From Dictyobacter formicarum (lineage in GTDB: Bacteria > Chloroflexota > Ktedonobacteria > Ktedonobacterales > Ktedonobacteraceae), in NCBI RefSeq assembly GCF_016587435.1, contig NZ_BNJJ01000019.1, positions 1 through 64,000 of the forward strand: a stretch of 64,000 nucleotides of DNA, given 5' to 3'. This document shows positions 1-64,000 of the stretch, piece by piece; position 1 is the first letter of the stretch; each line of letters begins with the position of its first letter. The notes below the pieces were generated by a model. That model was not told the DNA's origin. It saw only the letters and a list, made by a program, of their open reading frames with translations, and did no database searches. A program made the position numbers and the translations under genes.

Positions 1-826
1 CTAAAATTGTCAAAAGTGCCAAGGGCCAACGGCGAGATAGACGATGTGTATCGATCAGCATCTGTTCTGCAGTGGGTCGATAAAGAGGCGTAAACCACCA
101 ACCCAGTAGACAGCCGCTGATGAAACCGCCAAGGTGCGCGTTATTATCGACATTGGCAAACATAAAGCCGAAACCCAGATTAATACTAATAATAAAGACC
201 AGCCAGAGCAACGCTAAGAGTCCTCCTCGAGGAAAGGCGCGCCGATGGACAAGAACAAAGATGCTATAAGCTCCGACCAGCCCGAAGATTGCGCCTGATG
301 CGCCCACGCTGATCACATCTGGCGCGAATACGAAGCTGGCAATAATACTGATAATACCTGTAATTATGTAAATCAGCAAGAAACGCAGATGGCCAACCAG
401 GCGTTCTAGGAACGTTCCCAATACAATCAGGTTCAGCATATTGAGTCCTACATGCAAAAGATTGGCGTGCAGGAAAATCGGTGTCAGAAAGCGCCAGTAC
501 TGCCCTTGCAGGATCAGGTTGTTTTCTTTTGCCCCATAGCGAATCAGTACAGTGGTCAGGGCTTCGTCGCTGCCAGGCTGTGTGTTGATGGCGTTATTGA
601 GCACATGGTTGAGGACGGTGATCAGGCCATGGGCACCCATGGCCTGTGCGACTTGATCGGCCGTAAAACACCAGATCAAGCTTGAGCCAACCACGATGAG
701 CCACGTTACCCAGTTGATCCGTGCCAGCTGCGCGCGGGTGTGGTGATGGGAAAGTGCCGCCCGGTAACTCAGCTTGGCACGAGCCGTGCGTGTCGCCACA
801 CCATCAAGCAGATGAGGATTGTTCAC
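1..826 (-). CDS. Rhomboid family intramembrane serine protease (3' end beyond left edge)
   Basis: Multi-spanning membrane serine protease that would cleave transmembrane substrates within the bilayer. The reverse-strand translation carries the family signatures: an HANLLHVGLNM stretch, the catalytic serine motif GASGAIFGLVGAY, and the catalytic histidine in NNAHLGGFISG near the visible end. At least five hydrophobic segments surround them. The reading frame is still open at base 1, so the C-terminus lies outside the window. The GTG at 826 is chosen because a GAGGT ribosome-binding site lies just upstream; an in-frame GTG at 832 is the alternative. A soluble N-terminal stretch of about 40 residues precedes the first membrane segment. 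The substrate is unknown. Confidence 0.88.
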   Translation of the reverse strand, partial: MNNPHLLDGVATRTARAKLSYRAALSHHHTRAQLARINWVTWLIVVGSSLIWCFTADQVAQAMGAHGLITVLNHVLNNAINTQPGSDEALTTVLIRYGAKENNLILQGQYWRFLTPIFLHANLLHVGLNMLNLIVLGTFLERLVGHLRFLLIYIITGIISIIASFVFAPDVISVGASGAIFGLVGAYSIFVLVHRRAFPRGGLLALLWLVFIISINLGFGFMFANVDNNAHLGGFISGCLLGWWFTPLYRPTAEQMLIDTHRLSRRWPLALLTIL

Positions 827-926
827 GTACACCTCGTTTCAAGAACGCTCTTCTCATAAAACCTTGTACCTATCTTCTATCAGTATAGTTTGTATGTTTA
901 CTGGCCTTGCTGCCTATGCTTATCAT

Positions 927-1049
927 TTTTATTTGTTGGTGCAACACGGTCGCACAGCGACCGTGTTGCACCAACAAATAAAACGCCTTTTGAGTACCGA
1001 AGGTGCGAATCGTCAGGGGCCGCAGGCACGAGCCGCATGGCTTTCAGAC
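927..1049 (+). repeat. Dispersed hairpin repeat, copy R1
   Basis: Perfect 27-bp hairpin (arms 927-953 and 957-983, loop ACA) followed by the conserved tail CTTTTGAG...GTCAGGGGCCGCAGGC...GCATGGCTTTCAGAC. The tail recurs at 5415, 8187, 27596 and 55076, and on the opposite strand near 32780, 33780 and 34700. It fills the space between marC and the rhomboid gene. Confidence 0.85.
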
Positions 1050-1162
1050 CCTGTCTTAAGGCCAGAAGTATGATAGTTCTTTGTATGTACTACGTACTAC
1101 AGCGTATAAGGTCGCAGGTCTGGACCGCAGATTATGCAATAGCTATTGAATCGAACCAGCCG

Positions 1163-1810
1163 TTACTTGATAAACCCACTTGAATGAATGTAGGTGGTGA
1201 TGCCATTGAGCATGAATTGGATCGCCAGGGCCGCCAGCATAATACCCAGGATACGCGATAATACCAGGATGCCGGTTTTGCCCACATGCTTGATAATCCA
1301 GGTGCAACTGCGCATCGCCAGCCAGGCCAGGAAAAGGGCACTGATGATGGCGGCGGCCACCGATATTAAGCTTGCGGGATGAGGCGTAGCCTGCCCGATA
1401 TAGAGGATGGTGGTTGCAATGGTGCCGGGACCAGCAATCATGGGAATAGCCAATGGAAAGACGCTGATATCTTCGCGCGTCATGGCTTCTTCTTCTTCAG
1501 CCTTGGTTTCGCGCGCGCCCGACTGGCGACCAAAGAGCATATCTACGGCAACCAGGAACAACAGGGCGCCGCCCGATATATTAAAAGCGTAGAGCTCAAT
1601 CCCCAGTCGATCGAGCAAATAACGTCCCACGACCGCAAAAAAAAGGATAATGCCTGCACTGATTAGGGTGGCGCGTGCAACAATCACATTGCGCTGCGCG
1701 TTCGTGAAATGTGAGGTAAGCCCTACCACAACCGGAGCCAGTCCAACAGGATCAATTACGGTAAAAAAGGTCACAAATGCACTGATAGTAAAGGTTAAAG
1801 AGATATCCAC
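1163..1810 (-). CDS. MarC family integral membrane protein
   Basis: Predicted six-helix inner-membrane protein of the MarC (UPF0056) family, whose transport substrate is not established. Recognised by FTISAFVTFFTVIDPVGLAPV at the N-terminus, NISGGALLFLVAVDMLF in the middle and PLAIPMIAGPGTIATTI later, with hydrophobic segments in the usual spacing. The product is about 215 residues, the normal family size. An ATG at 1873 would add 21 residues that do not look like the family. The GTG at 1810 has GAGG eight bases upstream and begins directly at the conserved region, so it is preferred. It stands alone, followed by repeat R1. Confidence 0.85.
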   Translation of the reverse strand: MDISLTFTISAFVTFFTVIDPVGLAPVVVGLTSHFTNAQRNVIVARATLISAGIILFFAVVGRYLLDRLGIELYAFNISGGALLFLVAVDMLFGRQSGARETKAEEEEAMTREDISVFPLAIPMIAGPGTIATTILYIGQATPHPASLISVAAAIISALFLAWLAMRSCTWIIKHVGKTGILVLSRILGIMLAALAIQFMLNGITTYIHSSGFIK

Positions 1811-2006
1811 AGATGAAGCCTCGATAAAGTAAAGAAAGTACTGTAAACAAGCCGTCGCTATTATATCACACATGAGTTAAAGGAGATGGTGTTTAGCTTC
1901 CATCCCCTTCACTGTGACGCTTCAATCTGTTGGTGCATAGGATTCTCCAGTCTCAGTACTATCACCACAATGTTATGTTACCTTACTGGCTGGTCCTGTG
2001 ACATGT

Positions 2007-2384
2007 TTATTGTTCTTGTGCCGGGGATGTTGTATATAGGCGGCGACGGCGCGTCCAGTTTCGATAGCTACGATAGGAAACCAGGTACCACAACAATTCA
2101 AACAGGATGGCTGTGCCACTGGCTTTAAGCACCGGGACATCATATATAAGAATGTCCTTAGGAATATTGATGAGCACTACATCGGTGGCGAACCAGATAC
2201 CCATCAAGGCGATAACAAATGTACTGAAAATTCCAAAGGGAACACGACGTCCAAAAACCAGGCGTGCGAGTATCCCTATCACCAGCGCCAGAGCCCAGCA
2301 CAGAAGCTGGCCAGCGCTCAGAAAAAAGTGCATGCCGCTCAGCGCAAACGTAAAAATGACGAAATCGGCGAATATCAAGTTCAT
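2007..2384 (-). CDS. Small four-helix membrane protein, GlsB/YeaQ-like
   Basis: A 125-residue protein with about four hydrophobic helices and a basic C-terminal tail (NWTRRRR). The central stretch WALALVIGILARLVFGRR, followed by a second hydrophobic helix, resembles the GlsB/YeaQ/YmgE (transglycosylase-associated) family in layout, but similarity is weak and the function is unknown. The start is supported by AGGAG five bases upstream. A possible 51-residue membrane peptide lies 58 bp upstream on the same strand, so the two may be cotranscribed. Confidence 0.6.
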   Translation of the reverse strand: MNLIFADFVIFTFALSGMHFFLSAGQLLCWALALVIGILARLVFGRRVPFGIFSTFVIALMGIWFATDVVLINIPKDILIYDVPVLKASGTAILFELLWYLVSYRSYRNWTRRRRLYTTSPAQEQ

Positions 2385-2442
2385 GAGCTCTCCTTTATGG
2401 CTTTTTCAGGTCAACTGCATATACCAGAATGTCCCTGACTCA

Positions 2443-2598
2443 TTACTCTGCTGTATCTGTTACGTAATAGCTGGTAGAATAGGTGAGTGTATACAGCGCT
2501 AATACCATCCAGGCTATTGCTGTGCCTACTTTAACAGATACGTAGAAGATGCCTATAAAGACCCAGATAAATAAGTCCGGTCCAAAAATTCTCAGCAT
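2443..2598 (-). CDS. Possible 51-residue membrane peptide
   Basis: A short frame from ATG 2598 to TAA 2443 encodes MLRIFGPDLFIWVFIGIFYV and then a second hydrophobic run ending YYVTDTAE. The composition is coherent for a two-helix membrane peptide, and it lies 58 bp upstream of the GlsB-like gene on the same strand. The ribosome-binding site is weak (ATAAAAG), so this is a tentative call from hydrophobicity and position only. Confidence 0.35.
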   Translation of the reverse strand: MLRIFGPDLFIWVFIGIFYVSVKVGTAIAWMVLALYTLTYSTSYYVTDTAE

Positions 2599-2895
2599 TC
2601 TTTTATCTATGACTAAATTTTCTCAGATATTATGCTTTTAATTCTGTTACTTATTGTCGCCGTAGTGTCCTGGTCTTGCGTATTAAGAGGGTAAGGGCAT
2701 AAGAGTATAAAAGTTTATCATTAAATGTCTCGCTCGGTGCGTGGATAGCGTCTATTCCTATGTTTTTATTTGTTGATCTCATCAGACCTATTTCTGTTCG
2801 TGTTTGGTGAGTTGAGCATAACGGCAACCACGAGTATTCATGCCCGTGCGTTATAATGGAACAGCATTAATTTACATTGTATTGGGAGGCATGTT
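2599..2895. other. Intergenic region without a recognised gene
   Basis: About 300 bases between the leftward membrane peptide and the rightward membrane-protein operon. It must hold the promoter for the genes beginning at 2896. No RNA gene or hairpin repeat was seen. Confidence 0.5.
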
Positions 2896-3393
2896 ATGCA
2901 AAAGGCGAAACGGTTCGCAATTATCACCGGTGTGGTGGTGGCGATTATTCTGGTGGGCGGTGTGGCGGCTGCTGCTTTCTTTGGTAAATTGCTGGAACTG
3001 CTCTATGTGGTTTTGATTGTACTGGCACTGTTGCTTATTGCTGGTACAATGTATCAAATCTATTCAGTGTTTAAACTTGTGCGTGCAATTAATACCGTGC
3101 GCGATGAAATGAAACCATTAATTGGCTCCGTGAATGAGACAGTTGGAATTATGAAGGATACGGCCCGGACGGCTGGTAATACTGTATCAACTATTGGTAC
3201 CGCGACGAAATTTACGTCTGAACTGGCGCTGGGACCTAGCGTGCGTGCGGCGGCAGCCGTGGTGGCTGCCCGGGAGATGGGACGTGTGTTCCTGGGCAAA
3301 GGGCATGCCAGAAGTCGAGCGGAAGAGCGTCGTAAACAGCAGATGGAGGCAATGGCGGCGGCAAACGCAGCTATGGATAGAGGGGGTGAATAA
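2896..3393 (+). CDS. Membrane protein with two N-terminal helices and a soluble tail
   Basis: A 165-residue protein of unknown function. Two adjacent hydrophobic helices (about residues 8-32 and 34-55) are followed by a helical cytoplasmic or peripheral tail with DTARTAGNTVSTIGTATKF and a basic, Ala-rich C-terminus. The layout resembles DUF948-type proteins, but the match is not strong enough to name the family. The start has GGGAGG six bases upstream. Its stop codon overlaps the start of the next gene by one base, so the two are translationally coupled and head an operon that ends with an MFS transporter. Confidence 0.7.
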   Translation: MQKAKRFAIITGVVVAIILVGGVAAAAFFGKLLELLYVVLIVLALLLIAGTMYQIYSVFKLVRAINTVRDEMKPLIGSVNETVGIMKDTARTAGNTVSTIGTATKFTSELALGPSVRAAAAVVAAREMGRVFLGKGHARSRAEERRKQQMEAMAAANAAMDRGGE

Positions 3394-3965
3394 TGGCAGG
3401 TATCGTTTTAGCGGTGAATCCTCTTCTGGCTTCGATGGGACAGATAGCCGTACTGGTTATCTGTCTGTTTGCCTTGATCTTTATTGTGGTCTCGGTGGCA
3501 CTTAACCTGGTCATGAGCTTTGTGATGTCCTGGTTGAACGAGAAAGCCGAACTGATCAAGATGTTACGCCCATACGTAGAAAGTGTGAATACCACTTCTA
3601 AGGCAGCTGAGCGTGGCATTGCTCCTGCGGAAGATAAACCGGCCCCGGTGCGTATCGTTGGTCAGTTGCCGTTGAGTGTCAATGAGGCGGAGAAAAAGGT
3701 TGAACAGGTATCCGATCGTGTCACCAATGTGGTCATCGAGTTCCGTGCGCGTACTATACAGGCCAAAACGATAGCCAAAGCGTTTTTCCTGCCCGGCTTG
3801 ATGGATAGGAAAAGCAGAGGTGAGTCGCTCGTTAATGAAGCGGGACAGCAGTTTGGTAGCCCTGGCTATCGAGCCTTGATGAATGAACATCCCGAAGTCA
3901 TACCAGGACAGGAGTCCCGGCGCGAGGCACCTCTGCAGCAGCAGGCCATGCGCCAACAAAGGTAA
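3393..3965 (+). CDS. Membrane protein with one N-terminal helix
   Basis: A 190-residue protein with one long hydrophobic segment near residues 15-45 and then a charged helical region with EKAELIKMLRPYVESVNTT and a Gln-rich C-terminus. It is not recognised as a known family. Its ATG overlaps the preceding TAA by one base, and its stop lies one base before the MFS start. The tight packing suggests the first two proteins form a small membrane complex. Confidence 0.68.
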   Translation: MAGIVLAVNPLLASMGQIAVLVICLFALIFIVVSVALNLVMSFVMSWLNEKAELIKMLRPYVESVNTTSKAAERGIAPAEDKPAPVRIVGQLPLSVNEAEKKVEQVSDRVTNVVIEFRARTIQAKTIAKAFFLPGLMDRKSRGESLVNEAGQQFGSPGYRALMNEHPEVIPGQESRREAPLQQQAMRQQR

Positions 3966-3966
3966 C

Positions 3967-5340
3967 ATGTCTCTCACCCAACATTATATACAGCAATTCG
4001 GGCGTTTCCAGCGAAACGCCCGTTTATATCTTATCAGCAATGCCTTGAGTGGTATCACGCTGGGCATTCTGCAGGTTCTCTATAACCTCTATTTGATCGC
4101 GCTCGGATATCATACCGACTTTATCGGGTTGATCTTATTTGTTGGCACTATCGGGGGCGGCCTGGCTATTTTTCCTGCGGGCCTTTGTATCGATCGCTTT
4201 ACAGGCAAATCTATCCTGATCTGGGCCAGTGTCCTGGTAGGTATCGCGGGGGCGGGACAAATTTTGTTGCGCACGCCGTTTTTCCTGCTGCTAAGCGCAT
4301 TTATGGCGGGCATCGGCGGAGCCTTTATTCTGGTTGTCAATGCGCCTTTTCTTGCCCGTAACAGCACACCGGACGAGCGTTCCCACCTCTTTAGCCTCAA
4401 TATCGTTCTGACCCTGATTATGACAGTGATCGGAGAGGCGCTGGGCGGTATTCTGCCGATCTGGTTTCGCTCTAGCGCCTGGCTGATGACTCCTCTGCCT
4501 CCCTGGTTACACTGGGCGCTGACCCAGCCTCCGCTGGCCCGTTCCTATCAACTGGCTCTGCTGGTGGCCGGCATTATTGTCGTCCCTAGCTTTATACCAC
4601 TGTTTATGCTGCGCGAAACGCCACCCGCACAGCTTGAGCGCCGCGCCAGCACTGCCTCGCCGGCTGCCGCGCTCAAAGCCCGGCTTTCGTTTCTGTCTGA
4701 GTGGAGAAAGCTGCCGTTACAAATGCTGCTGACCAGTCCCTTAGCTGTCATGATTGGCATCCAGATTTTAATCGGCACTGGCGCTGGTTTGTTGCTTCCC
4801 TACTTCAATGTCTATTTTGTACAGCATCTAGGAGCCTCCTCAGCCTTATTTGGGGCCATTGACGCGGCGGCCAATACATTGAACGCATTGCTGACATTGC
4901 TTGCCCCCTGGCTCGTCCTACGCATTGGTAAGGTGGCTGCGCTGGTGATCCCCCGGGTCATCAGTTTGCCCATCATGCTCTTCATTGGCATTACCAGCTC
5001 GCTACCCCTGGCAGCAACCCTTTATCCTCTGCGCCAGGGGCTGATGGACATGTCGCAGGGAATTCTCCAGGTTTTCTCCATGGAAGTAGTGCCCGCACAC
5101 CGGCGCGGCCTGGCCAATAGCAGTTATCAGGCTGCCTACCAGATCATGTGGGCGCTTGGTGCCTCTCTGGGAGGGCTCTTGATCGCCCGCGTAGGCTATC
5201 TCGCCGTCTTTATCTGTACCACCATCCTCTACTCGCTGGCCCTCATGCTGCTGTGGACCAGATTTGGTCATGGGCGCTGGCAGGAACCAGCCGCCTCACC
5301 ACTCCAATCCGAACACATAGAAATGCCATCCAACAGCTAG
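3967..5340 (+). CDS. Major facilitator superfamily transporter
   Basis: A 457-residue protein with twelve predicted membrane helices and the MFS layout: a short cytoplasmic N-terminus, a conserved helix 2-3 loop (LCIDRFTGKSILIWASVLVG) and a large central loop rich in Ala and Arg. The substrate cannot be inferred. An upstream in-frame ATG at 3883 would run through the end of the preceding gene. The ATG at 3967 has AAAGG just before it and starts at MSLTQHYIQQF, so it is chosen. It is the last gene of a three-gene operon and is followed directly by repeat R2. Confidence 0.85.
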   Translation: MSLTQHYIQQFGRFQRNARLYLISNALSGITLGILQVLYNLYLIALGYHTDFIGLILFVGTIGGGLAIFPAGLCIDRFTGKSILIWASVLVGIAGAGQILLRTPFFLLLSAFMAGIGGAFILVVNAPFLARNSTPDERSHLFSLNIVLTLIMTVIGEALGGILPIWFRSSAWLMTPLPPWLHWALTQPPLARSYQLALLVAGIIVVPSFIPLFMLRETPPAQLERRASTASPAAALKARLSFLSEWRKLPLQMLLTSPLAVMIGIQILIGTGAGLLLPYFNVYFVQHLGASSALFGAIDAAANTLNALLTLLAPWLVLRIGKVAALVIPRVISLPIMLFIGITSSLPLAATLYPLRQGLMDMSQGILQVFSMEVVPAHRRGLANSSYQAAYQIMWALGASLGGLLIARVGYLAVFICTTILYSLALMLLWTRFGHGRWQEPAASPLQSEHIEMPSNS

Positions 5341-5350
5341 TTGACAGGCC

Positions 5351-5475
5351 CGAACTGTTTTATTATGTAGTGTGAAAATTGTGCCCAGCACAATTTTCAC
5401 ACTACATAATAAAACTTTTTGAGCGCCGCAGGCGCGTAGCGTCAGGGGCCGAAGGCACAAAAAGCAGGCCTCAAA
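5351..5475 (+). repeat. Dispersed hairpin repeat, copy R2
   Basis: Perfect 27-bp hairpin, arms 5358-5384 and 5388-5414, loop CCA, followed by the shared tail (TTTTTGAGCGCCGCAGGCGC, then GTCAGGGGCCGAAGGC). The CCCGAACTGTTTTATT just before it matches the 5' flank of copies R4 and R6. It lies between the convergent MFS and tatC genes. Confidence 0.85.
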
Positions 5476-5498
5476 TATTTCCCCCTGCCACCAAAGAC

Positions 5499-5541
5499 AA
5501 AAAGAAGCATCCCTTGCAATAAATGCGGGATGCTTCTTTTT
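5499..5541. terminator. Bidirectional terminator between MFS operon and tatC
   Basis: Arms AAAAAGAAGCATCCC and GGGATGCTTCTTTTT flank a 13-base loop. A-run and T-run on the two sides suit both the rightward MFS operon and the leftward tat operon. Confidence 0.8.
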
Positions 5542-5562
5542 ATTTGCTACGAACTACTCGGT

Positions 5563-6387
5563 TCAGGCAAGCTCGTCAGCAGAGTCTTTTTTCACCGTGA
5601 AGTGAATGAGCAGGATGCTGAACTCATACAGAATCGATAGAGCAACGCCAATGAAAACCGGACTATACAGGTCGCCGCCCGGTGTAACAACGGTGGCTGC
5701 TGCCCACATTGCCACGTGTGCAACCGCGCGTTTACTCTTCAAGAAACTCTCGGTCACGATGCCGATCAAGGCCAGGAAGGTCAGGACCAGCGGCAACTCG
5801 AAGACCGCGCCAAAGAGCAGCAAGAAGAATGATACAAATGAGAAGTAGCTATTCGCCGATATGAGCTCATTAAAGTTCTCTGCACCAAAGTTGATCAGGA
5901 AACTAACCGGGAATTGCAGGATAAAATATCCTAGCGCCACACCTATTATAAAAAGCACTAATCCCAATACGATAAATGGGACCGCGTGCTTCTTCTCCCG
6001 CTCATAGAGCCCGGGTGAGATGAACGCCCAGAGCTGATAGAGAATGACCGGAAGCGCAAACACCAGGCCAAAGACGATGGAGAGCTTGATTGTAACCGTG
6101 AAGGCTTCGCCCAGGCCCGTCATCGTCAGTCTTTGTTTTCCCCCAAGGGTATTAGCTGTAAGTGGTAATGGTGCGTCCAGTAGATGAATAAGCTGGTTGC
6201 GGAAGATGAATGCAATCACCACACCGACAGCCACTGCGATCAAACATTTAAAGATGCGCCAGCGGAGCTCTTCAAGATGATCTATCAGTGACATTGCAGA
6301 GGGGTCGTTTTCGTCATCGTCTTCCGGTGAGTTATTGAATCCCCCCGATTTTAGCAGGCCCTGCTGATCTAGATCACTGGTAGCCAT
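5563..6387 (-). CDS. tatC: Sec-independent protein translocase TatC
   Basis: Core membrane component of the twin-arginine translocase, which exports folded proteins after recognising the RR signal peptide. The 274-residue product has six hydrophobic segments and the family start SLIDHLEELRWRIF after an acidic N-terminal extension of about 30 residues. The later FVFALPVILYQLWAFISPGL and conserved Glu/Pro positions also fit. AGGGGG lies six bases before the ATG. It sits 33 bp downstream of tatA, forming a minimal TatA-TatC operon; no tatB is seen. Confidence 0.95.
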   Translation of the reverse strand: MATSDLDQQGLLKSGGFNNSPEDDDENDPSAMSLIDHLEELRWRIFKCLIAVAVGVVIAFIFRNQLIHLLDAPLPLTANTLGGKQRLTMTGLGEAFTVTIKLSIVFGLVFALPVILYQLWAFISPGLYEREKKHAVPFIVLGLVLFIIGVALGYFILQFPVSFLINFGAENFNELISANSYFSFVSFFLLLFGAVFELPLVLTFLALIGIVTESFLKSKRAVAHVAMWAAATVVTPGGDLYSPVFIGVALSILYEFSILLIHFTVKKDSADELA

Positions 6388-6420
6388 GAGATCCCCCTAT
6401 ACTAGTGTCAGCAGTTTTCA

Positions 6421-6729
6421 TTATTCAGCGGTTGGTGTGGTCTTTACCTCAGGCTGTGCAGACTCCTGTGCGGCCAGGGCAGCTTTTTTGGCGGCCAGTT
6501 CGCGCTCGATGGCTTCGAGTTCCAGGCGAGCAGACTCGGTGGCAGACTGGTGGGTCTGTACTTCTTCCTCATCTTTGGGTTTGGTGATTTCGTTAACGCC
6601 GTGTTTGAATTCTTTGATGCTCTTACCGATGGCGGAACCCATCTCGGGCAGCTTCTTTGGTCCGAAGACGAGAAGGGCGACGACGAGGACGATGATTAGC
6701 TCTAAGCCGTGTGAACCGAAAATACCCAT
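6421..6729 (-). CDS. tatA: Sec-independent translocase TatA/TatE
   Basis: Pore-forming small subunit of the Tat system. The 102-residue product has the short N-terminal helix with GHGLELIIVLVVALLVFGPK, the FGPKKLPEMG hinge and an amphipathic helix, followed by a charged tail (PKDEEEVQTHQ) and an Ala-rich helix. AGGAAAGGA lies about eight bases before the ATG. It is first in the tatA-tatC operon. With no separate TatB here, this single protein may serve both roles. Confidence 0.93.
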   Translation of the reverse strand: MGIFGSHGLELIIVLVVALLVFGPKKLPEMGSAIGKSIKEFKHGVNEITKPKDEEEVQTHQSATESARLELEAIERELAAKKAALAAQESAQPEVKTTPTAE

Positions 6730-6886
6730 GATAAATGTCCTTTCCTGCGCTGGTGCTTACTACTGTGTAGCACCCGGTACTGATTGTAACGAAGCCCGCC
6801 ACGACGAAATAGTGGCCAGGTCATGCTTTCACTACTGCTTCTACAACTTTAGAATACTTGCCTAAAATATTATAACAACGCTGGCC

Positions 6887-7174
6887 CTAAGAATATGCCG
6901 GTCGGGGTCCTTCCTGGCTGCTCAAGAGGCTCTGGACACTGGCAACGCTGGCACTGAGAAGGCCAAGGCCAGCGGAACTCATTGCCACTAGTTGGACGGC
7001 ACGACGGCGGCTGATACGCTGCTCGCAGAGGCGCCTGGCTACGCTCTGGCGTTGTTGTATGTCTTGTGCCTCCTGGTGCACAGAAGCGCATAGACGCTGC
7101 TCCAGAGCCTCGGGCGTCGGGCCGTTAGTGCCATAATGGCGTAACAACAAGGTCTCGATCGAGTCGTTATGCAT
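6887..7174 (-). CDS. Small single-helix protein overlapping an ECF sigma gene
   Basis: About 95 residues: a soluble N-terminal half with Gln/Arg-rich helices, then RISRRRAVQLVAMSSAGLGL and a hydrophobic stretch, then a short tail. The ATG at 7174 overlaps the end of the sigma-factor gene by eight bases and has AGGA seven bases upstream, so translation is probably coupled. Position and the single helix suggest a partner, possibly an anti-sigma factor, but there is no zinc-binding HxxxCxxC motif and no family match. A twin-arginine-like run precedes the helix. Confidence 0.6.
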   Translation of the reverse strand: MHNDSIETLLLRHYGTNGPTPEALEQRLCASVHQEAQDIQQRQSVARRLCEQRISRRRAVQLVAMSSAGLGLLSASVASVQSLLSSQEGPRPAYS

Positions 7175-7928
7175 AGCCACTTCCTATTGATGGTGCCTGG
7201 TTCGCCAGGGATAGGCGCCGATGCGTATCTTTGTGCGCATTGCGCTGTTTGCGATCCTGACCATCAGATTGTTGGACCTGTGAGTTGGTCGATAGCGGTG
7301 GTGCCGCATCGGCTAACTCTTCGCCACTTTGCTGTGAATAGAGCTGTTGGAACTGTTTACGAGCCCGGACCAGACGCTGCCGTACCGCGGCCTCCTTGAG
7401 GTCCAGCATATCTGCGATTTCTGCAGTTGAGAGTCCACCAACGATCGAGAATAAGAGGCAGATGCGTAAGGGCTCTGGTAAGAGAGCCATCGTACGCTGG
7501 ACCGCGTCTTGTTCCGCCACAAATTCGGCGGGATCCTCATTTCCTACGGCTCCATAGCCGCCGGGTTGCACCCGTGCAGCCTGTGCCTGCACCATCTCAT
7601 CGCCGGATGCGTTCCGTTCATTCCCTTCTTGCTGCTGACGTTTCTCATGCATACTGGAGAAAGGGATAAAGCTGAACAGCGCTCGTCTTCTTCTCTGCAT
7701 ACGCACTGTATTCAAAGCGATACGTAGCAACCAGGCCTTGGCGTGGAAGTGACCTCCACTGCTGGCTCGTGCCGCGTCAATGCCTTTCAACGCCTGATGA
7801 AAGGTATCCTGCGTTAGATCCTGGCTTTCCTCCCAGTTATTGGTCAGGCCATAGATCGTATGGAATACCAGTTTATAATATTCATGAATGAGCGTTTCAA
7901 CAGCTTGTGCTGCAGGTATTGTATCCAC
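7167..7928 (-). CDS. ECF-type RNA polymerase sigma factor
   Basis: Sigma-70 family factor of the extracytoplasmic-function type, 253 residues. Region 2 is at about residues 10-80 (ESQDLTQDTFHQALKGID, then AKAWLLRIALNTVRMQRRRR). Region 4 is at about 135-195 (RTMALLPEPLRICLLFSIVGG, then LSTAEIADMLDLKEAAVRQR). The 50-residue Gln/Gly-rich linker between them and the 50-residue polar tail make it longer than typical ECF factors. The start codon is GTG. The overlapping small downstream gene probably forms a regulatory pair with it. An inverted repeat lies in its leader. Confidence 0.88.
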   Translation of the reverse strand: MDTIPAAQAVETLIHEYYKLVFHTIYGLTNNWEESQDLTQDTFHQALKGIDAARASSGGHFHAKAWLLRIALNTVRMQRRRRALFSFIPFSSMHEKRQQQEGNERNASGDEMVQAQAARVQPGGYGAVGNEDPAEFVAEQDAVQRTMALLPEPLRICLLFSIVGGLSTAEIADMLDLKEAAVRQRLVRARKQFQQLYSQQSGEELADAAPPLSTNSQVQQSDGQDRKQRNAHKDTHRRLSLANQAPSIGSGYA

Positions 7929-7951
7929 ACATGACTCTTTTCGCGTTCGTA

Positions 7952-7983
7952 TGAAGGATTTCTAGGATTTAAGAAATCCTTCA
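7952..7983. promoter_or_regulatory. Inverted repeat upstream of the ECF sigma gene
   Basis: Arms TGAAGGATTTCT and AGAAATCCTTCA are perfect and separated by eight bases, ending 24 bp before the sigma start codon. It could be an operator or a leader hairpin masking translation; the sequence alone does not decide. Confidence 0.5.
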
Positions 7984-8059
7984 CGTTAATGTAGATGCAT
8001 AGCAAATGGGATTTGTGACAACAAAACAACGACTTTTTTATTAAAAAATATTTAATCTT

Positions 8060-8240
8060 TGTGGTAAAGGGAAGCAAAGCGTCCCCATACGGGCGTCCGC
8101 ATGCGCGGCCGCACTTTTTTTATTCAGGCAATGGTGCAAAAAAGGCGCGCTCGGCGCGCCTTTTTTGCACCATTGCCTGAATAAAACTGTTTGAGCGCCG
8201 CAGGCGCTCGTGTCAGGGGCCGAAGGCGCGAAACCCCTGG
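8060..8240 (+). repeat. Dispersed hairpin repeat, copy R3
   Basis: Longest copy: perfect 33-bp hairpin, arms 8118-8150 and 8154-8186, loop TCG. The 5' flank GGGAAGCAAAGCGTCCCC (8069 on) matches that of R6 and, on the other strand, R5. The 3' tail TTTGAGCGCCGCAGGCGC, then GTGTCAGGGGCCGAAGGCGC, matches the family. It lies between the sigma-factor gene and acpP. Confidence 0.88.
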
Positions 8241-8257
8241 TTTTCATGCATCGTCTG

Positions 8258-8304
8258 AAAAAAAAAGGGCGCTTGCGATATATATAATTATATCAGCAAG
8301 CGCC
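8258..8304 (-). terminator. Rho-independent terminator of the acpP operon
   Basis: On the minus strand, GGCGCTTGC and GCAAGCGCC form the stem around an AT-rich loop and are followed by a run of nine T. It lies just downstream of acpP. Confidence 0.8.
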
Positions 8305-8319
8305 TAGCATTGCGAAATA

Positions 8320-8556
8320 TTAGCGCAGATGCTCTTCGATGTAATCCTCAGCTTCCTGGACCGTTGTGATTTTCTCAGCATCCTCGTCAGAAATCTGCAG
8401 TTTAAAACCCTCTTCGAGAGACATGATGAGTTCGACCAGGTCGAGTGAGTCTGCGTTGAGGTCCTCAACGAAAGATGCGCTAGGAACGACCTCGCTTTCA
8501 TCAACACCGAGTTGCTCAACGATGATTTTTTTCAGACGCTCATGAACTGTAGGCAT
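8320..8556 (-). CDS. acpP: Acyl carrier protein
   Basis: Carries the growing acyl chain on a phosphopantetheine arm during fatty-acid synthesis. The 78-residue acidic protein has the attachment motif [16 protein letters not shown], with the serine near residue 37, and the usual four-helix pattern. Its ATG overlaps the nusB stop codon by one base, so the two are translationally coupled. It is the last gene of the run from coaD and is followed by a strong terminator. CoaD, upstream in the same run, makes the precursor of its prosthetic group. Confidence 0.95.
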
Positions 8557-8999
8557 TACTTCACCTCGCTTTCCGCTTTTGAGATGGGCTGTTGTTGGGC
8601 CCTGTTAAATATTGTACCAAGAACTCCATTGACGAAGCGACTGGATGTTTCACTGCCATATGTTTTGGCAAGTTCCACGGCTTCGTTAATTGCCGCCTTG
8701 GCTGGTACAGTATTATTAAACAGAATTTCGTAGATTGCAAGTCTTAGAATGTTTTTATCGATACGAGCCATCTGCTGCAAAGGCCACTCACGCGCCGCGC
8801 TTTGGATGTGCGTATCGATATTTGCAAGCTGATTATACGCGCCCAGAACAAGTTCGCTAGCGTATTCAACTACCTTGGGGTGCAGATTGCGCTCCTCGGC
8901 ATGGCGCTGCAAGACCTCTTCCGGGGCGTGGTTGGCTATATCATATTCGTAGAGTGTTTGCAGTGCGATCATTCGCGCTTGCCTGCGTATCCCTGGCAT
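8556..8999 (-). CDS. nusB: Transcription antitermination factor NusB
   Basis: RNA-binding protein that joins NusE (S10) on boxA of rRNA leaders to prevent termination. The 147-residue all-helical product begins [20 protein letters not shown], has [15 protein letters not shown] in the middle and [20 protein letters not shown] near the end, all standard NusB signatures. GAGGATACT precedes the ATG. The one-base overlap with acpP ties ribosome biogenesis to lipid synthesis in one transcript. Confidence 0.95.
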
Positions 9000-9102
9000 A
9001 GTATCCTCGAATGTAACTAGCTGGTGTCTGTTTGGCTCAGGCTATGCCGTAACGGCATGGCATGGGTTTAACAGACAATGTTTGACTCATCAGACGCGTT
9101 AT

Positions 9103-9441
9103 TTACGCAACGTCCTGGATGTAGACATTGACGGCCTGAACCTGCATACCGATCATATTTTCTATGGCGGTGGCAACTTCTTCCTGGACGGCTGTGCCCA
9201 CTTCCACTATGTTACTACCAGATTCAACGATTAGATAGAGGTCTGCAGTAACAGTATTATCTTTGACCGTAAGGTTGATGCCCTGATTGGGGACATCACG
9301 CCCCAATAATCGTGACCATTGGTCGCTGGTATGGGCCATACGGACAACACCGCGAATTTGCAGAGCAGTACTTAACACGATGGTTGTGAGCACTGGACGT
9401 GCCACACGTACCACGCCAATCGGTTGTGATTCCATAGCCAT
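9103..9441 (-). CDS. Asp23/Gls24 family protein
   Basis: A 112-residue Asp23-type protein, a family linked to cell-envelope homeostasis in Gram-positives and often placed beside nusB. The pattern is clear: VRVARPVLTTIVLSTALQIRGV at the start, then VTADLYLIVESGSNIVEVG and VQEEVATAIENMIGMQVQAVNVYIQDV. AGAGG lies about ten bases before the first ATG. It lies between fabG and nusB on the same strand, 18 bp from fabG, and probably shares their transcript. No membrane helix is present. Confidence 0.88.
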   Translation of the reverse strand: MAMESQPIGVVRVARPVLTTIVLSTALQIRGVVRMAHTSDQWSRLLGRDVPNQGINLTVKDNTVTADLYLIVESGSNIVEVGTAVQEEVATAIENMIGMQVQAVNVYIQDVA

Positions 9442-9459
9442 ATGCTTGTTACCTCTTGA

Positions 9460-10230
9460 CTACAGTGATAAACCACCGTCGATGCTAATTACCTGGCCAG
9501 TGATGTATTGAGCGGCTGGTGTACACAGAAATGCCACGGTGGTAGCAATATCTTCTGGTGTACCCAGGCGTCCCAATGCAACTTTGGTAGCCAGGTTGTT
9601 GCGTACTTCATGCGAGAGTTCTGCGGTCATCTCTGTTTCAATAAATCCTGGCGCGATCACGTTGACGCGTATGTTTCGCGAGCCCAGTTCTTTGGCCAGG
9701 GTTTTGCTGAATGCAATCAGGCCACCCTTGGCTGCCGTATAGTTGGCTTGTCCAGGATTGCCGCTCAATGCGACCACAGAAGCGATATTGACGATTGTAC
9801 CCTTTCGAGCACGTATCATCATGCGCGCTGCTGCTTTACTGCAAAGATAGGCGCTTTTTAAGTTTGTGTCAAGTACACTATCCCAATCGTCTTCGCTCAT
9901 GCGCAATAATAGATTGTCACGCGTAATTCCGGCATTATTTACCAGAATCTGGATGGGACCAAGACTGCGCGCCACGGTTGAAAAGAGCTGTTGTACGTCT
10001 TCTGCGTTACTGATATCGGCCGCAACGGCGATAGCCCGACGTCCCTGTGCTATGATGTGCTCGACTACGGCCTGCGCACAGGTTTCACTACCCAGGTAAT
10101 TGACGCATACATCGGCGCCCAGGCGGGCCAGTTCCAATGCAATTGCTTTGCCAATGCCCCGGGAGGAGCCTGTAACGAGCGCTACCTGTCCTGCCAGCGG
10201 TAAATGCTGTGGATAATCCTCACGGCTCAT
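9460..10230 (-). CDS. fabG: 3-oxoacyl-[acyl-carrier-protein] reductase
   Basis: NADPH-dependent reductase of the fatty-acid elongation cycle, a classical short-chain dehydrogenase. The 256-residue product has the cofactor motif TGSSRGIGKAIALELARLG, the NNAGITRDNLL motif, catalytic Ser near IVNIASVVALSGNPGQ and the YTAAKGG (YxxxK) motif, ending VISIDGGLSL. It follows fabD by about 87 bp on the same strand. The neighbourhood of fabD and acpP supports the ACP-dependent reductase rather than a generic SDR. Confidence 0.93.
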   Translation of the reverse strand: MSREDYPQHLPLAGQVALVTGSSRGIGKAIALELARLGADVCVNYLGSETCAQAVVEHIIAQGRRAIAVAADISNAEDVQQLFSTVARSLGPIQILVNNAGITRDNLLLRMSEDDWDSVLDTNLKSAYLCSKAAARMMIRARKGTIVNIASVVALSGNPGQANYTAAKGGLIAFSKTLAKELGSRNIRVNVIAPGFIETEMTAELSHEVRNNLATKVALGRLGTPEDIATTVAFLCTPAAQYITGQVISIDGGLSL

Positions 10231-10316
10231 ATCACTCTTCTCTTTTCCCTCATAATGTCGTGCGCGTTAGTTCCTCCCAGGAAGACAATGGTGTACCATA
10301 TTTTTTGCTATGTCGT

Positions 10317-11342
10317 TCAAAGCTCTTTTACTTTGGCGACCGCCTGTTCAATTTCGTCTACGCTACCAATATTGATGATGTCGGCGTCCTTGATGGTGCG
10401 CTTGATCATACCAGCCAGAGCCTGTCCAGGACCAATTTCAAAGAAGGTTGTCACGCCCTGGGCCGCTAAATATTCGATGGTGCGGGTCCATTGGACGGAC
10501 TCAGCGATCTGCTGTGATAGCTCGCTACGGATATCTGAGGTGTTGGTCGTGGGTAAGGCGGTGATGTTGCTGATAATTGGATAGGAGGCGTTCTGAATCT
10601 GTGTGGCCGCGATAGAATCAGCTAATCTGGCTGCAGCTGGTTGCATGACTGGTGAGTGAAAGGCGCCGCTGACCGAGAGTCGGATGACGCGTTTGGCGCC
10701 ACGTTGTTTGGCCAGGGCACATGCGGTATCGAGAGCCTGCTGCTCACCCGAAATGACTATTTGTCCAGGGGCATTGTAGTTTGCCAGCACCACGTGACCC
10801 ATGCCGGGATGCTGCTGACCGCTCTGGGCCAGTTGCTGCAGACACTGCTGCGTCGCGTCCTCACAAACCTGTTGTAAGAGCTCTGCATTCATGCCAATGA
10901 TGGCGGCCATCCCGCCCGGGCAGATTTCTTCCTCTTCATGCATTAAGCGGCCGCGCTCACGTACCAGGTGGGCGACGCCTTTGATGTCAATTGCGCCGGC
11001 AGCCACCATCGCAGTACACTCACCGACGCTATGGCCGGCGGTATAGCTGGGGGCAAGCGGCGTAGTCCAGGAAGAATTTTGCGGGGAGAGGGCTTCTTGA
11101 AAGGCTGCCAGATATGCGAGGCTAACTGCCACAATCGCTGGCTGGGCATTAATGGTTGAACGTAGGGTATCTTCCGGTCCCTGGAAACAAAGATTACTGA
11201 GCGAGAAGCCTAATGTTTCGTCGAAGGTATTGAAAACGCGTTTTGCCGCATCAGATGTTGCAAAAACATCCGCTCCCATCCCAACATTTTGACTTCCCTG
11301 CCCCGGAAATAAAAAGGCAACTTGTGTCGTCATTTTGTCCAC
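10317..11342 (-). CDS. fabD: Malonyl-CoA:ACP transacylase
   Basis: Loads malonyl groups from CoA to acyl carrier protein. The product starts AFLFPGQGSQNVGMG, contains the nucleophile motif GHSVGE and a later SVSGAFHSPVMQPA with the catalytic histidine. At about 341 residues it is slightly longer than the usual 310 because of insertions around VCEDATQQCLQQLAQSGQQH. The first start is GTG at 11342; an ATG at 11333 is equally plausible. The family's common neighbours plsX and fabH, normally between rpmF and fabD, are missing here. Confidence 0.93.
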   Translation of the reverse strand: MDKMTTQVAFLFPGQGSQNVGMGADVFATSDAAKRVFNTFDETLGFSLSNLCFQGPEDTLRSTINAQPAIVAVSLAYLAAFQEALSPQNSSWTTPLAPSYTAGHSVGECTAMVAAGAIDIKGVAHLVRERGRLMHEEEEICPGGMAAIIGMNAELLQQVCEDATQQCLQQLAQSGQQHPGMGHVVLANYNAPGQIVISGEQQALDTACALAKQRGAKRVIRLSVSGAFHSPVMQPAAARLADSIAATQIQNASYPIISNITALPTTNTSDIRSELSQQIAESVQWTRTIEYLAAQGVTTFFEIGPGQALAGMIKRTIKDADIINIGSVDEIEQAVAKVKEL

Positions 11343-11613
11343 TTCGTATACAGAAAGAATGTGTAAGGCTACCGGGTGACCTGGTTCCGATAATATATAT
11401 GTGTATACCTATCTTTGAACCTTGAAGCGCACGCAAATGGTATAGGATTTTCACGGAGCTTTATTCTATGCTCACAGCGGTCGCTGTCATCCTGACATCT
11501 TGTACCGTACATCCTATGATGGGGGTAAATGTGAGGACAGGATTAAAAATTAATCGACCATAATATCACTACACAATTGAGCGTGCGTTCGTGGTAGCCT
11601 CGGCTACTTCTTA

Positions 11614-11802
11614 CTACTTCTGGGTCTTGGGCAGGATTACCTGGCGACCACGATAAGTGCCACAATTAGGGCAAGCGTGATGCGAAAGGCGTGGACGCTT
11701 GCACTGTGGGCAGGCAACTAACTGTGGTATATCCAGATGATGATGTGCCCGTCGCTCTCCCTGACGAGCGTGTGAAATGCGCTGTTTAGGTAATGCTCCC
11801 AT
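11614..11802 (-). CDS. rpmF: 50S ribosomal protein L32
   Basis: Small zinc-ribbon protein of the large ribosomal subunit. The start at 11802 gives 62 residues beginning MGALPKQRISHARQGERR. Two CxxC pairs (VACPQCKRPR and HHACPNCGTYRGR) form the zinc ribbon. GAGGAG lies nine bases upstream. It lies 88 bp downstream of yceD, the usual bacterial pairing. Confidence 0.95.
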   Translation of the reverse strand: MGALPKQRISHARQGERRAHHHLDIPQLVACPQCKRPRLSHHACPNCGTYRGRQVILPKTQK

Positions 11803-11890
11803 TACAGTTTTCTCCTCTTCCACCAGTATTGTGTCCCGAGTGCGTGATCGCACTCAGGGTTACCTACTCGTGTATGCTAATGTGTTTAGA

Positions 11891-12424
11891 TTATTTTTCG
11901 TTTTGCAATAATTGTTTGAGCACATTCAGACGGGTATCATCAACCTCAGGTTTGCAGTCACAAGGACCAAGGTTGAGATCATGACCACACCGTGCACATA
12001 GGCCTGCGCAATCTTCCTTGCACAGAGGTACCGTTGGGATAGCCAGCAATACGGCCTGGCGAATTGCTTCGGTAAGATCAACCTGATGGTGTTCATCGAT
12101 GGGGAAAACATCATCCTCATCGATTGGAGGGAGTGGTGTACCCGTCACCACATCCACCGTTGGATAAAAAAGCTCTTCAAAGGTTATGTGCATGGGTTGC
12201 TCAAAAAGCTTTAAGCAGCGTGCACACTCTAATTCAATGCTAAGATCTATCCAACCGTCTACCAGCAGTCCCTGATTGACACGGCGCATACGCGTATGCC
12301 CATCGATGGGTCCAATCACCTTAAAATCGTTGTCGAACTGAACCTGCTCTTCGTGAATATCTGCTTCAAATGCTGCCCCCGAGCCAACCGGAGACTTCAT
12401 TAATTGCGCCACATTAAAGATCAT
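11891..12424 (-). CDS. yceD: YceD family (DUF177) protein
   Basis: DUF177/YceD protein, a family usually encoded just before rpmF and thought to act in 23S rRNA accumulation. The start at 12424 (AAAGGA nine bases upstream) gives about 177 residues beginning MIFNVAQLMKSPVGSG. The conserved signatures are LECARCLKLFEQPM and the C-terminal zinc-like cluster CKEDCAGLCARCGHDLN. An upstream in-frame ATG at 12493 adds residues without family character. Confidence 0.88.
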   Translation of the reverse strand: MIFNVAQLMKSPVGSGAAFEADIHEEQVQFDNDFKVIGPIDGHTRMRRVNQGLLVDGWIDLSIELECARCLKLFEQPMHITFEELFYPTVDVVTGTPLPPIDEDDVFPIDEHHQVDLTEAIRQAVLLAIPTVPLCKEDCAGLCARCGHDLNLGPCDCKPEVDDTRLNVLKQLLQNEK

Positions 12425-12686
12425 GGAACTGTGTCCTTTCCATTGAGACCTAAAAAGTATAGAACTTTTGCCAGTAAATACATTTTGGCGCAAGGCGAAT
12501 TGTCCCCTACTCTTCTCTGGCGCCTGCTCATTATAGACAAGGCATGAGAGGGTGTCAAGTCCTGTTTGCGATTCCAGGTTTACAGCAACAGGCCGGGGAA
12601 AACGCCGCTGGCGCGGCTCTTCTGGTCCCAGAAAATTGTGAGGGAACCTCTCTTGCTGACCTTACGCCTCTGCCATTTTACTTATA

Positions 12687-13322
12687 TTACATTGGATAAT
12701 TGGGGCCGCCCATAGTGTCGGCGGCCAGTGAAGCTCGCCGTGGTAGGGCGCGGGGTTGGAGCGCATCATCGTCATCGTCTGGCTCTACTATGTCAGGTGG
12801 TGCCGTGGCCTCTAACTCTTCCTCGGGACGGCCTTCCAGGCTGTCCAGGCCTTTTTCAATACTCATAACGGTGCGCTCGATTTCCATTTCAACGTTGAGG
12901 AGATGTTCCCGCAGGTTACGCAGGGTTTCGGAGGCATACGTGTCGGCTTCGATCTGCATCTGGTCGGTGTGGGTCTCTGCGCGTCGTACAATTGCCTGTG
13001 CCTGATCGTTTGCCCTCCGGATGATCTCCTGTGAACGCTCTTCAGCAGCACGCAGGAGTCCCTCGCGTGCCATTGTTCGTTCGCTTTCCTCCCTGGCTCG
13101 GGTCAGCATGGTGGATGCTTCGGTCTGTGCCTGCGCCAGAATGCGTTCTTTTTCCTGCATGATTCGTCGCGCCTGTTTGATTTCGCCAGGGACCGATGTT
13201 CGCATATGGTCAATGATTGTGAGAAGATCGGCCTCTTTGAGAATCACCTGGTTAACTAATGGCATCCGTTTGCTATTGGCGACAAGGTTCTCCAGGCGAT
13301 CTACAAGGTAGAGAATATCCAT
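12687..13322 (-). CDS. Coiled-coil protein, DivIVA/ATP-synthase-b-like
   Basis: A 211-residue, highly charged protein. It begins MDILYLVDRLENLVANSKRM and continues with a heptad-rich coiled coil from about residue 45 to 165 (REESERTMAREGLLRAAEER, then EIIRRANDQAQAIVRRAET), ending in an acidic run of Asp and a Pro/Arg tail. Such proteins in Chloroflexota and Firmicutes are often labelled ATPase or cell-division proteins, but no function is established. It lies between coaD and yceD on the same strand, suggesting a housekeeping role. Confidence 0.72.
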   Translation of the reverse strand: MDILYLVDRLENLVANSKRMPLVNQVILKEADLLTIIDHMRTSVPGEIKQARRIMQEKERILAQAQTEASTMLTRAREESERTMAREGLLRAAEERSQEIIRRANDQAQAIVRRAETHTDQMQIEADTYASETLRNLREHLLNVEMEIERTVMSIEKGLDSLEGRPEEELEATAPPDIVEPDDDDDALQPRALPRRASLAADTMGGPNYPM

Positions 13323-13528
13323 ATTAGTGTGCCTTGCCTCCTTCCCATGCCGCTGTGTCCCCTCCGGACCTGGCGAGATGCCTCTTTTTGAAGAGGTTAC
13401 GGCTGATATCTATATCTATTCTACGATTAGATAGCCATGCCTGTTGCAGAGTTGCATGAGCAATCTTAGAGGCCGCTGTGCACTATCTGGCTGTGTTGCT
13501 GACCAGTTGCTTATGAAAAGCCAATCGC

Positions 13529-14047
13529 TCAGGCCGGACTGGTCTGATTGAATTTATGGTGCAGCGCTTGCACTACCGGTGCTGGAAGCATATCCTTGAC
13601 GTCCCCGCCCAGTTTGGCTACCTCTTTTAACAACGAGGAGCTGACAAAGAGCTGCTCCAGGTTGGTTATAAAGCAAACGGTCTCAATTTCGGGGGCTAGC
13701 TTGCGATTCATCAGCCCTTGCTGGAATTCTGCGTCGAAATCGTTGGGTGAGCGCAGGCCTCGGATGATAGCCTGGCCGCCGACCGATCTTACGTATTCAA
13801 TTAATAAACCAGTAAATTTTTCGACACGTACGTTGGTCAGGCCCTCTTCGGCCAGGACCGTTTGCCAGAGTGCTATCCGCTCATCAACGGAGAAAAGCAG
13901 ATTTTTAGCCGGGAAAGTGTAGACCGCTATTATTAATTCATCGAAGAGGCGAGCTCCTCGATGGGCAATGTCAAGGTGTCCATTAGTTAGTGGATCAAAG
14001 CTGCCTGGATAGACAGCGAGGCGGTGACGCAATTCCTGCTGACTCAC
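13529..14047 (-). CDS. coaD: Phosphopantetheine adenylyltransferase
   Basis: Fourth step of coenzyme A synthesis, making dephospho-CoA from phosphopantetheine and ATP. The 172-residue protein has the nucleotidyltransferase motif YPGSFDPLTNGHLDIAHRGA, the IIRGLRSPNDFDAEFQQGLMNR segment and the SSSLLKEVAKLGGDV motif. The start is GTG at 14047 with AGGAG five bases upstream. It opens the run that ends with acpP, whose prosthetic group derives from CoA. Confidence 0.95.
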   Translation of the reverse strand: MSQQELRHRLAVYPGSFDPLTNGHLDIAHRGARLFDELIIAVYTFPAKNLLFSVDERIALWQTVLAEEGLTNVRVEKFTGLLIEYVRSVGGQAIIRGLRSPNDFDAEFQQGLMNRKLAPEIETVCFITNLEQLFVSSSLLKEVAKLGGDVKDMLPAPVVQALHHKFNQTSPA

Positions 14048-14234
14048 ATAAGCTCCTTTGCTGACGCTTGTGCTTAAAATTATTTATGAAGGCTTTGCAA
14101 AATGGATACAGACATTAAAACATATTCGACGCGGTTCGGCAATAGCCGAACAACTTTCAAGAAGCCCATTCTTGCACAAAACCGATGCCAGGGATCGCGT
14201 ATCCGACACGTTGCTGGCCCTGAACAAAGAAAAT

Positions 14235-14270
14235 CCCTGCATGTGCTCCATTTAGCCAGCACATACAGGG
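14235..14270 (-). terminator. Terminator downstream of the 14294-14704 gene
   Basis: CCCTGCATGTGCT and AGCACATACAGGG pair with one mismatch. On the minus strand the stem is followed by TTTTCTTTG. Confidence 0.55.
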
Positions 14271-14293
14271 GAGTAGATGTGGAAACTGGTGTG

Positions 14294-14704
14294 TTAGGCC
14301 AGCTTATTGGCGCGTTTATAGCGGCCCGCAATTGCCTCACCAATACCGATCGCGCTCAAGCCGATAAGCAGGTGGATAATCTGGATAACGACATGGGCTG
14401 AACCCAGGCTAAGCCAGCTGAGCTGTCCCAGGCCTACGATGGGCAATAACAGGCCGATCACAAAGGCTCCGATGGCCAGCCCCATGTTACGGCCCTTGGG
14501 GGCGGTTCCAATGCCAAAGGCCAGCAGCCAGAGCGAGATCATGGCCAGCAGTCCCAGCAGCATGTGGATCATGACGATGCCGCCTGGAATCAGATTGACC
14601 CACAGTAAGACGCCTAAAATAAGTGCAAGTAAGACACAGATGCGCAGTGCCATAATACCGATACGTACAATCACAATAAAACTCCTTAAAATACGCTTGA
14701 TCAT
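14294..14704 (-). CDS. Four-helix membrane protein of unknown function
   Basis: A 136-residue hydrophobic protein with four predicted helices, a basic N-terminus (MIKRILRSFIVIVRIG) and a polar loop with GTAPKGRNMG between helices 2 and 3. No enzyme motif is seen. It is monocistronic with its own terminator and lies downstream of the PadR-MFS operon on the same strand, though the 110-bp gap argues for a separate promoter. Confidence 0.62.
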   Translation of the reverse strand: MIKRILRSFIVIVRIGIMALRICVLLALILGVLLWVNLIPGGIVMIHMLLGLLAMISLWLLAFGIGTAPKGRNMGLAIGAFVIGLLLPIVGLGQLSWLSLGSAHVVIQIIHLLIGLSAIGIGEAIAGRYKRANKLA

Positions 14705-14814
14705 GAGCGTTTCAAGTTGCCTGGAGCATTCCTCCAGGCGCGCTATCGCATTATATTATTTATAGGGAACTGGCCGCTGCTTGAGCAGACAACTCCTTTT
14801 CCGAAACGGATGCG

Positions 14815-16065
14815 TTATCTGGAAGCTGTGGCCTCGACGGCCGCGGCTTCTAGCTTTTCTTCCGGACGATGAATTCTGGTAAGAATTGGCATAGCTACGA
14901 TGGCCGCCAGCAGGACAATAAGTCCTCCCAGTAGTAACGGAATGCCGGGACTACTAAGGGTGTCAATGCTGCCTGCGATCATGGGTCCAATGACGCGACC
15001 CAGGCCAGCTACGCCTTGAGCCAGACCAAGCATCTCGCCCTGCGTTTCAACTGGACTGGCGAATGAGAGTAGCGTTGAGATAGTAGGACTGATCGCTCCA
15101 TCTCCAATACTCAACAGCCCGACACTAATCAATACTAACGCAATCTGGTGGCTAAATGCCAGGGTCACCAGGCCAATGGCTAACAGTAAGAGTCCGGCCA
15201 GCATAACCTTTTGTTCATTCCAACGTTTGACCAGTCGACCGACCAGCCCTCCCTGCATCAGGACGACGATGAAACCAACATAGGTGAATACGTAAGCATT
15301 TTGCGTAGAGTTCCAGCCGAATTTCTGTTGTGAGAAGAGCGGGAAGATCGTCTCCATCGAGGTGAAGGCAATTATAAAGAGCAGGTTGACTATTACCAGC
15401 CGCATGACTATGGGAGCGTTCCAGGCGCGCTGCCAGCCGGTCCATAGGACGTTGAAACGGTTCATCGATCCTGTCCTGCGCTCTGGAGACGCTGACTGCT
15501 GACTATTCCTGGTCTGCGTTTCTGGCAAAAAGCAGAGAACCAGGAGCGCATTGACCAGAGCAATGGCCGCGGCCACCCAGAATGGAATGGTCGCGCCTAT
15601 GGGAGATAGGATACCTCCCAGGGCTGGTCCGATCACAAAGCCAATGCCGATTGAGGCTCCGATCAATCCCATGCCTTTCGCCCGATCCTTGGCCGAGGTG
15701 ACATCAGAAACCACTGCCTGCGCCGAGCCAATATTTGAAGCTCCCAGCCCACCAATAAAGCGGGCAAAGAGTAGCACAATCAAAGACCCTGATAGCGCGG
15801 TAAGAGCCAGCGAGAGCGTTTCAATCAATAAAGAGATCACAATGACCGGGCGACGACCATAACGATCGGATAGACTACCTAGCACGGGCGTAAATATAAA
15901 TTGAGCCAGTGCATAGGAGGTGACAATTGCCCCCACCCCTAATGGGTTAGCTCCCAGGTGTTCGGCCCAGAATGGTAACAGGGGAATAATGAGGCCAAAG
16001 CCTGTAAAATCGATCAAGATGGTCAATGCCATTAATAGTAACGGAGACCGCCGTTTTTGCTCCAT
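14815..16065 (-). CDS. MFS multidrug/tetracycline-type efflux transporter
   Basis: A 416-residue, twelve-helix drug-proton antiporter. It has the family A-motif GSLSDRYGRRPVIVISLLI in the helix 2-3 loop and IDFTGFGLIIPLLPFWAEHLG in helix 1, as in TetA-type exporters. The second half repeats the fold. The natural substrate cannot be told from sequence. It lies 40 bp downstream of a PadR repressor in one operon, a common arrangement for drug-induced efflux. GGAG lies about ten bases before the ATG. Confidence 0.87.
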   Translation of the reverse strand: MEQKRRSPLLLMALTILIDFTGFGLIIPLLPFWAEHLGANPLGVGAIVTSYALAQFIFTPVLGSLSDRYGRRPVIVISLLIETLSLALTALSGSLIVLLFARFIGGLGASNIGSAQAVVSDVTSAKDRAKGMGLIGASIGIGFVIGPALGGILSPIGATIPFWVAAAIALVNALLVLCFLPETQTRNSQQSASPERRTGSMNRFNVLWTGWQRAWNAPIVMRLVIVNLLFIIAFTSMETIFPLFSQQKFGWNSTQNAYVFTYVGFIVVLMQGGLVGRLVKRWNEQKVMLAGLLLLAIGLVTLAFSHQIALVLISVGLLSIGDGAISPTISTLLSFASPVETQGEMLGLAQGVAGLGRVIGPMIAGSIDTLSSPGIPLLLGGLIVLLAAIVAMPILTRIHRPEEKLEAAAVEATASR

Positions 16066-16105
16066 GCTCGCTAAGCTCCTGTATATCTAATCTCTACTGT
16101 CATTG

Positions 16106-16702
16106 TCAGGCTGAATGCGTGGTTGGTGCGGCATGTGGAAGCCGCGAGACCCCCATAGTAATCTGCTCAATGGTATGTTTTAGCCAGCGCATCTCTGCTT
16201 CAAGCAATGCCAGTTTATGATCATTTACGAGTTGGTGGGCGGCATCCGAGGTATGGTTGGCATCCCTCAGTTGTACAACAGTGCTGTGATAGGCCTCAAC
16301 CAGTAAGAGGCGTTCATAGAGAAGCTCGCAGGCCTCCTCGGCTGTCAGGTGATGCAAAAAGTACAGGCAGGCGTCTACTTCGCTCAAACCTGGTGTAAAC
16401 TTGCTGATCATGTCGCGCAGCAGGGTCGAGAAATACTCTTTACCTTGATCCGTAATATAGTACACATCCCGCTCGCGCAGAGCTACATCCTCATGTGCTG
16501 CCCCCGGGCCAGGAGCCTCTACAGTCTCGCGTCGAATTTCAAGATAGCCATCCGCTACCAGCCTATCCAGCTGATAATAGATAGTTGGCTTCTTGATATG
16601 ATTGGCAAATAAATCATGGTGTGCCTCGATGAATTCCCGAATCTGCTGTCCATACATCGGTTTCTCAAGTAGCACACCAAGCAACATAACCTGTTTATAC
16701 AT
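16106..16702 (-). CDS. PadR family transcriptional regulator
   Basis: A 198-residue regulator. The N-terminal winged helix (LLGVLLEKPMYGQQIREFI, then KPTIYYQLDRLVADGYLEIR) is typical PadR, followed by a helical dimerisation domain with the LRERDVYYITDQGKEYF segment. It precedes the MFS gene in one operon and probably represses it, releasing when a drug binds. A 14-bp perfect palindrome starting 15 bp upstream of its start codon is a likely operator. Confidence 0.87.
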   Translation of the reverse strand: MYKQVMLLGVLLEKPMYGQQIREFIEAHHDLFANHIKKPTIYYQLDRLVADGYLEIRRETVEAPGPGAAHEDVALRERDVYYITDQGKEYFSTLLRDMISKFTPGLSEVDACLYFLHHLTAEEACELLYERLLLVEAYHSTVVQLRDANHTSDAAHQLVNDHKLALLEAEMRWLKHTIEQITMGVSRLPHAAPTTHSA

Positions 16703-16716
16703 AGTAACCGCCGTTT

Positions 16717-16730
16717 AGTCAGATCTGACT
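16717..16730. promoter_or_regulatory. Candidate PadR operator
   Basis: AGTCAGATCTGACT is a perfect 14-bp palindrome, 15 bp upstream of the padR start codon, where a repressor would block the promoter of its own operon. Confidence 0.55.
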
Positions 16731-16773
16731 TGATTATAGCGAGCATCCAACACCCGAGTCAAGATCAATGATC

Positions 16774-16825
16774 AGCCCCAAGAAAAACAGGATACCCGCC
16801 AGGGCATCCTGTTTTTCTTGGGGCT
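16774..16825. terminator. Orphan bidirectional hairpin in a divergent intergenic region
   Basis: Twenty-base arms beginning AGCCCCAAGAAAAACAGGAT are perfectly complementary around a 12-base loop. It looks like a terminator but sits between two divergent genes, with no recognised gene ending at it. The rest of 16731-17225 shows no gene. Confidence 0.5.
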
Positions 16826-17225
16826 TTCGTTTGGTTGATATGATGTGAAATGTATTGGCCTTGCGCCCAATTTTCTTCCTTTGGTGTATGAAACGACCTC
16901 TCGGAGTCTCTGTTGAGAAGCGGCTTGAAGGGTCATCAACTTCATCAAAATGTGAACTAGACCATAGTAAATTGAGCAGAATTACTATATCATACAAGTA
17001 CTATAGAAGAAAATAGCTAATTTTTATGGCTGAACTGTTCTGGCGCTAAAGCAAAAGGGAGTGACAATATGGTGTATGACCTGCGCCACACTGGGGTAAA
17101 AAGCTCAACACATAGAAACTTTCCGCTGACCTTTTACGTTTCTGTATAGAATTGTGTTGATGTATTGGCGTCACCAGGAAAAGGCGTGCTCTCTACATGA
17201 GATGTTCTTGAGGAGATAGTTGTTC

Positions 17226-18488
17226 ATGGGGAAGGACAAACATCTATTCTGTGCGGAATGCGGCGGGGAAAACCCGCTCCACGCAAAATTTTGTCGCGTC
17301 TGCGGGCATCGTCTCAATACTCAAACCGATAGCTCCACTCCCGCGTTAACAACGACCTCGGCACATATGGAGGCGGTTACACCGCAGTCGTTACAGATCA
17401 ATATCTTGCTCAAGCAACGCTATCGGATTGTAGAGCAGATTGGATCGGGTGGTTATGGGAAGGTCTACCGAGCCATTGATACTGAATTTATGGATCGGCA
17501 GGTAGCTGTCAAGGAGATGATCCAGCATGGTTTGAGTCCTCAGGAACTGGCGGAGGCGGCGGATGGCTTTAAGCGCGAGGCTGTATTGTTAGCGACCCTG
17601 ACCCAATCTAATCTCCCGAGCATTTACGATTATTTTTCTGAGCATGGTAACTGGTATCTGGTAATGAGCTATATCGAGGGCGAGACGCTAGAAAGCTATG
17701 TGCGCCATCGTGGCGGCTCGCTCCCCGTCGATAAGGTGATCCAGATTGGTATCCAACTGGCAACTGTACTGAGCTTTCTGCATACGCGCCGGCCCTCCAT
17801 CATCTTTCGCGATCTCAAACCCTCAAATATCATGCGTACGCCGGAAGGACAAATCTATTTGATTGACTTTGGTATCGCGCGCCATTTTAAGCAGGGCAAG
17901 GCCAAAGATACTATCGCCCTGGGGTCTCCGGGATACGCGGCCCCTGAGCAATATGGCCGCGCACAGACAACGCCTCAGGCCGATGTCTATAGCCTGGGTA
18001 TTGTGCTTTATCAGCTAATTACCGGTATTGACCCTTCGATCTCTCCCTTTGGACCAAAGCACCTGGATCTACCCAACCATCCGCAGCTCAAAATATTGAT
18101 CCAGTGTATGCTGGAACTGGATCCCAAGCGACGTCCGAGCAGCATGGGGAACATCCAGCGCGAGCTGCAGCGTATCGCAGCCGGCAAAGTTGTCAAAGCT
18201 TCTCAGCACGGTAATCGCCAGCCACCCGCCCAGCATTCTTCTCCTGTCCGGGCGGCCCATCCATTGCGCCCATTCTCAAGTGGCCCGAAGCGAGCTCAAT
18301 TGCCTCAACAACCTCTACAGCGTAATGCTGCCAGAGTCGAGCAAGCCAGATTATTGCATCCGGCCTCCTCTTTTGCGCCCCAGCTCGTGTCAACGCCTCC
18401 CATAGCTGAGGTTGTGCCGGTCGCATGGGGGCGTATGCTCAATTTTATGCGTTCCATGACAGGAATCTGGCGCGAAAAATCCTACTGA
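17226..18488 (+). CDS. Serine/threonine protein kinase with N-terminal zinc ribbon
   Basis: About 420 residues. The N-terminus is a zinc ribbon (CAECGGENPLHAKFCRVCGH). The kinase domain follows at about residues 58-310: glycine loop IGSGGYGKVYRA, catalytic lysine in VAVKEM, catalytic loop IFRDLKPSNIM, DFG in LIDFGIARHF, and APEQYG. The usual HRD histidine is Phe here. The C-terminal 100 residues are Pro/Gln/Arg-rich and no membrane helix is seen, so it is cytosolic. The ATG at 17226 is nine bases after AGGAGA; a TTG six bases earlier is possible. Substrates are unknown. Confidence 0.9.
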   Translation: MGKDKHLFCAECGGENPLHAKFCRVCGHRLNTQTDSSTPALTTTSAHMEAVTPQSLQINILLKQRYRIVEQIGSGGYGKVYRAIDTEFMDRQVAVKEMIQHGLSPQELAEAADGFKREAVLLATLTQSNLPSIYDYFSEHGNWYLVMSYIEGETLESYVRHRGGSLPVDKVIQIGIQLATVLSFLHTRRPSIIFRDLKPSNIMRTPEGQIYLIDFGIARHFKQGKAKDTIALGSPGYAAPEQYGRAQTTPQADVYSLGIVLYQLITGIDPSISPFGPKHLDLPNHPQLKILIQCMLELDPKRRPSSMGNIQRELQRIAAGKVVKASQHGNRQPPAQHSSPVRAAHPLRPFSSGPKRAQLPQQPLQRNAARVEQARLLHPASSFAPQLVSTPPIAEVVPVAWGRMLNFMRSMTGIWREKSY

Positions 18489-18695
18489 CCCAGAATGTAT
18501 AAAAAATATGCCTGGTGGTCAGAAGCCCCAAATTGACCTATATTAGTTGATGATTTCGTTTCCTCAATAGAATCATGCTTGATTTGCTCGCCATTTTCCA
18601 TCGTTTCGTCGTGTTAAAGATGTACAATGATATGGTGTGTTGTTGTATTTGTAGCCTCCTCTTTACTGGTAGAGGATAACTGAAGGAGAGTTCTG

Positions 18696-18980
18696 ATGCC
18701 AAAAGCAACCTGGAAAGGTGTTACGCTGGCGGAAAGCGATAAATGTATTGTGGTTGAAGGCAACCAATACTTTCCACCGGATTCTGTTCAGCGGGCATAT
18801 TTTAAAGAGAGTAGTACCCATACTACCTGCCCCTGGAAAGGGCTGGCCAGCTATTACACTATTGAAGTGAATGGGGAAGCCAACAAAGACGCAGCCTGGT
18901 TTTATCCTGAGCCCAAGGATGCCGCACGCCAGATCAAAGATTATGTCGCTTTCTGGCGTGGCGTTGATGTAGAGGCTTGA
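18696..18980 (+). CDS. DUF427 domain-containing protein
   Basis: A 94-residue DUF427 protein. Recognised by WKGVTLAESDKCIVVEGNQY, FPPDSV, the CPWKGLASYYTIEVNG core and AWFYPEPKDAARQIKDYVAF. The family's biochemical role is not established. AAGGAGAG lies five bases before the ATG. It appears monocistronic, between the kinase and an exporter. Confidence 0.9.
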   Translation: MPKATWKGVTLAESDKCIVVEGNQYFPPDSVQRAYFKESSTHTTCPWKGLASYYTIEVNGEANKDAAWFYPEPKDAARQIKDYVAFWRGVDVEA

Positions 18981-19118
18981 GCGTCCTCGCCGATGCGCTG
19001 CTAATCTGGTCTGTTTGATTGTATTGCTGTAAGTGGTAAGGAATAAATCATCCACGAATAGTGTTTAGGTAAGCAGGTTTTATTGGATGGGAAAGGTAGT
19101 ATAGTCAGGAATGTATGT

Positions 19119-20693
19119 ATGACCAGAAATGCCAAAATTATTGTGACGATCGCTTTGATGTTGGGCATGGCCCTGGCCGCATTGGATACCACCATTGTTG
19201 GAACAGCTATGCCCAGCATCGTGGGTAAACTTGGAGGCATCACCCTCTATTCATGGGTGTTTTCCGCTTATCTTCTGACCTCAACGACAACAGTGCCTAT
19301 CTACGGCAAACTGGCTGATCTCTATGGTCGTAAGCCACTTTTTTTATTTGGATCGATAGTATTTTTAATTGGTTCGATAGCTTCTGGTTTCTCCCAGACT
19401 ATGGTGCAATTGATCATTTTTCGTGCTATCCAGGGGTTGGGCGCTGGTGCGGTACAGCCAATTGTTTTAACTATTATTGGGGATATTTTCGCCTTAAAAG
19501 AGCGCGCCAGGGTGCAGGGATTGTTCAGTGGTGTTTGGGGCTTATCCAGTATTGTGGGTCCTGCGCTGGGTGGCTTAATCGTAGACCATTCCTCGTGGCG
19601 CTGGGTCTTCTTTATTAATGTGCCTTTTGGGGTGTTGTCCGCCATCATGTTGATGTTTGCCTTGAAAGAACAGGTCGAGCGTAAAAAACATCAACTGGAC
19701 TACATTGGGACATTGACATTAAGTGGTGGTATTGTTGCCTTGCTCTTTGCCGTCCTGCAGGGCGGTACCAGCTGGTCCTGGGCCTCATGGCAGAGTATCA
19801 GCCTGTTCGCTATCTCGATCCTGCTGCTGGGCTGGTTTCTGTACGAAGAACGGCGTGCTGCTGAACCTATCCTGCCACTGGATTTGTTTAAAAATCGCAT
19901 CATTGTCATTTCGAGCATTGGTGGTGTGGTGCTAGGTACGATTATGTTCGGCATCACTTCATATGTGCCGCTGTTTATGCAGGGCGTTAAAGGCGGCAGC
20001 GCCACAGACGCAGGTATTATCCTTGGACCATTGTTGCTAGCCTGGCCTATTGCCGCCACCGTCAGCGGCAAGGTCGTTTTGAGTTATGGCTATCGCATTA
20101 CAGCTCTGGTGGGAACCGGACTGACTCTGATTGGTATGGGAATAGTGGTGGCGTTTACGCCTCAAGTCGGTTTGCCGATGATCATCGTGGCCATGGTTTT
20201 GATTGGTGCCGGGCTGGGCTTCTCCAGTTCTGCCTACATCCTTTCTGTACAGAATGCGGTCCCCTGGAGTTTGCGTGGGGTTGCTACCGCTTCCACCCAG
20301 TTTTTCCGTACTATCGGGGGTACGGTGGGCGTGGCTATTATGGGATCGATTCTCAACGTGCAGATGGCCCTGCATTTCACGCCTATCTTTGCTCACTATC
20401 AGCAGGTGCTGCAACACCTGCCTAAAGGAATCTCGCCAGCCAATGTGTTATTGACGCCCGATGTACGATCTTCTCTCGCTTCGGGATTGCTCAATCAACT
20501 CCAGGTGGCCCTGTCTCAGAGCTTATTCTGGGTCTACTTGCTGCTGTTTGTGATGGCGGTGATCGGACTGGTTGCTATGTTCTGGCTGCCCGGTGGTCGC
20601 GCTGACCAGTATATGTATAAAGCTGAGCCCGAGGCCGACGCTGCAGCCGAAGCTCAGGCATCCTCAGATATGGTAATGCCACACATGGGTTAA
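19119..20693 (+). CDS. DHA2-type MFS drug exporter (EmrB/QacA)
   Basis: A 524-residue transporter with fourteen predicted helices. Helix 1 carries the DHA2 motif LAALDTTIVGTAMPSIVGKLGG, and the helix 2-3 loop has GKLADLYGRKPLFLFG. The GLSSIVGPALGGLIVDHSSWRW motif (antiporter motif C) indicates drug-proton antiport. The ATG at 19119 is preceded by AGGA with eight-base spacing; an upstream in-frame start at 19083 would add twelve poorly conserved residues. No adjacent regulator is seen. Confidence 0.87.
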   Translation: MTRNAKIIVTIALMLGMALAALDTTIVGTAMPSIVGKLGGITLYSWVFSAYLLTSTTTVPIYGKLADLYGRKPLFLFGSIVFLIGSIASGFSQTMVQLIIFRAIQGLGAGAVQPIVLTIIGDIFALKERARVQGLFSGVWGLSSIVGPALGGLIVDHSSWRWVFFINVPFGVLSAIMLMFALKEQVERKKHQLDYIGTLTLSGGIVALLFAVLQGGTSWSWASWQSISLFAISILLLGWFLYEERRAAEPILPLDLFKNRIIVISSIGGVVLGTIMFGITSYVPLFMQGVKGGSATDAGIILGPLLLAWPIAATVSGKVVLSYGYRITALVGTGLTLIGMGIVVAFTPQVGLPMIIVAMVLIGAGLGFSSSAYILSVQNAVPWSLRGVATASTQFFRTIGGTVGVAIMGSILNVQMALHFTPIFAHYQQVLQHLPKGISPANVLLTPDVRSSLASGLLNQLQVALSQSLFWVYLLLFVMAVIGLVAMFWLPGGRADQYMYKAEPEADAAAEAQASSDMVMPHMG

Positions 20694-20699
20694 TTGAGC

Positions 20700-20748
20700 A
20701 AAAAAGAGCCTGCCACTGGTCTATAACCATCTTGGCAGGCTCTTTTTT
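20700..20748. terminator. Bidirectional terminator between DHA2 exporter and PAP2 gene
   Basis: AAAAAAGAGCCTGCCA and TGGCAGGCTCTTTTTT form a perfect stem around a 17-base loop, with A- and T-runs suited to both convergent genes. Confidence 0.88.
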
Positions 20749-20760
20749 ATTTTGTGGCTT

Positions 20761-21666
20761 TTAATCGCGTTCAGCCTCTTCTTTGGCCTCTTTATCGGGG
20801 GTATCGCCGGGTTGTTGCAGTGGTTTAGCTGCCTCTGGTGCTTTCCCCTTCCAGGGATGTAACCAGGCTTTGATCCGCAGGTACAGCGCCATAACTCCGC
20901 TAAACCACAGGCCCCCATAGATATAGCCAGCGGCTACATCGCTGGGCCAGTGCGCGCCCAGATAGATGCGTGACGGTCCAATGCAGGCGATTAACAGGGT
21001 ACAGATGCCGATCAGCAGGTTGCGAATACGACCTGAGCGCCAGTTCGTGGCCAGCAAGTAGATGAGCAGGCCATAAAAATTGGTGTAGTACATGACGTGG
21101 CCGCTGGGAAAACTGGGTTCGTTGATGACTTTTACTACGGTGACCAGTTCCTGTGTTGGCCGGGGACGTTTGATTACGCGTTTCACAATAGCGTTGAGCA
21201 GCGTGGCGGATGAGGTGAGCAGGATAAATAATGCTTCAAGCCGGAAACGAAGTGCCCAGAAGATGCCGGCAATCCCCAGCGTTTGTGGCAAAGCATATTG
21301 AACAAAGCCAATTTCTGATACACCAAAGAAGAAGCGGCGCAGCCAGGGATTGCGATACTTCTGCAGCCGGGCCGTAATCGACCTGTCTCCAGGAAAAAAC
21401 TGGGTGCGTTGCGCGATCAAGGAAAGTATCACGGCCCCCGATAAAATCCAAAGGTAAAAGGCCATAAACATGGTGCCGCGCGAGACTGCGCGGCGGCCCG
21501 AGACAGAGGTCTGGGCCGCTACCCGTTGCGCTTCAGTCATCACTGGCGGCATCTGTACCTCTGGTAACTTGACTTGTGGTAATGGCTCTGGTTGTCGTTC
21601 TTTTGTGTTAGTAGTGGGTTGCTCTGGCTGTGCTTCTCGGGTTGGTTTACGGCTGAATTTAAACAT
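20761..21666 (-). CDS. PAP2-superfamily membrane phosphatase
   Basis: A 301-residue integral membrane phosphatase, probably acting on phosphatidate, undecaprenyl pyrophosphate or a similar lipid phosphate. The three catalytic signatures are present in order: KRVIKRPRPTQ, PSFPSGHVMYYTN, and RIYLGAHWPSDVAAGY. A polar N-terminal region of about 70 residues and a charged, Glu-rich tail flank the helices. It overlaps the lipid-kinase gene by eight bases, and kinase plus phosphatase of lipid phosphates is a coherent pair. Confidence 0.88.
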   Translation of the reverse strand: MFKFSRKPTREAQPEQPTTNTKERQPEPLPQVKLPEVQMPPVMTEAQRVAAQTSVSGRRAVSRGTMFMAFYLWILSGAVILSLIAQRTQFFPGDRSITARLQKYRNPWLRRFFFGVSEIGFVQYALPQTLGIAGIFWALRFRLEALFILLTSSATLLNAIVKRVIKRPRPTQELVTVVKVINEPSFPSGHVMYYTNFYGLLIYLLATNWRSGRIRNLLIGICTLLIACIGPSRIYLGAHWPSDVAAGYIYGGLWFSGVMALYLRIKAWLHPWKGKAPEAAKPLQQPGDTPDKEAKEEAERD

Positions 21667-22669
21667 ATACAGAACCTTTCTCTTCGCTTTGGTCGCGTCT
21701 GGCAGCTCGCTGATATATTTTTCTCTTCTTGTGTTCCGGCTGCGTTATATTAGGGCCTGTGGCCACCTTTTTCGGTACGCGCACCTGTAAGACACCGGTT
21801 TGAATAGCGATCAGCGCCGGGGTATAGCCTTGTTGCTCTCCATCAGCGTGAATCTCTACCGGTTGTTCTGACTGAATATACATAGTTTTTACTTTATGCC
21901 GGCTGACCTTCTGTTCCAGTGCCCGTCTCCCCTGACTGATTGAGATGGCGTGACGAATATAGTCTAACTTGTTAAAGCGTCGATAGATGAGCACGTCGAG
22001 CAGTCCATCATCCATCATTGCTTTAGGTGCGAACTGCAAACGTGCTCCATAGTAGGGCGAATTGCAGACACTGATTTGGATGGCATGAACCCGGCGACGC
22101 CTCTTATTGTCAAAAGTAACAGTAAAACGCGTTGGTGAAAATGTAAAGAGTGTACGTAATCCATCTACAACAGCACGTAGTGTTGAGACCAGACCTTTAC
22201 TCTTGAGTTCTTCCGCGGCTGGAAAGAGGGCCGCTTCCAGTCCAATGCCGGCTACTTCTAAGAAGATGTGATCATTGATTTTTCCCACATCGATACGGCT
22301 AGTGGAACCCTCTGCAATGATCTCACACGCCTTTTCAATATCTTCTGGAATATTCAGGCTGCGGGCAATATTATTCATTGTACCCATAGGAAGGATACCC
22401 AGGGCGCTATTAGTATTGATTAATCCATTGGCAACGGCATGCAGTGTACCATCACCGCCGCCCGCGATTACGATATCCGCCCCCTCTTCGGCAGCTTTGC
22501 GTGCCAGCCCGGTACCTGGATCCTCTACCGTTGTATAGAGTATGGTGGGCTCTATATTATACGTGCGTAAAGAGGCCAGGATCAATTCTTTGCTGTCATC
22601 CAGGGTATTATGGTTTGTTGCCAGGGCCGAATCACCTGAAGTCGGATTGAGGATCAGTACAGTACGCAT
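21659..22669 (-). CDS. Diacylglycerol/sphingosine kinase-like lipid kinase
   Basis: A 336-residue member of the YegS/BmrU/DagK family that phosphorylates diacylglycerol or related lipids with ATP. Signatures: VLILNPTSGDSALATN at the start, the nucleotide-binding VIAGGGDGTLHAVANGL, and LGILPMGTMNNIARSL. The C-terminal beta-sandwich (residues about 140-310) has the usual GARLQFAPKAMMDDGLLDVL. AAGGAATC precedes the ATG. The substrate is inferred from family only. It is first in the operon with the PAP2 phosphatase. Confidence 0.88.
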   Translation of the reverse strand: MRTVLILNPTSGDSALATNHNTLDDSKELILASLRTYNIEPTILYTTVEDPGTGLARKAAEEGADIVIAGGGDGTLHAVANGLINTNSALGILPMGTMNNIARSLNIPEDIEKACEIIAEGSTSRIDVGKINDHIFLEVAGIGLEAALFPAAEELKSKGLVSTLRAVVDGLRTLFTFSPTRFTVTFDNKRRRRVHAIQISVCNSPYYGARLQFAPKAMMDDGLLDVLIYRRFNKLDYIRHAISISQGRRALEQKVSRHKVKTMYIQSEQPVEIHADGEQQGYTPALIAIQTGVLQVRVPKKVATGPNITQPEHKKRKIYQRAARRDQSEEKGSVYV

Positions 22670-22891
22670 AAGATGATTCCTTATTCACGCATAACTTTCG
22701 TTATAAGTTTGCAGTTTTTCAATGAAACTGTATGTGTAATACAAATGCACTTACCTATAGCTGCATGTCCAGGGGCGATCTCTTATACACGACACTGCAC
22801 AACAGCACCCTAGCAACGTGGCCTCATGTAATACACGCTTAAACGGACGAGTTAGCCTCAAGTTGCCTGCTGTTGCCTCTAGTGAGCTATG

Positions 22892-24265
22892 TTAAAGACG
22901 GTCTGCTGTCCAGCGTACAGCCTCGCTTAGCGTTGGATAGGGTAGAATGGTATGGGCCAGCGTTTGCACTGAAATGCCTGTCTTCATGGCCAACACTATC
23001 TGTGCCAGCAGATCATCTGCTCGCTCACCCAGAATGTGTCCACCTAGAATGATGCCGTTCTCATCTGTGAGTAATTTGAGGCATCCGCTGGTGCGCCCAT
23101 TCATAATGGCGCGCTCATTCTCTTCAAATGAAAGTCGGGCCACTTTGTAGCTACACCCTTCGTCCCGTAGTTCGGCTTCTGTTTTGCCGATATGGGCCAG
23201 AGGAGGATCTGTATAGGTTACCCATGGAATGGCCTGGTCGGTAAAGGGTTGGGGCGTAGGTGCGAATGCATTGTTGGCGGCCAGTCGTCCCTGATCACTG
23301 GCAACATGGGTGTATTGATAGCCGCCCGTGATATCTCCGGCCGCCCAGATATGGGAAACAGAGGTGCGCAACGTGGCATCAACGCTAATACCTTTTTCGG
23401 TAGTATGGATAGTAGCCGCCTCTGTATTGAGTCCATCCAGATTGGGCCGTCGTCCGGTGGCGAGGAGGATCTCGTCAACCGCTAACTGCTTTTGTGCGCC
23501 ATCTTCCTGATAGATGAGCTGTTTCTGACCACTTGCGGCTCGTTCGACCTGATTGAGCTCTATCCCGGTTGCCAGCTTGATGCCTTCACTGCTTAAAATA
23601 TCGCAGAGCTGGTCCGCCTGTTCTTGCTCCTCTTTATTAAGCAACTGTGTATTATGTTCCAGCACCGTGACCTGTACGCCAAAGCGTTGGAAGAGCTGAG
23701 CGAATTCCAGCCCAATCGGTCCGGCGCCGATAATCGCCAGGCTGCCGGGCAATTGCGGCAGATATACCGCATCTTTGTTGGTGATATAGCCGATCTCCTG
23801 CAATCCTCTTACGGGTGGGCACTGATTGCTGGTACCGGTAGCGACGATAATTTTTTCTGCGTAGAGTGTCTGGTCCTCGACTGAGATAGTATGTGATGAG
23901 GTAAATGCAGCACGAGTATGAAAAACATCAATTCCCTGTTTTTTAAGAGAAGCATCCGCCTCAGCCAATGAACCGCCGCGAATGCGTGTGATCACGCTTT
24001 GTACATAATCCTGTACCTGCTGCCAGTCAAATGTTGCCGCCGGAATAGATAGTCCGTAGCGTTGCGCATAGCGGGACCGATGGAGCATAGTGGCGATTTG
24101 TAACAGTGTTTTGGTGGGATCACAGCCATAGTTCAGACAGGTGCCTCCCAGTTTGTCAGCTTCGATCAGCGCTACATGTTTCTGCATGGCGGCCGCCGTG
24201 TTAGCCGCCGTACTACCCGCTGCGCCACCGCCAATAACAATGAGATCATATGTCTTATCAGCCAT
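22892..24265 (-). CDS. Pyridine nucleotide-disulfide oxidoreductase, lipoamide dehydrogenase/mercuric reductase-like
   Basis: A 457-residue FAD/NAD(P)H disulfide reductase. Order: FAD motif VIGGGAAGSTAANTAA, redox disulfide GGTCLNYGCDPTK, NAD motif IIGAGPIGLEFAQLFQRFG, central AAGDITGGYQYTHVA and C-terminal dimer domain ending TILPYPTLSEAVRW. The active-site residues DPTK differ from the IPSK of the dihydrolipoyl dehydrogenase at 47061. The C-terminal HPHPT of Lpd is IPLPYPT-like here (ILPYPT), so this is a paralog with another substrate. No MerA vicinal Cys tail is seen. AAGGAGG lies eight bases upstream. Confidence 0.85.
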   Translation of the reverse strand: MADKTYDLIVIGGGAAGSTAANTAAAMQKHVALIEADKLGGTCLNYGCDPTKTLLQIATMLHRSRYAQRYGLSIPAATFDWQQVQDYVQSVITRIRGGSLAEADASLKKQGIDVFHTRAAFTSSHTISVEDQTLYAEKIIVATGTSNQCPPVRGLQEIGYITNKDAVYLPQLPGSLAIIGAGPIGLEFAQLFQRFGVQVTVLEHNTQLLNKEEQEQADQLCDILSSEGIKLATGIELNQVERAASGQKQLIYQEDGAQKQLAVDEILLATGRRPNLDGLNTEAATIHTTEKGISVDATLRTSVSHIWAAGDITGGYQYTHVASDQGRLAANNAFAPTPQPFTDQAIPWVTYTDPPLAHIGKTEAELRDEGCSYKVARLSFEENERAIMNGRTSGCLKLLTDENGIILGGHILGERADDLLAQIVLAMKTGISVQTLAHTILPYPTLSEAVRWTADRL

Positions 24266-24595
24266 CCCGCATTTCCTCCTTAATCTTTTATCATTTTACC
24301 TATGACAACATATCACACGCGTTAGCCTGACAGGCTGGTTTCAACTGGCCTGCGATCTCGATTTTGTGATATAGTAATGTCCTTCTATAGAAGATTACAT
24401 AGATTACATAAAAATTTCCTGAGAGTTGTGTGGTGGCTTAACTTTTACAGAAACTTTTTGTTTTGGGATGGCGTACGACAAATAGGTAGCAACATTTCAT
24501 TTAGATGATTCCTCTCCAGCCGATGATGAGAATTGGTTGTAGTGCTGATGGTGTGAGACAACACAGGACGATGTAGTGTGAAGAAGGGATGATCC
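24266..24595. other. Divergent promoter region
   Basis: About 330 bases between the leftward disulfide reductase and the rightward methyltransferase. It must hold both promoters. No RNA gene, repeat or strong palindrome was recognised. Confidence 0.5.
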
Positions 24596-25555
24596 ATGGC
24601 CAGTAGCGACTCATCTGCTCAATCCGGGGTTTTGTTTGAAAATCCATTTCATATCGAAGATTTACAGGTTTTTGATGCCGAAACCATGCACAACATGCTA
24701 GCGTGTAGCCATGCTCAGTTGTCCAGTCGTCTGCTGGCGGATAGCCTGCATAATGTTTCACCTGTACTGATAACGCATATCATGCAAGCTATTCCCCAGG
24801 AACAGCGGGAGCAGTTTCGGCAGGAGTTACAACAGCCTCTCTCTTCGCAGGAAATTGAACAGGCTCGCAGTCAAACCTTGAATAGCTTGTTCTGGGAGCT
24901 CATCTATTGGAAAACGCCTGACTTGTATGAGGAGTTGACGGTGGGGGAGCGGTTGCATGAAGGCATTTTCCAATCTATTCAGTCCGATCTGGCTGGCAAA
25001 ATCGTGCTGGATGCCGGCGCTGGTAGTGGAAGAGCTTCGTTTGAATATCTGCGCTATGGTGCCACCCGGGTTCATGCTGTTGAACCATCACCTGGTTTAT
25101 TGCGTATCCTGCGCAAAAAGATCATAGATCGCGGATTGGAGCGATCTATATTCCCGGCTGCTGGTCGCTTTAATAAATTACCGCTGGCCGATCATTGTGT
25201 GGATACTGCGCTTTCCTGCTCGGCGTTTACCGCGCTAGAAGATCAGGGTGGTGAGTCTGGATTGCTTGAGCTACGCCGTGTTACCAGGCCTGGTGGCAAA
25301 ATCATTATTGTCTGGCCGCGCACAGAAGACCATCAGTGGCTTGCCGCGCATGGCTTTCAGTACGTCTCTTTGCCCATCCAGGAAGAGATGTACGTCCATT
25401 TTCGCTCGTTTGAAAGCGCCCTGCGCTGTGCCAGGCTCTTTTATGCCCATAATCCCGATGTCTTGCACTACTTACAAAAAGCCCAAAAACCAGAAATTCC
25501 CTTTTCTATAATTGGCATGAATCCGCCACGGGACTACTTTTGGCTCGCGGTATAA
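24596..25555 (+). CDS. SAM-dependent class I methyltransferase
   Basis: A 319-residue protein with a Rossmann methyltransferase core at about residues 135-260: motif I VLDAGAGSGRASFEYLRYG, VHAVEPSPGLL (acidic residue after motif I), a LPLADHCVDTALSCSA motif and LRRVTRPGGKIIIVWPR. The first 130 residues are helical and do not match a known domain. AAGGGA precedes the ATG at the right spacing. The substrate is unknown. Eighteen bases separate it from the DUF2231-Rieske gene, so the two are probably cotranscribed. Confidence 0.82.
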   Translation: MASSDSSAQSGVLFENPFHIEDLQVFDAETMHNMLACSHAQLSSRLLADSLHNVSPVLITHIMQAIPQEQREQFRQELQQPLSSQEIEQARSQTLNSLFWELIYWKTPDLYEELTVGERLHEGIFQSIQSDLAGKIVLDAGAGSGRASFEYLRYGATRVHAVEPSPGLLRILRKKIIDRGLERSIFPAAGRFNKLPLADHCVDTALSCSAFTALEDQGGESGLLELRRVTRPGGKIIIVWPRTEDHQWLAAHGFQYVSLPIQEEMYVHFRSFESALRCARLFYAHNPDVLHYLQKAQKPEIPFSIIGMNPPRDYFWLAV

Positions 25556-25572
25556 GAAAGGAAGACTTAGAT

Positions 25573-26526
25573 ATGGTTGCAGATACGACAAAGCAGAATG
25601 GAACAACTACTAGCTGGATGAATACGCCACCAAGGTCACCGTTGCTGCGTCACTATAGCGCTAAACTGGTTGCGAGTATGCCCTGGCTAGATAAGCTGTC
25701 TACTCCCTTGCAAAGCTGGTCTAAATCAATATTTGGTAATCCTAAAGATACGACGTATCGCGTGAAGGATTTTCTGGTGGGCGTCTGGTTGGGCCATCCT
25801 GTTCATCCAGCGTTGGTGGCGATTCCTATTGGCGCCTGGACTTCGGCCCTGGTTTTTGACCTGGCCTGGCTGGGAAGTGATGACGATGAGGGCATGGCTC
25901 GCAGCGCCGACATGATGATGTGGTTAGGCCTGGTGGGCGCGGCGGGTTCGGCCGCGACAGGCCTGGCGAACTGGGTGGATACAGATGGGCAGGAGCAGCG
26001 GACCGGCATGCTGCATGCTGTACTGAACGGCGGCGCGACCGTCTTAAATCTTTCCTCAGCTCTCTTACGCCTGTCTGGACAGCGCCGCACAGCCATTGCG
26101 TTGGCCAGTACTGCCTATGCGCTGATCCTTTATTCTTCCTACCTTGGCGGAGAACTGGCCTATTCAAATGGTATTGGGATGAATCGCGTCATTCCTGAGG
26201 GCGGTCCCGATGAGTTTGTGGCGGTGATGGATGAAAAAGATCTGGTTGAAGGCAAGCTAACTCGCGTAGACGTAGAAGGCATGCCAGTGGTTCTGCTTAA
26301 AGATAGATCAACTATAAATGCAATCGCTGCTACGTGCTCTCACCTGGGTGGACCATTGGATGAGGGCAGCTATGAAGATGGAGTTGTGCATTGTCCCTGG
26401 CATAATTCGGGCTTCCGTATGAGCGATGGTTGTGTGATGAATAGTCCGGCTGTTTATGCGCAGCCTACCTTTGCGGTACGCGTTCGTGATGGTAAAATTG
26501 AACTGCGACGCTTAGAACACGCTTAA
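25573..26526 (+). CDS. DUF2231 membrane domain fused to a Rieske [2Fe-2S] domain
   Basis: About 317 residues. The N-terminal half is a DUF2231 membrane domain (WLGHPVHPALVAIPIGAWTS, then further helices through residue 195). The C-terminal 110 residues are a Rieske domain with CSHLGGPLDEG and CPWHNSGFRM, giving the Cys-X-His and Cys-X2-His ligands. This suggests a membrane-tethered electron carrier. The ATG at 25573 is chosen because AGGAAG lies upstream and the longer frame from 25540 overlaps the preceding gene. Its redox partner is unknown. Confidence 0.87.
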   Translation: MVADTTKQNGTTTSWMNTPPRSPLLRHYSAKLVASMPWLDKLSTPLQSWSKSIFGNPKDTTYRVKDFLVGVWLGHPVHPALVAIPIGAWTSALVFDLAWLGSDDDEGMARSADMMMWLGLVGAAGSAATGLANWVDTDGQEQRTGMLHAVLNGGATVLNLSSALLRLSGQRRTAIALASTAYALILYSSYLGGELAYSNGIGMNRVIPEGGPDEFVAVMDEKDLVEGKLTRVDVEGMPVVLLKDRSTINAIAATCSHLGGPLDEGSYEDGVVHCPWHNSGFRMSDGCVMNSPAVYAQPTFAVRVRDGKIELRRLEHA

Positions 26527-26552
26527 ATCAAAATTTCTGTTTCCTTTTTGTT

Positions 26553-26580
26553 AATGGGCCATACATGTATGGCCCATTTT
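26553..26580 (+). terminator. Terminator of the methyltransferase-Rieske operon
   Basis: AATGGGCCATAC and GTATGGCCCATT pair perfectly across a two-base centre and run into TTTTTAT. Confidence 0.75.
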
Positions 26581-26809
26581 TATGTTGTATATCGAGCCTC
26601 GAGCCGCGCCCCAGGCTGCAGGCAAAATTCACCCTCAAAAAATTCTCCATCTCGCTCAGGGCTTACCTTTTTGTGACTTTTAATAGAAAACTAGAGTTTT
26701 ATTTGATACAAATTCCATTGTAATTATCGTTTGAAGAGTATATGCTAGTATCTATAAAAAGAGAATGGTCACTAGGATATGAATCCATTCAGAAACGAAG
26801 AGGTTACCC

Positions 26810-27433
26810 GTGCAAACTCAAGAATTTATGAAATCCTCCTCGATAGAGTTTTCTGATGCTATACTGGCCCAGATGATTCTAGATGGAGATCAACGTGCCT
26901 TTGAGCTGCTGGTACGCAGATATCATACTCCTCTCTTTAATTTTATCTGTCGCTTCCTGGGTGACTATGACCTGGCCTGTGATGTCCTCCAGCAGGTGTT
27001 CTTGCGTTTTTACATTTCACTACCAAAACTGGGGACCGGTGAGCCGTTTAAGTCATGGCTGTTCCAGGTTGCGCGGAATTGCTGCGTTGATGAGTTGCGA
27101 CGACGCCATCGTTACGCCATCCATTTTTCTCAGTTAGAGGTGGAAAACGCTGATGGAGAATTTTCCGCGTTGAGTGATATTCCTGATCCAGGACCCTTGC
27201 CTGAGGAATTGATGGAACGCCACGATCTCCAACTACATCTTCAGCAAGCGATTGAATCATTGCCGCCCAAGTTTCGCTCGGTCGTCGTTTTGCGCTATGC
27301 TTCGCAGCTAAGTTTTTCTGAGATCGGAAAGGTGCTGTCTATGCCAGAAGCTACCGCCAAGACATATTTTCATCGGGCCAAGGTTCTCTTGCGGAAGATC
27401 CTGGGTGCGCAGGCACAAACTACGTATATTTAA
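26810..27433 (+). CDS. ECF-type RNA polymerase sigma factor
   Basis: A 207-residue sigma-70 family factor. Region 2: AFELLVRRYHTPLFNFICRF, LACDVLQQVFLRFYISLPKL, FKSWLFQVARNCCVDELRRR. Region 4: IESLPPKFRSVVVLRYASQL, then LSFSEIGKVLSMPEATAKTY. The start is GTG at 26810 with AGAGG six bases upstream; an in-frame ATG at 26828 is the alternative. No anti-sigma gene is adjacent, unlike the factor at 7167. An AT-rich stretch upstream probably holds its promoter. Confidence 0.88.
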   Translation: MQTQEFMKSSSIEFSDAILAQMILDGDQRAFELLVRRYHTPLFNFICRFLGDYDLACDVLQQVFLRFYISLPKLGTGEPFKSWLFQVARNCCVDELRRRHRYAIHFSQLEVENADGEFSALSDIPDPGPLPEELMERHDLQLHLQQAIESLPPKFRSVVVLRYASQLSFSEIGKVLSMPEATAKTYFHRAKVLLRKILGAQAQTTYI

Positions 27434-27595
27434 GCGGTTCTCTCCGGGGAGGTTGGTTCATAAGTTGCCAGATCTGGCTGCGCAAACCCCTGATAAGATC
27501 AATATCCCGCTGATGAGTATACCTGTCGTGGCGATCTCATGTAAAAAGAGTGCATCCCCCAATTACTAGGAATGTGTGGTTTCATCAATTAAACC

Positions 27596-27658
27596 TGTTT
27601 TGAGCTCTGAAGGAGCGTAGTGTCAGGGGTCGCAGGCACGAACCGCATCGCTTTCACC
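27596..27658 (+). repeat. Dispersed repeat, tail-only copy R8
   Basis: Matches the family tail (TTTTGAGCTCTGAAGGAGCG, then GTGTCAGGGGTCGCAGGCAC and CGCATCGCTTTCA) with no hairpin upstream. It lies directly before the terminator at 27662. Confidence 0.7.
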
Positions 27659-27661
27659 ACA

Positions 27662-27699
27662 CCAAAAGGGCGCTCTGCATTAGCAGAGCGCCCTTTTGG
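27662..27699. terminator. Terminator downstream of the 11-mer repeat gene
   Basis: CCAAAAGGGCGCTCTGC and GCAGAGCGCCCTTTTGG form a perfect 17-bp stem with loop ATTA. On either strand a T-rich run follows. Confidence 0.82.
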
Positions 27700-27725
27700 T
27701 TATTACAAATGCCTGTCAGGCATAG

Positions 27726-28634
27726 TTAGATGCCGAGGTATACGCGATATTTAGCCCACTGGGCAGCAATGCGGCTACGCACTTCTGAACCCGCAATGGG
27801 AGTATAAAACAGCGCTGCAACAATACCTGCGAGCAAGCCCAGGCGGAACAGGGTTTTTGCCCGCTTGCGCTTACGCTGGTAGTGCTCATACTGATCCTGA
27901 ACAGATTCAGAAAAATCTTTGGCGTTTGAGGCGGCTTTCTTCAAGCTTTTATTCGCCTGTTTCGTGCTCTTACTCAGGATTTCCTGGGCCGTTCCCACAT
28001 TCTCCTGGATATTATCTTGCAGGTGACTCAGTTTTTTCTGAGCCTGCTTCAGATTTTTCTGAGCTTTCTTGCTGTTCTTCTCAAACAGCTCCTGTGCCAA
28101 CTGAGTGCTGGTCTCTAAAACATCTTGCGCTTTATTTGTGCCGACCCCCAGAATGTCTTGTGCTTTATGAGTACCAGTTCCAAGAACATCTTGAGCCAGC
28201 GCGGCACCGCTTAAAAGAGCATCCTGAGTTTTATCCCAGCGGGAACTAACCTTATTTTGAGCCTTTGACTGGAAGAGCAAAAATTTTTTCTGAGTTTTCT
28301 TCTGGTTTTTGCGCAGACGTTTCAGGTTCTTCTGATTCTGTTTCTGCTTCTCCCTAAGCAGGAGGCCAGCTGTGCCGGCTCCGGCCAGAATAGCACCCTG
28401 TGTCCTGGTCAAACCGGACTTTACATTACCGTAAGTTGACTGGGCTGTATCTTTGGTAACACCATAGGTTGATTGCGCAACATCTTTGGTGGCCTCGTAT
28501 GCTGCCTGTGCTGCATCTTTGAGGTTCTCATACGTCGATTGCGCTGAATCCTGGGCCTGCTTATATTTGTCTTGTGCCCGTTCGTATTTTGTCTGCGATG
28601 GGCTAGATGTGAAGCGATCTAATAGATTAGTCAT
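27726..28634 (-). CDS. 11-residue-repeat (LEA-like) protein with a C-terminal YtxH-like membrane segment
   Basis: A 302-residue, Lys/Gln/Ala-rich protein built largely of 11-residue repeats. Around residues 31-74 successive units read AQSTYENLKDA, AQAAYEATKDV, AQSTYGVTKDT, AQSTYGNVKSG. A second block near 147-200 has AQDVLGTGTHK, AQDILGVGTNK, AQDVLETSTQL, AQELFEKNSKK. The 11-residue period is the hallmark of group 3 LEA and apolipoprotein-like amphipathic helices. The end (LFRLGLLAGIVAALFYTPIA) is one hydrophobic segment resembling YtxH proteins. A stress-protective, membrane-associated role is inference. It appears monocistronic. Confidence 0.78.
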   Translation of the reverse strand: MTNLLDRFTSSPSQTKYERAQDKYKQAQDSAQSTYENLKDAAQAAYEATKDVAQSTYGVTKDTAQSTYGNVKSGLTRTQGAILAGAGTAGLLLREKQKQNQKNLKRLRKNQKKTQKKFLLFQSKAQNKVSSRWDKTQDALLSGAALAQDVLGTGTHKAQDILGVGTNKAQDVLETSTQLAQELFEKNSKKAQKNLKQAQKKLSHLQDNIQENVGTAQEILSKSTKQANKSLKKAASNAKDFSESVQDQYEHYQRKRKRAKTLFRLGLLAGIVAALFYTPIAGSEVRSRIAAQWAKYRVYLGI

Positions 28635-28811
28635 ACGCCCTCCTTTCGCTTGCTGAGTGCTATATTGAAAATTATTATTTTTTGTATCGTACTGCTTACT
28701 ATAAGCACGCTCTAACTACGCTTGTAGTTTCATTTAGTATACAGGTACGACTGAGAGATCGATGGCCCTGGATTCTATATTTACCAGTTTGTGCATTTAC
28801 CAGTTTGCGCG

Positions 28812-30026
28812 CTATTTTTTCTGTACAATGTGCCAGCATTCGCGGGCGATCTCCCAATCTTCTTGCGTATGGATGACCAGAACACGTACCGCAGAGTCTG
28901 GAGTGGAAATGTCTACATCAACTGGTGAGGCGTTATTCTTCTTCTGATCTATCTTCAGGTTCAGGAAACCAAAGGCCTCACAGGTGCTGGCCCGAGTAGC
29001 CTGGTCATGTTCACCTATACCTCCGGTAAAGGTCAGCACATCGATGCCGCCAAGGGTGGCAACCATACTGCCAATGGCGGAGCGCAGGCGATGGATGAAG
29101 ATATCGAGCGCCAGCTTAGCACGCTGATTGCCTGCTCGAATACCTTCACGAATAGCACGGACATCGCTAGAAATACCAGAGATGCCCTTGAGGCCCGATT
29201 GTTTGTTAAGCATTTGATCCAGCTTGTCTGCGTTATAGCCTTTTTCTCGTTCTAGATAGATTAAGATGCTAGGATCGATTGAGCCGGAGCGCGTACCCAT
29301 CATCAGGCCTTCCAGTGGCGTGAAGCCCATGGTGGTGTCGACGCTGCGCCCGTTCTTGATGGCGGCCAATGAGCAGCCGTTGCCGAGGTGGCAATTGACC
29401 AGGCGTAGCTCTTCGACATTCTTGCCGAGTACCTGGGCGCTGCGACGGGCACAGTATTGATGACTAATGCCATGAAAACCGTAGCGTTGGATATCTTGCT
29501 CATACCACTCATATGGACCGGGATAGACTTTTGCTTCGATGGGCATCTGCCGGTGGAATGAAGTATCAAACACTGCCACCTGTAGAATGTCATGTTTGAG
29601 GTCCTCGATCGTTCTTATGCCTTCCAGGTTAGCTGGATTATGCAGCGGAGCAAATACGGCGAGCTTTTGAATACTATCTTTGACATGTTGATCGATGTGT
29701 ACGCTGGCCGTAAAATCCGGGCCGCCATGTACAATGCGATGTCCCACCACGGCAATCTCTGAGAGATCATTGATCACCTTTGTGTCGCCACTCCAGAGCG
29801 TTTTGAGCGTCTGATTGATGACCTCTGTGCGCGTATCGGTCGCCAGTTCTTGATCGGTAGTCTGACCGTGAGCTTTTATCGTGAGATCGGTTTTGCCCTG
29901 AGCTTTTGTCCAATCTGCCTGCGCTTCCCATAGAGGCTCAGGCGCCGTGGTGGGCAAATGACCTGCTACTTCGTATAAACTACTTTTATGGCTGCTTGAC
30001 CCGGCATTAAAAACCAGAATTTTCAT
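28812..30026 (-). CDS. ackA: Acetate kinase
   Basis: Interconverts acetate plus ATP with acetyl phosphate. The 404-residue product has the start ILVFNAGSSSHKSSLYEV, VVGHRIVHGG, RYGFHGISHQYCARR, GNGCSLAAIKNGRSVDTTMG, and TGGIGEHDQATR, all canonical acetate-kinase signatures in order. No phosphotransacetylase gene is adjacent. GAGG lies nine bases before the ATG. Confidence 0.95.
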   Translation of the reverse strand: MKILVFNAGSSSHKSSLYEVAGHLPTTAPEPLWEAQADWTKAQGKTDLTIKAHGQTTDQELATDTRTEVINQTLKTLWSGDTKVINDLSEIAVVGHRIVHGGPDFTASVHIDQHVKDSIQKLAVFAPLHNPANLEGIRTIEDLKHDILQVAVFDTSFHRQMPIEAKVYPGPYEWYEQDIQRYGFHGISHQYCARRSAQVLGKNVEELRLVNCHLGNGCSLAAIKNGRSVDTTMGFTPLEGLMMGTRSGSIDPSILIYLEREKGYNADKLDQMLNKQSGLKGISGISSDVRAIREGIRAGNQRAKLALDIFIHRLRSAIGSMVATLGGIDVLTFTGGIGEHDQATRASTCEAFGFLNLKIDQKKNNASPVDVDISTPDSAVRVLVIHTQEDWEIARECWHIVQKK

Positions 30027-30282
30027 ACAAAGGGTCCTCTCTCAGGAGTGAGCTATACAAACTACAATCTATCTATAGCACGTTCTATGCGCAGCAACTG
30101 TGACGATTGCAGATTTTGAATGCTCAATTAGGTACTGGCAATAGTACATGTCCTGTTTGAGTATAGGCCTTCGCAGTTAAGAGAGCAAGGTCTGCGAAGG
30201 CAGGTGAAGCTCAACGGTATAGTTGCTACCAGATCTGGGATGTTTCGCTCACAACTATGCTTTCCCGATGAAGTGGAAGAGA

Positions 30283-31230
30283 TTACACAATAAACTCCTG
30301 GGCAAAGCGACGCAGAGCCTCAAGATTGGTGCCATCTATAAAACGCAGCAGTAGCTCCTGAACGCCAGCTTCTTCATACACTGCGAGACGCTGACGAATC
30401 GTTTCGGGACTGCCAATCAGGGTGGTATTTACTCTATTTCCGAGCCTGGCTTTGCGTTCAGCAGGAAGCTGCTCCAGCGCCTGCTCATCACTATCTGCCA
30501 TCAGGCAAAGTGTGGTCGAGGTGCGATGAATACTCTCGTAGTCACGTTCCACGGCCGCGCAGTGCTTTTTGAGCACCGCCAACTTCTGCTTCATTGTGGT
30601 CGGATCATCACCTACGTTACAGGCATCGGCGTACCGCGCTACCAATTTGAGCGTCACCTATTCGCCACTTCCTCCGATCAGCAGTGGAATATGAGGGTTC
30701 TGGACATTTGGGGATTGGTGAAGGGGCGCACGCACTTGATAGTATTTGCCCTCGAAGCACGCTTTCTCCTGCGTCCACATTGTGAGAATGACCTGAACCG
30801 CCTCGCGTAACTGGCGCAGACGCTCGGGGCTATCAGGATACTTATAGCCATAGGCACCATATTCGTGTTCATACCAGCCTGCGCCGATGCCAAAGTTGAG
30901 GCGACCATGTGAGATGGCATCGACGGTGCTCGCCATTTGTGCAAGCAGTGCGGGATGGCGATAGCTATTGCACGTGACCATCTGGCCGATACGTATATTT
31001 CTGGTATCACGTGCCAACGCAGCTGTACTCATCCAGCACTCAAACGTCACTTCCTGCGTTGGGTGAGGGGTAGTGTGAAAGTGATCAACCAGCCAGAGGG
31101 ACGTAAAACCCACCTCGTCAGCTGTTTGTGCGACACGTGTCATCGTTTCGTAGGCCTGGATAGGCTCGTTGATATGTGCCAGATCCATAGTCCAGCCCTG
31201 AGGAGCAAGCAAGCCAAATTGTAGTGCCAT
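30283..31230 (-). pseudogene. LLM-class F420/FMN-dependent oxidoreductase interrupted by an in-frame amber codon
   Basis: Luciferase-like flavin oxidoreductase, about 315 residues if uninterrupted. The first half (31230-30658) begins with FGLLAPQGWTMDLAHINEPI and ends IPLLIGGSGE. The codon after that Glu is TAG, where relatives have a residue in IGG-GE-x-TLKLVARYADA. The second half (30657-30283) continues in the same frame with VTLKLVARYADACNVG. So one base substitution breaks the gene. A GTG directly after TAG could allow re-initiation, giving two fragments. A sequencing error or readthrough is also possible. It follows the EamA gene on the same strand. Confidence 0.82.
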
Positions 31231-31258
31231 GATATTCGTTTCCTTTCTGATATAGAGC

Positions 31259-32170
31259 TTATTGGCTCCCTTGCTTCTTATTTGCTTTTCGTATAGTTTT
31301 TTGTTGCGCTTCAGACTCTTTGTGTAGTGCGACTCCAGCAGCGACGAGGAGCAGACCAGCCAGCTCTAGCAGTGTTGGGATCTGGCGCAGGACGATAACG
31401 CCGATAAGGGCGGCCGAGGCGGGCAAAAGGGACAGAAAAAGTGCGAATGTTGCTCTTGGCAAGCGGGCCATGGCGAGTTGATCACTCACATATGGGATCA
31501 CTGATGAGCAAATGCCGACTCCAATGCCTGCCAGGATGAGTATTGGCTGTCCCATTGCAGGCAACGCTCCCGACAGCCCAATGGGAGTCATGGTCACGAG
31601 CGCGATCAACATGGCAACCCCTAGCCGATCAATGCCCGTCGCCCCTCCATTCTGCGCAAGATGATGGCCAAGTACAACGTAGAATGTAAAGAAAGCGCAA
31701 TTGGCAAACGCGAATATAAATCCCCATGGTTGTCCGCTGAAGCGCACATCAGTGAGCAGCCAGCCACCACCCACGGCTAGAACCAGAGCGCTGATGTTCC
31801 GAGGGGTCCGCGCTCCGAGCGCCGCTAAGACAATCGGGCCAATAAACTCAATAGCTCCAACCGTTCCCAATGGAATGAGGGAGATCGCGAGATAGAAGCA
31901 GGCATTCATCAAAGCAAGCACAATGCCTAGAGGAAGCAAGATGCGACACTGTGCCCAAGACCTCCCCGCGAAGATGCGCCATGGTCGACGCCACAACGCA
32001 AAAATAGCAGCCGCACTGGCGATGCGGAACCACGCCACTCCAAGCACAGAGACGCTGGAGAAGAGGAGTACCGCACATGCAGGTCCTAGATAGTGGAAGA
32101 GTGCACTGACGAAAAAGAACACATGTGGTGGCATCGTGTTCACAATGTTCTTTTTCTTCACTTGAAACAT
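31259..32170 (-). CDS. EamA/DMT family transporter (probable amino-acid exporter)
   Basis: Ten-helix drug/metabolite transporter of about 303 residues, with two EamA repeats (LGPACAVLLFSSVSVLGVAW, then LLPASAALIGVIVLRQIPTL). The start at 32170 is supported by AAGGAGG five bases upstream; the longer frame from 32194 lacks this. The gene is divergent from an Lrp/AsnC regulator, 88 bp apart, a layout typical of amino-acid exporters controlled by an Lrp homolog. An RhtA-like exporter is the closest guess, not proved. Confidence 0.85.
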   Translation of the reverse strand: MFQVKKKNIVNTMPPHVFFFVSALFHYLGPACAVLLFSSVSVLGVAWFRIASAAAIFALWRRPWRIFAGRSWAQCRILLPLGIVLALMNACFYLAISLIPLGTVGAIEFIGPIVLAALGARTPRNISALVLAVGGGWLLTDVRFSGQPWGFIFAFANCAFFTFYVVLGHHLAQNGGATGIDRLGVAMLIALVTMTPIGLSGALPAMGQPILILAGIGVGICSSVIPYVSDQLAMARLPRATFALFLSLLPASAALIGVIVLRQIPTLLELAGLLLVAAGVALHKESEAQQKTIRKANKKQGSQ

Positions 32171-32258
32171 ATTACCTCCTTGCCTGGATTTCATGCGTCT
32201 CTATGGTACAATAGACATTGATGAAAATACATGGCAAGTTTGAGGAGATATAGCTTCT

Positions 32259-32768
32259 ATGCCTCAAGATTTAAAGAAAAAGCAGCTCTTCACTTATAAA
32301 CCGTTAGAGGCAGAGATTGACCAGGTCAATGTTCAGATACTAGAAGAGCTGCATCATGATCCACGAGTGACCATGTCGGAGCTCGGGCGCAGGATCGGGA
32401 TGTCATCCCCGGCCGTTACCGAGCGTGTTCGCCGCTTAGAGGAGGCAGGCGTGATCCAGGGATATCGCCTGGAGGTGAATCCGGCAGCCCTTGGGCTCCC
32501 CATTGCTGCTTACATTCGTATCCGCCCACATCCAGGACAACTTTCAAAAGTTGCCGAACTGGCCCGCCAGATTCCTGAAATTGTTGAGTGCCATCGCATA
32601 ACTGGTGAAGATTGTTTCATTCTCAAGGCACATATTCCCTCCATTGAGCAGCTTGATCGGCTTCTCGACTGCTTCCTTGTATATGGCTCAACGACAACCT
32701 CTCTTATCCAATCCTCACCAGTTCCTCTTCGTCCGCTCCCGTTATCCGACGACTTATCGTCGGAGTAG
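32259..32768 (+). CDS. Lrp/AsnC family transcriptional regulator
   Basis: A 169-residue regulator. The N-terminal HTH is clear (DPRVTMSELGRRIGMSSPAV, then ERVRRLEEAGVIQGY), followed by the RAM ligand domain with LPIAAYIRIRPHPGQ and CHRITGEDCFILKAHI. Such proteins bind amino acids and act as local or global regulators. It probably controls the divergent EamA exporter and its own gene. GAGGAG lies about ten bases before the ATG. Repeat R4 follows immediately. Confidence 0.92.
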   Translation: MPQDLKKKQLFTYKPLEAEIDQVNVQILEELHHDPRVTMSELGRRIGMSSPAVTERVRRLEEAGVIQGYRLEVNPAALGLPIAAYIRIRPHPGQLSKVAELARQIPEIVECHRITGEDCFILKAHIPSIEQLDRLLDCFLVYGSTTTSLIQSSPVPLRPLPLSDDLSSE

Positions 32769-32779
32769 GCCAGCGAAAA

Positions 32780-32915
32780 TATTTTTGCACCTGCGGTGCT
32801 CAAAACAGTCTTATGATGTGGTGCAGAAAATATTTTTATGACATTTTCTGCACCACATCATAAGAAACAGCTCGGGCGCGTCAGCGCACGTTCGCAAGAG
32901 AGCGGCATGTATCCC
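32780..32915 (-). repeat. Dispersed hairpin repeat, copy R4 (inverted)
   Basis: Family copy in reverse orientation. The tail complement (TTTTTGCACCTGCGGTGCTC, then AAAACAG) precedes a perfect 22-bp hairpin, arms 32810-32831 and 32843-32864, loop 11 bases. The 5' flank complement (CAGCTCGGGCGCGTCAGCGC) follows. It sits between the convergent Lrp gene and first secreted paralog. Confidence 0.8.
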
Positions 32916-32949
32916 ATGATGATGGGAATTAGCCACTTATTTAGAAGCG

Positions 32950-33696
32950 CTAGATGAAAATGAATGGGTCCATCATATATCGCAGGTCTGTTAGATTTGT
33001 ATTAGCACTTACGCTGGGACCGTTGGTAAAGATAGCGGCTAGCATCTTGCCTGTCTTCGGATTTTTCGCAGCCATATAGAGCTGCCTGGTTTGAGCGTTG
33101 GTAGCTTTGATGGTGACCAGAACCGCTATGCTGGTCCAGATTGTGCCCTGGCTGTTATTAAATGTAATATTACTGGCCATGCAATTTTGCTGGCTGGCAA
33201 CAGGTCCAATTAAGCGATGAAGGAACGCTTCCGGTGTTTCTGCATTAGCGTTGTCCAACTGTACTGTGAGATCCTCTCCATTGGCGCTTCCTTTGGGGTC
33301 GAAGTGAACGCCTCTGGCATCTTGAGACACTACCCAGGGGCGGATTACCTGGATGCCGTTCCCTTCACCATTGTAGTAAGTGGAGAAGCCGTATGCAGGA
33401 TTATTATATTGTTTGCTTGGGAGCGCCTGGGAATGCACGCCAAGGTCAAATGTGGTGCAGCTATCGGCCTGGTAAGGGGAAGACGCGTCTGTGCCGGGTG
33501 TTGTTGGTGTGACACTGGGCATGGTTGGTGTAGCAGTGGGCGTGACACTGGACGTAGTCGTTGTATCGGTGGGAGTAACATTGGATGTAGTTGATGTGCC
33601 AGTTTCAGCAGGGGTCGATTGTCCACATGCTATCAATAGAACAGCTAATATTAACAGGCTGGCAAGTGCAAAGGGAGTTCGTAATAATTTTTTCAT
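32950..33696 (-). CDS. Secreted lipoprotein, paralog 1
   Basis: About 248 residues. The start at 33696 gives a lipoprotein signal peptide (MKKLLRTPFALASLLILAVL, then LIACGQ) with a lipobox Cys near residue 24. A Thr/Pro/Ser-rich linker of about 45 residues follows, then a soluble domain beginning TTFDLGVHSQALP and containing RPWVVSQDARGVHF and KNPKTGKMLAAIFTNGP. No known family is recognised. The longer frame from 33867 only adds repeat-derived residues. It is a tandem duplicate of the gene upstream at 33892. Confidence 0.75.
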   Translation of the reverse strand: MKKLLRTPFALASLLILAVLLIACGQSTPAETGTSTTSNVTPTDTTTTSSVTPTATPTMPSVTPTTPGTDASSPYQADSCTTFDLGVHSQALPSKQYNNPAYGFSTYYNGEGNGIQVIRPWVVSQDARGVHFDPKGSANGEDLTVQLDNANAETPEAFLHRLIGPVASQQNCMASNITFNNSQGTIWTSIAVLVTIKATNAQTRQLYMAAKNPKTGKMLAAIFTNGPSVSANTNLTDLRYMMDPFIFI

Positions 33697-33774
33697 ATAA
33701 TTCAGGCACTTTCTTTTATAAATTACTTGGCTCCGATTAGCTATCTTCTCAGAGCAATAGGAGTAAGTTAGCAA

Positions 33775-33860
33775 AAACAATTTCGCACCTTCGATGCTCG
33801 AAACAGCGTCAGGGGGATAGCGCACTTTGGCTGCGCTATCCCCTGACATATAGGTTGGAT
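33775..33860 (-). repeat. Dispersed hairpin repeat, degenerate copy R7 (inverted)
   Basis: Tail complement (TTTCGCACCTTCGATGCTCG, then AAACAG) precedes a hairpin with arms 33808-33824 and 33832-33847; one extra G in the left arm spoils perfection. It lies exactly between the two secreted paralogs. Confidence 0.65.
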
Positions 33861-33891
33861 GGCTCATGCGTCCCTCTGCAAAAGAGAAACA

Positions 33892-34548
33892 CTAGATGAA
33901 GGCGAATGGATCCATTATGTACCTGAAGTCTTCCAGGTTGGTATGGGCGCTTACATCTGGTCCGTTGGTGAAGATGGCGGCCAGTACCTTGCCAGTTTTC
34001 GGATTTCTCGCAGCCATATAGAGCTGCCTGGTTTGAGTATGAGTAGCTTTGATGGTGACCTGAACCGCGATGCTGGTCCAGATAATGTTGGGATTCCCAT
34101 TAAATGAGCCAAATGAGATCTGGTTGGCTTTGCACATGTGGTGATTGGCGACAGGTTGCATCAAGCGACGCAGAAACGCTTCGGGTGTTTCTGACTTGGA
34201 GTTGTCCAGTTTGACGGTGAGATTCTCTCCATTAGTGCTGCCTTTGGGATAAAAGTGAACGCCTCGGGCATCTTGAGACACTACCCAGGGGCGGCTTACG
34301 TATTTTCCATTGTAGTAAGTGGAGAAGCCATATGTTGGATTATCGTATTTTGTGCTTGGGAGCGCCTGGGAATGTACGCCAAGGTCGAATGTGGTGCAGC
34401 TTGTGACCTTGTATAGAGATGATGTGTTTGTGCGGGATGTGGTCGCTGCACTAGCACTAGCGGAGGTAGGCTGTCCATATGCCACCATTAGAGCTAATAA
34501 TGCTAACAAGCTGGCAAGTATGAAAGGAATTCGTAATAATTTTTTCAT
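33892..34548 (-). CDS. Secreted protein, paralog 2 (lipobox Cys lost)
   Basis: A 218-residue paralog of the downstream gene, sharing the domain (TTFDLGVHSQALPSTKYDNP, RPWVVSQDARGVHFYPKGST, LYMAARNPKTGKVLAAIFTN). The N-terminus is also similar (MKKLLRIPFILASLLALLAL), but the lipobox Cys is Tyr (VAYGQP), so lipidation is probably lost and it would be a soluble exported or membrane-anchored protein. The linker is shorter. Repeat R5 lies upstream. Confidence 0.75.
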   Translation of the reverse strand: MKKLLRIPFILASLLALLALMVAYGQPTSASASAATTSRTNTSSLYKVTSCTTFDLGVHSQALPSTKYDNPTYGFSTYYNGKYVSRPWVVSQDARGVHFYPKGSTNGENLTVKLDNSKSETPEAFLRRLMQPVANHHMCKANQISFGSFNGNPNIIWTSIAVQVTIKATHTQTRQLYMAARNPKTGKVLAAIFTNGPDVSAHTNLEDFRYIMDPFAFI

Positions 34549-34682
34549 AGCAATAGTACTTTTCCTTTTCTTTTTATGAATTGATCAATGTCGATAAACC
34601 GACTAACAGACTTCTCAAAGAAATAATCGCTGCTGTAAGCGAAATGTGTCTTATTTTTGAGGCGATTTTTTAGGATGACATA

Positions 34683-34855
34683 AAACTTGTAGAAAGTGTC
34701 AGGCTCCCACACCTATCGTGGTCTCTCTGCCTCACACTACGTTCCTTCGGAGCTCAAAAGAGGTTTTATGTTGGTGCAAAACGCGCGCACAGCGCGCGTT
34801 TTGCACCAACATAAAAAAAGATTGGGGGCGCTCTGCTTCCCAATGTACTGGGAAG
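34683..34855 (-). repeat. Dispersed hairpin repeat, copy R5 (inverted)
   Basis: Diverged tail complement (ACACTACGTTCCTTCGGAGC, then TCAAAAG) precedes a perfect 25-bp hairpin, arms 34764-34788 and 34792-34816, loop ACA. The 5' flank complement (GGGGGCGCTCTGCTTCCC) follows, matching R3 and R6. It lies between paralog 2 and recG. Confidence 0.82.
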
Positions 34856-34864
34856 CAAACACGC

Positions 34865-37594
34865 TTAGTGTGGCATGAAGTTTTGCCAGAAGAGATACAT
34901 CCGCTCACGCAAGGGCGCATGTTCCGGCTTGCGTAAGTAGGGATCGCTTTGCCAGAGCTGTTCAGCCAATGAGCGTGCCTGCTCGATCAGGGCTGTATCA
35001 CTGAAGTCCGCAATACGCAGTTCCGGCATGCCGCTCTGGCGCACACCGATGAAGTCGCCGGGACCACGTAGCCGCAGATCCTCTTCCGAGAGTTTAAAGC
35101 CATCATCGGTGTCCTGGAAGACTCCCAGGCGTTCCTGGGCCTGGATGCTGGCTTCTGCGCTTAAGACGTAGCAGTAGGATTGATGTTTACCACGGCCGAC
35201 GCGTCCACGGAACTGGTGCAGCTGAGAGAGGCCAAAGCGATCGGCGTCTTCAATGACCATGACGGTGGCGTTAGGAATATCGATGCCAACCTCAATTACC
35301 GAGGTAGCCACCAGAATGTCTAGCTCATGGTCACGGAAACTGTGCATAATCTGATCTTTTTCAGTGGGCTTCATCGCTCCATGCAGTAGACCTACACGCA
35401 AATTAGGAAATACTTCGCGCTGTAAACGTTCATATTCACTGGTCGCGGCTTTGGCTGATAAAGATTCCGACTCCTCGATCAAAGGACAAATAATAAATGC
35501 CTGACGCCCTTCTGCGACCTGGTGAGCGATCTGGGTATAGGCCTCGTTGCGCCGTGTGCCGGTACGCCAGCGTGTGATGATTTTCTGGCGTCCAGGTGGT
35601 AACTGGTCAATCACCGAAACATCTAGATCCCCATAGAGCGTGAGGGCCAATGTGCGCGGAATCGGGGTTGCTGTCATGACCAGCATATGTGGATGCAAGC
35701 CCTTCTGACGCAGTGCATCCCGCTGTTCAACGCCAAAGCGATGCTGCTCATCGACAATGACCAATCCCAGGCTATGGAAGTTTACGTCATCCTGGATTAA
35801 TGCATGGGTGCCAATGGCGACTGCTGCCTGTCCGGATTCTAAAGCCTGGCGCACCAGGTTGCGTTCGCGCTGGCGCTGGCTACCGGTCAACAAGACCGTC
35901 TGGACACCAAACGGTTCCAGCATGACGCTGATACTGCGGGCATGTTGTTCGGCCAGCAATTCGGTCGGGGCCATGATCGCGCCCTGATAGCCATTCAGGG
36001 CCGTCAGAAGGAGGGAGGCCGCCGCGACCGCCGTTTTACCGGCTCCTACATCGCCCTGCAAGAGCCGGCACATTGGTTTGCTTTTTGTCAGGTCGCGGAA
36101 AATTTCATTGATGACCCTCTTTTGGGCGGCGGTAAACGAGAATGGCAGCGTACCCTCAAATGGTTTATCGGTGGCAATGACCGACCAGAGTGTCGAGCCC
36201 AGCAACGGAGATGTGGACTGGCCGGGCGCTGCTTTTTCCTGGTTCTCCACCTGGGTGGAGTCCAGAAAGATGCGATGATCATAGCGTGTAAATGCGTTGC
36301 CGTCCTTAGCCTCGTGCTGCCAGCGTGCGCGCCGCTCCTGCATCCCAAGCTGTAACATAAAAAGCTCATCAAACGCCAGTCGATGATGGGCACTGGCGCG
36401 CAGCTCTTCGTTGTCTGGATAGTGTATTTGCTCGATCGCTCGTGAGAGCATCATCAAGCGACCAGCAGATTGTATGGAGACCGGTAGGTAGTCTGGCACC
36501 ATTTTCGCATAGCGATCAACCACATATTTAGTAAAGCGTCGTAGCGCCTTGGCGCTTAAGCCTTCGGTCAAAGGATAGATGGGCACCATGCGCCCGGTAT
36601 TGAGCAGGTCGCCCTGTTCAGGCAATTCATGGCTGCGTACCGCGAACTCAACTTTATTGCCAAAGCGTTGCTTGACACCAGTCACGACCAGATAGGTACC
36701 ATGTGCGGCTTGTAGCTGTTTCTGTAGATAAGGCTGATTAAACCAGGAGACATACAGCTTACCTGTCTCATCGGAAATGGTCGCGATGGTGCGCGTTCGG
36801 CCGTTGCCGGTACGCTTCATTTCCACGTCCCATATCAGCCCCATCGTCGTCGTGACCTCGTTAAAAGGCACATCAGTGATTTTGGTCAGCTGGCTATAGT
36901 CACGATGTTCGCGTGGAAAGTAGAAGAGCAGATCACGGACCGTGCGTAGTCCCAATGAGCGCAGGCGCGTCGCCACGGTGGGACCGACGCCGGGAATGGC
37001 AGTGATATCAGCGCTCAGCAACGTCAACGCGGTATGTCCCTGGCTCATGCCAGCTTCTAACCGAATGGGATTAGGCGTATTCTGAGGCGTCTCTTTGGGC
37101 CTGGCCTGTTTGAGCGTGGTCGTAGGCTTGCTATTCGTGGCGGCTGGTCTGGCAACTGGACTGGTTTTAGTCGGCGGTGGAACTGCTGCCTTGCGTTGTT
37201 CAGTATTTTTTTGCTCTCGCTGGCTGACCGGTTTGTTGGCCGCGGGCCGCTGGGATACTACTTTTTTGGCGGTTTGAGATGTTGATGATGTGCCCGGCGC
37301 TGCTGTTTCGATTTCATTGAGAATGGCCAGAGCCGCCCGCAGGTTGGCGGCGCGCTGGATAGGATCTTGTTGATGATAGCCGTGGAGATATTCGGTGAAG
37401 CGTTGCAGTGGAGCTGCATCCTGGCCAGTACTCTGGCAGAGCGCGCTCGTATCAGAGTACCAGCGCGCGGTAAACGCCTCTACACCACCAGGTTTGATCG
37501 CCTGATCCTGGTGATTAGTGCGCTGTTCGTGTTGTAGAACTTTGCGTGCACGTTCAATATAGGTTGTGAGTGTTGCAGTATTGCTATTTGACAT
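34865..37594 (-). CDS. recG: ATP-dependent DNA helicase RecG
   Basis: Branch-migrating helicase that rescues stalled forks and processes Holliday junctions. At 909 residues it is longer than the usual 680-820 because of a 190-residue N-terminal extension rich in Thr/Pro/Lys. Then come the HhH-like PGVGPTVATRLRSLGLRTVR, the wedge/OB domain, Walker A GDVGAGKTAVA (commonly GSGKT), DEQHRFG, MTATPIPRTLALTLYGDLDV, and the helicase C-terminal QFRGRVGRGKHQSYCYVLS. The extension may bind DNA or partners; that is inference. Confidence 0.95.
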   Translation of the reverse strand: MSNSNTATLTTYIERARKVLQHEQRTNHQDQAIKPGGVEAFTARWYSDTSALCQSTGQDAAPLQRFTEYLHGYHQQDPIQRAANLRAALAILNEIETAAPGTSSTSQTAKKVVSQRPAANKPVSQREQKNTEQRKAAVPPPTKTSPVARPAATNSKPTTTLKQARPKETPQNTPNPIRLEAGMSQGHTALTLLSADITAIPGVGPTVATRLRSLGLRTVRDLLFYFPREHRDYSQLTKITDVPFNEVTTTMGLIWDVEMKRTGNGRTRTIATISDETGKLYVSWFNQPYLQKQLQAAHGTYLVVTGVKQRFGNKVEFAVRSHELPEQGDLLNTGRMVPIYPLTEGLSAKALRRFTKYVVDRYAKMVPDYLPVSIQSAGRLMMLSRAIEQIHYPDNEELRASAHHRLAFDELFMLQLGMQERRARWQHEAKDGNAFTRYDHRIFLDSTQVENQEKAAPGQSTSPLLGSTLWSVIATDKPFEGTLPFSFTAAQKRVINEIFRDLTKSKPMCRLLQGDVGAGKTAVAAASLLLTALNGYQGAIMAPTELLAEQHARSISVMLEPFGVQTVLLTGSQRQRERNLVRQALESGQAAVAIGTHALIQDDVNFHSLGLVIVDEQHRFGVEQRDALRQKGLHPHMLVMTATPIPRTLALTLYGDLDVSVIDQLPPGRQKIITRWRTGTRRNEAYTQIAHQVAEGRQAFIICPLIEESESLSAKAATSEYERLQREVFPNLRVGLLHGAMKPTEKDQIMHSFRDHELDILVATSVIEVGIDIPNATVMVIEDADRFGLSQLHQFRGRVGRGKHQSYCYVLSAEASIQAQERLGVFQDTDDGFKLSEEDLRLRGPGDFIGVRQSGMPELRIADFSDTALIEQARSLAEQLWQSDPYLRKPEHAPLRERMYLFWQNFMPH

Positions 37595-37762
37595 AAATAC
37601 GATGTTTTATTCTATACTGTGCTGTTCAATATTCAGTGTCAATAATAGAGGGTAATTGGAACAGGTGTCAAGTACTAGAGATATGCTCTGACTTATGCTG
37701 TGGGCTATTGAGAGCAAATAGCGTTGTTGAGAATATAGTGCCTCTTTACCTGCGGAATATGG

Positions 37763-38143
37763 CTAGAGGCAATGGTTGAGGTACATTGTGAGGAAGGTAA
37801 TGGTCACCAGTATGGTAGCAACCAGGACCGGCTGGGTAATGGTGCGGCGATCGCGCTCGCGACTGAGGAAGAAGATCAGGCAGCCTAGCAGGATGATGGC
37901 AATGGAGGCGATAATGCCAGCATAAAACAAGATATCGATGGTTCCCGTACAGCCTGGCGTGTGCTGGCGATGGCTGAAGAGCAGATTGATGCTCACCGCC
38001 AGCACGCTTAGAATAGGAAGCAGCATGCTATTCACGGTATTGATCGCGCGTTGATCACCCCTCCGGCAGCGCCAGTAGAGCCAGAGCAACAACGAAATCA
38101 ACACCAGTCCGGTCAAAATGACCAGTATGGATGTGAATAACAT
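37763..38143 (-). CDS. Four-helix membrane protein of unknown function
   Basis: A 126-residue protein with four predicted hydrophobic helices, a cytoplasmic basic loop (LYWRCRRGDQRAINTV) and another with LSRERDRRTI. No family is recognised. It lies between the ArsA-like gene and recG on the same strand and starts 36 bp after the ArsA stop, so it is probably cotranscribed with it. Confidence 0.6.
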   Translation of the reverse strand: MLFTSILVILTGLVLISLLLWLYWRCRRGDQRAINTVNSMLLPILSVLAVSINLLFSHRQHTPGCTGTIDILFYAGIIASIAIILLGCLIFFLSRERDRRTITQPVLVATILVTITFLTMYLNHCL

Positions 38144-38179
38144 GATAATCTTTCACTTTCCAGGATGTATTCACGCCAT

Positions 38180-39364
38180 TTAAGCCGATTTATCTGCCTG
38201 TTCTGATGGAGCACTGAAATGAATTTCTAACGCTCTATTTACGAAACGGGCCACAGTTGCCTCTTGATTGGCCAGAATCGATGGTAGGGTAATATCGCGT
38301 TTAAAATTGCCGATCTCAACCACCATCTCATCGCCATTTTTACTCATCGCCACTTTATCCATTTCGACATGTGGCAAGGGTAAACGCAGGATATAGGTAT
38401 CACCTTCATGCACAATTTCCTGGATTGGACCTCGATGAAAGACCTGTGTGGGATCATTGGTGCCGAAGATGGTAGTGGCTAATTCGCCCAACGCATCGAT
38501 GCCCAGGATCTCACGTGAACGATATGGGGCCTCCCAGACAGGCAACGGCGCAAAGGTCTGATGGATGCGTTGACGTAGCTTTTCCTGGGTCCGGTAGATA
38601 TCCTGCATAAATGCATCTTGATAGTTGCCAGCCGGAATGACACGATTGCAGACGACCGCATCGATAGGATAGCCAAAGAGCGCCAGGTAGGTTTCGGCAC
38701 GTAACGCTTCCTTAATCACCATCCGTTCGGGATTGACGACGGGCCGATAGGAGCTGACTTCTGGATCACTCAACACCTCACGTAACGCTTTGACGCGCTC
38801 ACTCAAGGCATTGACGGCATCTACGATCTCTGCGGTTGGAATTGGGAGTACCGCCTTGAGCAAAGGACGCGCAAAACCCAGGTTGTTTTGCAGGCCCATA
38901 ATGCGGCTGGCGTACCATTGAAAGGTATCTGGCATACTGAGGAGTCGCACTGTCTCGCCTGTGGGCGCGGCATCGATGACGACGACCTCAAAATTTCCAT
39001 CGCGCGCATTGCGATAAATGTTGATTAAACTGACGATCTCGTCCATCCCAGGAATCAGCGCCAGCTCATTGGCCAGCACAGCATTGATGCCCTGTTTGCG
39101 CAGGGTTTTGGTCATGGATTCCTGCAGTTTTCCCCATCCCTGGCGCATTTCATCTAAGACATTTACTTCCTGCGCCCAGAGGTTGATTGCCAATTCTTTG
39201 GGCTCCGACGTCAGATTAGTTTGCAGGCAATCCGCGAGGCTATGGGCAAGATCAGTGCTTACAACCAGGGTCCGTTTTCCCTGGGTGGCGGCCCGTACAG
39301 CAGTGGCGGCCGAAACGGTGGTTTTGCCAACACCACCTTTACCAAGATAGAGAATGATACGCAT
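38180..39364 (-). CDS. ArsA/Get3-like ATPase with C-terminal HSP20-like domain
   Basis: A 394-residue P-loop ATPase of the ArsA/Get3 family. The N-terminal deviant Walker A is LGKGGVGKTTVSAATA; switch I is STDLAHSLADCL; switch II is VVVIDAAPTGETVRLL. The last 75 residues (YILRLPLPHVEMDKVAMSKN, then FKRDITLP) look like the ArsA HSP20-like domain found in bacterial, non-arsenic ArsA homologs. No arsB or arsR is near, so arsenite efflux is unlikely. It is divergent from the phytoene-synthase gene. Confidence 0.85.
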   Translation of the reverse strand: MRIILYLGKGGVGKTTVSAATAVRAATQGKRTLVVSTDLAHSLADCLQTNLTSEPKELAINLWAQEVNVLDEMRQGWGKLQESMTKTLRKQGINAVLANELALIPGMDEIVSLINIYRNARDGNFEVVVIDAAPTGETVRLLSMPDTFQWYASRIMGLQNNLGFARPLLKAVLPIPTAEIVDAVNALSERVKALREVLSDPEVSSYRPVVNPERMVIKEALRAETYLALFGYPIDAVVCNRVIPAGNYQDAFMQDIYRTQEKLRQRIHQTFAPLPVWEAPYRSREILGIDALGELATTIFGTNDPTQVFHRGPIQEIVHEGDTYILRLPLPHVEMDKVAMSKNGDEMVVEIGNFKRDITLPSILANQEATVARFVNRALEIHFSAPSEQADKSA

Positions 39365-39477
39365 AGAATTCCTTGCTCTATTTTTATTTACTGTATGATC
39401 AAACGACCGCGGGTCGATCTGTACTCACGTATCGGTCAGAAATATCTACGTAGACTGTACCGCTTAGGTTTGATGAT

Positions 39478-40398
39478 TTGTTCTTGCCGAGGTTTTCTAC
39501 TGCTTATGAATACTGTCGTCAGCTGACTCAACGAGCATCAAAGACCTTTTACTGGGGATCCCTCTTTTTGCCGCAGCCAAAAAGACAGGCGGTCTGGGCT
39601 ATTTATGCTTTCTGTCGTATGGTGGATGATATTGTTGATGAAGAGGTGGATAGTATCACACCAGCCATTGGGCATCTCCAGGAGGTGGGTTCTCCTGCCA
39701 GGGCTATTGATGATTGGCGCGAGGCGCTGACACACCTGTATGAGCAAGGTGTAGCAACTGGCAATCCGATTCTTCAGGCCTGGGAACATATGCTGGAATA
39801 TTATCATGTTCCGCTCAAACCGGCGTTGGATCTTCTGAGTGGTGTTGAGATGGACTTGAACCAGCAACGCTACCTCAATTTTAATGAGCTATATATATAT
39901 TGCTATCGCGTGGCTGGCACGGTTGGCCTGATGACGTCGCCAATCTTTGGTTATGAGAATGACGAGGCGCTAAATTATGCGGTAGATCTAGGTATCGCCT
40001 TACAACTGACGAATATCTTACGTGATATTGGTGAGGATACGCGCAGAAATCGTATTTATCTTCCTTTAGAAGAAATGACACGTTTTGGATACAATGAAGA
40101 TGACCTTATGCGTGGGGTCATCAATGATGCCTTTCGGGGACTGCTCTGTTTTCAGATGGAGCGAACCGATTACTATTATCAGAGAGGTATACCCGGGGTA
40201 GATTTGTTAGATGTTGATTGTCGGCTGGCCGTGCGTTTGAGTAGTACCCTCTATCGTTGTATCCTGGATCGTATTTGCGGCAATAATTTTGATGTGTTTA
40301 CCATGCGTGCCAGTGTACCCCTGCAGACAAAGGTCCGGATGGCCTCAACCCATTGGCTGATGCAGCAAGTCGATCCTTATTTTAAGGGACTTCATTAA
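39478..40398 (+). CDS. Phytoene/squalene synthase family protein
   Basis: A 306-residue head-to-head prenyl synthase, condensing two prenyl diphosphates (GGPP to phytoene or FPP to squalene). Signatures: ASKTFYWGSLFLPQPKRQAV, first Asp-rich motif DDIVDEEVD, second motif NILRDIGEDTRRNRIYLPLE. The latter is closest to CrtB. The start is uncertain: TTG at 39478 is the first start codon after a stop and has AGG upstream. No other carotenoid or hopanoid gene is in the window. The ArsA-like gene is divergent from it. Confidence 0.88.
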   Translation: MFLPRFSTAYEYCRQLTQRASKTFYWGSLFLPQPKRQAVWAIYAFCRMVDDIVDEEVDSITPAIGHLQEVGSPARAIDDWREALTHLYEQGVATGNPILQAWEHMLEYYHVPLKPALDLLSGVEMDLNQQRYLNFNELYIYCYRVAGTVGLMTSPIFGYENDEALNYAVDLGIALQLTNILRDIGEDTRRNRIYLPLEEMTRFGYNEDDLMRGVINDAFRGLLCFQMERTDYYYQRGIPGVDLLDVDCRLAVRLSSTLYRCILDRICGNNFDVFTMRASVPLQTKVRMASTHWLMQQVDPYFKGLH

Positions 40399-40484
40399 AA
40401 AAAGATGCGAGCGTGTCAGCGCACGCAAAGAGGCACTTTGAAAGAGAAGCCCGCTCCCAACCATTGGTTGGGAGCGGGCTTCTC
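40398..40484 (+). terminator. Terminator after phytoene synthase, with repeat-flank sequence
   Basis: A 19-bp perfect hairpin (arms 40444-40462 and 40466-40484, loop ATT). GATGCGAGCGTGTCAGCGCA at 40404 matches the complement of the 5' flank of the dispersed repeats, so this may be a remnant of one. Confidence 0.6.
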
Positions 40485-40534
40485 AAATAAAATGTTGCGC
40501 ATCTAAAATAGAGTATAGTAGTTTCCTGAGTTAA

Positions 40535-40747
40535 TTAAGGCTTAACCTTGCCATTAACGACAAGCAATTTCAGGAATTCCAGATGACGGAGTACTTCTAC
40601 TCGATCGCTTCCGCCATGCTGATACCATTGTCGCAGCCAGAACAAGGAAATAATCTCGTCCGAGGTAAACCCGTTACGAACCAACTTGTCTGTTTCTGTC
40701 TCTACACTTTGCGAAGCATTTATCATTTCTAAGGGTTGTGTATTCAT
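40535..40747 (-). CDS. Small hypothetical protein, 70 residues
   Basis: Start at 40747 gives about 70 residues beginning MNTQPLEMINASQSVETETD, with a helical core GFTSDEIISLFWLRQWYQHG and RVEVLRHLEFLKLLVVNGKV. AGGA lies eight bases upstream. An in-frame start twelve codons earlier lacks a ribosome-binding site. No family is recognised. Two palindromes lie upstream. Confidence 0.6.
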   Translation of the reverse strand: MNTQPLEMINASQSVETETDKLVRNGFTSDEIISLFWLRQWYQHGGSDRVEVLRHLEFLKLLVVNGKVKP

Positions 40748-40829
40748 GTTTCTTATCCTTCCACCAACGCCCTTCATAGGCACTTCACCGCAGCATGATT
40801 TCCGCTTTTTTTAATGTACTGACCAGAAA

Positions 40830-40878
40830 TTTAATATATCAGGTGCAAACCCTTGATATATTAAACGTCTGAGACGTT
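40830..40878. promoter_or_regulatory. Adjacent palindromes upstream of the 70-residue gene
   Basis: TTTAATATATCA and TGATATATTAAA (40830-40841, 40854-40865) form a perfect 12-bp inverted repeat. AACGTCTGAGACGTT (40864-40878) is a second palindrome overlapping it. They lie about 85-130 bp upstream of the start codon at 40747, suggesting operators or a leader hairpin. Confidence 0.45.
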
Positions 40879-41013
40879 AATTTTTCAAATACTAGCTCGT
40901 CTATCCCCACCAGATTTCACCAGCCCTCTTCTTCCCTCCCTACTATTCATTCCAATAATGGCAAGTGTAAGCGGAAAAGATCGCAGTTGCTATCGATTGC
41001 GTGACAATTAGAG

Positions 41014-41029
41014 TGTGAAATAGTTCACA
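41014..41029. promoter_or_regulatory. CRP/FNR-type palindrome
   Basis: TGTGAAATAGTTCACA matches the TGTGA-N6-TCACA consensus of CRP-family sites exactly. It lies in a 700-bp gene-free region between leuS and the 70-residue gene. Nothing else in 40880-41378 was recognised. Confidence 0.4.
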
Positions 41030-41378
41030 TTTGAAGGTCATTCCTCAGCTATGCTGCACTTATATTGTTGAGCCAGCTTAGATGAACTATCTGCCCTATA
41101 TACGTTTGACATTATGGAAAGGTTCCATGTACGGCTGAGTGAGCTTCTTTTTTTCAGTACCATTATGGATTATGATATCGGGTGGTACTGGCCTGAACTG
41201 TAATTGCCATGCACAAGAACGCTTACTTACATAGACGCTTTACGATGGGGAATGGAGGCAGCTAATAACCAGGTCAAAAATTTAAGCAGTCTTATCTATA
41301 GATTGCTTACATAAATGAAAACAAGAGAGCCGTGAAAAATCATCCCGGTTTGCTAAAAAGTTTTTGTCTGTGGGGGAC

Positions 41379-41440
41379 AAACATAAGTCATCCCGACTTT
41401 TTGAAACAAGAGTTTCAAAAAGTCGGGATGACTTATGTTT
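41379..41440. terminator. 29-bp perfect hairpin downstream of leuS
   Basis: Arms 41379-41407 and 41412-41440 are perfect, loop AAGA. It ends 19 bp after the leuS stop and may terminate it; the stem is much longer than a standard terminator and lacks a clean T-run. Confidence 0.65.
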
Positions 41441-41458
41441 ACCTTGCTCTACTATTTA

Positions 41459-43936
41459 TTAAGCGTTGCGGACAACAATATTTACCAGGCGGCCTGGAAT
41501 GTAGATGATTTTTTGGACGTTGGCGCTGCTGCCAATGAAGGACTGGACGCGCTCATTGGCCAGTGCCAGTTTGCGTACTTCTTCCTCGCTGATGTCGGCG
41601 GGTACCTCCATACGTTCTCTGACCTTGCCATTGACCTGAACTACCAGCGTGAAGGCTTCGTCTTGTGTCAGTTCTTCAACATAGGTTGGCCATTCGGTGG
41701 TGTGGATGCTGCCTGTGTGGCCGCTCTGCTGCCACAGTTCTTCTGTAATATGCGGCGCAAACGGGGCCAGCAATTGCAGCAAACTACTCAGGGCGTCGCG
41801 ATAAGCAGCGCTATGAGCGACCGTCTCACGCTGTTGCTTGATCAAGGCATTGTTGAATTCCATCAGAGCCGCCAGGGCTGTGTTGAAGCGGAAGTTATTT
41901 AAATCCTCCGTAACACGCTTGATAGTCTTATGGCGCAGGCGCTCAATCGCTTTACTCTCTTTGCTTACGGCCGTATTGGGTTTATTGATCCAGGCATCGC
42001 TAACCAGGGTCCAGACGCGGTTCAAGAAGCGCCAGATACCTTCCAGATTATCGGCCTTGAATGAGCCACCGGCATCAAAGGGACCAATAAACATCATATA
42101 GCAGCGTACAGTGTCGGCGCCGTATTTAGAGACGTATTTGTCGGGTGCCTCGACATTGCCGCGCGATTTTGACATCTTCTGTCCATCTGAACCCAGTACC
42201 ATACCCTGATGGAACAGGCGCTGGAAGGGCTCATCAAAGGTCAGATACCCCATATCATGCAACGCTTTAACGAAGAAGCGCGAGTACAGCAGGTGCAGGA
42301 TGGCATGCTCAACGCCACCGACATACTGATTGATTGGCAGCCACTCGTGCATCTTCTCAGGACTCCAGGCTGCCGTGTCATTATGTGGATCGGCATAGCG
42401 CAGATAATACCAGGAAGAGTCAATAAACGTATCCATCGTATCAGCTTCACGCGTAGCAGGTCCACCACAGACCGGGCAGGTGGTGTTGACAAAGTCTGGC
42501 TCATAGCGCAGCGGCGACTCACCAGTAGCCTTAAACTGCACATTTTCTGGCAGGAAGACTGGCAACTGATCCTCTGGTACGAGCACTGTGCCATGCTCTG
42601 GACAATAGACAATGGGGATGGGCGCACCCCAATAGCGTTGGCGGCTAATCAACCAGTCGCGCAGGCGATAATTTACTTTACTGTGGCCGATTCCTTTTTC
42701 TTCGATGTAGGCAATGACGCGCGCCTTTGCTTCTTCACCAGGCGTACCATCAAAAGGACCCGAATTGACCATCACGCCCAGAGCCTCTTTGGCTTCTGTC
42801 CAGGTGGCTGGATCGGTTGCCTCTTCTCCCTCCGCGCGGATAACCTCGCGGATAGGGATGCCAAATTTACGCGCAAACTCGAAGTCGCGCTGATCGTGGG
42901 CGGGTACACCCATAATCGCGCCAGCACCATAGCTCATCAGCACATAGTCAGCGATCCAGACTGGAATTTCCTCGCCACTCACAGGATTAGTGACATAGGC
43001 ACCGGTAAAAACACCGCTCTTCTCCTTTTCGGTGCTCATGCGCTCAATCTCGGTCATGCGCCGCGCCTGTGTTACATACTCATCTACCTCGGCTTGCTGT
43101 TGAGGGGTCGTAATTTTCTCGACCCAGGGATGCTCAGGGGCCAGCACAAAGAAGGTGGCGCCATAGATAGTGTCGGGACGTGTGGTAAAGACTGGAATTT
43201 CCTCGGTCTGACCATCGATTTCGGCGCTAAAACGAATCTCAGCGCCCTCGCTCCGACCAATCCAGTTACGTTGCATGGTAATTGTCTTCTCGGGCCAGTT
43301 CACCACCTCAGAAAAATCCAGCAGGCGTTCGGCATAGGCAGAGATTTTCAGCAGCCACTGATCGATCTCTTTACGGATCACCACGCTACCGCAGCGTTCA
43401 CAGGTGCCATCGGCCAGTACCTGCTCATTAGCCAGCGTGGTATTACAGCCTGGACACCAGTTGGCAGGAGCCTTGGTACGATACGCCAGACCCTTTTTAT
43501 AGAATTGCAGAAACAGCCACTGAGTCCATTTGTAGTAATCGGGCAGACAAGTAATGACCTCACGCTGCCAATCCCACTGGGCACCCATGGCGCGCAATTG
43601 CTTGCGCATATTTTCGATATTGGCCAGTGTCCAGGTGCGCGCCTGAATGCCACGCTTGATCGCAGCATTTTCAGCTGGCAGGCCAAAGGCATCAAAGCCG
43701 ATGGGCTGCATAACGTTATAGCCCTGCATACGTTTAAAGCGGCCATAGGCATCGAAAGGGGAATAGTTATACCAGTGGCCCATGTGCAGGTCCCCTGAGG
43801 GATAAGGGAACATTACCAGGTGGTAGAAATTTGGCCTGGACGAGTCATCGGAAGCGTGATAGATCTGATCAGCCTCCCATTGCGTTTGCCACTTGTTCTC
43901 AATCTCTTTTGGATCATATTTGGTATGTGTAATCAT
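41459..43936 (-). CDS. leuS: Leucyl-tRNA synthetase
   Basis: Charges tRNA-Leu with leucine and edits misactivated amino acids. The 825-residue class I enzyme has the HIGH-type motif [19 protein letters not shown], the zinc-like [14 protein letters not shown], the CP1 editing domain ([20 protein letters not shown]) and KMSKS in [26 protein letters not shown] lies four bases before the ATG. Upstream lie a T-box antiterminator/terminator, a tRNA-Ala gene and a Stem I-like T-box half. Confidence 0.96.
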
Positions 43937-44033
43937 TGGGCCTCCCCCATATATACTGACAAGTGTAGAAGTCTGTGTGTATTGCCAGTCAGAGAAAGAA
44001 AAGATAGAAAAATCTGGCCACTATACAAGACAA

Positions 44034-44090
44034 CAAAAAAACCTTCCATCCGTAAAGGGACGAAAGGCTTTTCCGTGGTACCACCCTGAT
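44034..44090 (-). promoter_or_regulatory. leuS T-box, antiterminator/terminator half
   Basis: On the minus strand, AGGGTGGTACCACGG is the conserved T-box. It is followed by CCTTTCGTCC and GGATGGAAGG, which pair over ten positions, and a run of seven T: the competing terminator. It starts 19 bases after the tRNA-Ala and ends about 100 bp before leuS. Where a T-box leader normally continues upstream into Stem I, there is instead a tRNA gene. Confidence 0.88.
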
Positions 44091-44108
44091 TTTCGATCAA
44101 AGTGGCGT

Positions 44109-44184
44109 TGGTGGACCTGAGGGGACTCGAACCCCTGACCTCCTCCATGCCATGGAGGCGCTCTACCAGCTGCGCTACAAGCCC
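44109..44184 (-). tRNA. tRNA-Ala (anticodon GGC)
   Basis: A 76-nt cloverleaf with encoded CCA. The acceptor GGGCTTG pairs with CAGGTCC; the anticodon stem is CCTCC/GGAGG around loop ATGGCAT, anticodon GGC (reads GCC). The T-arm has GGTTCGAGTCC. It is transcribed toward leuS and lies inside the T-box leader. Confidence 0.94.
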
Positions 44185-44225
44185 ATGTGTTTGTATAACT
44201 GGTGCGCTACCAAGATCTACTCTTT

Positions 44226-44254
44226 ATTATACGCGATAACGGGCGTACCGACAA
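44226..44254 (-). promoter_or_regulatory. Promoter of tRNA-Ala (GGC)
   Basis: On the minus strand, TTGTCG and TATAAT are separated by 17 bases, ending 41 bp upstream of the tRNA 5' end. It lies between the two T-box halves. Confidence 0.65.
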
Positions 44255-44269
44255 GTGCTACTAAAAGCT

Positions 44270-44375
44270 TCACACTTATTGCTCCCAGGCGAGTTCGGTC
44301 TTGGTTCGCAGTCTCGCACCACCCGGCTGCTCTCTGAATCAGGGCGACCTACTACTCCTGCTCGTCGCTTTCTCT
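44270..44375 (-). promoter_or_regulatory. leuS T-box, Stem I-like 5' half with Leu specifier
   Basis: The minus strand reads in order GACGAGCAGGAGTAGTAGG, AGAGAGCAG, GGTGCGAG, GAACTCGCC, CTGGGAG. These match the order of conserved T-box Stem I elements. The base triplet after GAA is CTC (Leu). The serS leader at 54740 has the aligned arrangement GAAATCCACCCTGGAG with TCC (Ser). The half lies upstream of the tRNA-Ala gene and its promoter. Confidence 0.78.
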
Positions 44376-44386
44376 TGACGACTTGT

Positions 44387-44415
44387 ACTATAGCACATGT
44401 ACGTACGATTTGCAA
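44387..44415 (-). promoter_or_regulatory. Promoter of the leuS T-box leader
   Basis: TTGCAA and TATAGT on the minus strand with 17-base spacing, placed about ten bases upstream of the Stem I-like region. Confidence 0.6.
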
Positions 44416-44439
44416 GGTATTCATTGATGGTACGTTGAG

Positions 44440-44512
44440 TGGAGATGAGGGGACTCGAACCCCTGACCTCGACAGTGCGATTGTCGCGCTCTACCAACTG
44501 AGCTACATCCCC
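44440..44512 (-). tRNA. tRNA-Ala (anticodon CGC)
   Basis: A 73-nt cloverleaf without encoded CCA. Acceptor GGGGATG pairs with CATCTCC; anticodon stem CGACA/TGTCG surrounds loop ATCGCAC, anticodon CGC (reads GCG). The T-arm has GGTTCGAGTCC and the discriminator is A. Confidence 0.93.
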
Positions 44513-44523
44513 ATGTGCAGTAG

Positions 44524-44552
44524 ATAATAGCACACTTATTCATTATTGTAAA
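44524..44552 (-). promoter_or_regulatory. Promoter of tRNA-Ala (CGC)
   Basis: TTTACA and TATTAT on the minus strand with 17-base spacing, 12 bp before the tRNA 5' end. The rest of 44553-44924 shows no gene. Confidence 0.65.
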
Positions 44553-44924
44553 CCCCTGATAGCGGGTATTTCTTCAGCAAACGCTTCATTCTGATAGCCT
44601 TGAATGCTATATATACGCTTGTCAGCACTTTTTCAAGCTCCTGATAGCTGTACGTCTCAATTTTTGTTTTACTTTTTGAACCTCATAAATCTATAACAAA
44701 TAAACGATGACCCCCCAAATGTCCTATGTTTCTCCAAAAAAGAAGGACAATGGCGTATAGTGATTATAGATATTGCGGGTTACAGACATTGCAATTATTC
44801 ATCCGTCGATCTCCATCTCTTAGAAAGGACAATCGGAACCTCGCCCTGGTTGTTACATTGTTTCTGATTGATTGGTAAGTACCCATCTGACATGTGGGGT
44901 TATACGTTGAGAGGTAAAGATACA

Positions 44925-45377
44925 ATGATTTATTATCGTGTTGCATTTTGTGTAGAGCAAGCCCCTGTTGAAAGCACAGAACATATAAATTCACATTGTC
45001 AGGCCCTTACCCAACAAATGGTTTGGAAGTGGCGTTCGACTTTATTGACTTCACCGCACGCACTTTTTACGCTGCTGCGTGCTTATAATTATATTCCAAA
45101 AGAAAATGTGCGCGTATTCTTTGCATCCTCAGAAACTGAGATGGAGGATATGCTTGTGCGACAGAATGCGGGGCAAATTTCCAGCTCCGTCACTGCGGAT
45201 CAATTCATGTCTGGTAAGCGCATTAATACTATGGATGTAAAACGATTAGAGTTTGAGTTGAATACAGATAAAGATCATGATGAGCCATACAAGTTCACTT
45301 TGCCCCTATCGATTTCTGAGCGTATGGCCTGGATCGCCCTCCTCCGCAAGCGTCAGCAGGGAGAGCTAGAGAGTTAA
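44925..45377 (+). CDS. Hypothetical protein, 150 residues
   Basis: The start at 44925 gives about 150 residues beginning MIYYRVAFCVEQAPVESTEH, with WKWRSTLLTSPHALFTLLRA and KENVRVFFASSETEMEDMLV, ending in a basic helix. GAGAGG lies about ten bases upstream; a start at 44868 would add 19 unconvincing residues. No family is recognised, no signal peptide or membrane helix. A terminator follows at 45423. Confidence 0.65.
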   Translation: MIYYRVAFCVEQAPVESTEHINSHCQALTQQMVWKWRSTLLTSPHALFTLLRAYNYIPKENVRVFFASSETEMEDMLVRQNAGQISSSVTADQFMSGKRINTMDVKRLEFELNTDKDHDEPYKFTLPLSISERMAWIALLRKRQQGELES

Positions 45378-45422
45378 GCCAGCACCTGTTATTGACCTCA
45401 TAAATATAGAACCACAGCATAG

Positions 45423-45457
45423 CAAAAATCCGGAGGGCAGGTTCCTCCGGATTTTTG
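45423..45457. terminator. Bidirectional terminator between convergent genes
   Basis: CAAAAATCCGGAGG and CCTCCGGATTTTTG pair perfectly around a seven-base loop, three bases before the deacetylase stop. Confidence 0.82.
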
Positions 45458-45459
45458 TA

Positions 45460-46878
45460 TTATGCAACAAAAGGAGCCATCTCGGCTTCAAAGCTTTGTA
45501 TGTTTTCATTGCCCAGCACACGAAGCCGGTGGATGATGTAAGGATTGGTACTATCCTGGGTGATGGAGGGCACGCGTGGATCGTTGACTGCCCCCACATA
45601 ACCTGTCGCATTTAAGAGCGACATCACTCCTTGAATCTGATTCTGGGTAGAGGCCAGCGCCTGATTTTTGTTGAGTGGATCTCCAGCTGGATAGCAGAAC
45701 TGCTGTATGACTGTTTGTAGGTGGTCCTCTAGAACCTGGCGTGATGTTTCCAGCTCATGGCGCGCATCATCAGGTGATATCTGCCAGACATCTCCTAGCG
45801 CCCGGTGATCGATAGTATGCGAACCCATTTGCATGCCGTTGGCCAGCATCTCGCGCAGCTGCGGCCAGCTCGCTTGTCCGGCCCAGCCAACTTTGCCGGT
45901 AATAATATAGAAAATGCCCGTATAGCCATGGGCTCTGAGGATTGGATAGGCATTTGTGTAAGCATCGACATAGCCATCGTCGAAGCTAAAAATAATCGGT
46001 TTAGCGGGCAAGGGACCATCATAGTAGAGAGCACTGAATAGCTGATTAAGGGTGATGGTGTGGTACCCAAGCTTCTTAAAATAATCCATCTGTTGTGAGA
46101 AGACGGTTGGTGTCACGGTTAAGCCTGGCCGGTAACTATAAGGATTGACTTTATCCTGGGCCGGTATCTCTGAAATGTAGTGATACATCAGAATGGGGAC
46201 TTTAATCTTTTTGGCGACGGGATTGGCTGGTGGTAAAATGGGAGCCTCTATATCGGCTGGGCCTCCATTGAGGATCAACCACCGGTTGCCTTCACCTTTG
46301 TTTGCGCCAATCAGAACGCGTTGGACGATGAAGGGTAGATTGCGGAAAAGCTCATTAGCGTGCAGAGTTGCGGCTGACGTTTGTGTGTTGAGATTTATTG
46401 GTTTGATTGGATCTAATTGGAGTGAGATCGACAATTTAGAGACCTGCTCATACTCCTTCATGGTCTCGGCATTTGTCCAGTTCGAAAGATCGCTGACCTG
46501 GCCAGTCATAAATTTTTTGAGCTTGAAAGCATGAAATCGATGTTGCCAGTAAGCTGCAAAGGCCTGTTCATTGGGCCACATTTGTTGTACATCAGGATGA
46601 AGCATCGACCACATAAGAGCGTACCGCTGTTGCAATAAAGCTTGCATATAGCGTTGTCCAACCTGAGTTACTTCAGCTTGATACTGACCGGGTGTTGTCT
46701 GTCGAACATATCTGGTGACGGTAGTTTTGGCGCCTACAAATGTTGTGTGTACGGGCGAGAAGATAAGGTATGCTCCTAATGCGCCAGCGACAAGTACTAA
46801 AATGATGGAACTGATCATCAAGAATTTAGCGAAAAGAAGATGATTTTGCCGTACATCTTTTTCACCAATGCTCTTCAT
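45460..46878 (-). CDS. Membrane-anchored polysaccharide deacetylase
   Basis: A 472-residue protein. An N-terminal membrane helix (about residues 18-42) anchors it, then a roughly 170-residue spacer domain, then a NodB-type deacetylase domain: PILMYHYISEIP, IFSFDDGYVDAYTNAYPILR with the catalytic Asp pair, GMQMGSHTIDHRAL with the metal His pair. It would remove acetyl groups from cell-wall or exopolysaccharide. It lies 180 bp downstream of lpdA and has its own start region. Confidence 0.88.
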   Translation of the reverse strand: MKSIGEKDVRQNHLLFAKFLMISSIILVLVAGALGAYLIFSPVHTTFVGAKTTVTRYVRQTTPGQYQAEVTQVGQRYMQALLQQRYALMWSMLHPDVQQMWPNEQAFAAYWQHRFHAFKLKKFMTGQVSDLSNWTNAETMKEYEQVSKLSISLQLDPIKPINLNTQTSAATLHANELFRNLPFIVQRVLIGANKGEGNRWLILNGGPADIEAPILPPANPVAKKIKVPILMYHYISEIPAQDKVNPYSYRPGLTVTPTVFSQQMDYFKKLGYHTITLNQLFSALYYDGPLPAKPIIFSFDDGYVDAYTNAYPILRAHGYTGIFYIITGKVGWAGQASWPQLREMLANGMQMGSHTIDHRALGDVWQISPDDARHELETSRQVLEDHLQTVIQQFCYPAGDPLNKNQALASTQNQIQGVMSLLNATGYVGAVNDPRVPSITQDSTNPYIIHRLRVLGNENIQSFEAEMAPFVA

Positions 46879-46992
46879 TAATTGTACCCCATATTTGCTC
46901 AGTCATTTTCTTTAGATCTTACACAACCATCATACTGCAGTTCATAGATTAACTCCAATCTATCGATTAAACTCATCCAAAATTCCTAATAA

Positions 46993-47034
46993 ACACCAGC
47001 GTGGTACCTTACTTTTAAGATACCACGCTGGTGT
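46993..47034 (-). terminator. Inverted repeat downstream of lpdA
   Basis: ACACCAGCGTGGTA and TACCACGCTGGTGT pair perfectly around 14 bases that continue the stem partly. Probably terminates lpdA. Confidence 0.6.
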
Positions 47035-47060
47035 ATAGAAGTATATTGTAGCTAGCTGTA

Positions 47061-48482
47061 TTAGCGTGCGCGCACAGCCTGTTTGGGTGGAATATGAATA
47101 GGATGTCCTTCCGCGGCCAGGACGGCTTCGCGCAATCCCTCACTGAGGGTTGGATGTGGATGGATGGTTTCTTCCACCTCATCAACCGTGAGCTCACCGC
47201 GCATGGCCAGCGAGTATTCGGTAATCAGGTTAGTGGCATCTGGACCGATGATATGGGCGCCCAGGAATTCACCATATTTGCCGATGATGACTTTGGTAAA
47301 GCCTTCGGTCTCGCCGATCGCTACTGCTTTGCCGATAGCTGCCCAGGGGAAGCGCTCGACACGTACTTCATTATACTTCTCACGTGCCGCGGCTTCTGTC
47401 AGACCAACAAAGGCGATTTCCGGGAAGGTATAGATTGGATTGGGGATGACATCGTAGTTCATGGTTGCCGGATGGCCAGTGATATTGTCCGCTGCGATCT
47501 CACCCTCTGTGGAAGCTACGTGGGCCAGGCCTGCGCCATGGACCAGGTCACCAATAGCGTAGATGCCGGGCAGATTAGTCTGCATATGCTCATCAACACG
47601 TACTCGCCCTCGATCTGTGTCGAGTCCCTGCTCCATCAACTGCTCCAGGCCGCTGGTATTGACTCGACGGCTGACGGCCATCAAAACATATTCAGCCTCG
47701 AAACTTTGTGGACCTTTGTCGGTAGAAGTGTTGACTTTTTTCTGGCCATTGACCTCTTCGATACCCTCGACTTTTGCGTTGGTTACAATCTCGATGCCAC
47801 GTTTACCCATGATACGTACCAGTAGCTTCCGTACCTCTTCATCCACTGGCGCCAGTACATTGGGCAACATTTCGAGGATAGTAACTTTAGTGCCCAGTGC
47901 ATTAAACATACAGGCCAGCTCAATGCCAATGACGCCACCGCCAACACAAATCAGGCTGTCCGGCGTTTTGGGCAGGTTCCAGCAAGTATCGCTATTCATC
48001 ACTTTATCGCCGTCGATACCCGGCATTTGTGGCACAAACGGAACCGAACCAGTTGCCAGGATGATATTATCCGCGCTAAACCGTTGGGTATTGCCATTTT
48101 TCGTCACCGTAACGTTTTTTGAGGCGTCAACACTACCCTGTCCATCAAAAACATCAATATTGTTGCCTTTCATCAGGGTACTGACGCCGCCCGTCATACG
48201 CTTGACGACTTTATCTTTAAAGGCGACCGCTTTACTCATATCAAAGACCGGCGCCTGAGGTAGCGTGATCCCAAGTTCGCTAATGGAACTCAGACTATGC
48301 AACGTTTCAGCAATGTGAAGCATTGCCTTTGAAGGAATGCAGCCAACATTGAGGCAGGTACCGCCCATATATTGTTTTTCAACAATAGCGACTTTAGCGC
48401 CCCGCTGCGCAGCCCGAATGGCAGCTACATAGCCACCGGGGCCAGCCCCGATGACTGCAACATCATAATGAGTACTCGTCAT
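47061..48482 (-). CDS. lpdA: Dihydrolipoyl dehydrogenase
   Basis: E3 component of 2-oxo-acid dehydrogenase complexes, reoxidising dihydrolipoyl groups with NAD. The 473-residue product has GAGPGGYVAAIRAAQRGAKV, redox centre GGTCLNVGCIPSKAML, NAD motif GGGVIGIELACMFNALG, AIGDLVHGAGLAHVA and the C-terminal IHPHPTLSEGLREAVLAAEG with the catalytic His. The start at 48482 has AGGAG seven bases upstream. No E1 or E2 gene is adjacent. Confidence 0.94.
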   Translation of the reverse strand: MTSTHYDVAVIGAGPGGYVAAIRAAQRGAKVAIVEKQYMGGTCLNVGCIPSKAMLHIAETLHSLSSISELGITLPQAPVFDMSKAVAFKDKVVKRMTGGVSTLMKGNNIDVFDGQGSVDASKNVTVTKNGNTQRFSADNIILATGSVPFVPQMPGIDGDKVMNSDTCWNLPKTPDSLICVGGGVIGIELACMFNALGTKVTILEMLPNVLAPVDEEVRKLLVRIMGKRGIEIVTNAKVEGIEEVNGQKKVNTSTDKGPQSFEAEYVLMAVSRRVNTSGLEQLMEQGLDTDRGRVRVDEHMQTNLPGIYAIGDLVHGAGLAHVASTEGEIAADNITGHPATMNYDVIPNPIYTFPEIAFVGLTEAAAREKYNEVRVERFPWAAIGKAVAIGETEGFTKVIIGKYGEFLGAHIIGPDATNLITEYSLAMRGELTVDEVEETIHPHPTLSEGLREAVLAAEGHPIHIPPKQAVRAR

Positions 48483-48847
48483 GAATTTCTCCTGCAATTT
48501 GCATGGACTCATTCATCTTGCCTGAAGGTTGGATGGATGTGAACGTTTGTACGTACCACTTAAATTAATGGTGTCTCTGAACCCGTTTCACATTGTGTAC
48601 CATGAAGCATATTGCGCGTGGAGTACACGTCATTGTCTCTCCAAATGAATGAGTACAATATGGTTTGCTGTTTGTCAAGATAAAACAGTCTTTTTATATC
48701 CGGGGCCTGCCGATCCAATCACAAAATATCATGCTGGCAATCGCAAATAATTGCTTGCACGGCCTATCCAGTTACCCCTTTGATACGTTGTTTTACTCCC
48801 CGTCAGTATACCACGTTTCTTTCCATCTCGATACGTACAAGTTCATC

Positions 48848-48970
48848 ATAGGTTCGGAGCTGGCCTCCGATTTCTCGCTTGCTACATGTTAACGTTCAAA
48901 ATATCATGTCATGTTTCCGCTCTGGTATCGCTCGCCATGGTTGCAAATCGGAGGCCAGCTCCGAACCTAT
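48848..48970. repeat. Large inverted repeat, MITE-like (123 bp)
   Basis: Arms 48848-48873 and 48945-48970 are perfectly complementary over 26 bases (ATAGGTTCGGAGCTGGCCTC, then CGATTT). They enclose 71 bases with no gene. No clear target-site duplication was seen. The surrounding 48483-49227 holds no recognised gene. Confidence 0.7.
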
Positions 48971-49227
48971 GAGCATCATCATCCGTTGCGCGTTTGCTCG
49001 AGCAATGGATCACCTTTTTGGCCTACTACCATGACGAGTTGGAAAATAAAACGTATCAATAAATGCAGAGACAAATATTCTAATTTTTATGCTTACTCTG
49101 CATACGCAAACTATCTTTAAAGATAACCGGGCATGCCAATATGTTGGTTGATCAGGTGGATGGTATGCCTGCGTATAGGTGGAAGTGAATACATTTGATC
49201 TAAATGCTTATGACTGGGGGATATCCA

Positions 49228-49416
49228 ATGACAACAACTGGAGAACTGCGCTCCATTATTGAGGAACTTGAGTTAGTAGATGCTGGTGATGCTGCCAATT
49301 ATCTGGGCGATGACGCTGCTGGTGCAGAAGAGTTGCCCGATATGGCTGCATCTAATTTAGCTCGTTGTTTACGTTATATCGCGTCCGCCGATGAGCGTAA
49401 TTATCAATTATGCTAA
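49228..49416 (+). CDS. Small acidic hypothetical protein
   Basis: The ATG at 49228 (GGGGGAT upstream) gives about 62 residues: MTTTGELRSIIEELELVDAG, an acidic Asp/Ala-rich centre, then NLARCLRYIASADERNYQLC. No family is recognised. A terminator follows at 49474. An in-frame ATG at 49204 is the less likely start. Confidence 0.55.
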   Translation: MTTTGELRSIIEELELVDAGDAANYLGDDAAGAEELPDMAASNLARCLRYIASADERNYQLC

Positions 49417-49473
49417 TGCGTATTCTATAGAATGTTGATTATAGAAATCGAAAACCCAAAATCCGCAATCCGC

Positions 49474-49513
49474 AAGCGCCAATCTTTCTTTACACAAAGG
49501 TTGGCGCTTTTTC
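49474..49513 (+). terminator. Terminator of the small acidic protein gene
   Basis: AAGCGCCAATCTTT and AAAGGTTGGCGCTT pair with one mismatch and are followed by TTTCT; it may also serve the convergent PrsW gene. Confidence 0.75.
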
Positions 49514-49525
49514 TATCATATGTTG

Positions 49526-50394
49526 CTATGCATGGCTAGCATCTAAGGTGGACTGACGTATACTTTTGCGGTAGAAGACGGTCAGGACTGTTATTCCAAT
49601 GACGCTGATGGTAGCCATGGTTGTAGAGATTGGAACGCCTGGAGGAATGATCATATAGATCGTAGCTGGCAACCCGTCCCAGGATCCATGTAAGAGCGAG
49701 ACAAATAGATATGCCAGCACTACTTTCCAGGTTAGACGAAAACGATGGGGCAGGCTCTCATGAAACAAAACCGAGCCGAGAATAGCCGTCCAGACGCCAT
49801 GACCAAATGGCGCCAGTATGCCTCTGATGATGGTTTCTAATACCGAAGCGCTGATATGACCATTGCTGAGCAAAAAGGCGGTAAAGGCGTAGCCGGTACT
49901 TTCAAACGCGGCAAAACCCATACCAACGGCCCCCCCCAGCAATAATCCATCCAGCGCGGAGGTATGACGTATATGACGGGCCATAAACATGACTGCCAGG
50001 ATCTTACAGCCCTCCTCAATTAATCCAATTGTCATGCCGCTACTTAGCGTCAGCCCCGGGTCTGGACTGGGAGGTCGAACCAGGAACGATTCAAAAATTG
50101 CAGCCCCCAGGACGCCGAGGATACCACCGAGGCAGAAACTTTTGGCCACCACTTCGGGGGTCAACTGGCTGATATGTTGATGATCATAAAGAAAGGCTAC
50201 AAAAACAATCGGGACCAAAAAATTGCCGATTAAAATGACGGTCGGATAGAGATTTACGTTGCCCGTAATAAACAATATGATTGTTGAGGCCCCAAATAGT
50301 AACAGGCCGATGAACAGAGCTGATAACCAGCTACGCTTGCGATGGGCCGCTACCTGCAGGGGGGTACCGGTGGAATCCAGTCTTGCTGTGCCAT
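49526..50394 (-). pseudogene. PrsW family intramembrane metalloprotease, frameshifted near its N-terminus
   Basis: A membrane metalloprotease of the PrsW type. The long frame has the glutamate motif GLIEEGCKILAVMF, FAAFESTGYAF, GHGVWTAILGSVLFHES and LLHGSWDGLPA. That frame opens only at a TTG at 50275, without a ribosome-binding site. Upstream, an ATG at 50394 with AGGAAAGG starts MAQQDWIPPVPP and hits a stop soon after. A homopolymer of six G at 50359-50364 lies at the switch. One extra base there joins the two frames into LQVAAHRKRSWLSALFIGLL and the known start of the family. Sequencing error, phase variation or real decay are possible. Confidence 0.75.
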
Positions 50395-50664
50395 GACAAC
50401 CTTTCCTTCACTGTGAACATAACTGCCAGGATCTGCCACCACCAGAACATTCTTTCAGGCTCCTGTTCTGTAGGCGCAAAACCATTCTCTATCTGGCATT
50501 TCTCTGATATGTTCTTCTTAAATATTTGTTGTCATTAACACGTTGTCCGGCCAACCAATGCGACAATCTGGCTGACAGCTGAATGACTTATCCTGAGAGA
50601 TAGTTAAAGAAGACAAAAACAACTTGCCAGACTGTGTCTGACAAGTGTGATGCATTTACGTAAA

Positions 50665-51375
50665 TCAATATTCTGCTTCGGTTAACACCTTGATACGCTT
50701 ATCAGCGGTGGGAATACCGCTATTTTTAAGCTGTTTGACAACCGCTTTCACATCATACTTGACGCGCCGATGTTCTGCTTGCCAGATATTATCCTGCCAG
50801 GTCAGAATCGCGTACGCTGCACGTAGATCACCATCCCGAGGCAGGCCACAGCTGCCTGTATCGACCAGGAGTAGATGGCGCCAGCGACGCATGTAAGCGA
50901 CATGATAATGTCCAAAGACCAGTACCCCTACTGTGGGGCGCAAATCGCCACAGAGATGCTCAATTTTGCTATCGGGTGAGGTTGGAAAGATGGCCTCTTC
51001 CTGATTGAGTGGATTGGCATGCACCACTAACAGGTCAGTACCATTAGGATTGGAAACAAGATGACTAAAGGGCAATGATGCCAGGTAAGCGATACCTGCA
51101 TCTCCGATCTGGTTACGGGTCCATTCGATCACGCTTTGTTTCTTGGGACCCTTTTTTGAGTTTTGGTTGACGACATCGGTATCAACATTGCCCTGAATAA
51201 CCGGACAGTGTAACTGCTGGACGGTTTCCAGTGCCTCTTTAGGACAGGGTCCGTTTAAGCACAGGTCTCCCCCAATTACGAGCTGGTCGATGGCAGGTTG
51301 CCGGGCCAGATCCTCCAGTACGGCATCCAGCGCTATCTTGTTCCCATGTATATCAGATATAATCGCAATACGCAT
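50665..51375 (-). CDS. Metallophosphoesterase
   Basis: A 236-residue calcineurin-type phosphoesterase. Motifs: ISDIHGNKIALDAVL, VIGGDLCLNGP, CPVIQGNVDTDVV (GN[HV]), VVHANPLN, VLVFGHYHVAYMRRW, covering the dinuclear metal ligands. Substrate unknown; relatives include diadenosine tetraphosphatases and phosphodiesterases. It is divergent from the YfcE-like gene at 51514. Confidence 0.87.
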   Translation of the reverse strand: MRIAIISDIHGNKIALDAVLEDLARQPAIDQLVIGGDLCLNGPCPKEALETVQQLHCPVIQGNVDTDVVNQNSKKGPKKQSVIEWTRNQIGDAGIAYLASLPFSHLVSNPNGTDLLVVHANPLNQEEAIFPTSPDSKIEHLCGDLRPTVGVLVFGHYHVAYMRRWRHLLLVDTGSCGLPRDGDLRAAYAILTWQDNIWQAEHRRVKYDVKAVVKQLKNSGIPTADKRIKVLTEAEY

Positions 51376-51513
51376 ATGATATCCTGATTTAAGGCACGCT
51401 CAGCGGTGCCCCTTCTCTCTAGATTTGTGTTGTACACATTTCGCTGCACTTATATATACGGCTGCTTGGATAAACCATAGGTAATATATCTCAAAATAGG
51501 AGAGGATACAAAG

Positions 51514-52008
51514 ATGCAACATCGTATAGGTATTATTTCTGATACGCATTGCCCGCGTTTTTCGCGTCTGCCTGAGGCTGTGTGGGAGTATTTTGCTGGT
51601 GTCGAATTGATTATTCATGCTGGTGATCTCTCGATCTTATCTGTGATTTCAGAACTGGAGACGATTGCTCCTGTGGTGGCTGTGCAGGGAAATGTTGAGC
51701 ATGAAGAAGTGGTGATGAAACTACCAATTAAGAAAGAGATCAGAGTGGGTGGCTGCCGCATCGGCATTGTCCATATTTTGGGTGATTCTCATCACTATGA
51801 GCGTACGGCGCGTCAGGAATTTCCCGAGGCGCGAGTGGTGGTGTTTGGCCATAGCCACAATCCTTATAATCAAGAACATGCGGGCCAGCTGCTTTTTAAT
51901 CCTGGCAGTGCCAACGATCGCCGCCGTCAACCTGCCTGCAGCATTGGTCAACTGCTGATAGATGACGAGGCCCAGACGGTGAAGGGCGAGATCATCTTGT
52001 TACCATGA
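51514..52008 (+). CDS. YfcE/MJ0936-type phosphodiesterase
   Basis: A 164-residue single-domain phosphoesterase: IISDTHCPRFSRLP, IIHAGDLSILSVI, VVAVQGNVEHEEV, VFGHSHNPYNQEHAGQLLFN, PGSANDRRR. The family cleaves phosphodiester bonds with Mn or Ni; the physiological substrate is unknown. GGAGAGGATACAAAG precedes the ATG. Confidence 0.88.
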   Translation: MQHRIGIISDTHCPRFSRLPEAVWEYFAGVELIIHAGDLSILSVISELETIAPVVAVQGNVEHEEVVMKLPIKKEIRVGGCRIGIVHILGDSHHYERTARQEFPEARVVVFGHSHNPYNQEHAGQLLFNPGSANDRRRQPACSIGQLLIDDEAQTVKGEIILLP

Positions 52009-52079
52009 AGCAGGCGGTACTCAATTAAATGAGCATAGCCGCCTGAAAAGCTGATCAGTTATGCTGTAGCCTGGATGTT

Positions 52080-53156
52080 TTAGATACGCTGTTCAGGCAT
52101 TTTGATCAGGGATGGATCGAGCGAGGACAGCGTTGGTCGTCCAGACAGCGCCATGCTCATAGTCAACTCGGCATGAAGCAGGTCCAGGATGTGGTAGACT
52201 CCTGACGCACCGTTGACGGCCAGGCCCCAGAAAATCGGGCGGCCGATCAAAACGGCCCGCGCGCCCAGCGCTAGAGCTTTTAGCACATCGGAGCCGCGCC
52301 GAATCCCGCTATCCAGATATATTTCACAGCCACCATTCACCGCCTGTATAATGTCCGGCAGGGCCTCAATGCTGGAGATAGCTCCATCCAGCTGTCGTCC
52401 GCCATGATTCGAGACTACGATGCCCGCTACCCCATGTTGGAGTGCCAGCAGGGCGTCCTCGGGTGTTAAGATGCCTTTGAGGATAATGGGGAGGTGCGTG
52501 ACTGTGCGGAGCCAGTCCACTGTTTCCCATGTATCAACCAGGTGGCGCAGGGGGGTCTCGCTAACGTCATTATCTATAAAATTAGCCAGCGGCACAAAGC
52601 GGGAACGCTGAAAGTTGTTGCGTATATCTTGCTCACGGTGGCCTAAATGGGCAGTATCAACTGTAAGCACGATTGCTTGATAGCCAGCGGCTGTGGCTCG
52701 CTGCACAAATTGTCCGGTTACTTCCAGACTGTGGTAACTATAGAGCTGTAGCCAGAGGGGAGCTTGCGTGCTGGCCCTGATCTCCTCAATGGTACGTGAG
52801 GAGAAGCCACTGACGATCATGATGGTTCCAGCCTGCTCAGTTGCCTGGGCGGTGGCGCATTCCCCTTCTGGATGGGCCAGCATATGCCCGGCGGTTGGAC
52901 CGACAAGAATCGGCATCTGAATGGGCGTGCCCAGCACAGTGGTATGGGTTTCGATCACACTGACATCAACCAGGACGCGTGGACGCAGGCGCAGTCGTTC
53001 AAAGGCCTGGCGGTTGGCATGCAATGTCACACTATCGTCACTGCCGCCCTGAATGTGGTCCCAGATCATTGCTGGCAAACGCTTTTGTGCCAGTTGCTCA
53101 TAATCAAAAACGTTGATTGGTTCCATTGCCTGTTCTTGCGCCTCTTTCTCTCTCAT
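52080..53156 (-). CDS. FMN-dependent alpha-hydroxy-acid oxidase/dehydrogenase
   Basis: FMN enzyme of the LldD/glycolate-oxidase family, oxidising 2-hydroxy acids. Motifs: GGSDDSVTLHANRQAFERLR, LVGPTAGHMLAHPEGE, LQLYSYHSLEVTGQFVQRA, LKGILTPEDALLALQHGVAG, VSNHGGRQLDGAISSIEALP, and LDSGIRRGSDVLKALALGAR, with catalytic His in SNHGGRQ. The start is uncertain: 53156, 53126 and 53225 are candidates. It follows serS closely on the same strand, which may be only positional. Confidence 0.88.
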   Translation of the reverse strand: MREKEAQEQAMEPINVFDYEQLAQKRLPAMIWDHIQGGSDDSVTLHANRQAFERLRLRPRVLVDVSVIETHTTVLGTPIQMPILVGPTAGHMLAHPEGECATAQATEQAGTIMIVSGFSSRTIEEIRASTQAPLWLQLYSYHSLEVTGQFVQRATAAGYQAIVLTVDTAHLGHREQDIRNNFQRSRFVPLANFIDNDVSETPLRHLVDTWETVDWLRTVTHLPIILKGILTPEDALLALQHGVAGIVVSNHGGRQLDGAISSIEALPDIIQAVNGGCEIYLDSGIRRGSDVLKALALGARAVLIGRPIFWGLAVNGASGVYHILDLLHAELTMSMALSGRPTLSSLDPSLIKMPEQRI

Positions 53157-53235
53157 GAATACAGTAGACTGGCTGCCCTGTGGGCGACCTTCACCAGGAA
53201 AGTCGCCCATGGTGTTTACTGGCAAATGCGCTTAC

Positions 53236-54516
53236 CTAGCGGCCAATGAATTTCTGTCCTCCCATAAATGGGCGCAGCGCCTCAGGAATGAGAATGCTGC
53301 CATCGGCTTGCTGGTGCGTCTCCAGCAGCGGAATCAGGATGCGTGGCGAGGCAATGGCTGTATTGTTCAACGTGTGAACGAATTTCACCTTACCCTCTTC
53401 ATCGCGATAGCGCAGGTTCACGCGGCGTGCCTGCCAATCGTGCAGGTACGAGCACGAATGAGTTTCGCGATAACGTTTTTCGCTTGGTACCCAGCATTCT
53501 ATATCATACATTCCAACTTTGCCATCGCCCATATCGCCGGTGCAGACATTGACCACGCGGTAAGGGAGTTCAAGTTCCTGGATTAATTCCTCGGCATTCT
53601 GTAGGAGCTGCTCGAACCAGAAGACCGACTCCTCATGGTCCGCTTTACAGATGATATATTGCTCTACCTTGTTGAACTGGTGAATGCGGAAGACGCCACG
53701 GGTATCTTTGCCATAAGTGCCCGCCTCCTGTCGGAAGCAGGGGCTATAGCCAACAAACTTCAGTGGCAACTCTTCGCCCTTCAGAATCTCGTCTTTATAC
53801 ATACCTGTGATTGAAACTTCAGCGGTCCCAACCAGGAAGAGGTCCTGATCTTTAAGTTCATACACCTGGTCACGACCCTTGGGGAACTGACCATTGCCGA
53901 CAAAGGCGAAGTCGCGGGCCATCGAAGGTACGATGAGTGGTGTGAAGCCCTTGCGCGACATTTTGTCCATCGCGAAATTAATCAGGGCTAACTCTAGCCT
54001 GGCTGCGTCTCCACGGAGCACATAGCTGCGCGAGCCCGCCACTTTGACGGCCCGTTCAATGTCGACCAGATTATGTTTGAGCATCAGATCGTAGTGATCC
54101 AGCGCCTGGAAATCGAATTTGGGAGCTTCTCCCCAGTATTTAAATGGAACGTTCTCGCTATCATCTTTTCCAACTGGAGCGCTGGGATCTGGAATGTTAG
54201 GTACCAGCAACAGCAGATTATAGCGCTCTTCAATCAACTGATGCAGCTCGGGCTCTTTGGCTTTAATGAATTCAGCCAGTTTCTTGCCTTCCGCAATTAA
54301 ATTATTGCGCAGTTCGGTATTTTTCTCTTTGGCGGCCTGCTGAATACCCTTTGATAGCTGATTCTGTTTGGCACGCGCCTCTTCCACTTCATGTTGGAGG
54401 GCGACAACCTGTTGATCTAATGCCAGCAGGGCATCAACATCGATCGAATTGTTTTTCAGCCGTGCCGCTTCTTTTACTACATCGGGATTGCTACGAATAA
54501 ATGCAAGATCAAGCAT
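53236..54516 (-). CDS. serS: Seryl-tRNA synthetase
   Basis: Charges tRNA-Ser. The 426-residue class II enzyme has an N-terminal coiled-coil arm (AKQNQLSKGIQQAAKEKNTE), motif 2 PCFRQEAGTYGKDTRGVFRI, and motif 3 NNTAIASPRILIPLLETHQQ. GAGGAG lies upstream of the ATG. A complete T-box leader with a TCC specifier precedes it. Confidence 0.96.
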   Translation of the reverse strand: MLDLAFIRSNPDVVKEAARLKNNSIDVDALLALDQQVVALQHEVEEARAKQNQLSKGIQQAAKEKNTELRNNLIAEGKKLAEFIKAKEPELHQLIEERYNLLLLVPNIPDPSAPVGKDDSENVPFKYWGEAPKFDFQALDHYDLMLKHNLVDIERAVKVAGSRSYVLRGDAARLELALINFAMDKMSRKGFTPLIVPSMARDFAFVGNGQFPKGRDQVYELKDQDLFLVGTAEVSITGMYKDEILKGEELPLKFVGYSPCFRQEAGTYGKDTRGVFRIHQFNKVEQYIICKADHEESVFWFEQLLQNAEELIQELELPYRVVNVCTGDMGDGKVGMYDIECWVPSEKRYRETHSCSYLHDWQARRVNLRYRDEEGKVKFVHTLNNTAIASPRILIPLLETHQQADGSILIPEALRPFMGGQKFIGR

Positions 54517-54582
54517 GCTATGTTCTCTCCTCTTTCACCCCGCGTGCCTCCACTGTGTCTGTGGACCACGCAATCGATAGGC

Positions 54583-54840
54583 AATAAAAAAACGCCGCGT
54601 CCTGACTCAAGGACGACGACGCTGAATGCGCAAAATCGTGGTACCACCTTACTTCTTCCAATGCGTAAGGATAACTGAGAAGCATTGGAACTCATTACGG
54701 CCCGATAACGGAGGCTTCCGTTGACGCTTAGCGCGTAGGCTCCAGGGTGGATTTCCCTCTCGCATAGACTGCGTCGCACCAACCCGCAGTTCTCTGCCCT
54801 TTTATGCTAAGAGCTACTTGTCCCATTCATTGCCCACTTT
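54583..54840 (-). promoter_or_regulatory. serS T-box leader
   Basis: On the minus strand: ATGGGACAAGTAG, CAGAGAACTGCGGG, GGTGCGACG, GAAATCCACCCTGGAG with Ser specifier TCC, then AAGGTGGTACCACG (T-box), and a GC-rich terminator hairpin followed by seven T. Uncharged tRNA-Ser should stabilise the antiterminator. This leader is uninterrupted, unlike leuS. Confidence 0.9.
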
Positions 54841-54861
54841 ATGATATATGATGTATGTTTT

Positions 54862-54890
54862 AGCATAGCAGTGGCCCTGGTATTTGTCAA
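54862..54890 (-). promoter_or_regulatory. Promoter of serS
   Basis: TTGACA and TATGCT on the minus strand are separated by 17 bases, just upstream of the T-box leader. Confidence 0.75.
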
Positions 54891-54961
54891 CCCCTCGACA
54901 ATTTTTTCTATGGCTGTGAAAAATGTTACAATGTTTATGAAAGTGTCTGAAGTCCATGACG

Positions 54962-55140
54962 ATGGGAAGTCAAGCGCCCCGTGCGGGCGGGCGCATGTGC
55001 TCCCGAGCTATTTTTATTTATATGTTGGTGCAGCTATTCGCGCTTTGCGCGAATAGCTGCACCAACATATAAAAGATCTTTTGAGCGCTGTAAGCGCGTA
55101 GTGTCAGGGGCCGCAGGCGCGAAACGTATGGCTTTCAGAC
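54962..55140 (+). repeat. Dispersed hairpin repeat, copy R6
   Basis: Most complete copy. The 5' flank GGGAAGTCAAGCGCCCCGTG, then GCGCATGTGCTCCCGAGC, leads to a perfect 27-bp hairpin (arms 55017-55043 and 55047-55073, loop TTT). The tail TTTTGAGCGCTGTAAGCGCG, GTGTCAGGGGCCGCAGGCGC and ATGGCTTTCAGAC follows. It lies between the divergent serS leader and the glycosyltransferase gene. Confidence 0.88.
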
Positions 55141-55184
55141 ACACTCTTATGGTGGGTGTGAATTATGTGATATGTAGGTATTTT

Positions 55185-56489
55185 ATGAAAATAATGCGTT
55201 GGCGACTGGATCACTTTGCTATCGGTGTGTTTGTGCTGGCCTTGTTGGTACGTGTCGTTTATAATCTCACGGTTGCTCTGCACTACTATCCGCTGCACGA
55301 TTCTCAGCAGTATCGCGACATTGGTTTACACCTGGTGCAGGCGCAGTGTTTTTGCCTGCATGGGAATATCCCTACAGTATATCGAGCACCTTTCTGGCCG
55401 CTGTTGATTGGTCTGCTCTCGTTCCTGTTTGGTCCTAATGATCTTTTCGTGCGACTCTTCCTGTGTGTGTTGGATGCCGCTACCTGCCTTTTAATCTATC
55501 TATGGGTACGCGATTTCTTGAGTGCGCGTCTGGCGCTGCTGGCTGGCATCATCGCCGCACTCTATCCAGGGCTCTACATCTATACTGGCTGGCTTTACTC
55601 AGAGACCCTTTATACATTTCTGTTGACTGCTCTGTGCTATGTGCTCTATCGTTTGCAGCGTAATCGCAGCGTAGGACTGATATTACTAAGTGGTGCTTTA
55701 CTGGGCCTGCTGGCCCTGACCCGACCGAACGGGTTGCTGATGGCAGGCTTATTTGTGGTCTGGATATTGATTCTTGGCAGGCAGCAAGTGCTTAACTGGC
55801 GCTCTGCCTGGCGTCTGGCTATCGTGGTCCCATCGATTGCGCTGCTGTTAATCGCGCCATGGACTCTGCGCAACTACCTGGTGTCGCAACGGTTTCTGCC
55901 GGTCGCTACTGGCGATGGAACTGTGCTGCTTGGCTCTTATAATGACCAGGTCGCCCGCAAGCCATGGGATCAGATGACCTGGTCAAATCCGTTGCGGTCG
56001 GTGCCTGAAGTATCGAGCGCCTTTCCTCTCTATACCTGCGATGCTCGTTGTGAGATGAGGAGAGAGGATCTCTATAAAGAGAAATCACTGCAATGGATGC
56101 AGGCTCATATGGATGAAATGCCTGCGTTGCTAGCTGCCCATGCCATCAATATGTGGATACCGGCCGCGCATGAAGCCGATCTACCCACGGATCGCTTCCC
56201 GGACCAGTTGTCCAGTCGTATAGTTCTGGTATTGATGAACGCATTTCCACTTCCTATCTTTCTCCTGGCAGCCTGGGGATTAGTCGTAAGCTGGCGTCGC
56301 TGGCGTGATTTGCTGCTGGTGTATCTGATTGTGCTGGTGACGATCGGGCAAGACGTGGCCCTATATGGTATCCCACGCTTTCGAGCGCCGATCGAACCTT
56401 TGTTGTTATTACTGGCCATGTGCGCTATCAGCTCAGGTAGCAAGTACCTGGCACGTCGCCGCCCGGCAGAAGCGGCGACCTCAGGCTAA
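55185..56489 (+). CDS. GT39-like membrane glycosyltransferase
   Basis: About 434 residues with many membrane helices. The first extracytoplasmic loop carries the acidic motif YPLHDSQQYRDIGLHL, as in dolichyl-phosphate-mannose mannosyltransferase (PMT/GT39) and ArnT-like enzymes that use polyprenyl-phosphate sugars. FWPLLIGLLSFLFGPNDLFV and LYIYTGWLYSETLYTFLLTA also fit. The ATG at 55185 is chosen; the frame extends upstream into repeat R6, whose translation is meaningless. Acceptor and sugar are unknown. Confidence 0.78.
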   Translation: MKIMRWRLDHFAIGVFVLALLVRVVYNLTVALHYYPLHDSQQYRDIGLHLVQAQCFCLHGNIPTVYRAPFWPLLIGLLSFLFGPNDLFVRLFLCVLDAATCLLIYLWVRDFLSARLALLAGIIAALYPGLYIYTGWLYSETLYTFLLTALCYVLYRLQRNRSVGLILLSGALLGLLALTRPNGLLMAGLFVVWILILGRQQVLNWRSAWRLAIVVPSIALLLIAPWTLRNYLVSQRFLPVATGDGTVLLGSYNDQVARKPWDQMTWSNPLRSVPEVSSAFPLYTCDARCEMRREDLYKEKSLQWMQAHMDEMPALLAAHAINMWIPAAHEADLPTDRFPDQLSSRIVLVLMNAFPLPIFLLAAWGLVVSWRRWRDLLLVYLIVLVTIGQDVALYGIPRFRAPIEPLLLLLAMCAISSGSKYLARRRPAEAATSG

Positions 56490-56495
56490 TCAGGC

Positions 56496-57524
56496 CTATT
56501 TCTGCTCATATTTCCATACCTTCACATTGGTAAAGGCCGCATCTACAGGTGTGCCATTGTCGATGACGGCGACACCAATTTTTCCACTGTGCAGGCTATT
56601 ATCGACAACCGTGCCCAGGTAGTGGTCATTGGCCAGGATGGTTAAGTGATCCTGGTCTGCCAGGACCATCAACTGGTTCATCTGGTTAAAACCACTATTG
56701 ATGGTGGGACTGCTACCTCGTAGAAGAGTGCTGCCAGTGGTGGCCCCATTATAGAGATTATAGAGGTCAAGAGCATACGTGCCGTCGCTGCCAACGTGAA
56801 AAAAATAGTAGGCGCTGTTGGTGCTATCTACACGAAAGAGCAAGCCTGCCTGCCCCTGGTTGCCCTTCAAAATGGTCACATCGGCCTGATAGGCGAGCTC
56901 CGATACATTTGTTGCCTGGCCAATACAAGGTTGCAAATACGCTATCTGAGCCTCGCTGGCATGGTAGGCGTTGCCAGTAAATGCACACCCTGTATTCGCA
57001 TCCCGGCTGCCGCTGTCCCACTTGCTGGTTCCACTGTTATCTGCCATCGTGTCATCAATAGCTGCCTTACTGGTTGTCCAGGTTTGATAGAGGTTCTCGC
57101 TCGCGGTGGCGGTAGCCGTTGCATCCGTAGCTATTTGTGTGGCGACCGCTGCCTGATTACCCTGGGCGGTGGCTGTAGCTTCAATTTGCGCCTGGGCGTT
57201 TTGAAAATACTGAGCAGTTCCCCGCACTTTGGCCTGCGCTGTTGTCTGTACACTTCTGGTCTGTTGTACCTCTACTGTGGCCAGATGTTTTAAAGAGGCT
57301 CTATAGTGGGTAGTAGTATCGAAGAGTAACAGCACCAGCGCGCTGAGCACCAGGAATACGCAGAGGATAATGGCTACCAACGAGCTGATCAATTTTGGCA
57401 TGGAGCGTCGCTTCCTTGGGCGAGCGGGAGGTGGCCAGGTAGGCCTGGGTGACTTGATCTGATCTTGTTTGTCAGTGGCTGTATCCACCTGGAGCAGTGT
57501 TTGTTGCGACTCTGTATTTAACAT
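56496..57524 (-). CDS. Membrane-anchored LamG/DUF1080-like protein, paralog A
   Basis: A 342-residue protein. Cytoplasmic Pro/Arg-rich N-terminus, a membrane helix at about residues 44-68, an Ala/Thr/Gln-rich extracytoplasmic linker, then a C-terminal domain of about 190 residues (GCAFTGNAYHASEAQIAYLQ, YQADVTILKGNQGQAGLLFR, HSGKIGVAVIDNGTPVDAAF). The last domain looks like a concanavalin-type sandwich (3-keto-disaccharide hydrolase/LamG-like). No ligand residues can be assigned. It is one of three tandem paralogs. Confidence 0.75.
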   Translation of the reverse strand: MLNTESQQTLLQVDTATDKQDQIKSPRPTWPPPARPRKRRSMPKLISSLVAIILCVFLVLSALVLLLFDTTTHYRASLKHLATVEVQQTRSVQTTAQAKVRGTAQYFQNAQAQIEATATAQGNQAAVATQIATDATATATASENLYQTWTTSKAAIDDTMADNSGTSKWDSGSRDANTGCAFTGNAYHASEAQIAYLQPCIGQATNVSELAYQADVTILKGNQGQAGLLFRVDSTNSAYYFFHVGSDGTYALDLYNLYNGATTGSTLLRGSSPTINSGFNQMNQLMVLADQDHLTILANDHYLGTVVDNSLHSGKIGVAVIDNGTPVDAAFTNVKVWKYEQK

Positions 57525-57842
57525 GCTGCCTGACTCTCTCTGAGAATATTTGTGTTACACATATAATAACTATGAATAAATCATTTTTCTGATACGAAAT
57601 ACGAAAAAAACTATTAGCTTATGAATTAACGACCAGTGCAATAATGCAACTTGTCGCGGGTATAAGCCGGAGAGCGATTTATTGTCTCCACTTTTTGGTG
57701 CTGCAAAATCAATAGTTATATTTTATATGATCTACTATTTATTTACCAATGTATATACCAGGTAAGTTATTTGGGGTATGGTACTATCCGCAAGATACTC
57801 TAAGAGGTATTTTCTTCTTTTGCTTAATTGGGCTGATTGTAG
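57525..57842. other. Intergenic region between paralogs A and B
   Basis: About 320 AT-rich bases with no recognised gene or hairpin; presumably the promoter of paralog A. Confidence 0.45.
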
Positions 57843-58946
57843 CTACAATCGCCAGATATGTAGATTATTAAAGCTTACGACCGTATCATGTGCGCGATTG
57901 ACGGCCATGATCCCAATGGTGCCGACCTTATAACTGCTATCGCTGGCACTGCCCACATACCGTTTGTTGATGTAGAGATAAATATTGTTACCTTGAGCAA
58001 TAATTGTCAGGGTATTGGTCTGGCCTGTCCCTGTTTTAATGAACGGGCTTTTATCGTATATCAGGGGTATGGCATAACCATCGCTTCTAGTGAGAATAAG
58101 GCCATAGACGCCGGAGCGATTAAGCCGGAAGCTATAGAAGCTTTTGTCATGGTTAGTGGAACGAAAAATGACGCCGCCTTCATCTCCTTCCTTAATCGCC
58201 ATCCGAATTTCCAGCGCAAAATTGTGGAAACGGGTAGCATGAGCAAAGCAGGGAGCATAAGAATCCGTTTTAAAAACACTACTATGCAAGCCATCCGGTG
58301 TAAATGCACAGCCTCCCCCATCTCTGGTTGGATAGACATCCCATTTCTGGCCGGTTTCAAATAGCAATGGCGCAGCGATAGCAGGTCGTCCACTGGTACT
58401 CTTTGCATAGAGGTTTTTCAGGATTGTCGCTGTGGCTTGCGCCTGAGCCGTAGCCTGCGTAGAAGCAATCGAGGTCGCTTTCTTCTGCCTGATAGCGGTC
58501 CGTGTGGTTTGCGCCTGCGCTGTTGCTTTGTTGTGGATATTGATGATGTGGTTCGCATAGGCGGTCGCGGTAGCCTGAGTATGTAACTGGACTGGATGGG
58601 TGACCTTTGTGTAATACAGCAGGCTGACGCCACTGACTATCAGTAGCAACGACAGGAGCATAATGGCTCCGAGCATAATACCAATTACTATTTTGTGTTG
58701 CTGTACCTCGTGTGTCTGGATTGTTGGAGCCGTAGCCACCGAGACCATATAGGAATGACCGCGTGAGGATGCAGACGTATTATAAGTTTCTCCATGGGCT
58801 GTATAGCCGGATGTTGCTCCCCTCGAGCCAGCATAGTATGTATGATAGGTATCTTCTGCAACGGCCGTTGGCAGATTACAACGGCAGTAGGGACAGCGTG
58901 TCATTCCTGGTGACAGCATATTTCCGCAGTCAGGACAATTTTGCAT
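57843..58946 (-). CDS. Membrane-anchored LamG/DUF1080-like protein with N-terminal zinc ribbon, paralog B
   Basis: About 367 residues. It starts with a zinc ribbon (MQNCPDCGNMLSPGMTRCPY, then CRC), cytosolic Tyr/Ser-rich region, membrane helix at about residues 85-113, an Ala/Thr-rich linker, and the shared domain (GGGCAFTPDGLHSSVFKTDS, FALEIRMAIKEGDEGGVIFR, YKVGTIGIMAVNRAHDTVVS). The ATG at 58946 has AGGAGAG upstream. The zinc ribbon on the inside could couple an outside ligand to a cytosolic partner; that is inference. Confidence 0.75.
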   Translation of the reverse strand: MQNCPDCGNMLSPGMTRCPYCRCNLPTAVAEDTYHTYYAGSRGATSGYTAHGETYNTSASSRGHSYMVSVATAPTIQTHEVQQHKIVIGIMLGAIMLLSLLLIVSGVSLLYYTKVTHPVQLHTQATATAYANHIINIHNKATAQAQTTRTAIRQKKATSIASTQATAQAQATATILKNLYAKSTSGRPAIAAPLLFETGQKWDVYPTRDGGGCAFTPDGLHSSVFKTDSYAPCFAHATRFHNFALEIRMAIKEGDEGGVIFRSTNHDKSFYSFRLNRSGVYGLILTRSDGYAIPLIYDKSPFIKTGTGQTNTLTIIAQGNNIYLYINKRYVGSASDSSYKVGTIGIMAVNRAHDTVVSFNNLHIWRL

Positions 58947-58996
58947 GAACAACTCTCTCCTATCATACAGTTGATGCAGGATCGCCTCCGCCCCTG

Positions 58997-59851
58997 CTAA
59001 AGTTTCCAGATTCTGGCATGCGAGTAAGTAACCACAGTAGAGCGCTTATAATTATTAGCCAGCACCCCGATCTGTCCGCTGCTTAACGTGGTATCAATTG
59101 CACTGGCGACATATTTTTTGTTGATATAAAAATCCAACGAGCTTCCACTGGCGAGTACTGCCAGGGTATTTACCTGCTTATAGCCTGTAATAATCTGATC
59201 GCTATATCCATCTACCAGCGTCTGAGCGGCCTTTTTATTCTCGCCAGAATAATAATAAATGCTATAACTCCCATCCTGGCCTGCTACAAAGATATAGGAT
59301 TGCAAGTTAGCTTCACGAGCACGAATGATCAGGCCACCAGCATCGCCAGTAATGATTTTCATATCTACCTGATAGACAAAGTTGCTCAATTTTGTATTCT
59401 GAGCGAGACAAGGTAAGAAAAAACCTTTCTCGGCAACTGAGGCGTTATAAGTGGAATTGGTGAACGAACAGCCTGAACCTGTATCCCAGTTATAAGTATC
59501 AGGATTGTGGAGGTCGTCGTTTATATCTGGAAACGTACTGGTAATCTGATCATAGTTGTTTTGATGGCGGGCCACAAACGTGGCGGTGGCTCTGGTTTGA
59601 GCTATCAGGGTCGCTGAGACCTGTGCGGCATACGTAGATTTAGCCTGAGCAGTTTGCTGTATTCTGGCCTTAACTGTGGCCGTGCTCTGCATATGTTGTA
59701 TATAGGGCTGGTAAGCTACATTGTAGCCAATCAAGGTGCTGATACCCACCAGTAAGAGTAGCGCCAGCACAATCACCAGCATTAGCCTGGAAAATTTATT
59801 TTTATATATTGTCTTCGGTAGTTCTTTGTTTGACTCGGCCTCAAATTCCAT
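58997..59851 (-). CDS. Membrane-anchored LamG/DUF1080-like protein, paralog C
   Basis: About 284 residues: short cytosolic N-terminus, membrane helix at about residues 22-44, Ala/Thr-rich linker, and the shared domain (GSGCSFTNSTYNASVAEKGF, YQVDMKIITGDAGGLIIRAR, LSSGQIGVLANNYKRSTVVT). The ATG at 59851 has AGGAGG six bases upstream. It is first of the tandem group and 50 bp before paralog B, so these two are probably cotranscribed. Confidence 0.75.
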   Translation of the reverse strand: MEFEAESNKELPKTIYKNKFSRLMLVIVLALLLLVGISTLIGYNVAYQPYIQHMQSTATVKARIQQTAQAKSTYAAQVSATLIAQTRATATFVARHQNNYDQITSTFPDINDDLHNPDTYNWDTGSGCSFTNSTYNASVAEKGFFLPCLAQNTKLSNFVYQVDMKIITGDAGGLIIRAREANLQSYIFVAGQDGSYSIYYYSGENKKAAQTLVDGYSDQIITGYKQVNTLAVLASGSSLDFYINKKYVASAIDTTLSSGQIGVLANNYKRSTVVTYSHARIWKL

Positions 59852-59935
59852 CATCAACCTCCTACCCACATTGTACAGAGAACCACATAATCGCGTGCTA
59901 TATTACAAAATCATAAAAGAGGTTTTAAAAACAAT

Positions 59936-59979
59936 AAAAAGCGCATGATTTATGCTATAGCATAAATCATGCGCTTTTT
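59936..59979. terminator. Bidirectional hairpin terminator
   Basis: A 44-base perfect palindrome, AAAAAGCGCATGATTTATG and its complement around CTATAG. It lies 19 bp after the SufT-like gene. Confidence 0.82.
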
Positions 59980-59997
59980 GGCATACCGGTAGATCGC

Positions 59998-60309
59998 TTA
60001 GATCATGCCCAGTTCCCATTTAGCATCTTCAGTCATGCGATCTGGCGACCAGGGAGGATCAAATGTCAATTCAACTTTGCAGCTTTTGACATTCTCTACC
60101 TGTTGCACGCGCATCTCGACCTCTGACATAACCTCCCCTGCCATCGGACATCCCAGGGCCGTTAGCGTCATCGAGACGTCAACGTTTCCGGTCTCATTGT
60201 TGATATCCAGGCTGTAAATCAGTCCGAGATCGACAATATTAACTGGTATCTCCGGATCATAACACTCACGAAGCGCGTCCATGAGCTCTGCTTCATTAAT
60301 TTCTGCCAT
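59998..60309 (-). CDS. MIP18/SufT-like metal-sulfur cluster assembly protein
   Basis: About 103 residues of the MIP18 (DUF59) family, which helps assemble or deliver Fe-S clusters. Motifs: ALRECYDPEIPVNIVDLGLI, MTLTALGCPMAGEVMSEVEM with a likely cluster-handling Cys, and VELTFDPPWSPDRMTEDAKW. No suf genes are adjacent. The ATG at 60309 begins at the family start. Confidence 0.9.
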   Translation of the reverse strand: MAEINEAELMDALRECYDPEIPVNIVDLGLIYSLDINNETGNVDVSMTLTALGCPMAGEVMSEVEMRVQQVENVKSCKVELTFDPPWSPDRMTEDAKWELGMI

Positions 60310-60940
60310 TGGATGCAGCTGCCTTTCCAAACATATGAAAATGTAAGGATTACCGTCTGGACGATTTCATGTCGTGCTCAAGCCAGGAACAGGACCCATG
60401 CCATAGAGCTTATGCTAATTTGCCACATATCTATGCTGAGAGAAAAGGAGCTTTATGCACTAAAATCCGCTTCTGGTGGCCCGTCCAGTTTAATATACAT
60501 TTTCAGATATTTTCAACTACTATGCCAGGACTTCCTGTTGCTCTCTTAATCCGAGTAAATTAGTAGGATTATACTTTACTGTAATATATACCGAACAGAA
60601 AGTATTTGTCAAAGAGCATCAGTTATAAGTTGGGGTTACTGAGTGGGTTGGGATTACTATGGGCGAAGTGGATTGAGACATTTGTCATAGGGGACTCTGA
60701 ATTTCGCCTATTTTATGCCATTATATTACTATAATATACATATAGGTTGTTATATATATTAATGTATGCTTGCGCTCTGATGGTTGGGCTTGCTTGTGGC
60801 GAGGTGGAAATAACATCCAGGCACTATAACACCCATCGGTCGGCTCAAACCTCTTACGAGCTGGAAGCAACCAGATGCATCTTGCCTGAAATGAGCCATC
60901 AATTTAGCAATGTGGTAAGCGGAGGAAGGAAGGAAAAAAG
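60310..60940. other. Gene-free region
   Basis: About 630 bases between two divergent genes. Short frames here have no ribosome-binding site or coherent composition. AT-rich stretches near 60580-60760 may hold the promoter of the kinase-LuxR gene. Confidence 0.45.
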
Positions 60941-61867
60941 ATGCTAAATATTATTGAGGCTTCCGATATTCATGTGACGCAAAATGAGGAGCGTCGCCGT
61001 CTCGCGCGCGAATTGCACGATGGCGTTGTCCAGTCTCTGACCGCCCTGGTGACTGATCTTGAGCATTTTCGTTCTCAGCAGTTCTTTGAGCATGAATTGA
61101 GCGAAAACATCGAGAACTGGCACGCGCTGGCCCGTAACAGTCTGCTGACCTTGCGCCAGACGTTAAGCGGCATGCGACCAGCCATTATGGGTAATTTCGA
61201 CTTTATCGAACATATTCTGGCGATGCTAAAAAGCATGCAGGATGCGGGCTATCGCGTAACTTTCGAGTGCAATAACTGGCCGAACCAGCTGCCAGTTGAA
61301 TATGCCTCAAATCTCTACTATGTCTTGCGCGAAGCTATTATCAATGTATGTAAACATGCTGCTGCCTCGGCGATCATTGTCAATCTGTATGGGGCTGATG
61401 GTTGTTTACATATGTATGTTTGTGACGACGGAGTAGGGATGGCTACCTCTGTTACCACGGTAGGCTCAGCCCACGGCTGGCACCAGGGATTAAACGGCCT
61501 GCGCGAGCGTGTGCTGATGCTCGGTGGGCGTATTACGATTGAAAGCATGCCCCAACAAGGGACACGACTGAATATGGATATTCCGATGCCTGTATCTGTG
61601 CCAGCTGCTCTTTCTTATCAGGCACAGAGCAATCAGGAAGCCGAGGAGCTGCCACAGGACGATGGTTTAACTACTCGTGAACGTGAGCTGATCATTTTGA
61701 TTGCGCAAGGATTGGTGGTTAAAGAGATTGCGCGCATCTTAAAGGTAAGCGAGAAGACAGTGCGTAACCATATCAGCAACATTTATCATAAGCTGGCCGT
61801 TTACGATCGTTCCCAACTGGTCATCTATGCCATGAAAAAAGGACTGGTGGACTTGCAGTCGCTGTAA
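60941..61867 (+). CDS. Histidine kinase fused to a LuxR-type DNA-binding domain
   Basis: A 308-residue protein joining two functions. The N-terminal HisKA_3 dimerisation helix has RRRLARELHDGVVQSLTAL with the phospho-acceptor His. The HATPase domain has YVLREAIINVCKHA, VCDDGVGMAT and GLNGLRERVLMLGGRITIES. A polar linker then leads to a LuxR HTH (LTTRERELIILIAQGLVVKE, RNHISNIYHKLAVYDRSQLV). There is no receiver domain, sensor domain or membrane helix. It might phosphorylate another regulator while binding DNA. AAGGAAGGAAA precedes the ATG. Confidence 0.88.
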   Translation: MLNIIEASDIHVTQNEERRRLARELHDGVVQSLTALVTDLEHFRSQQFFEHELSENIENWHALARNSLLTLRQTLSGMRPAIMGNFDFIEHILAMLKSMQDAGYRVTFECNNWPNQLPVEYASNLYYVLREAIINVCKHAAASAIIVNLYGADGCLHMYVCDDGVGMATSVTTVGSAHGWHQGLNGLRERVLMLGGRITIESMPQQGTRLNMDIPMPVSVPAALSYQAQSNQEAEELPQDDGLTTRERELIILIAQGLVVKEIARILKVSEKTVRNHISNIYHKLAVYDRSQLVIYAMKKGLVDLQSL

Positions 61868-61883
61868 AGACCTGGTTGCTCTG

Positions 61884-64000
61884 TTATGATGCCGTGATAG
61901 CGACCGGTTCGGCCAGTAAGGTATTCATGCTTTTGCAATAGGTGATCAGGCGTGAAAAGGTTGGTAGCGGCTCAAGTGCCGGAACACAGCCCACCAGGAT
62001 GAGTTTACGTTGTGCGCGCGTCAGGGCTACGTTCAGGCGATGTGGATCGATCAGAAATTGGCGGCGTTGACTTTCGCTGGCCGGTTCATGGCTAGTGGCA
62101 AACGATATAATCATGACCAGGCGCTCACCCCCCTGAAAACGATCCACTGTATCGACGCTCAGTGGTGTATCAGTCGGGAAGGCCTGCCAGTTGCTATCAG
62201 GATGGTTGGCGAACAGGTGGCGACGGATATTGGCGACCTGCGCTCGGTAGGGCGCGATAATACCAATATCTTGTGGCTGAATGCCGCGTGCCAGCAATCC
62301 TGCGACCAGCCCGCGGACGGCGCGCGCTTCCGCATTGTTTTGTTTGGCTTCGGGGCTCGCGTCCTTGTCGCGTACATCCCAGAAAACCAGCGGAAATTTG
62401 GGGTCCAGGGCTTTGTATACTGTTTCTGCCTCCGTTTTCCGAAGCTGGAGCAGGTTGGAGGCTTGCGGCAAGGGCAAGCGGCGATTGGCAACTGAAGCAT
62501 GGGCCAGCAACTTCTGATCATAAAAGACGGTGGACGAGAAATGCGAGATCCATTTATTCATGCGATACTGGGTCAGGAGCGGCACGCAGGCACTGACATC
62601 GAGCCGGTGTTGCTCCATATATTCCTCATCCCGCTGCTTCAAGAAACTAAAGAGCGAATCGGCAAGTCCAGCCTCACTGGCTTCCTGACTGAGCACCAGG
62701 GGCGGTAGTTGTTTCTCGTCTCCGACCAGGATAAAGCGGCGGGCAAAACGCAGGGCACCCAGAATGGCTGGAATTGTCAGTTGGCCAGCTTCATCAATAA
62801 TGGCGACATCAAAGGCAAAACCTGCATTCGTTTCTGCATGCTCGCCATTTCTGGCCGTATTGGGCGTGTATTTATCTGAAGACCAGGTGGCGGTCGTAGA
62901 GGCCACCACGGGCGTAGTATACAACATGTCAAAGACAAGATCCTGATAAGACATGTCCGGGTGAAATGGATCATCTTTTAATCTCTGCCCGTTTGCCAGC
63001 GCCTGTTGGGCGACTTTGAGCCGCTCTTTGAGCAGCCAGGGCTTGATCTCATCGCTGACACTGCGCTCGCTGCCCAGGCGTAGGAACTGTGTAAAACCTT
63101 CCCGCTGTAGCCTTTTCAGCATATTGTCTACGGCCTGATTGGTGAAGGCGGCCAGCAAGATACGCTGGCCCTGCTCGGTCAGACGCTTCACGATCTCCGC
63201 AATAACACTGGTTTTGCCGGTGCCGGGAGGACCATGAATGAGCAGGTAATCTTTCATCTGCAGCGCCCGTAGCACAGCCAGGTTTTGCTCGCGATTGAAA
63301 TCAGCACGGCCGGTGATCTCTTCGTGCATAAAGCGCGGGCGAATCTTGCCGGCTACCAGATCTTGTATATGCGCCGGGACATGGTACCAGCGAATCAGGT
63401 TTTGTAGCGTGCGCACATGGACGAGATCGTTGTCGTAGCGGTCGATGAGCTGCGGTTGCGCGATCAACTCGCGCGTCCACACGGTTACATTTTCGGCACT
63501 GATGGAGGTAATGGTGCCACTGACCACTTCACCCGCGACCGGATTGCCATCGCTGAGCAGGATTTCATCCCCTTCTCGTAGCTCAGAGGTATTGACGCAG
63601 CTAAAGGTGAGGGACCAGCCATCGCTCTGGATTGCTGGTTGTCCGATTTGTTTTAGTCCCAGGATCGCGCTGCCGCGTTCAATACGCTCCTCTACCGGTG
63701 TGAGCCAGAGCTGAGCCTGCTGTTGCTCTCCTGTCTGCCCCTCTATCTGGAGCAGGTGATAGTACCTGCTAAAGAAGTCGCGTTCGGCATTGGGAATCGC
63801 CTGGGGAGCTCTGGCAGATACAGCGGCGACACCATTTTCCTGGTTGGGAGTAGCCGTTACCTTCTGCTCGGCGGTTTCTGGTTTCGCCGTTTCTGGTGGC
63901 TGCCATTGTAAGAGCGCAGAAACGGTCTGGCAATGTTCAAGCATGGCGCACTTGCTGCAGCGCGAAGGTCCTGGTGGCGCCGATGGTATGCCAGTGACAT
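61884..64000 (-). CDS. Dna2/UPF1-like SF1 helicase with Fe-S cysteines (5' end beyond right edge)
   Basis: The frame is open at the right edge, so the N-terminus is missing. The visible start has the cysteine pattern SRCSKCAMLEHCQ (C-x2-C-x5-C), as in the C-terminal part of Cas4/Dna2-type Fe-S nucleases. A beta-rich domain follows, then SF1 motifs: GPPGTGKTSVIAEI, LAAFTNQAVDNMLKRLQREG, VAIIDEAGQL, LVGDEKQLPPLV, VDTVDRFQGGERLVMIISFA, LNVALTRAQRKLILVGCVPA. The whole gene is likely a nuclease-helicase for DNA ends. Confidence 0.87.
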   Translation of the reverse strand, partial: VTGIPSAPPGPSRCSKCAMLEHCQTVSALLQWQPPETAKPETAEQKVTATPNQENGVAAVSARAPQAIPNAERDFFSRYYHLLQIEGQTGEQQQAQLWLTPVEERIERGSAILGLKQIGQPAIQSDGWSLTFSCVNTSELREGDEILLSDGNPVAGEVVSGTITSISAENVTVWTRELIAQPQLIDRYDNDLVHVRTLQNLIRWYHVPAHIQDLVAGKIRPRFMHEEITGRADFNREQNLAVLRALQMKDYLLIHGPPGTGKTSVIAEIVKRLTEQGQRILLAAFTNQAVDNMLKRLQREGFTQFLRLGSERSVSDEIKPWLLKERLKVAQQALANGQRLKDDPFHPDMSYQDLVFDMLYTTPVVASTTATWSSDKYTPNTARNGEHAETNAGFAFDVAIIDEAGQLTIPAILGALRFARRFILVGDEKQLPPLVLSQEASEAGLADSLFSFLKQRDEEYMEQHRLDVSACVPLLTQYRMNKWISHFSSTVFYDQKLLAHASVANRRLPLPQASNLLQLRKTEAETVYKALDPKFPLVFWDVRDKDASPEAKQNNAEARAVRGLVAGLLARGIQPQDIGIIAPYRAQVANIRRHLFANHPDSNWQAFPTDTPLSVDTVDRFQGGERLVMIISFATSHEPASESQRRQFLIDPHRLNVALTRAQRKLILVGCVPALEPLPTFSRLITYCKSMNTLLAEPVAITAS

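Follow-up and report, generated by a model that had tools for sequence, protein, structure and literature searches.

Prokaryotic MITEs such as Chunjie and QMITE2 are described, in the part of the literature account available here (PMC10969869), as non-coding, IS-derived elements of about 200 bp with terminal inverted repeats and short target duplications, found between genes, and the Dictyobacter elements resemble them in all these respects. Among shorter palindromic repeats, the GTAG/CGTC-tagged REPs comprise subfamilies with complementary stem changes, and the Dictyobacter family is alike in this and in that some of its tails end in GTAG; the available sections on these REPs give stems of mostly 6–9 bp, the longest being 12–13 bp, and frequent G-T pairs (PMC3733652). 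Homogenisation of inverted repeats by template switching has been reported, in the extracts at hand, for yeast protein genes and rRNA hairpins (PMC8604942, PMC8794818), and the combination of homogenised arms with an inverted loop or spacer that marks those cases is also seen here.

The soil bacterium Dictyobacter (Ktedonobacteria) carries a real repeat family consisting of non-autonomous elements of about 200 bp and of MITE type. A tail-pattern search gave 63, 28, 22 and 137 matches in four Dictyobacter genomes, the highest number in D. arantiisoli, against 0–1 match per genome in the same four with the pattern reversed. The elements are short, dispersed, multi-copy and apparently non-coding; the spacing between conserved end motifs is 195 bp in most of 44 listed D. 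arantiisoli copies, which is too small to hold a transposase of the IS5 type. A complete element is made up, in order, of a terminal repeat, a G+C-rich 5' hairpin, a long central palindrome, a GAGC(A/G)C..G(T/C)GC tail hairpin and a second terminal repeat. Our joint reading, to which we give a probability of roughly 0.77, is that these are MITEs mobilised in trans by an IS5-family transposase, and that their palindromes are kept perfect by copying between arms at the DNA level and not by selection on RNA. The elements probably serve no function for the host and appear to be small parasitic DNA, seemingly using the cutting enzyme of another element.

The window, i.e., the whole 64-kb stretch analysed, holds the seven hairpin copies and the tail-only copy listed by an earlier sequence-only reading, at the positions claimed and in both orientations (Table 1). 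That reading described a 5' flank, hairpin and 3' tail shared by the copies; the flanks do align beyond the palindrome, but not all copies carry both. On inspection the GGGAAG...CCCGAGCT flank is missing from copies 927 and 33775 and reduced to GCCCGAACTG in copy 5351, and copies 32780 and 33775 are without the GTCAGGGG...TTTCAGAC tail and have the GAGC..GGTGC tail hairpin only. Most window copies are degraded: terminal repeats are recognisable only in copies 34683 and 54962, and copy 927 is bounded by different ends with a 5-bp repeat. The claim that copies lie only between genes holds if two adjacent genes start inside their longest ORF; as listed, copy 33775 overlaps the 5' end of ORF 32950-33867 (-) and copy 54962 that of ORF 54981-56489 (+), the true starts of which probably lie further in. 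Copy 5351 is situated between convergent MFS and tatC genes, and copy 54962, as claimed, between divergent genes, being flanked by serS (53236-54516, -) and a PMT_2 protein. Among the annotated neighbouring genes in the window no transposase was seen, as had been noted before.

Table 1. Copies of the repeat family in the 64-kb window. Copies are named by order and, in brackets, by approximate position; palindrome arms are perfect in all copies for which an arm length is given.
Feature	Positions	Strand	Details
Copy 1 (927), insertion 897-1067	892..1072	+	GTATG direct repeats 892-896, 1068-1072
Copy 1, parts		+	palindrome 927-983 (arms 27 bp, loop ACA); tail 987-1049
Copy 2 (5351)	5347..5475	+	GCCCGAACTG flank; palindrome 5357-5415 (arms 28 bp); tail 5416-5460
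Copy 3 (8060)	8069..8253	+	GGGAAGC 5' flank from 8069; palindrome 8118-8186 (arms 33 bp); tail 8188-8246; 3' limit approximate
Tail-only copy (27596)	27596..27656	+	without central palindrome
Copy 4 (32780)	32784..32934	-	tail hairpin 32784-32808; palindrome 32809-32865 (arms 23 bp, loop 11); 5' flank to about 32934
Copy 5 (33775)	33785..33850	-	tail hairpin 33785-33807; imperfect hairpin 33808-33847 (by reading, one-base bulge from an extra G in one arm)
Copy 6 (34683)	34691..34870	-	3' terminal repeat AGAAAGTGTCAGGCTCCC (34691-34708); 5' terminal region GGGAAGCAAACACGCTTAGTG (34850-34870)
Copy 6, parts		-	tail 34741-34763; palindrome 34764-34816 (arms 25 bp)
Copy 7 (54962)	54935..55151	+	TTATG direct repeats 54935-54939, 55147-55151 around terminal repeats AGTGTCTGAA / TTCAGACAC
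Copy 7, parts		+	5' hairpin region 54961-55009; palindrome 55017-55073 (arms 27 bp); tail 55078-55142

When 150 palindrome copies were screened for an end motif on either side, 52 carried it on both sides as terminal inverted repeats (44 of them from D. arantiisoli; a few matches look spurious). A 3-bp target duplication at one fixed offset was found in 26 of these 52, with TNA making up 20 of the 26, compared to a mean of 8.0 and a maximum of 13 in 300 shuffles scored at their best offset; the other 26 two-ended copies are without a duplication, and a part of the end matches is probably spurious. In a smaller initial set 10 of 22 copies had shown one, where the shuffles reached 6 at most. A 5-bp duplication, as at 927 (GTATG) and 54962 (TTATG), was considered as the rule for the family and dropped when the larger set pointed to 3 bp. 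The ends of the family are shared with autonomous IS5-family elements (NF033580; IS427/IS1031-like groups) of 968–1101 bp in D. kobayashii and D. aurantiacus. Three of those in D. kobayashii (L242, L243, L245) start AGAATGTGTCTGACTCCC and some D. arantiisoli copies start AGAATGTGTCAGACTCCC; one D. kobayashii IS agrees with some of the D. arantiisoli copies at 17 of the first 18 bases. By reading, TNA duplications of 3 bp match on the two sides of six of seven IS copies. As the ends match, the transposase of such an IS is likely to act in trans: it would recognise ends of the form GTGT(C/T)NGA(C/T)TCCC with four variable bases in front, and insertion would give a 3-bp target duplication, mostly TNA. 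A 9-base seed search of the four IS5-type (DUF4096) matches in D. arantiisoli found none with matching ends. An IS4-like transposase gene adjoins a tail at two loci (L088, L104). An IS4-family parent was dropped, since longer flanks show the IS within the element, where the central palindrome would otherwise stand, and we take it to have been inserted later; that IS elements can enter REP palindromes is already known from the portion of PMC1525189 available.

Comparison with relatives shows that at least two copies of the window have no counterpart at the matching sites. In D. aurantiacus and D. kobayashii the syntenic sites lack copies 927 and 54962, and the D. aurantiacus site of copy 927 is uninterrupted with a single GTATG at the junction. 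Four relatives lack the segment from 30.1 to 34.9 kb around copy 4. The intergenic site of copy 2 holds palindromes of other sequence in D. aurantiacus and D. kobayashii, and the site of copy 3 holds perfect ones of other sequence in these two species (38 and 37 bp, respectively); across the three species 11–20 of 33–35 aligned stem positions differ at the latter site, and every stem is perfect. The proposal of the sequence-only reading that these are non-autonomous mobile elements is supported by the multi-copy tails, the target duplications in 26 of 52 copies, the IS5-like ends and the empty sites at 927 and 54962; copies do align outside the palindrome, though not all of them, and the likeness to an IS concerns the ends of the partner, not an IS body.

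The arms of the central palindrome, mostly 23–36 bp, vary in sequence among copies and are near-identical within a copy. In the 150-copy set, which leaves out any copy whose hairpin score was weak, whose gap exceeded 16 bases, which contained an N or which had a diverged tail, 129 copies are perfect and 27 of 4241 pairs are mismatched (13 A-C, 6 G-T, 8 other). It contains five of the seven window copies (927, 5351, 8060, 32780 and 54962) and eight copies from loci retrieved with other aims; the 71 D. arantiisoli copies represent part of a genome that has 137 tail matches. When D. arantiisoli copies were chosen by their flanks alone, 56 of 67 were perfect, 6 had one mismatch and 5 were without a long stem. 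Between 55 compared copies of this species the stem is 81% identical and the 40-nt flanks 74% and 63%; divergence in the stem is thus no faster than around it, a point against our reading. Changes in both arms outnumber those in one arm by 232:12 in D. arantiisoli, 398:10 in D. aurantiacus and 144:3 in D. kobayashii, counts that include shared descent among copies. Measured against the nearest perfect allele, 44 of 67 copies differ by both-arm changes only, 4 by one-arm changes only and 4 by a mixture, and 15 are identical. In the other-arm control an arm mismatches its own partner at 0.6–1.1% and the arms of other copies at 41–66%, a contrast that is overstated because the stems were not aligned but simply anchored at the loop; we therefore rely on the both-arm, nearest-allele and flank-chosen counts. 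In D. arantiisoli the four types of short loop that recur are found in both orientations (11:12, 6:7, 4:4 and 1:1, together 22:24), and both orientations are found for 4 of 34 distinct 20-bp stems. Co-variation of the arms within a copy did not figure in the sequence-only reading.

Co-varying arms (232 against 12) together with evenly divided loops (22:24) favour arm copying at the DNA level by template switching over selection on RNA. A mutation in one arm would be followed by a template switch of the polymerase across the hairpin, which would copy the change into the second arm and sometimes flip the loop. If the hairpin instead were a functional RNA (a terminator, mRNA stabiliser or regulatory RNA) with pairing maintained by selection and compensatory mutation, its length, strength and intergenic location would fit, as would the place of copy 5351 between convergent genes, the GGTGCA core common to many stems and a palindrome-plus-tail module (G037-G039) that by reading occupies seemingly corresponding places in two or three genomes. 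This explanation is nevertheless quite unlikely, as G-U wobble is rare, with G-T mismatches below A-C ones, loop orientations are about equal, and copies stand in either orientation relative to genes, with copy 54962 between divergent ones. Since the T-run at the stem base by reading pairs with an A-run, a canonical terminator T-tract seems to be missing on the 3' side. A DNA cruciform under selection could be another reason for perfect arms.

It is also conceivable that the palindrome travels between copies as a block by non-allelic gene conversion, in which case both arms change at once with no copying from arm to arm. Certain stems do recur in many copies, and one mosaic D. arantiisoli copy (L129) has one arm matching its neighbour; conversion is however unable to make new two-arm variants, while 16 of 67 copies are exactly one two-arm pair from their nearest perfect allele, it would not by itself invert loops, and where several species have palindromes at a common site, these too have changed in step. 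We regard it as unlikely. Membership of a REP/REPIN-type family, with a RAYT (Y1) transposase as the mobilising enzyme, is very improbable. Some tails have GTAG directly after the GCGCCGCAGGCGC hairpin, weak Y1 matches that look RAYT-like by reading occur in three of four genomes, and in D. vulcani (L194) the distance between a complete element and a Y1 transposase fragment is about 100 bp. Against this, a PF01797 search of the four Dictyobacter genomes gave 29 Y1 loci, none being a RAYT gene flanked by repeats: tail-like and end-like matches (at most 2 mismatches) were found at two (L184, L194), an adjoining element only at L194 and no convincing link at the others, and the three weak RAYT-like matches had no tail or end motif nearby. 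Y1 counts do not track copy number either, D. arantiisoli having one match beside its 137 tails. Terminal repeats combined with target duplication, as in this family, are typical of DDE-type elements.

Long perfect palindromes are dense in the window and in two relatives. In the window there are 16 perfect inverted repeats with arms of at least 12 bp and 10 with arms of at least 20 bp, far more than expected by chance, as none turned up in any of 10 first-order Markov simulations. It is tempting, if tentative, to speculate that some Dictyobacter lineages are in a palindrome-homogenising state, in which template switching is so frequent relative to point mutation that hairpins in neutral DNA become and stay perfect, can grow outward by copying their own flank and flip their loops to equilibrium; the mobile family would then provide parallel replicates and the palindrome excess be a by-product. 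A D. vulcani block shows no such excess, with 2.5 palindromes per 100 kb (arms of at least 20 bp) compared to 3.2 in other Ktedonobacteria. Loss of SbcCD was considered as a possible cause of tolerance for palindromes. SbcD (TIGR00619) gave only weak matches in the Ktedonobacteria, exceeding the cut-off in 0 of 10, against 8 of 14 controls; the best lie in open frames of about 440–510 aa, one of which was looked at more closely and is a metallophosphoesterase, perhaps Mre11-like. SbcC (TIGR00618) was over the cut-off in 0 of 10 Ktedonobacteria, yet in just 1 of 14 control genomes. Dictyobacter would be a candidate place to seek altered palindrome repair.

Two-arm changes in a hairpin are usually read as strong proof of a selected RNA structure. 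More than 100 copies of a mobile element with two-arm changes, evenly mixed loop orientation and hardly any G-U pairs indicate that such a pattern can come from DNA copying alone, and covariation in genomes like these may not mean RNA function. The family looks like a natural assay of palindrome homogenisation, by which a mutational route presented as debated in the available part of PMC8794818 would become directly measurable in a culturable bacterium.

With IS5-family elements the Dictyobacter family has its end sequence and the TNA-type 3-bp duplication in common, but it has no internal transposase gene and would depend on the IS in trans. The GTAG REPs differ from it in their far shorter stems and common G-T pairs, as far as the sections at hand describe them (PMC3733652). 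Palindrome arms of mostly 23–36 bp that vary between copies and are perfect within them, around a freely inverted loop, set the family apart from the prokaryotic MITEs, no such case appearing in the available part of PMC10969869. Compared to the template-switch cases, as excerpted (PMC8604942, PMC8794818), Dictyobacter offers many copies of one mobile family as parallel replicates. MITEs and template switching are each known; their combination at such a scale looks new.

The seven hairpin copies and one tail-only copy proposed by a sequence-only reading were all found at the described places in the window (see table). Six of the seven hairpins have perfect arms (23–33 bp). The flanks had also been described as shared, but they are less uniform than that: the 5' flank is missing from 927 and 33775, and the long tail from 32780 and 33775. 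An Rfam search of the window copies gave no family match at the gathering threshold. To judge by sequence, the source of the window is a Dictyobacter-like member of the Ktedonobacteria. The best segment of the recG product is 90% identical in D. aurantiacus, 88% in D. kobayashii, 87% in D. vulcani and 79% in D. arantiisoli, and D. aurantiacus is collinear with the window nearly throughout, blocks of at least 200 bases sharing 76–91% identity. In the leuS region of the window, a tRNA-Ala(GGC) gene sits within the T-box leader upstream of leuS (RF00230, 106 bits), between its 5' domain and antiterminator, with a tRNA-Ala(CGC) gene immediately upstream; D. aurantiacus, D. kobayashii, D. vulcani, Tengunoibacter and Ktedonospora each have a tRNA-Ala pair with the same anticodons at their recG-region loci (tRNA genes only).

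Positions in the window of the features discussed (copies of the repeat family by approximate start)
Position	Strand	Feature	Remark
927		Repeat copy	
5351		Repeat copy	
8060		Repeat copy	
16774		Inverted repeat outside the family	
27596		Repeat copy	Tail only
30111–34869		Segment of 4.7 kb	Contains three copies (32780–34870)
32780		Repeat copy	
32950–33867		Paralogous gene	No Pfam match
33775		Repeat copy	Hairpin 33808–33847, one-base bulge, arms not perfect
33892–34548		Paralogous gene	No Pfam match
34683		Repeat copy	
34865–37594		recG	
40444		Inverted repeat outside the family	
41379–41440		Inverted repeat outside the family	Perfect 29-bp palindrome
41459–43936	-	leuS	
44053–44374	-	T-box leader	
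44109–44184		tRNA-Ala(GGC)	
54962		Repeat copy	
59936		Inverted repeat outside the family	

A comparison of copy positions between strains had been proposed; when the window was compared with related species, copies 927 and 54962 were absent from both D. aurantiacus and D. kobayashii. With copy 927 the window carries an insert that D. aurantiacus lacks: the junction there has one GTATG, and in the window two GTATG flank the insert; D. kobayashii has about 30 unrelated bases at that site. The 4.7-kb segment is missing from all four relatives. Its two paralogous genes lie in tandem, bordered and separated by the three repeat copies, which may have helped their duplication. D. aurantiacus and D. 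kobayashii do have palindromes where copies 5351 and 8060 stand in the window, and as the flanks at the 5351 site are reversed in D. kobayashii, an independent insertion is possible there.

Of the D. arantiisoli copies in which both ends are present, the majority span 195 bp (GTGT through ACAC), and GTGT is mostly preceded by CAAA, GAGA or GAAT. Among 52 copies with an end motif on each side, 26 have a 3-bp target duplication four positions outside the motif, compared with a maximum of 13 and a mean of 8.0 in 300 shuffles, each taken at its best offset. Twenty of these duplications are TNA (TAA, TTA, TGA, TCA) and the remainder ATA, CAA, TAG and CAT. IS5-family elements of D. kobayashii (L242, L243, L245; 1079 bp long, with two ORFs of 161 and 180 aa that overlap) start with AGAATGTGTCTGACTCCC, one base off the AGAATGTGTCAGACTCCC of some small elements, and those of D. 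aurantiacus start with AGAGAGTGTCAG (L222 after TT, L226) or AGAGTGTGTC (L230, L234). The tested ORFs match NF033580 (IS5 family transposase), and by reading, six of seven such IS copies have the same 3-bp TNA on both sides, the exception being L222. The conclusion is that IS5-type transposases most likely move the small elements. None of the four DUF4096 matches in D. arantiisoli belonged to an IS with matching ends, so the partner there may have been lost or have diverged too far, may be of another type, or may lie beyond the assembly. As a mobile element the repeat family belongs to the MITE class, to which it is new. In D. vulcani a complete copy adjoins a truncated Y1 transposase match (L194, 1230–1440).

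The tail pattern, at no more than one mismatch, has 63, 28, 22 and 137 matches in four Dictyobacter genomes, the 137 being in D. arantiisoli, and one in Tengunoibacter, compared with 0–1 in each direction for the reversed pattern. It is matched in 13 of 47 genomes of the order, outside the four Dictyobacter more than once only in G037 (19), G038 (9) and G039 (14). At 20 of 24 loci taken from these three, the tail is preceded, at a distance of up to 12 bases, by a hairpin scoring at least 15, and 17 of these hairpins are mismatch-free; the palindrome-plus-tail module therefore reaches beyond Dictyobacter, the genus in which the mobile form was tested. Head-to-tail arrays occur in D. arantiisoli (L135, L145, L146), and in L141 a run of N falls within the palindrome of one copy, as expected if such hairpins are a barrier to sequencing or assembly; draft genomes may understate the number of copies. 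By reading, a D. kobayashii block (L114–L117, L206–L215; e.g., 27665, 164627, 254518) holds a second repeat family that is built alike but has different flanks: its palindrome, variable and perfect, starts GTGTGGAGTGTG, and a tail hairpin with GGCGCCGCAGGCGCC comes after it. In two D. vulcani loci (L317, L318) an IS4-family insertion sequence occupies the palindrome slot between 5' half and tail; the hairpin thus resembles a hot spot for insertion. A similar insertion, with part of one arm remaining, was read in L132 (D. arantiisoli); an end-motif search of L319 for this case found nothing.

Among 150 copies, with arms of 14–42 bp (23–36 for the middle 80%), 129 are perfect and 27 of 4241 paired positions mismatch. 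As this sample had been found via hairpins, D. arantiisoli copies were re-tested after selection by flanks only: of 67, the stem is perfect in 56, has one mismatch in six, and no long stem exists in five (read as four deletions and one mosaic). Between 55 compared copies the stems are 81% identical and the flanking 40-nt pieces 74% and 63%, so the D. arantiisoli stem is not unusually variable; the agreement of its two arms is the unusual feature. Relative to consensus, D. arantiisoli (71 copies) has 232 two-arm and 12 one-arm changes, D. aurantiacus (45 copies) 398 and 10, and D. kobayashii (17 copies) 144 and 3, counts inflated by shared descent. For this reason the 67 D. arantiisoli copies were compared with their nearest perfect allele: 44 differ in both arms only, four in one arm only and four in a mixed way, and 15 are identical to another (131 two-arm against 11 one-arm sites). 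Exactly one two-arm pair separates 16 copies from that allele. Three species compared at the 8060 site have stems that are each perfect and differ from one another at 11/33, 13/33 and 20/35 aligned positions.

Such agreement could reflect selection on an RNA stem or copying at the DNA level. G-U pairs are the usual intermediate in RNA stems, yet here they are nearly absent, and A-C mismatches (13) are twice as frequent as G-T (6; eight others), which argues for DNA. The loops point the same way, as they occur in both orientations: perfect D. arantiisoli copies have GAA/TTC 11:12, ACA/TGT 6:7, ATA/TAT 4:4 and GTA/TAC 1:1 (22:24 in total), every recurring type being found both ways and 12 other loops being single, and of the 34 distinct stems (20 bp, 3-base loop) four carry both orientations. 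The small D. aurantiacus numbers are 1:4, 2:2, 0:2 and 1:1. Conversion between copies seems to occur too (a mosaic in L129, D. arantiisoli), and it cannot create new two-arm variants. Arm homogenisation and spacer inversion are the two reported signatures of polymerase template switching between inverted repeats (PMC8604942, PMC8794818); the second paper calls two-arm change plus loop inversion the strongest support and finds it extremely rare in rRNA. Arm agreement and mixed loop orientation together argue for DNA-level copying, presumably by template switching, rather than RNA selection.

The effect also extends beyond the family, which again favours DNA over RNA. The window contains 10 perfect inverted repeats whose arms reach 20 bp or more, four of them outside the family, against none in 10 simulated sequences. 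One of the four, at 41379, resembles an IS4-family terminal repeat (CATAAGTCATCCCGA; cf. TATGAGTCATCCCGA of the D. vulcani IS in L317) and is possibly a mini-element made of terminal repeats only. Per 100 kb, perfect palindromes of this arm length (20 bp or more) reach 15.6 for the window, 17.5 for D. aurantiacus and 10.4 for D. kobayashii, against 5.5 for D. arantiisoli and 2.5 for D. vulcani. The figure is 3.2 for 15 loci from other Ktedonobacteria and 0.3 for 60 loci from other bacteria, whose G+C content is lower (35%). The values for D. arantiisoli and D. vulcani mean that the excess, strong in three lineages, is not genus-wide. At one terminator-like hairpin of D. aurantiacus (block position 79834) the left flank repeats the right flank in inverse form, unlike in D. 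kobayashii, with no outgroup to prove the direction. It is conceivable, at a probability of about 0.33, that some Dictyobacter are in a palindrome-homogenising state, in which frequent template switching makes and keeps neutral hairpins perfect and flips their loops; the D. vulcani block, lacking the excess, lowered this slightly from 0.35. The family is a useful natural experiment.

The family is not described in titles or abstracts of the best-matching open-access literature on Ktedonobacter/Dictyobacter repeats, MITE, IS5, REP-target and template switching. The main text of a study that surveyed 118,019 genomes for perfect inverted repeats does not name Chloroflexota, Ktedonobacter or Dictyobacter (PMC13155455). 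GTAG repeats are reported in Chloroflexi, with stems mostly of 6–9 bp (PMC3733652). What is new in the present MITE-class family is a self-homogenising palindrome with a flipping loop.
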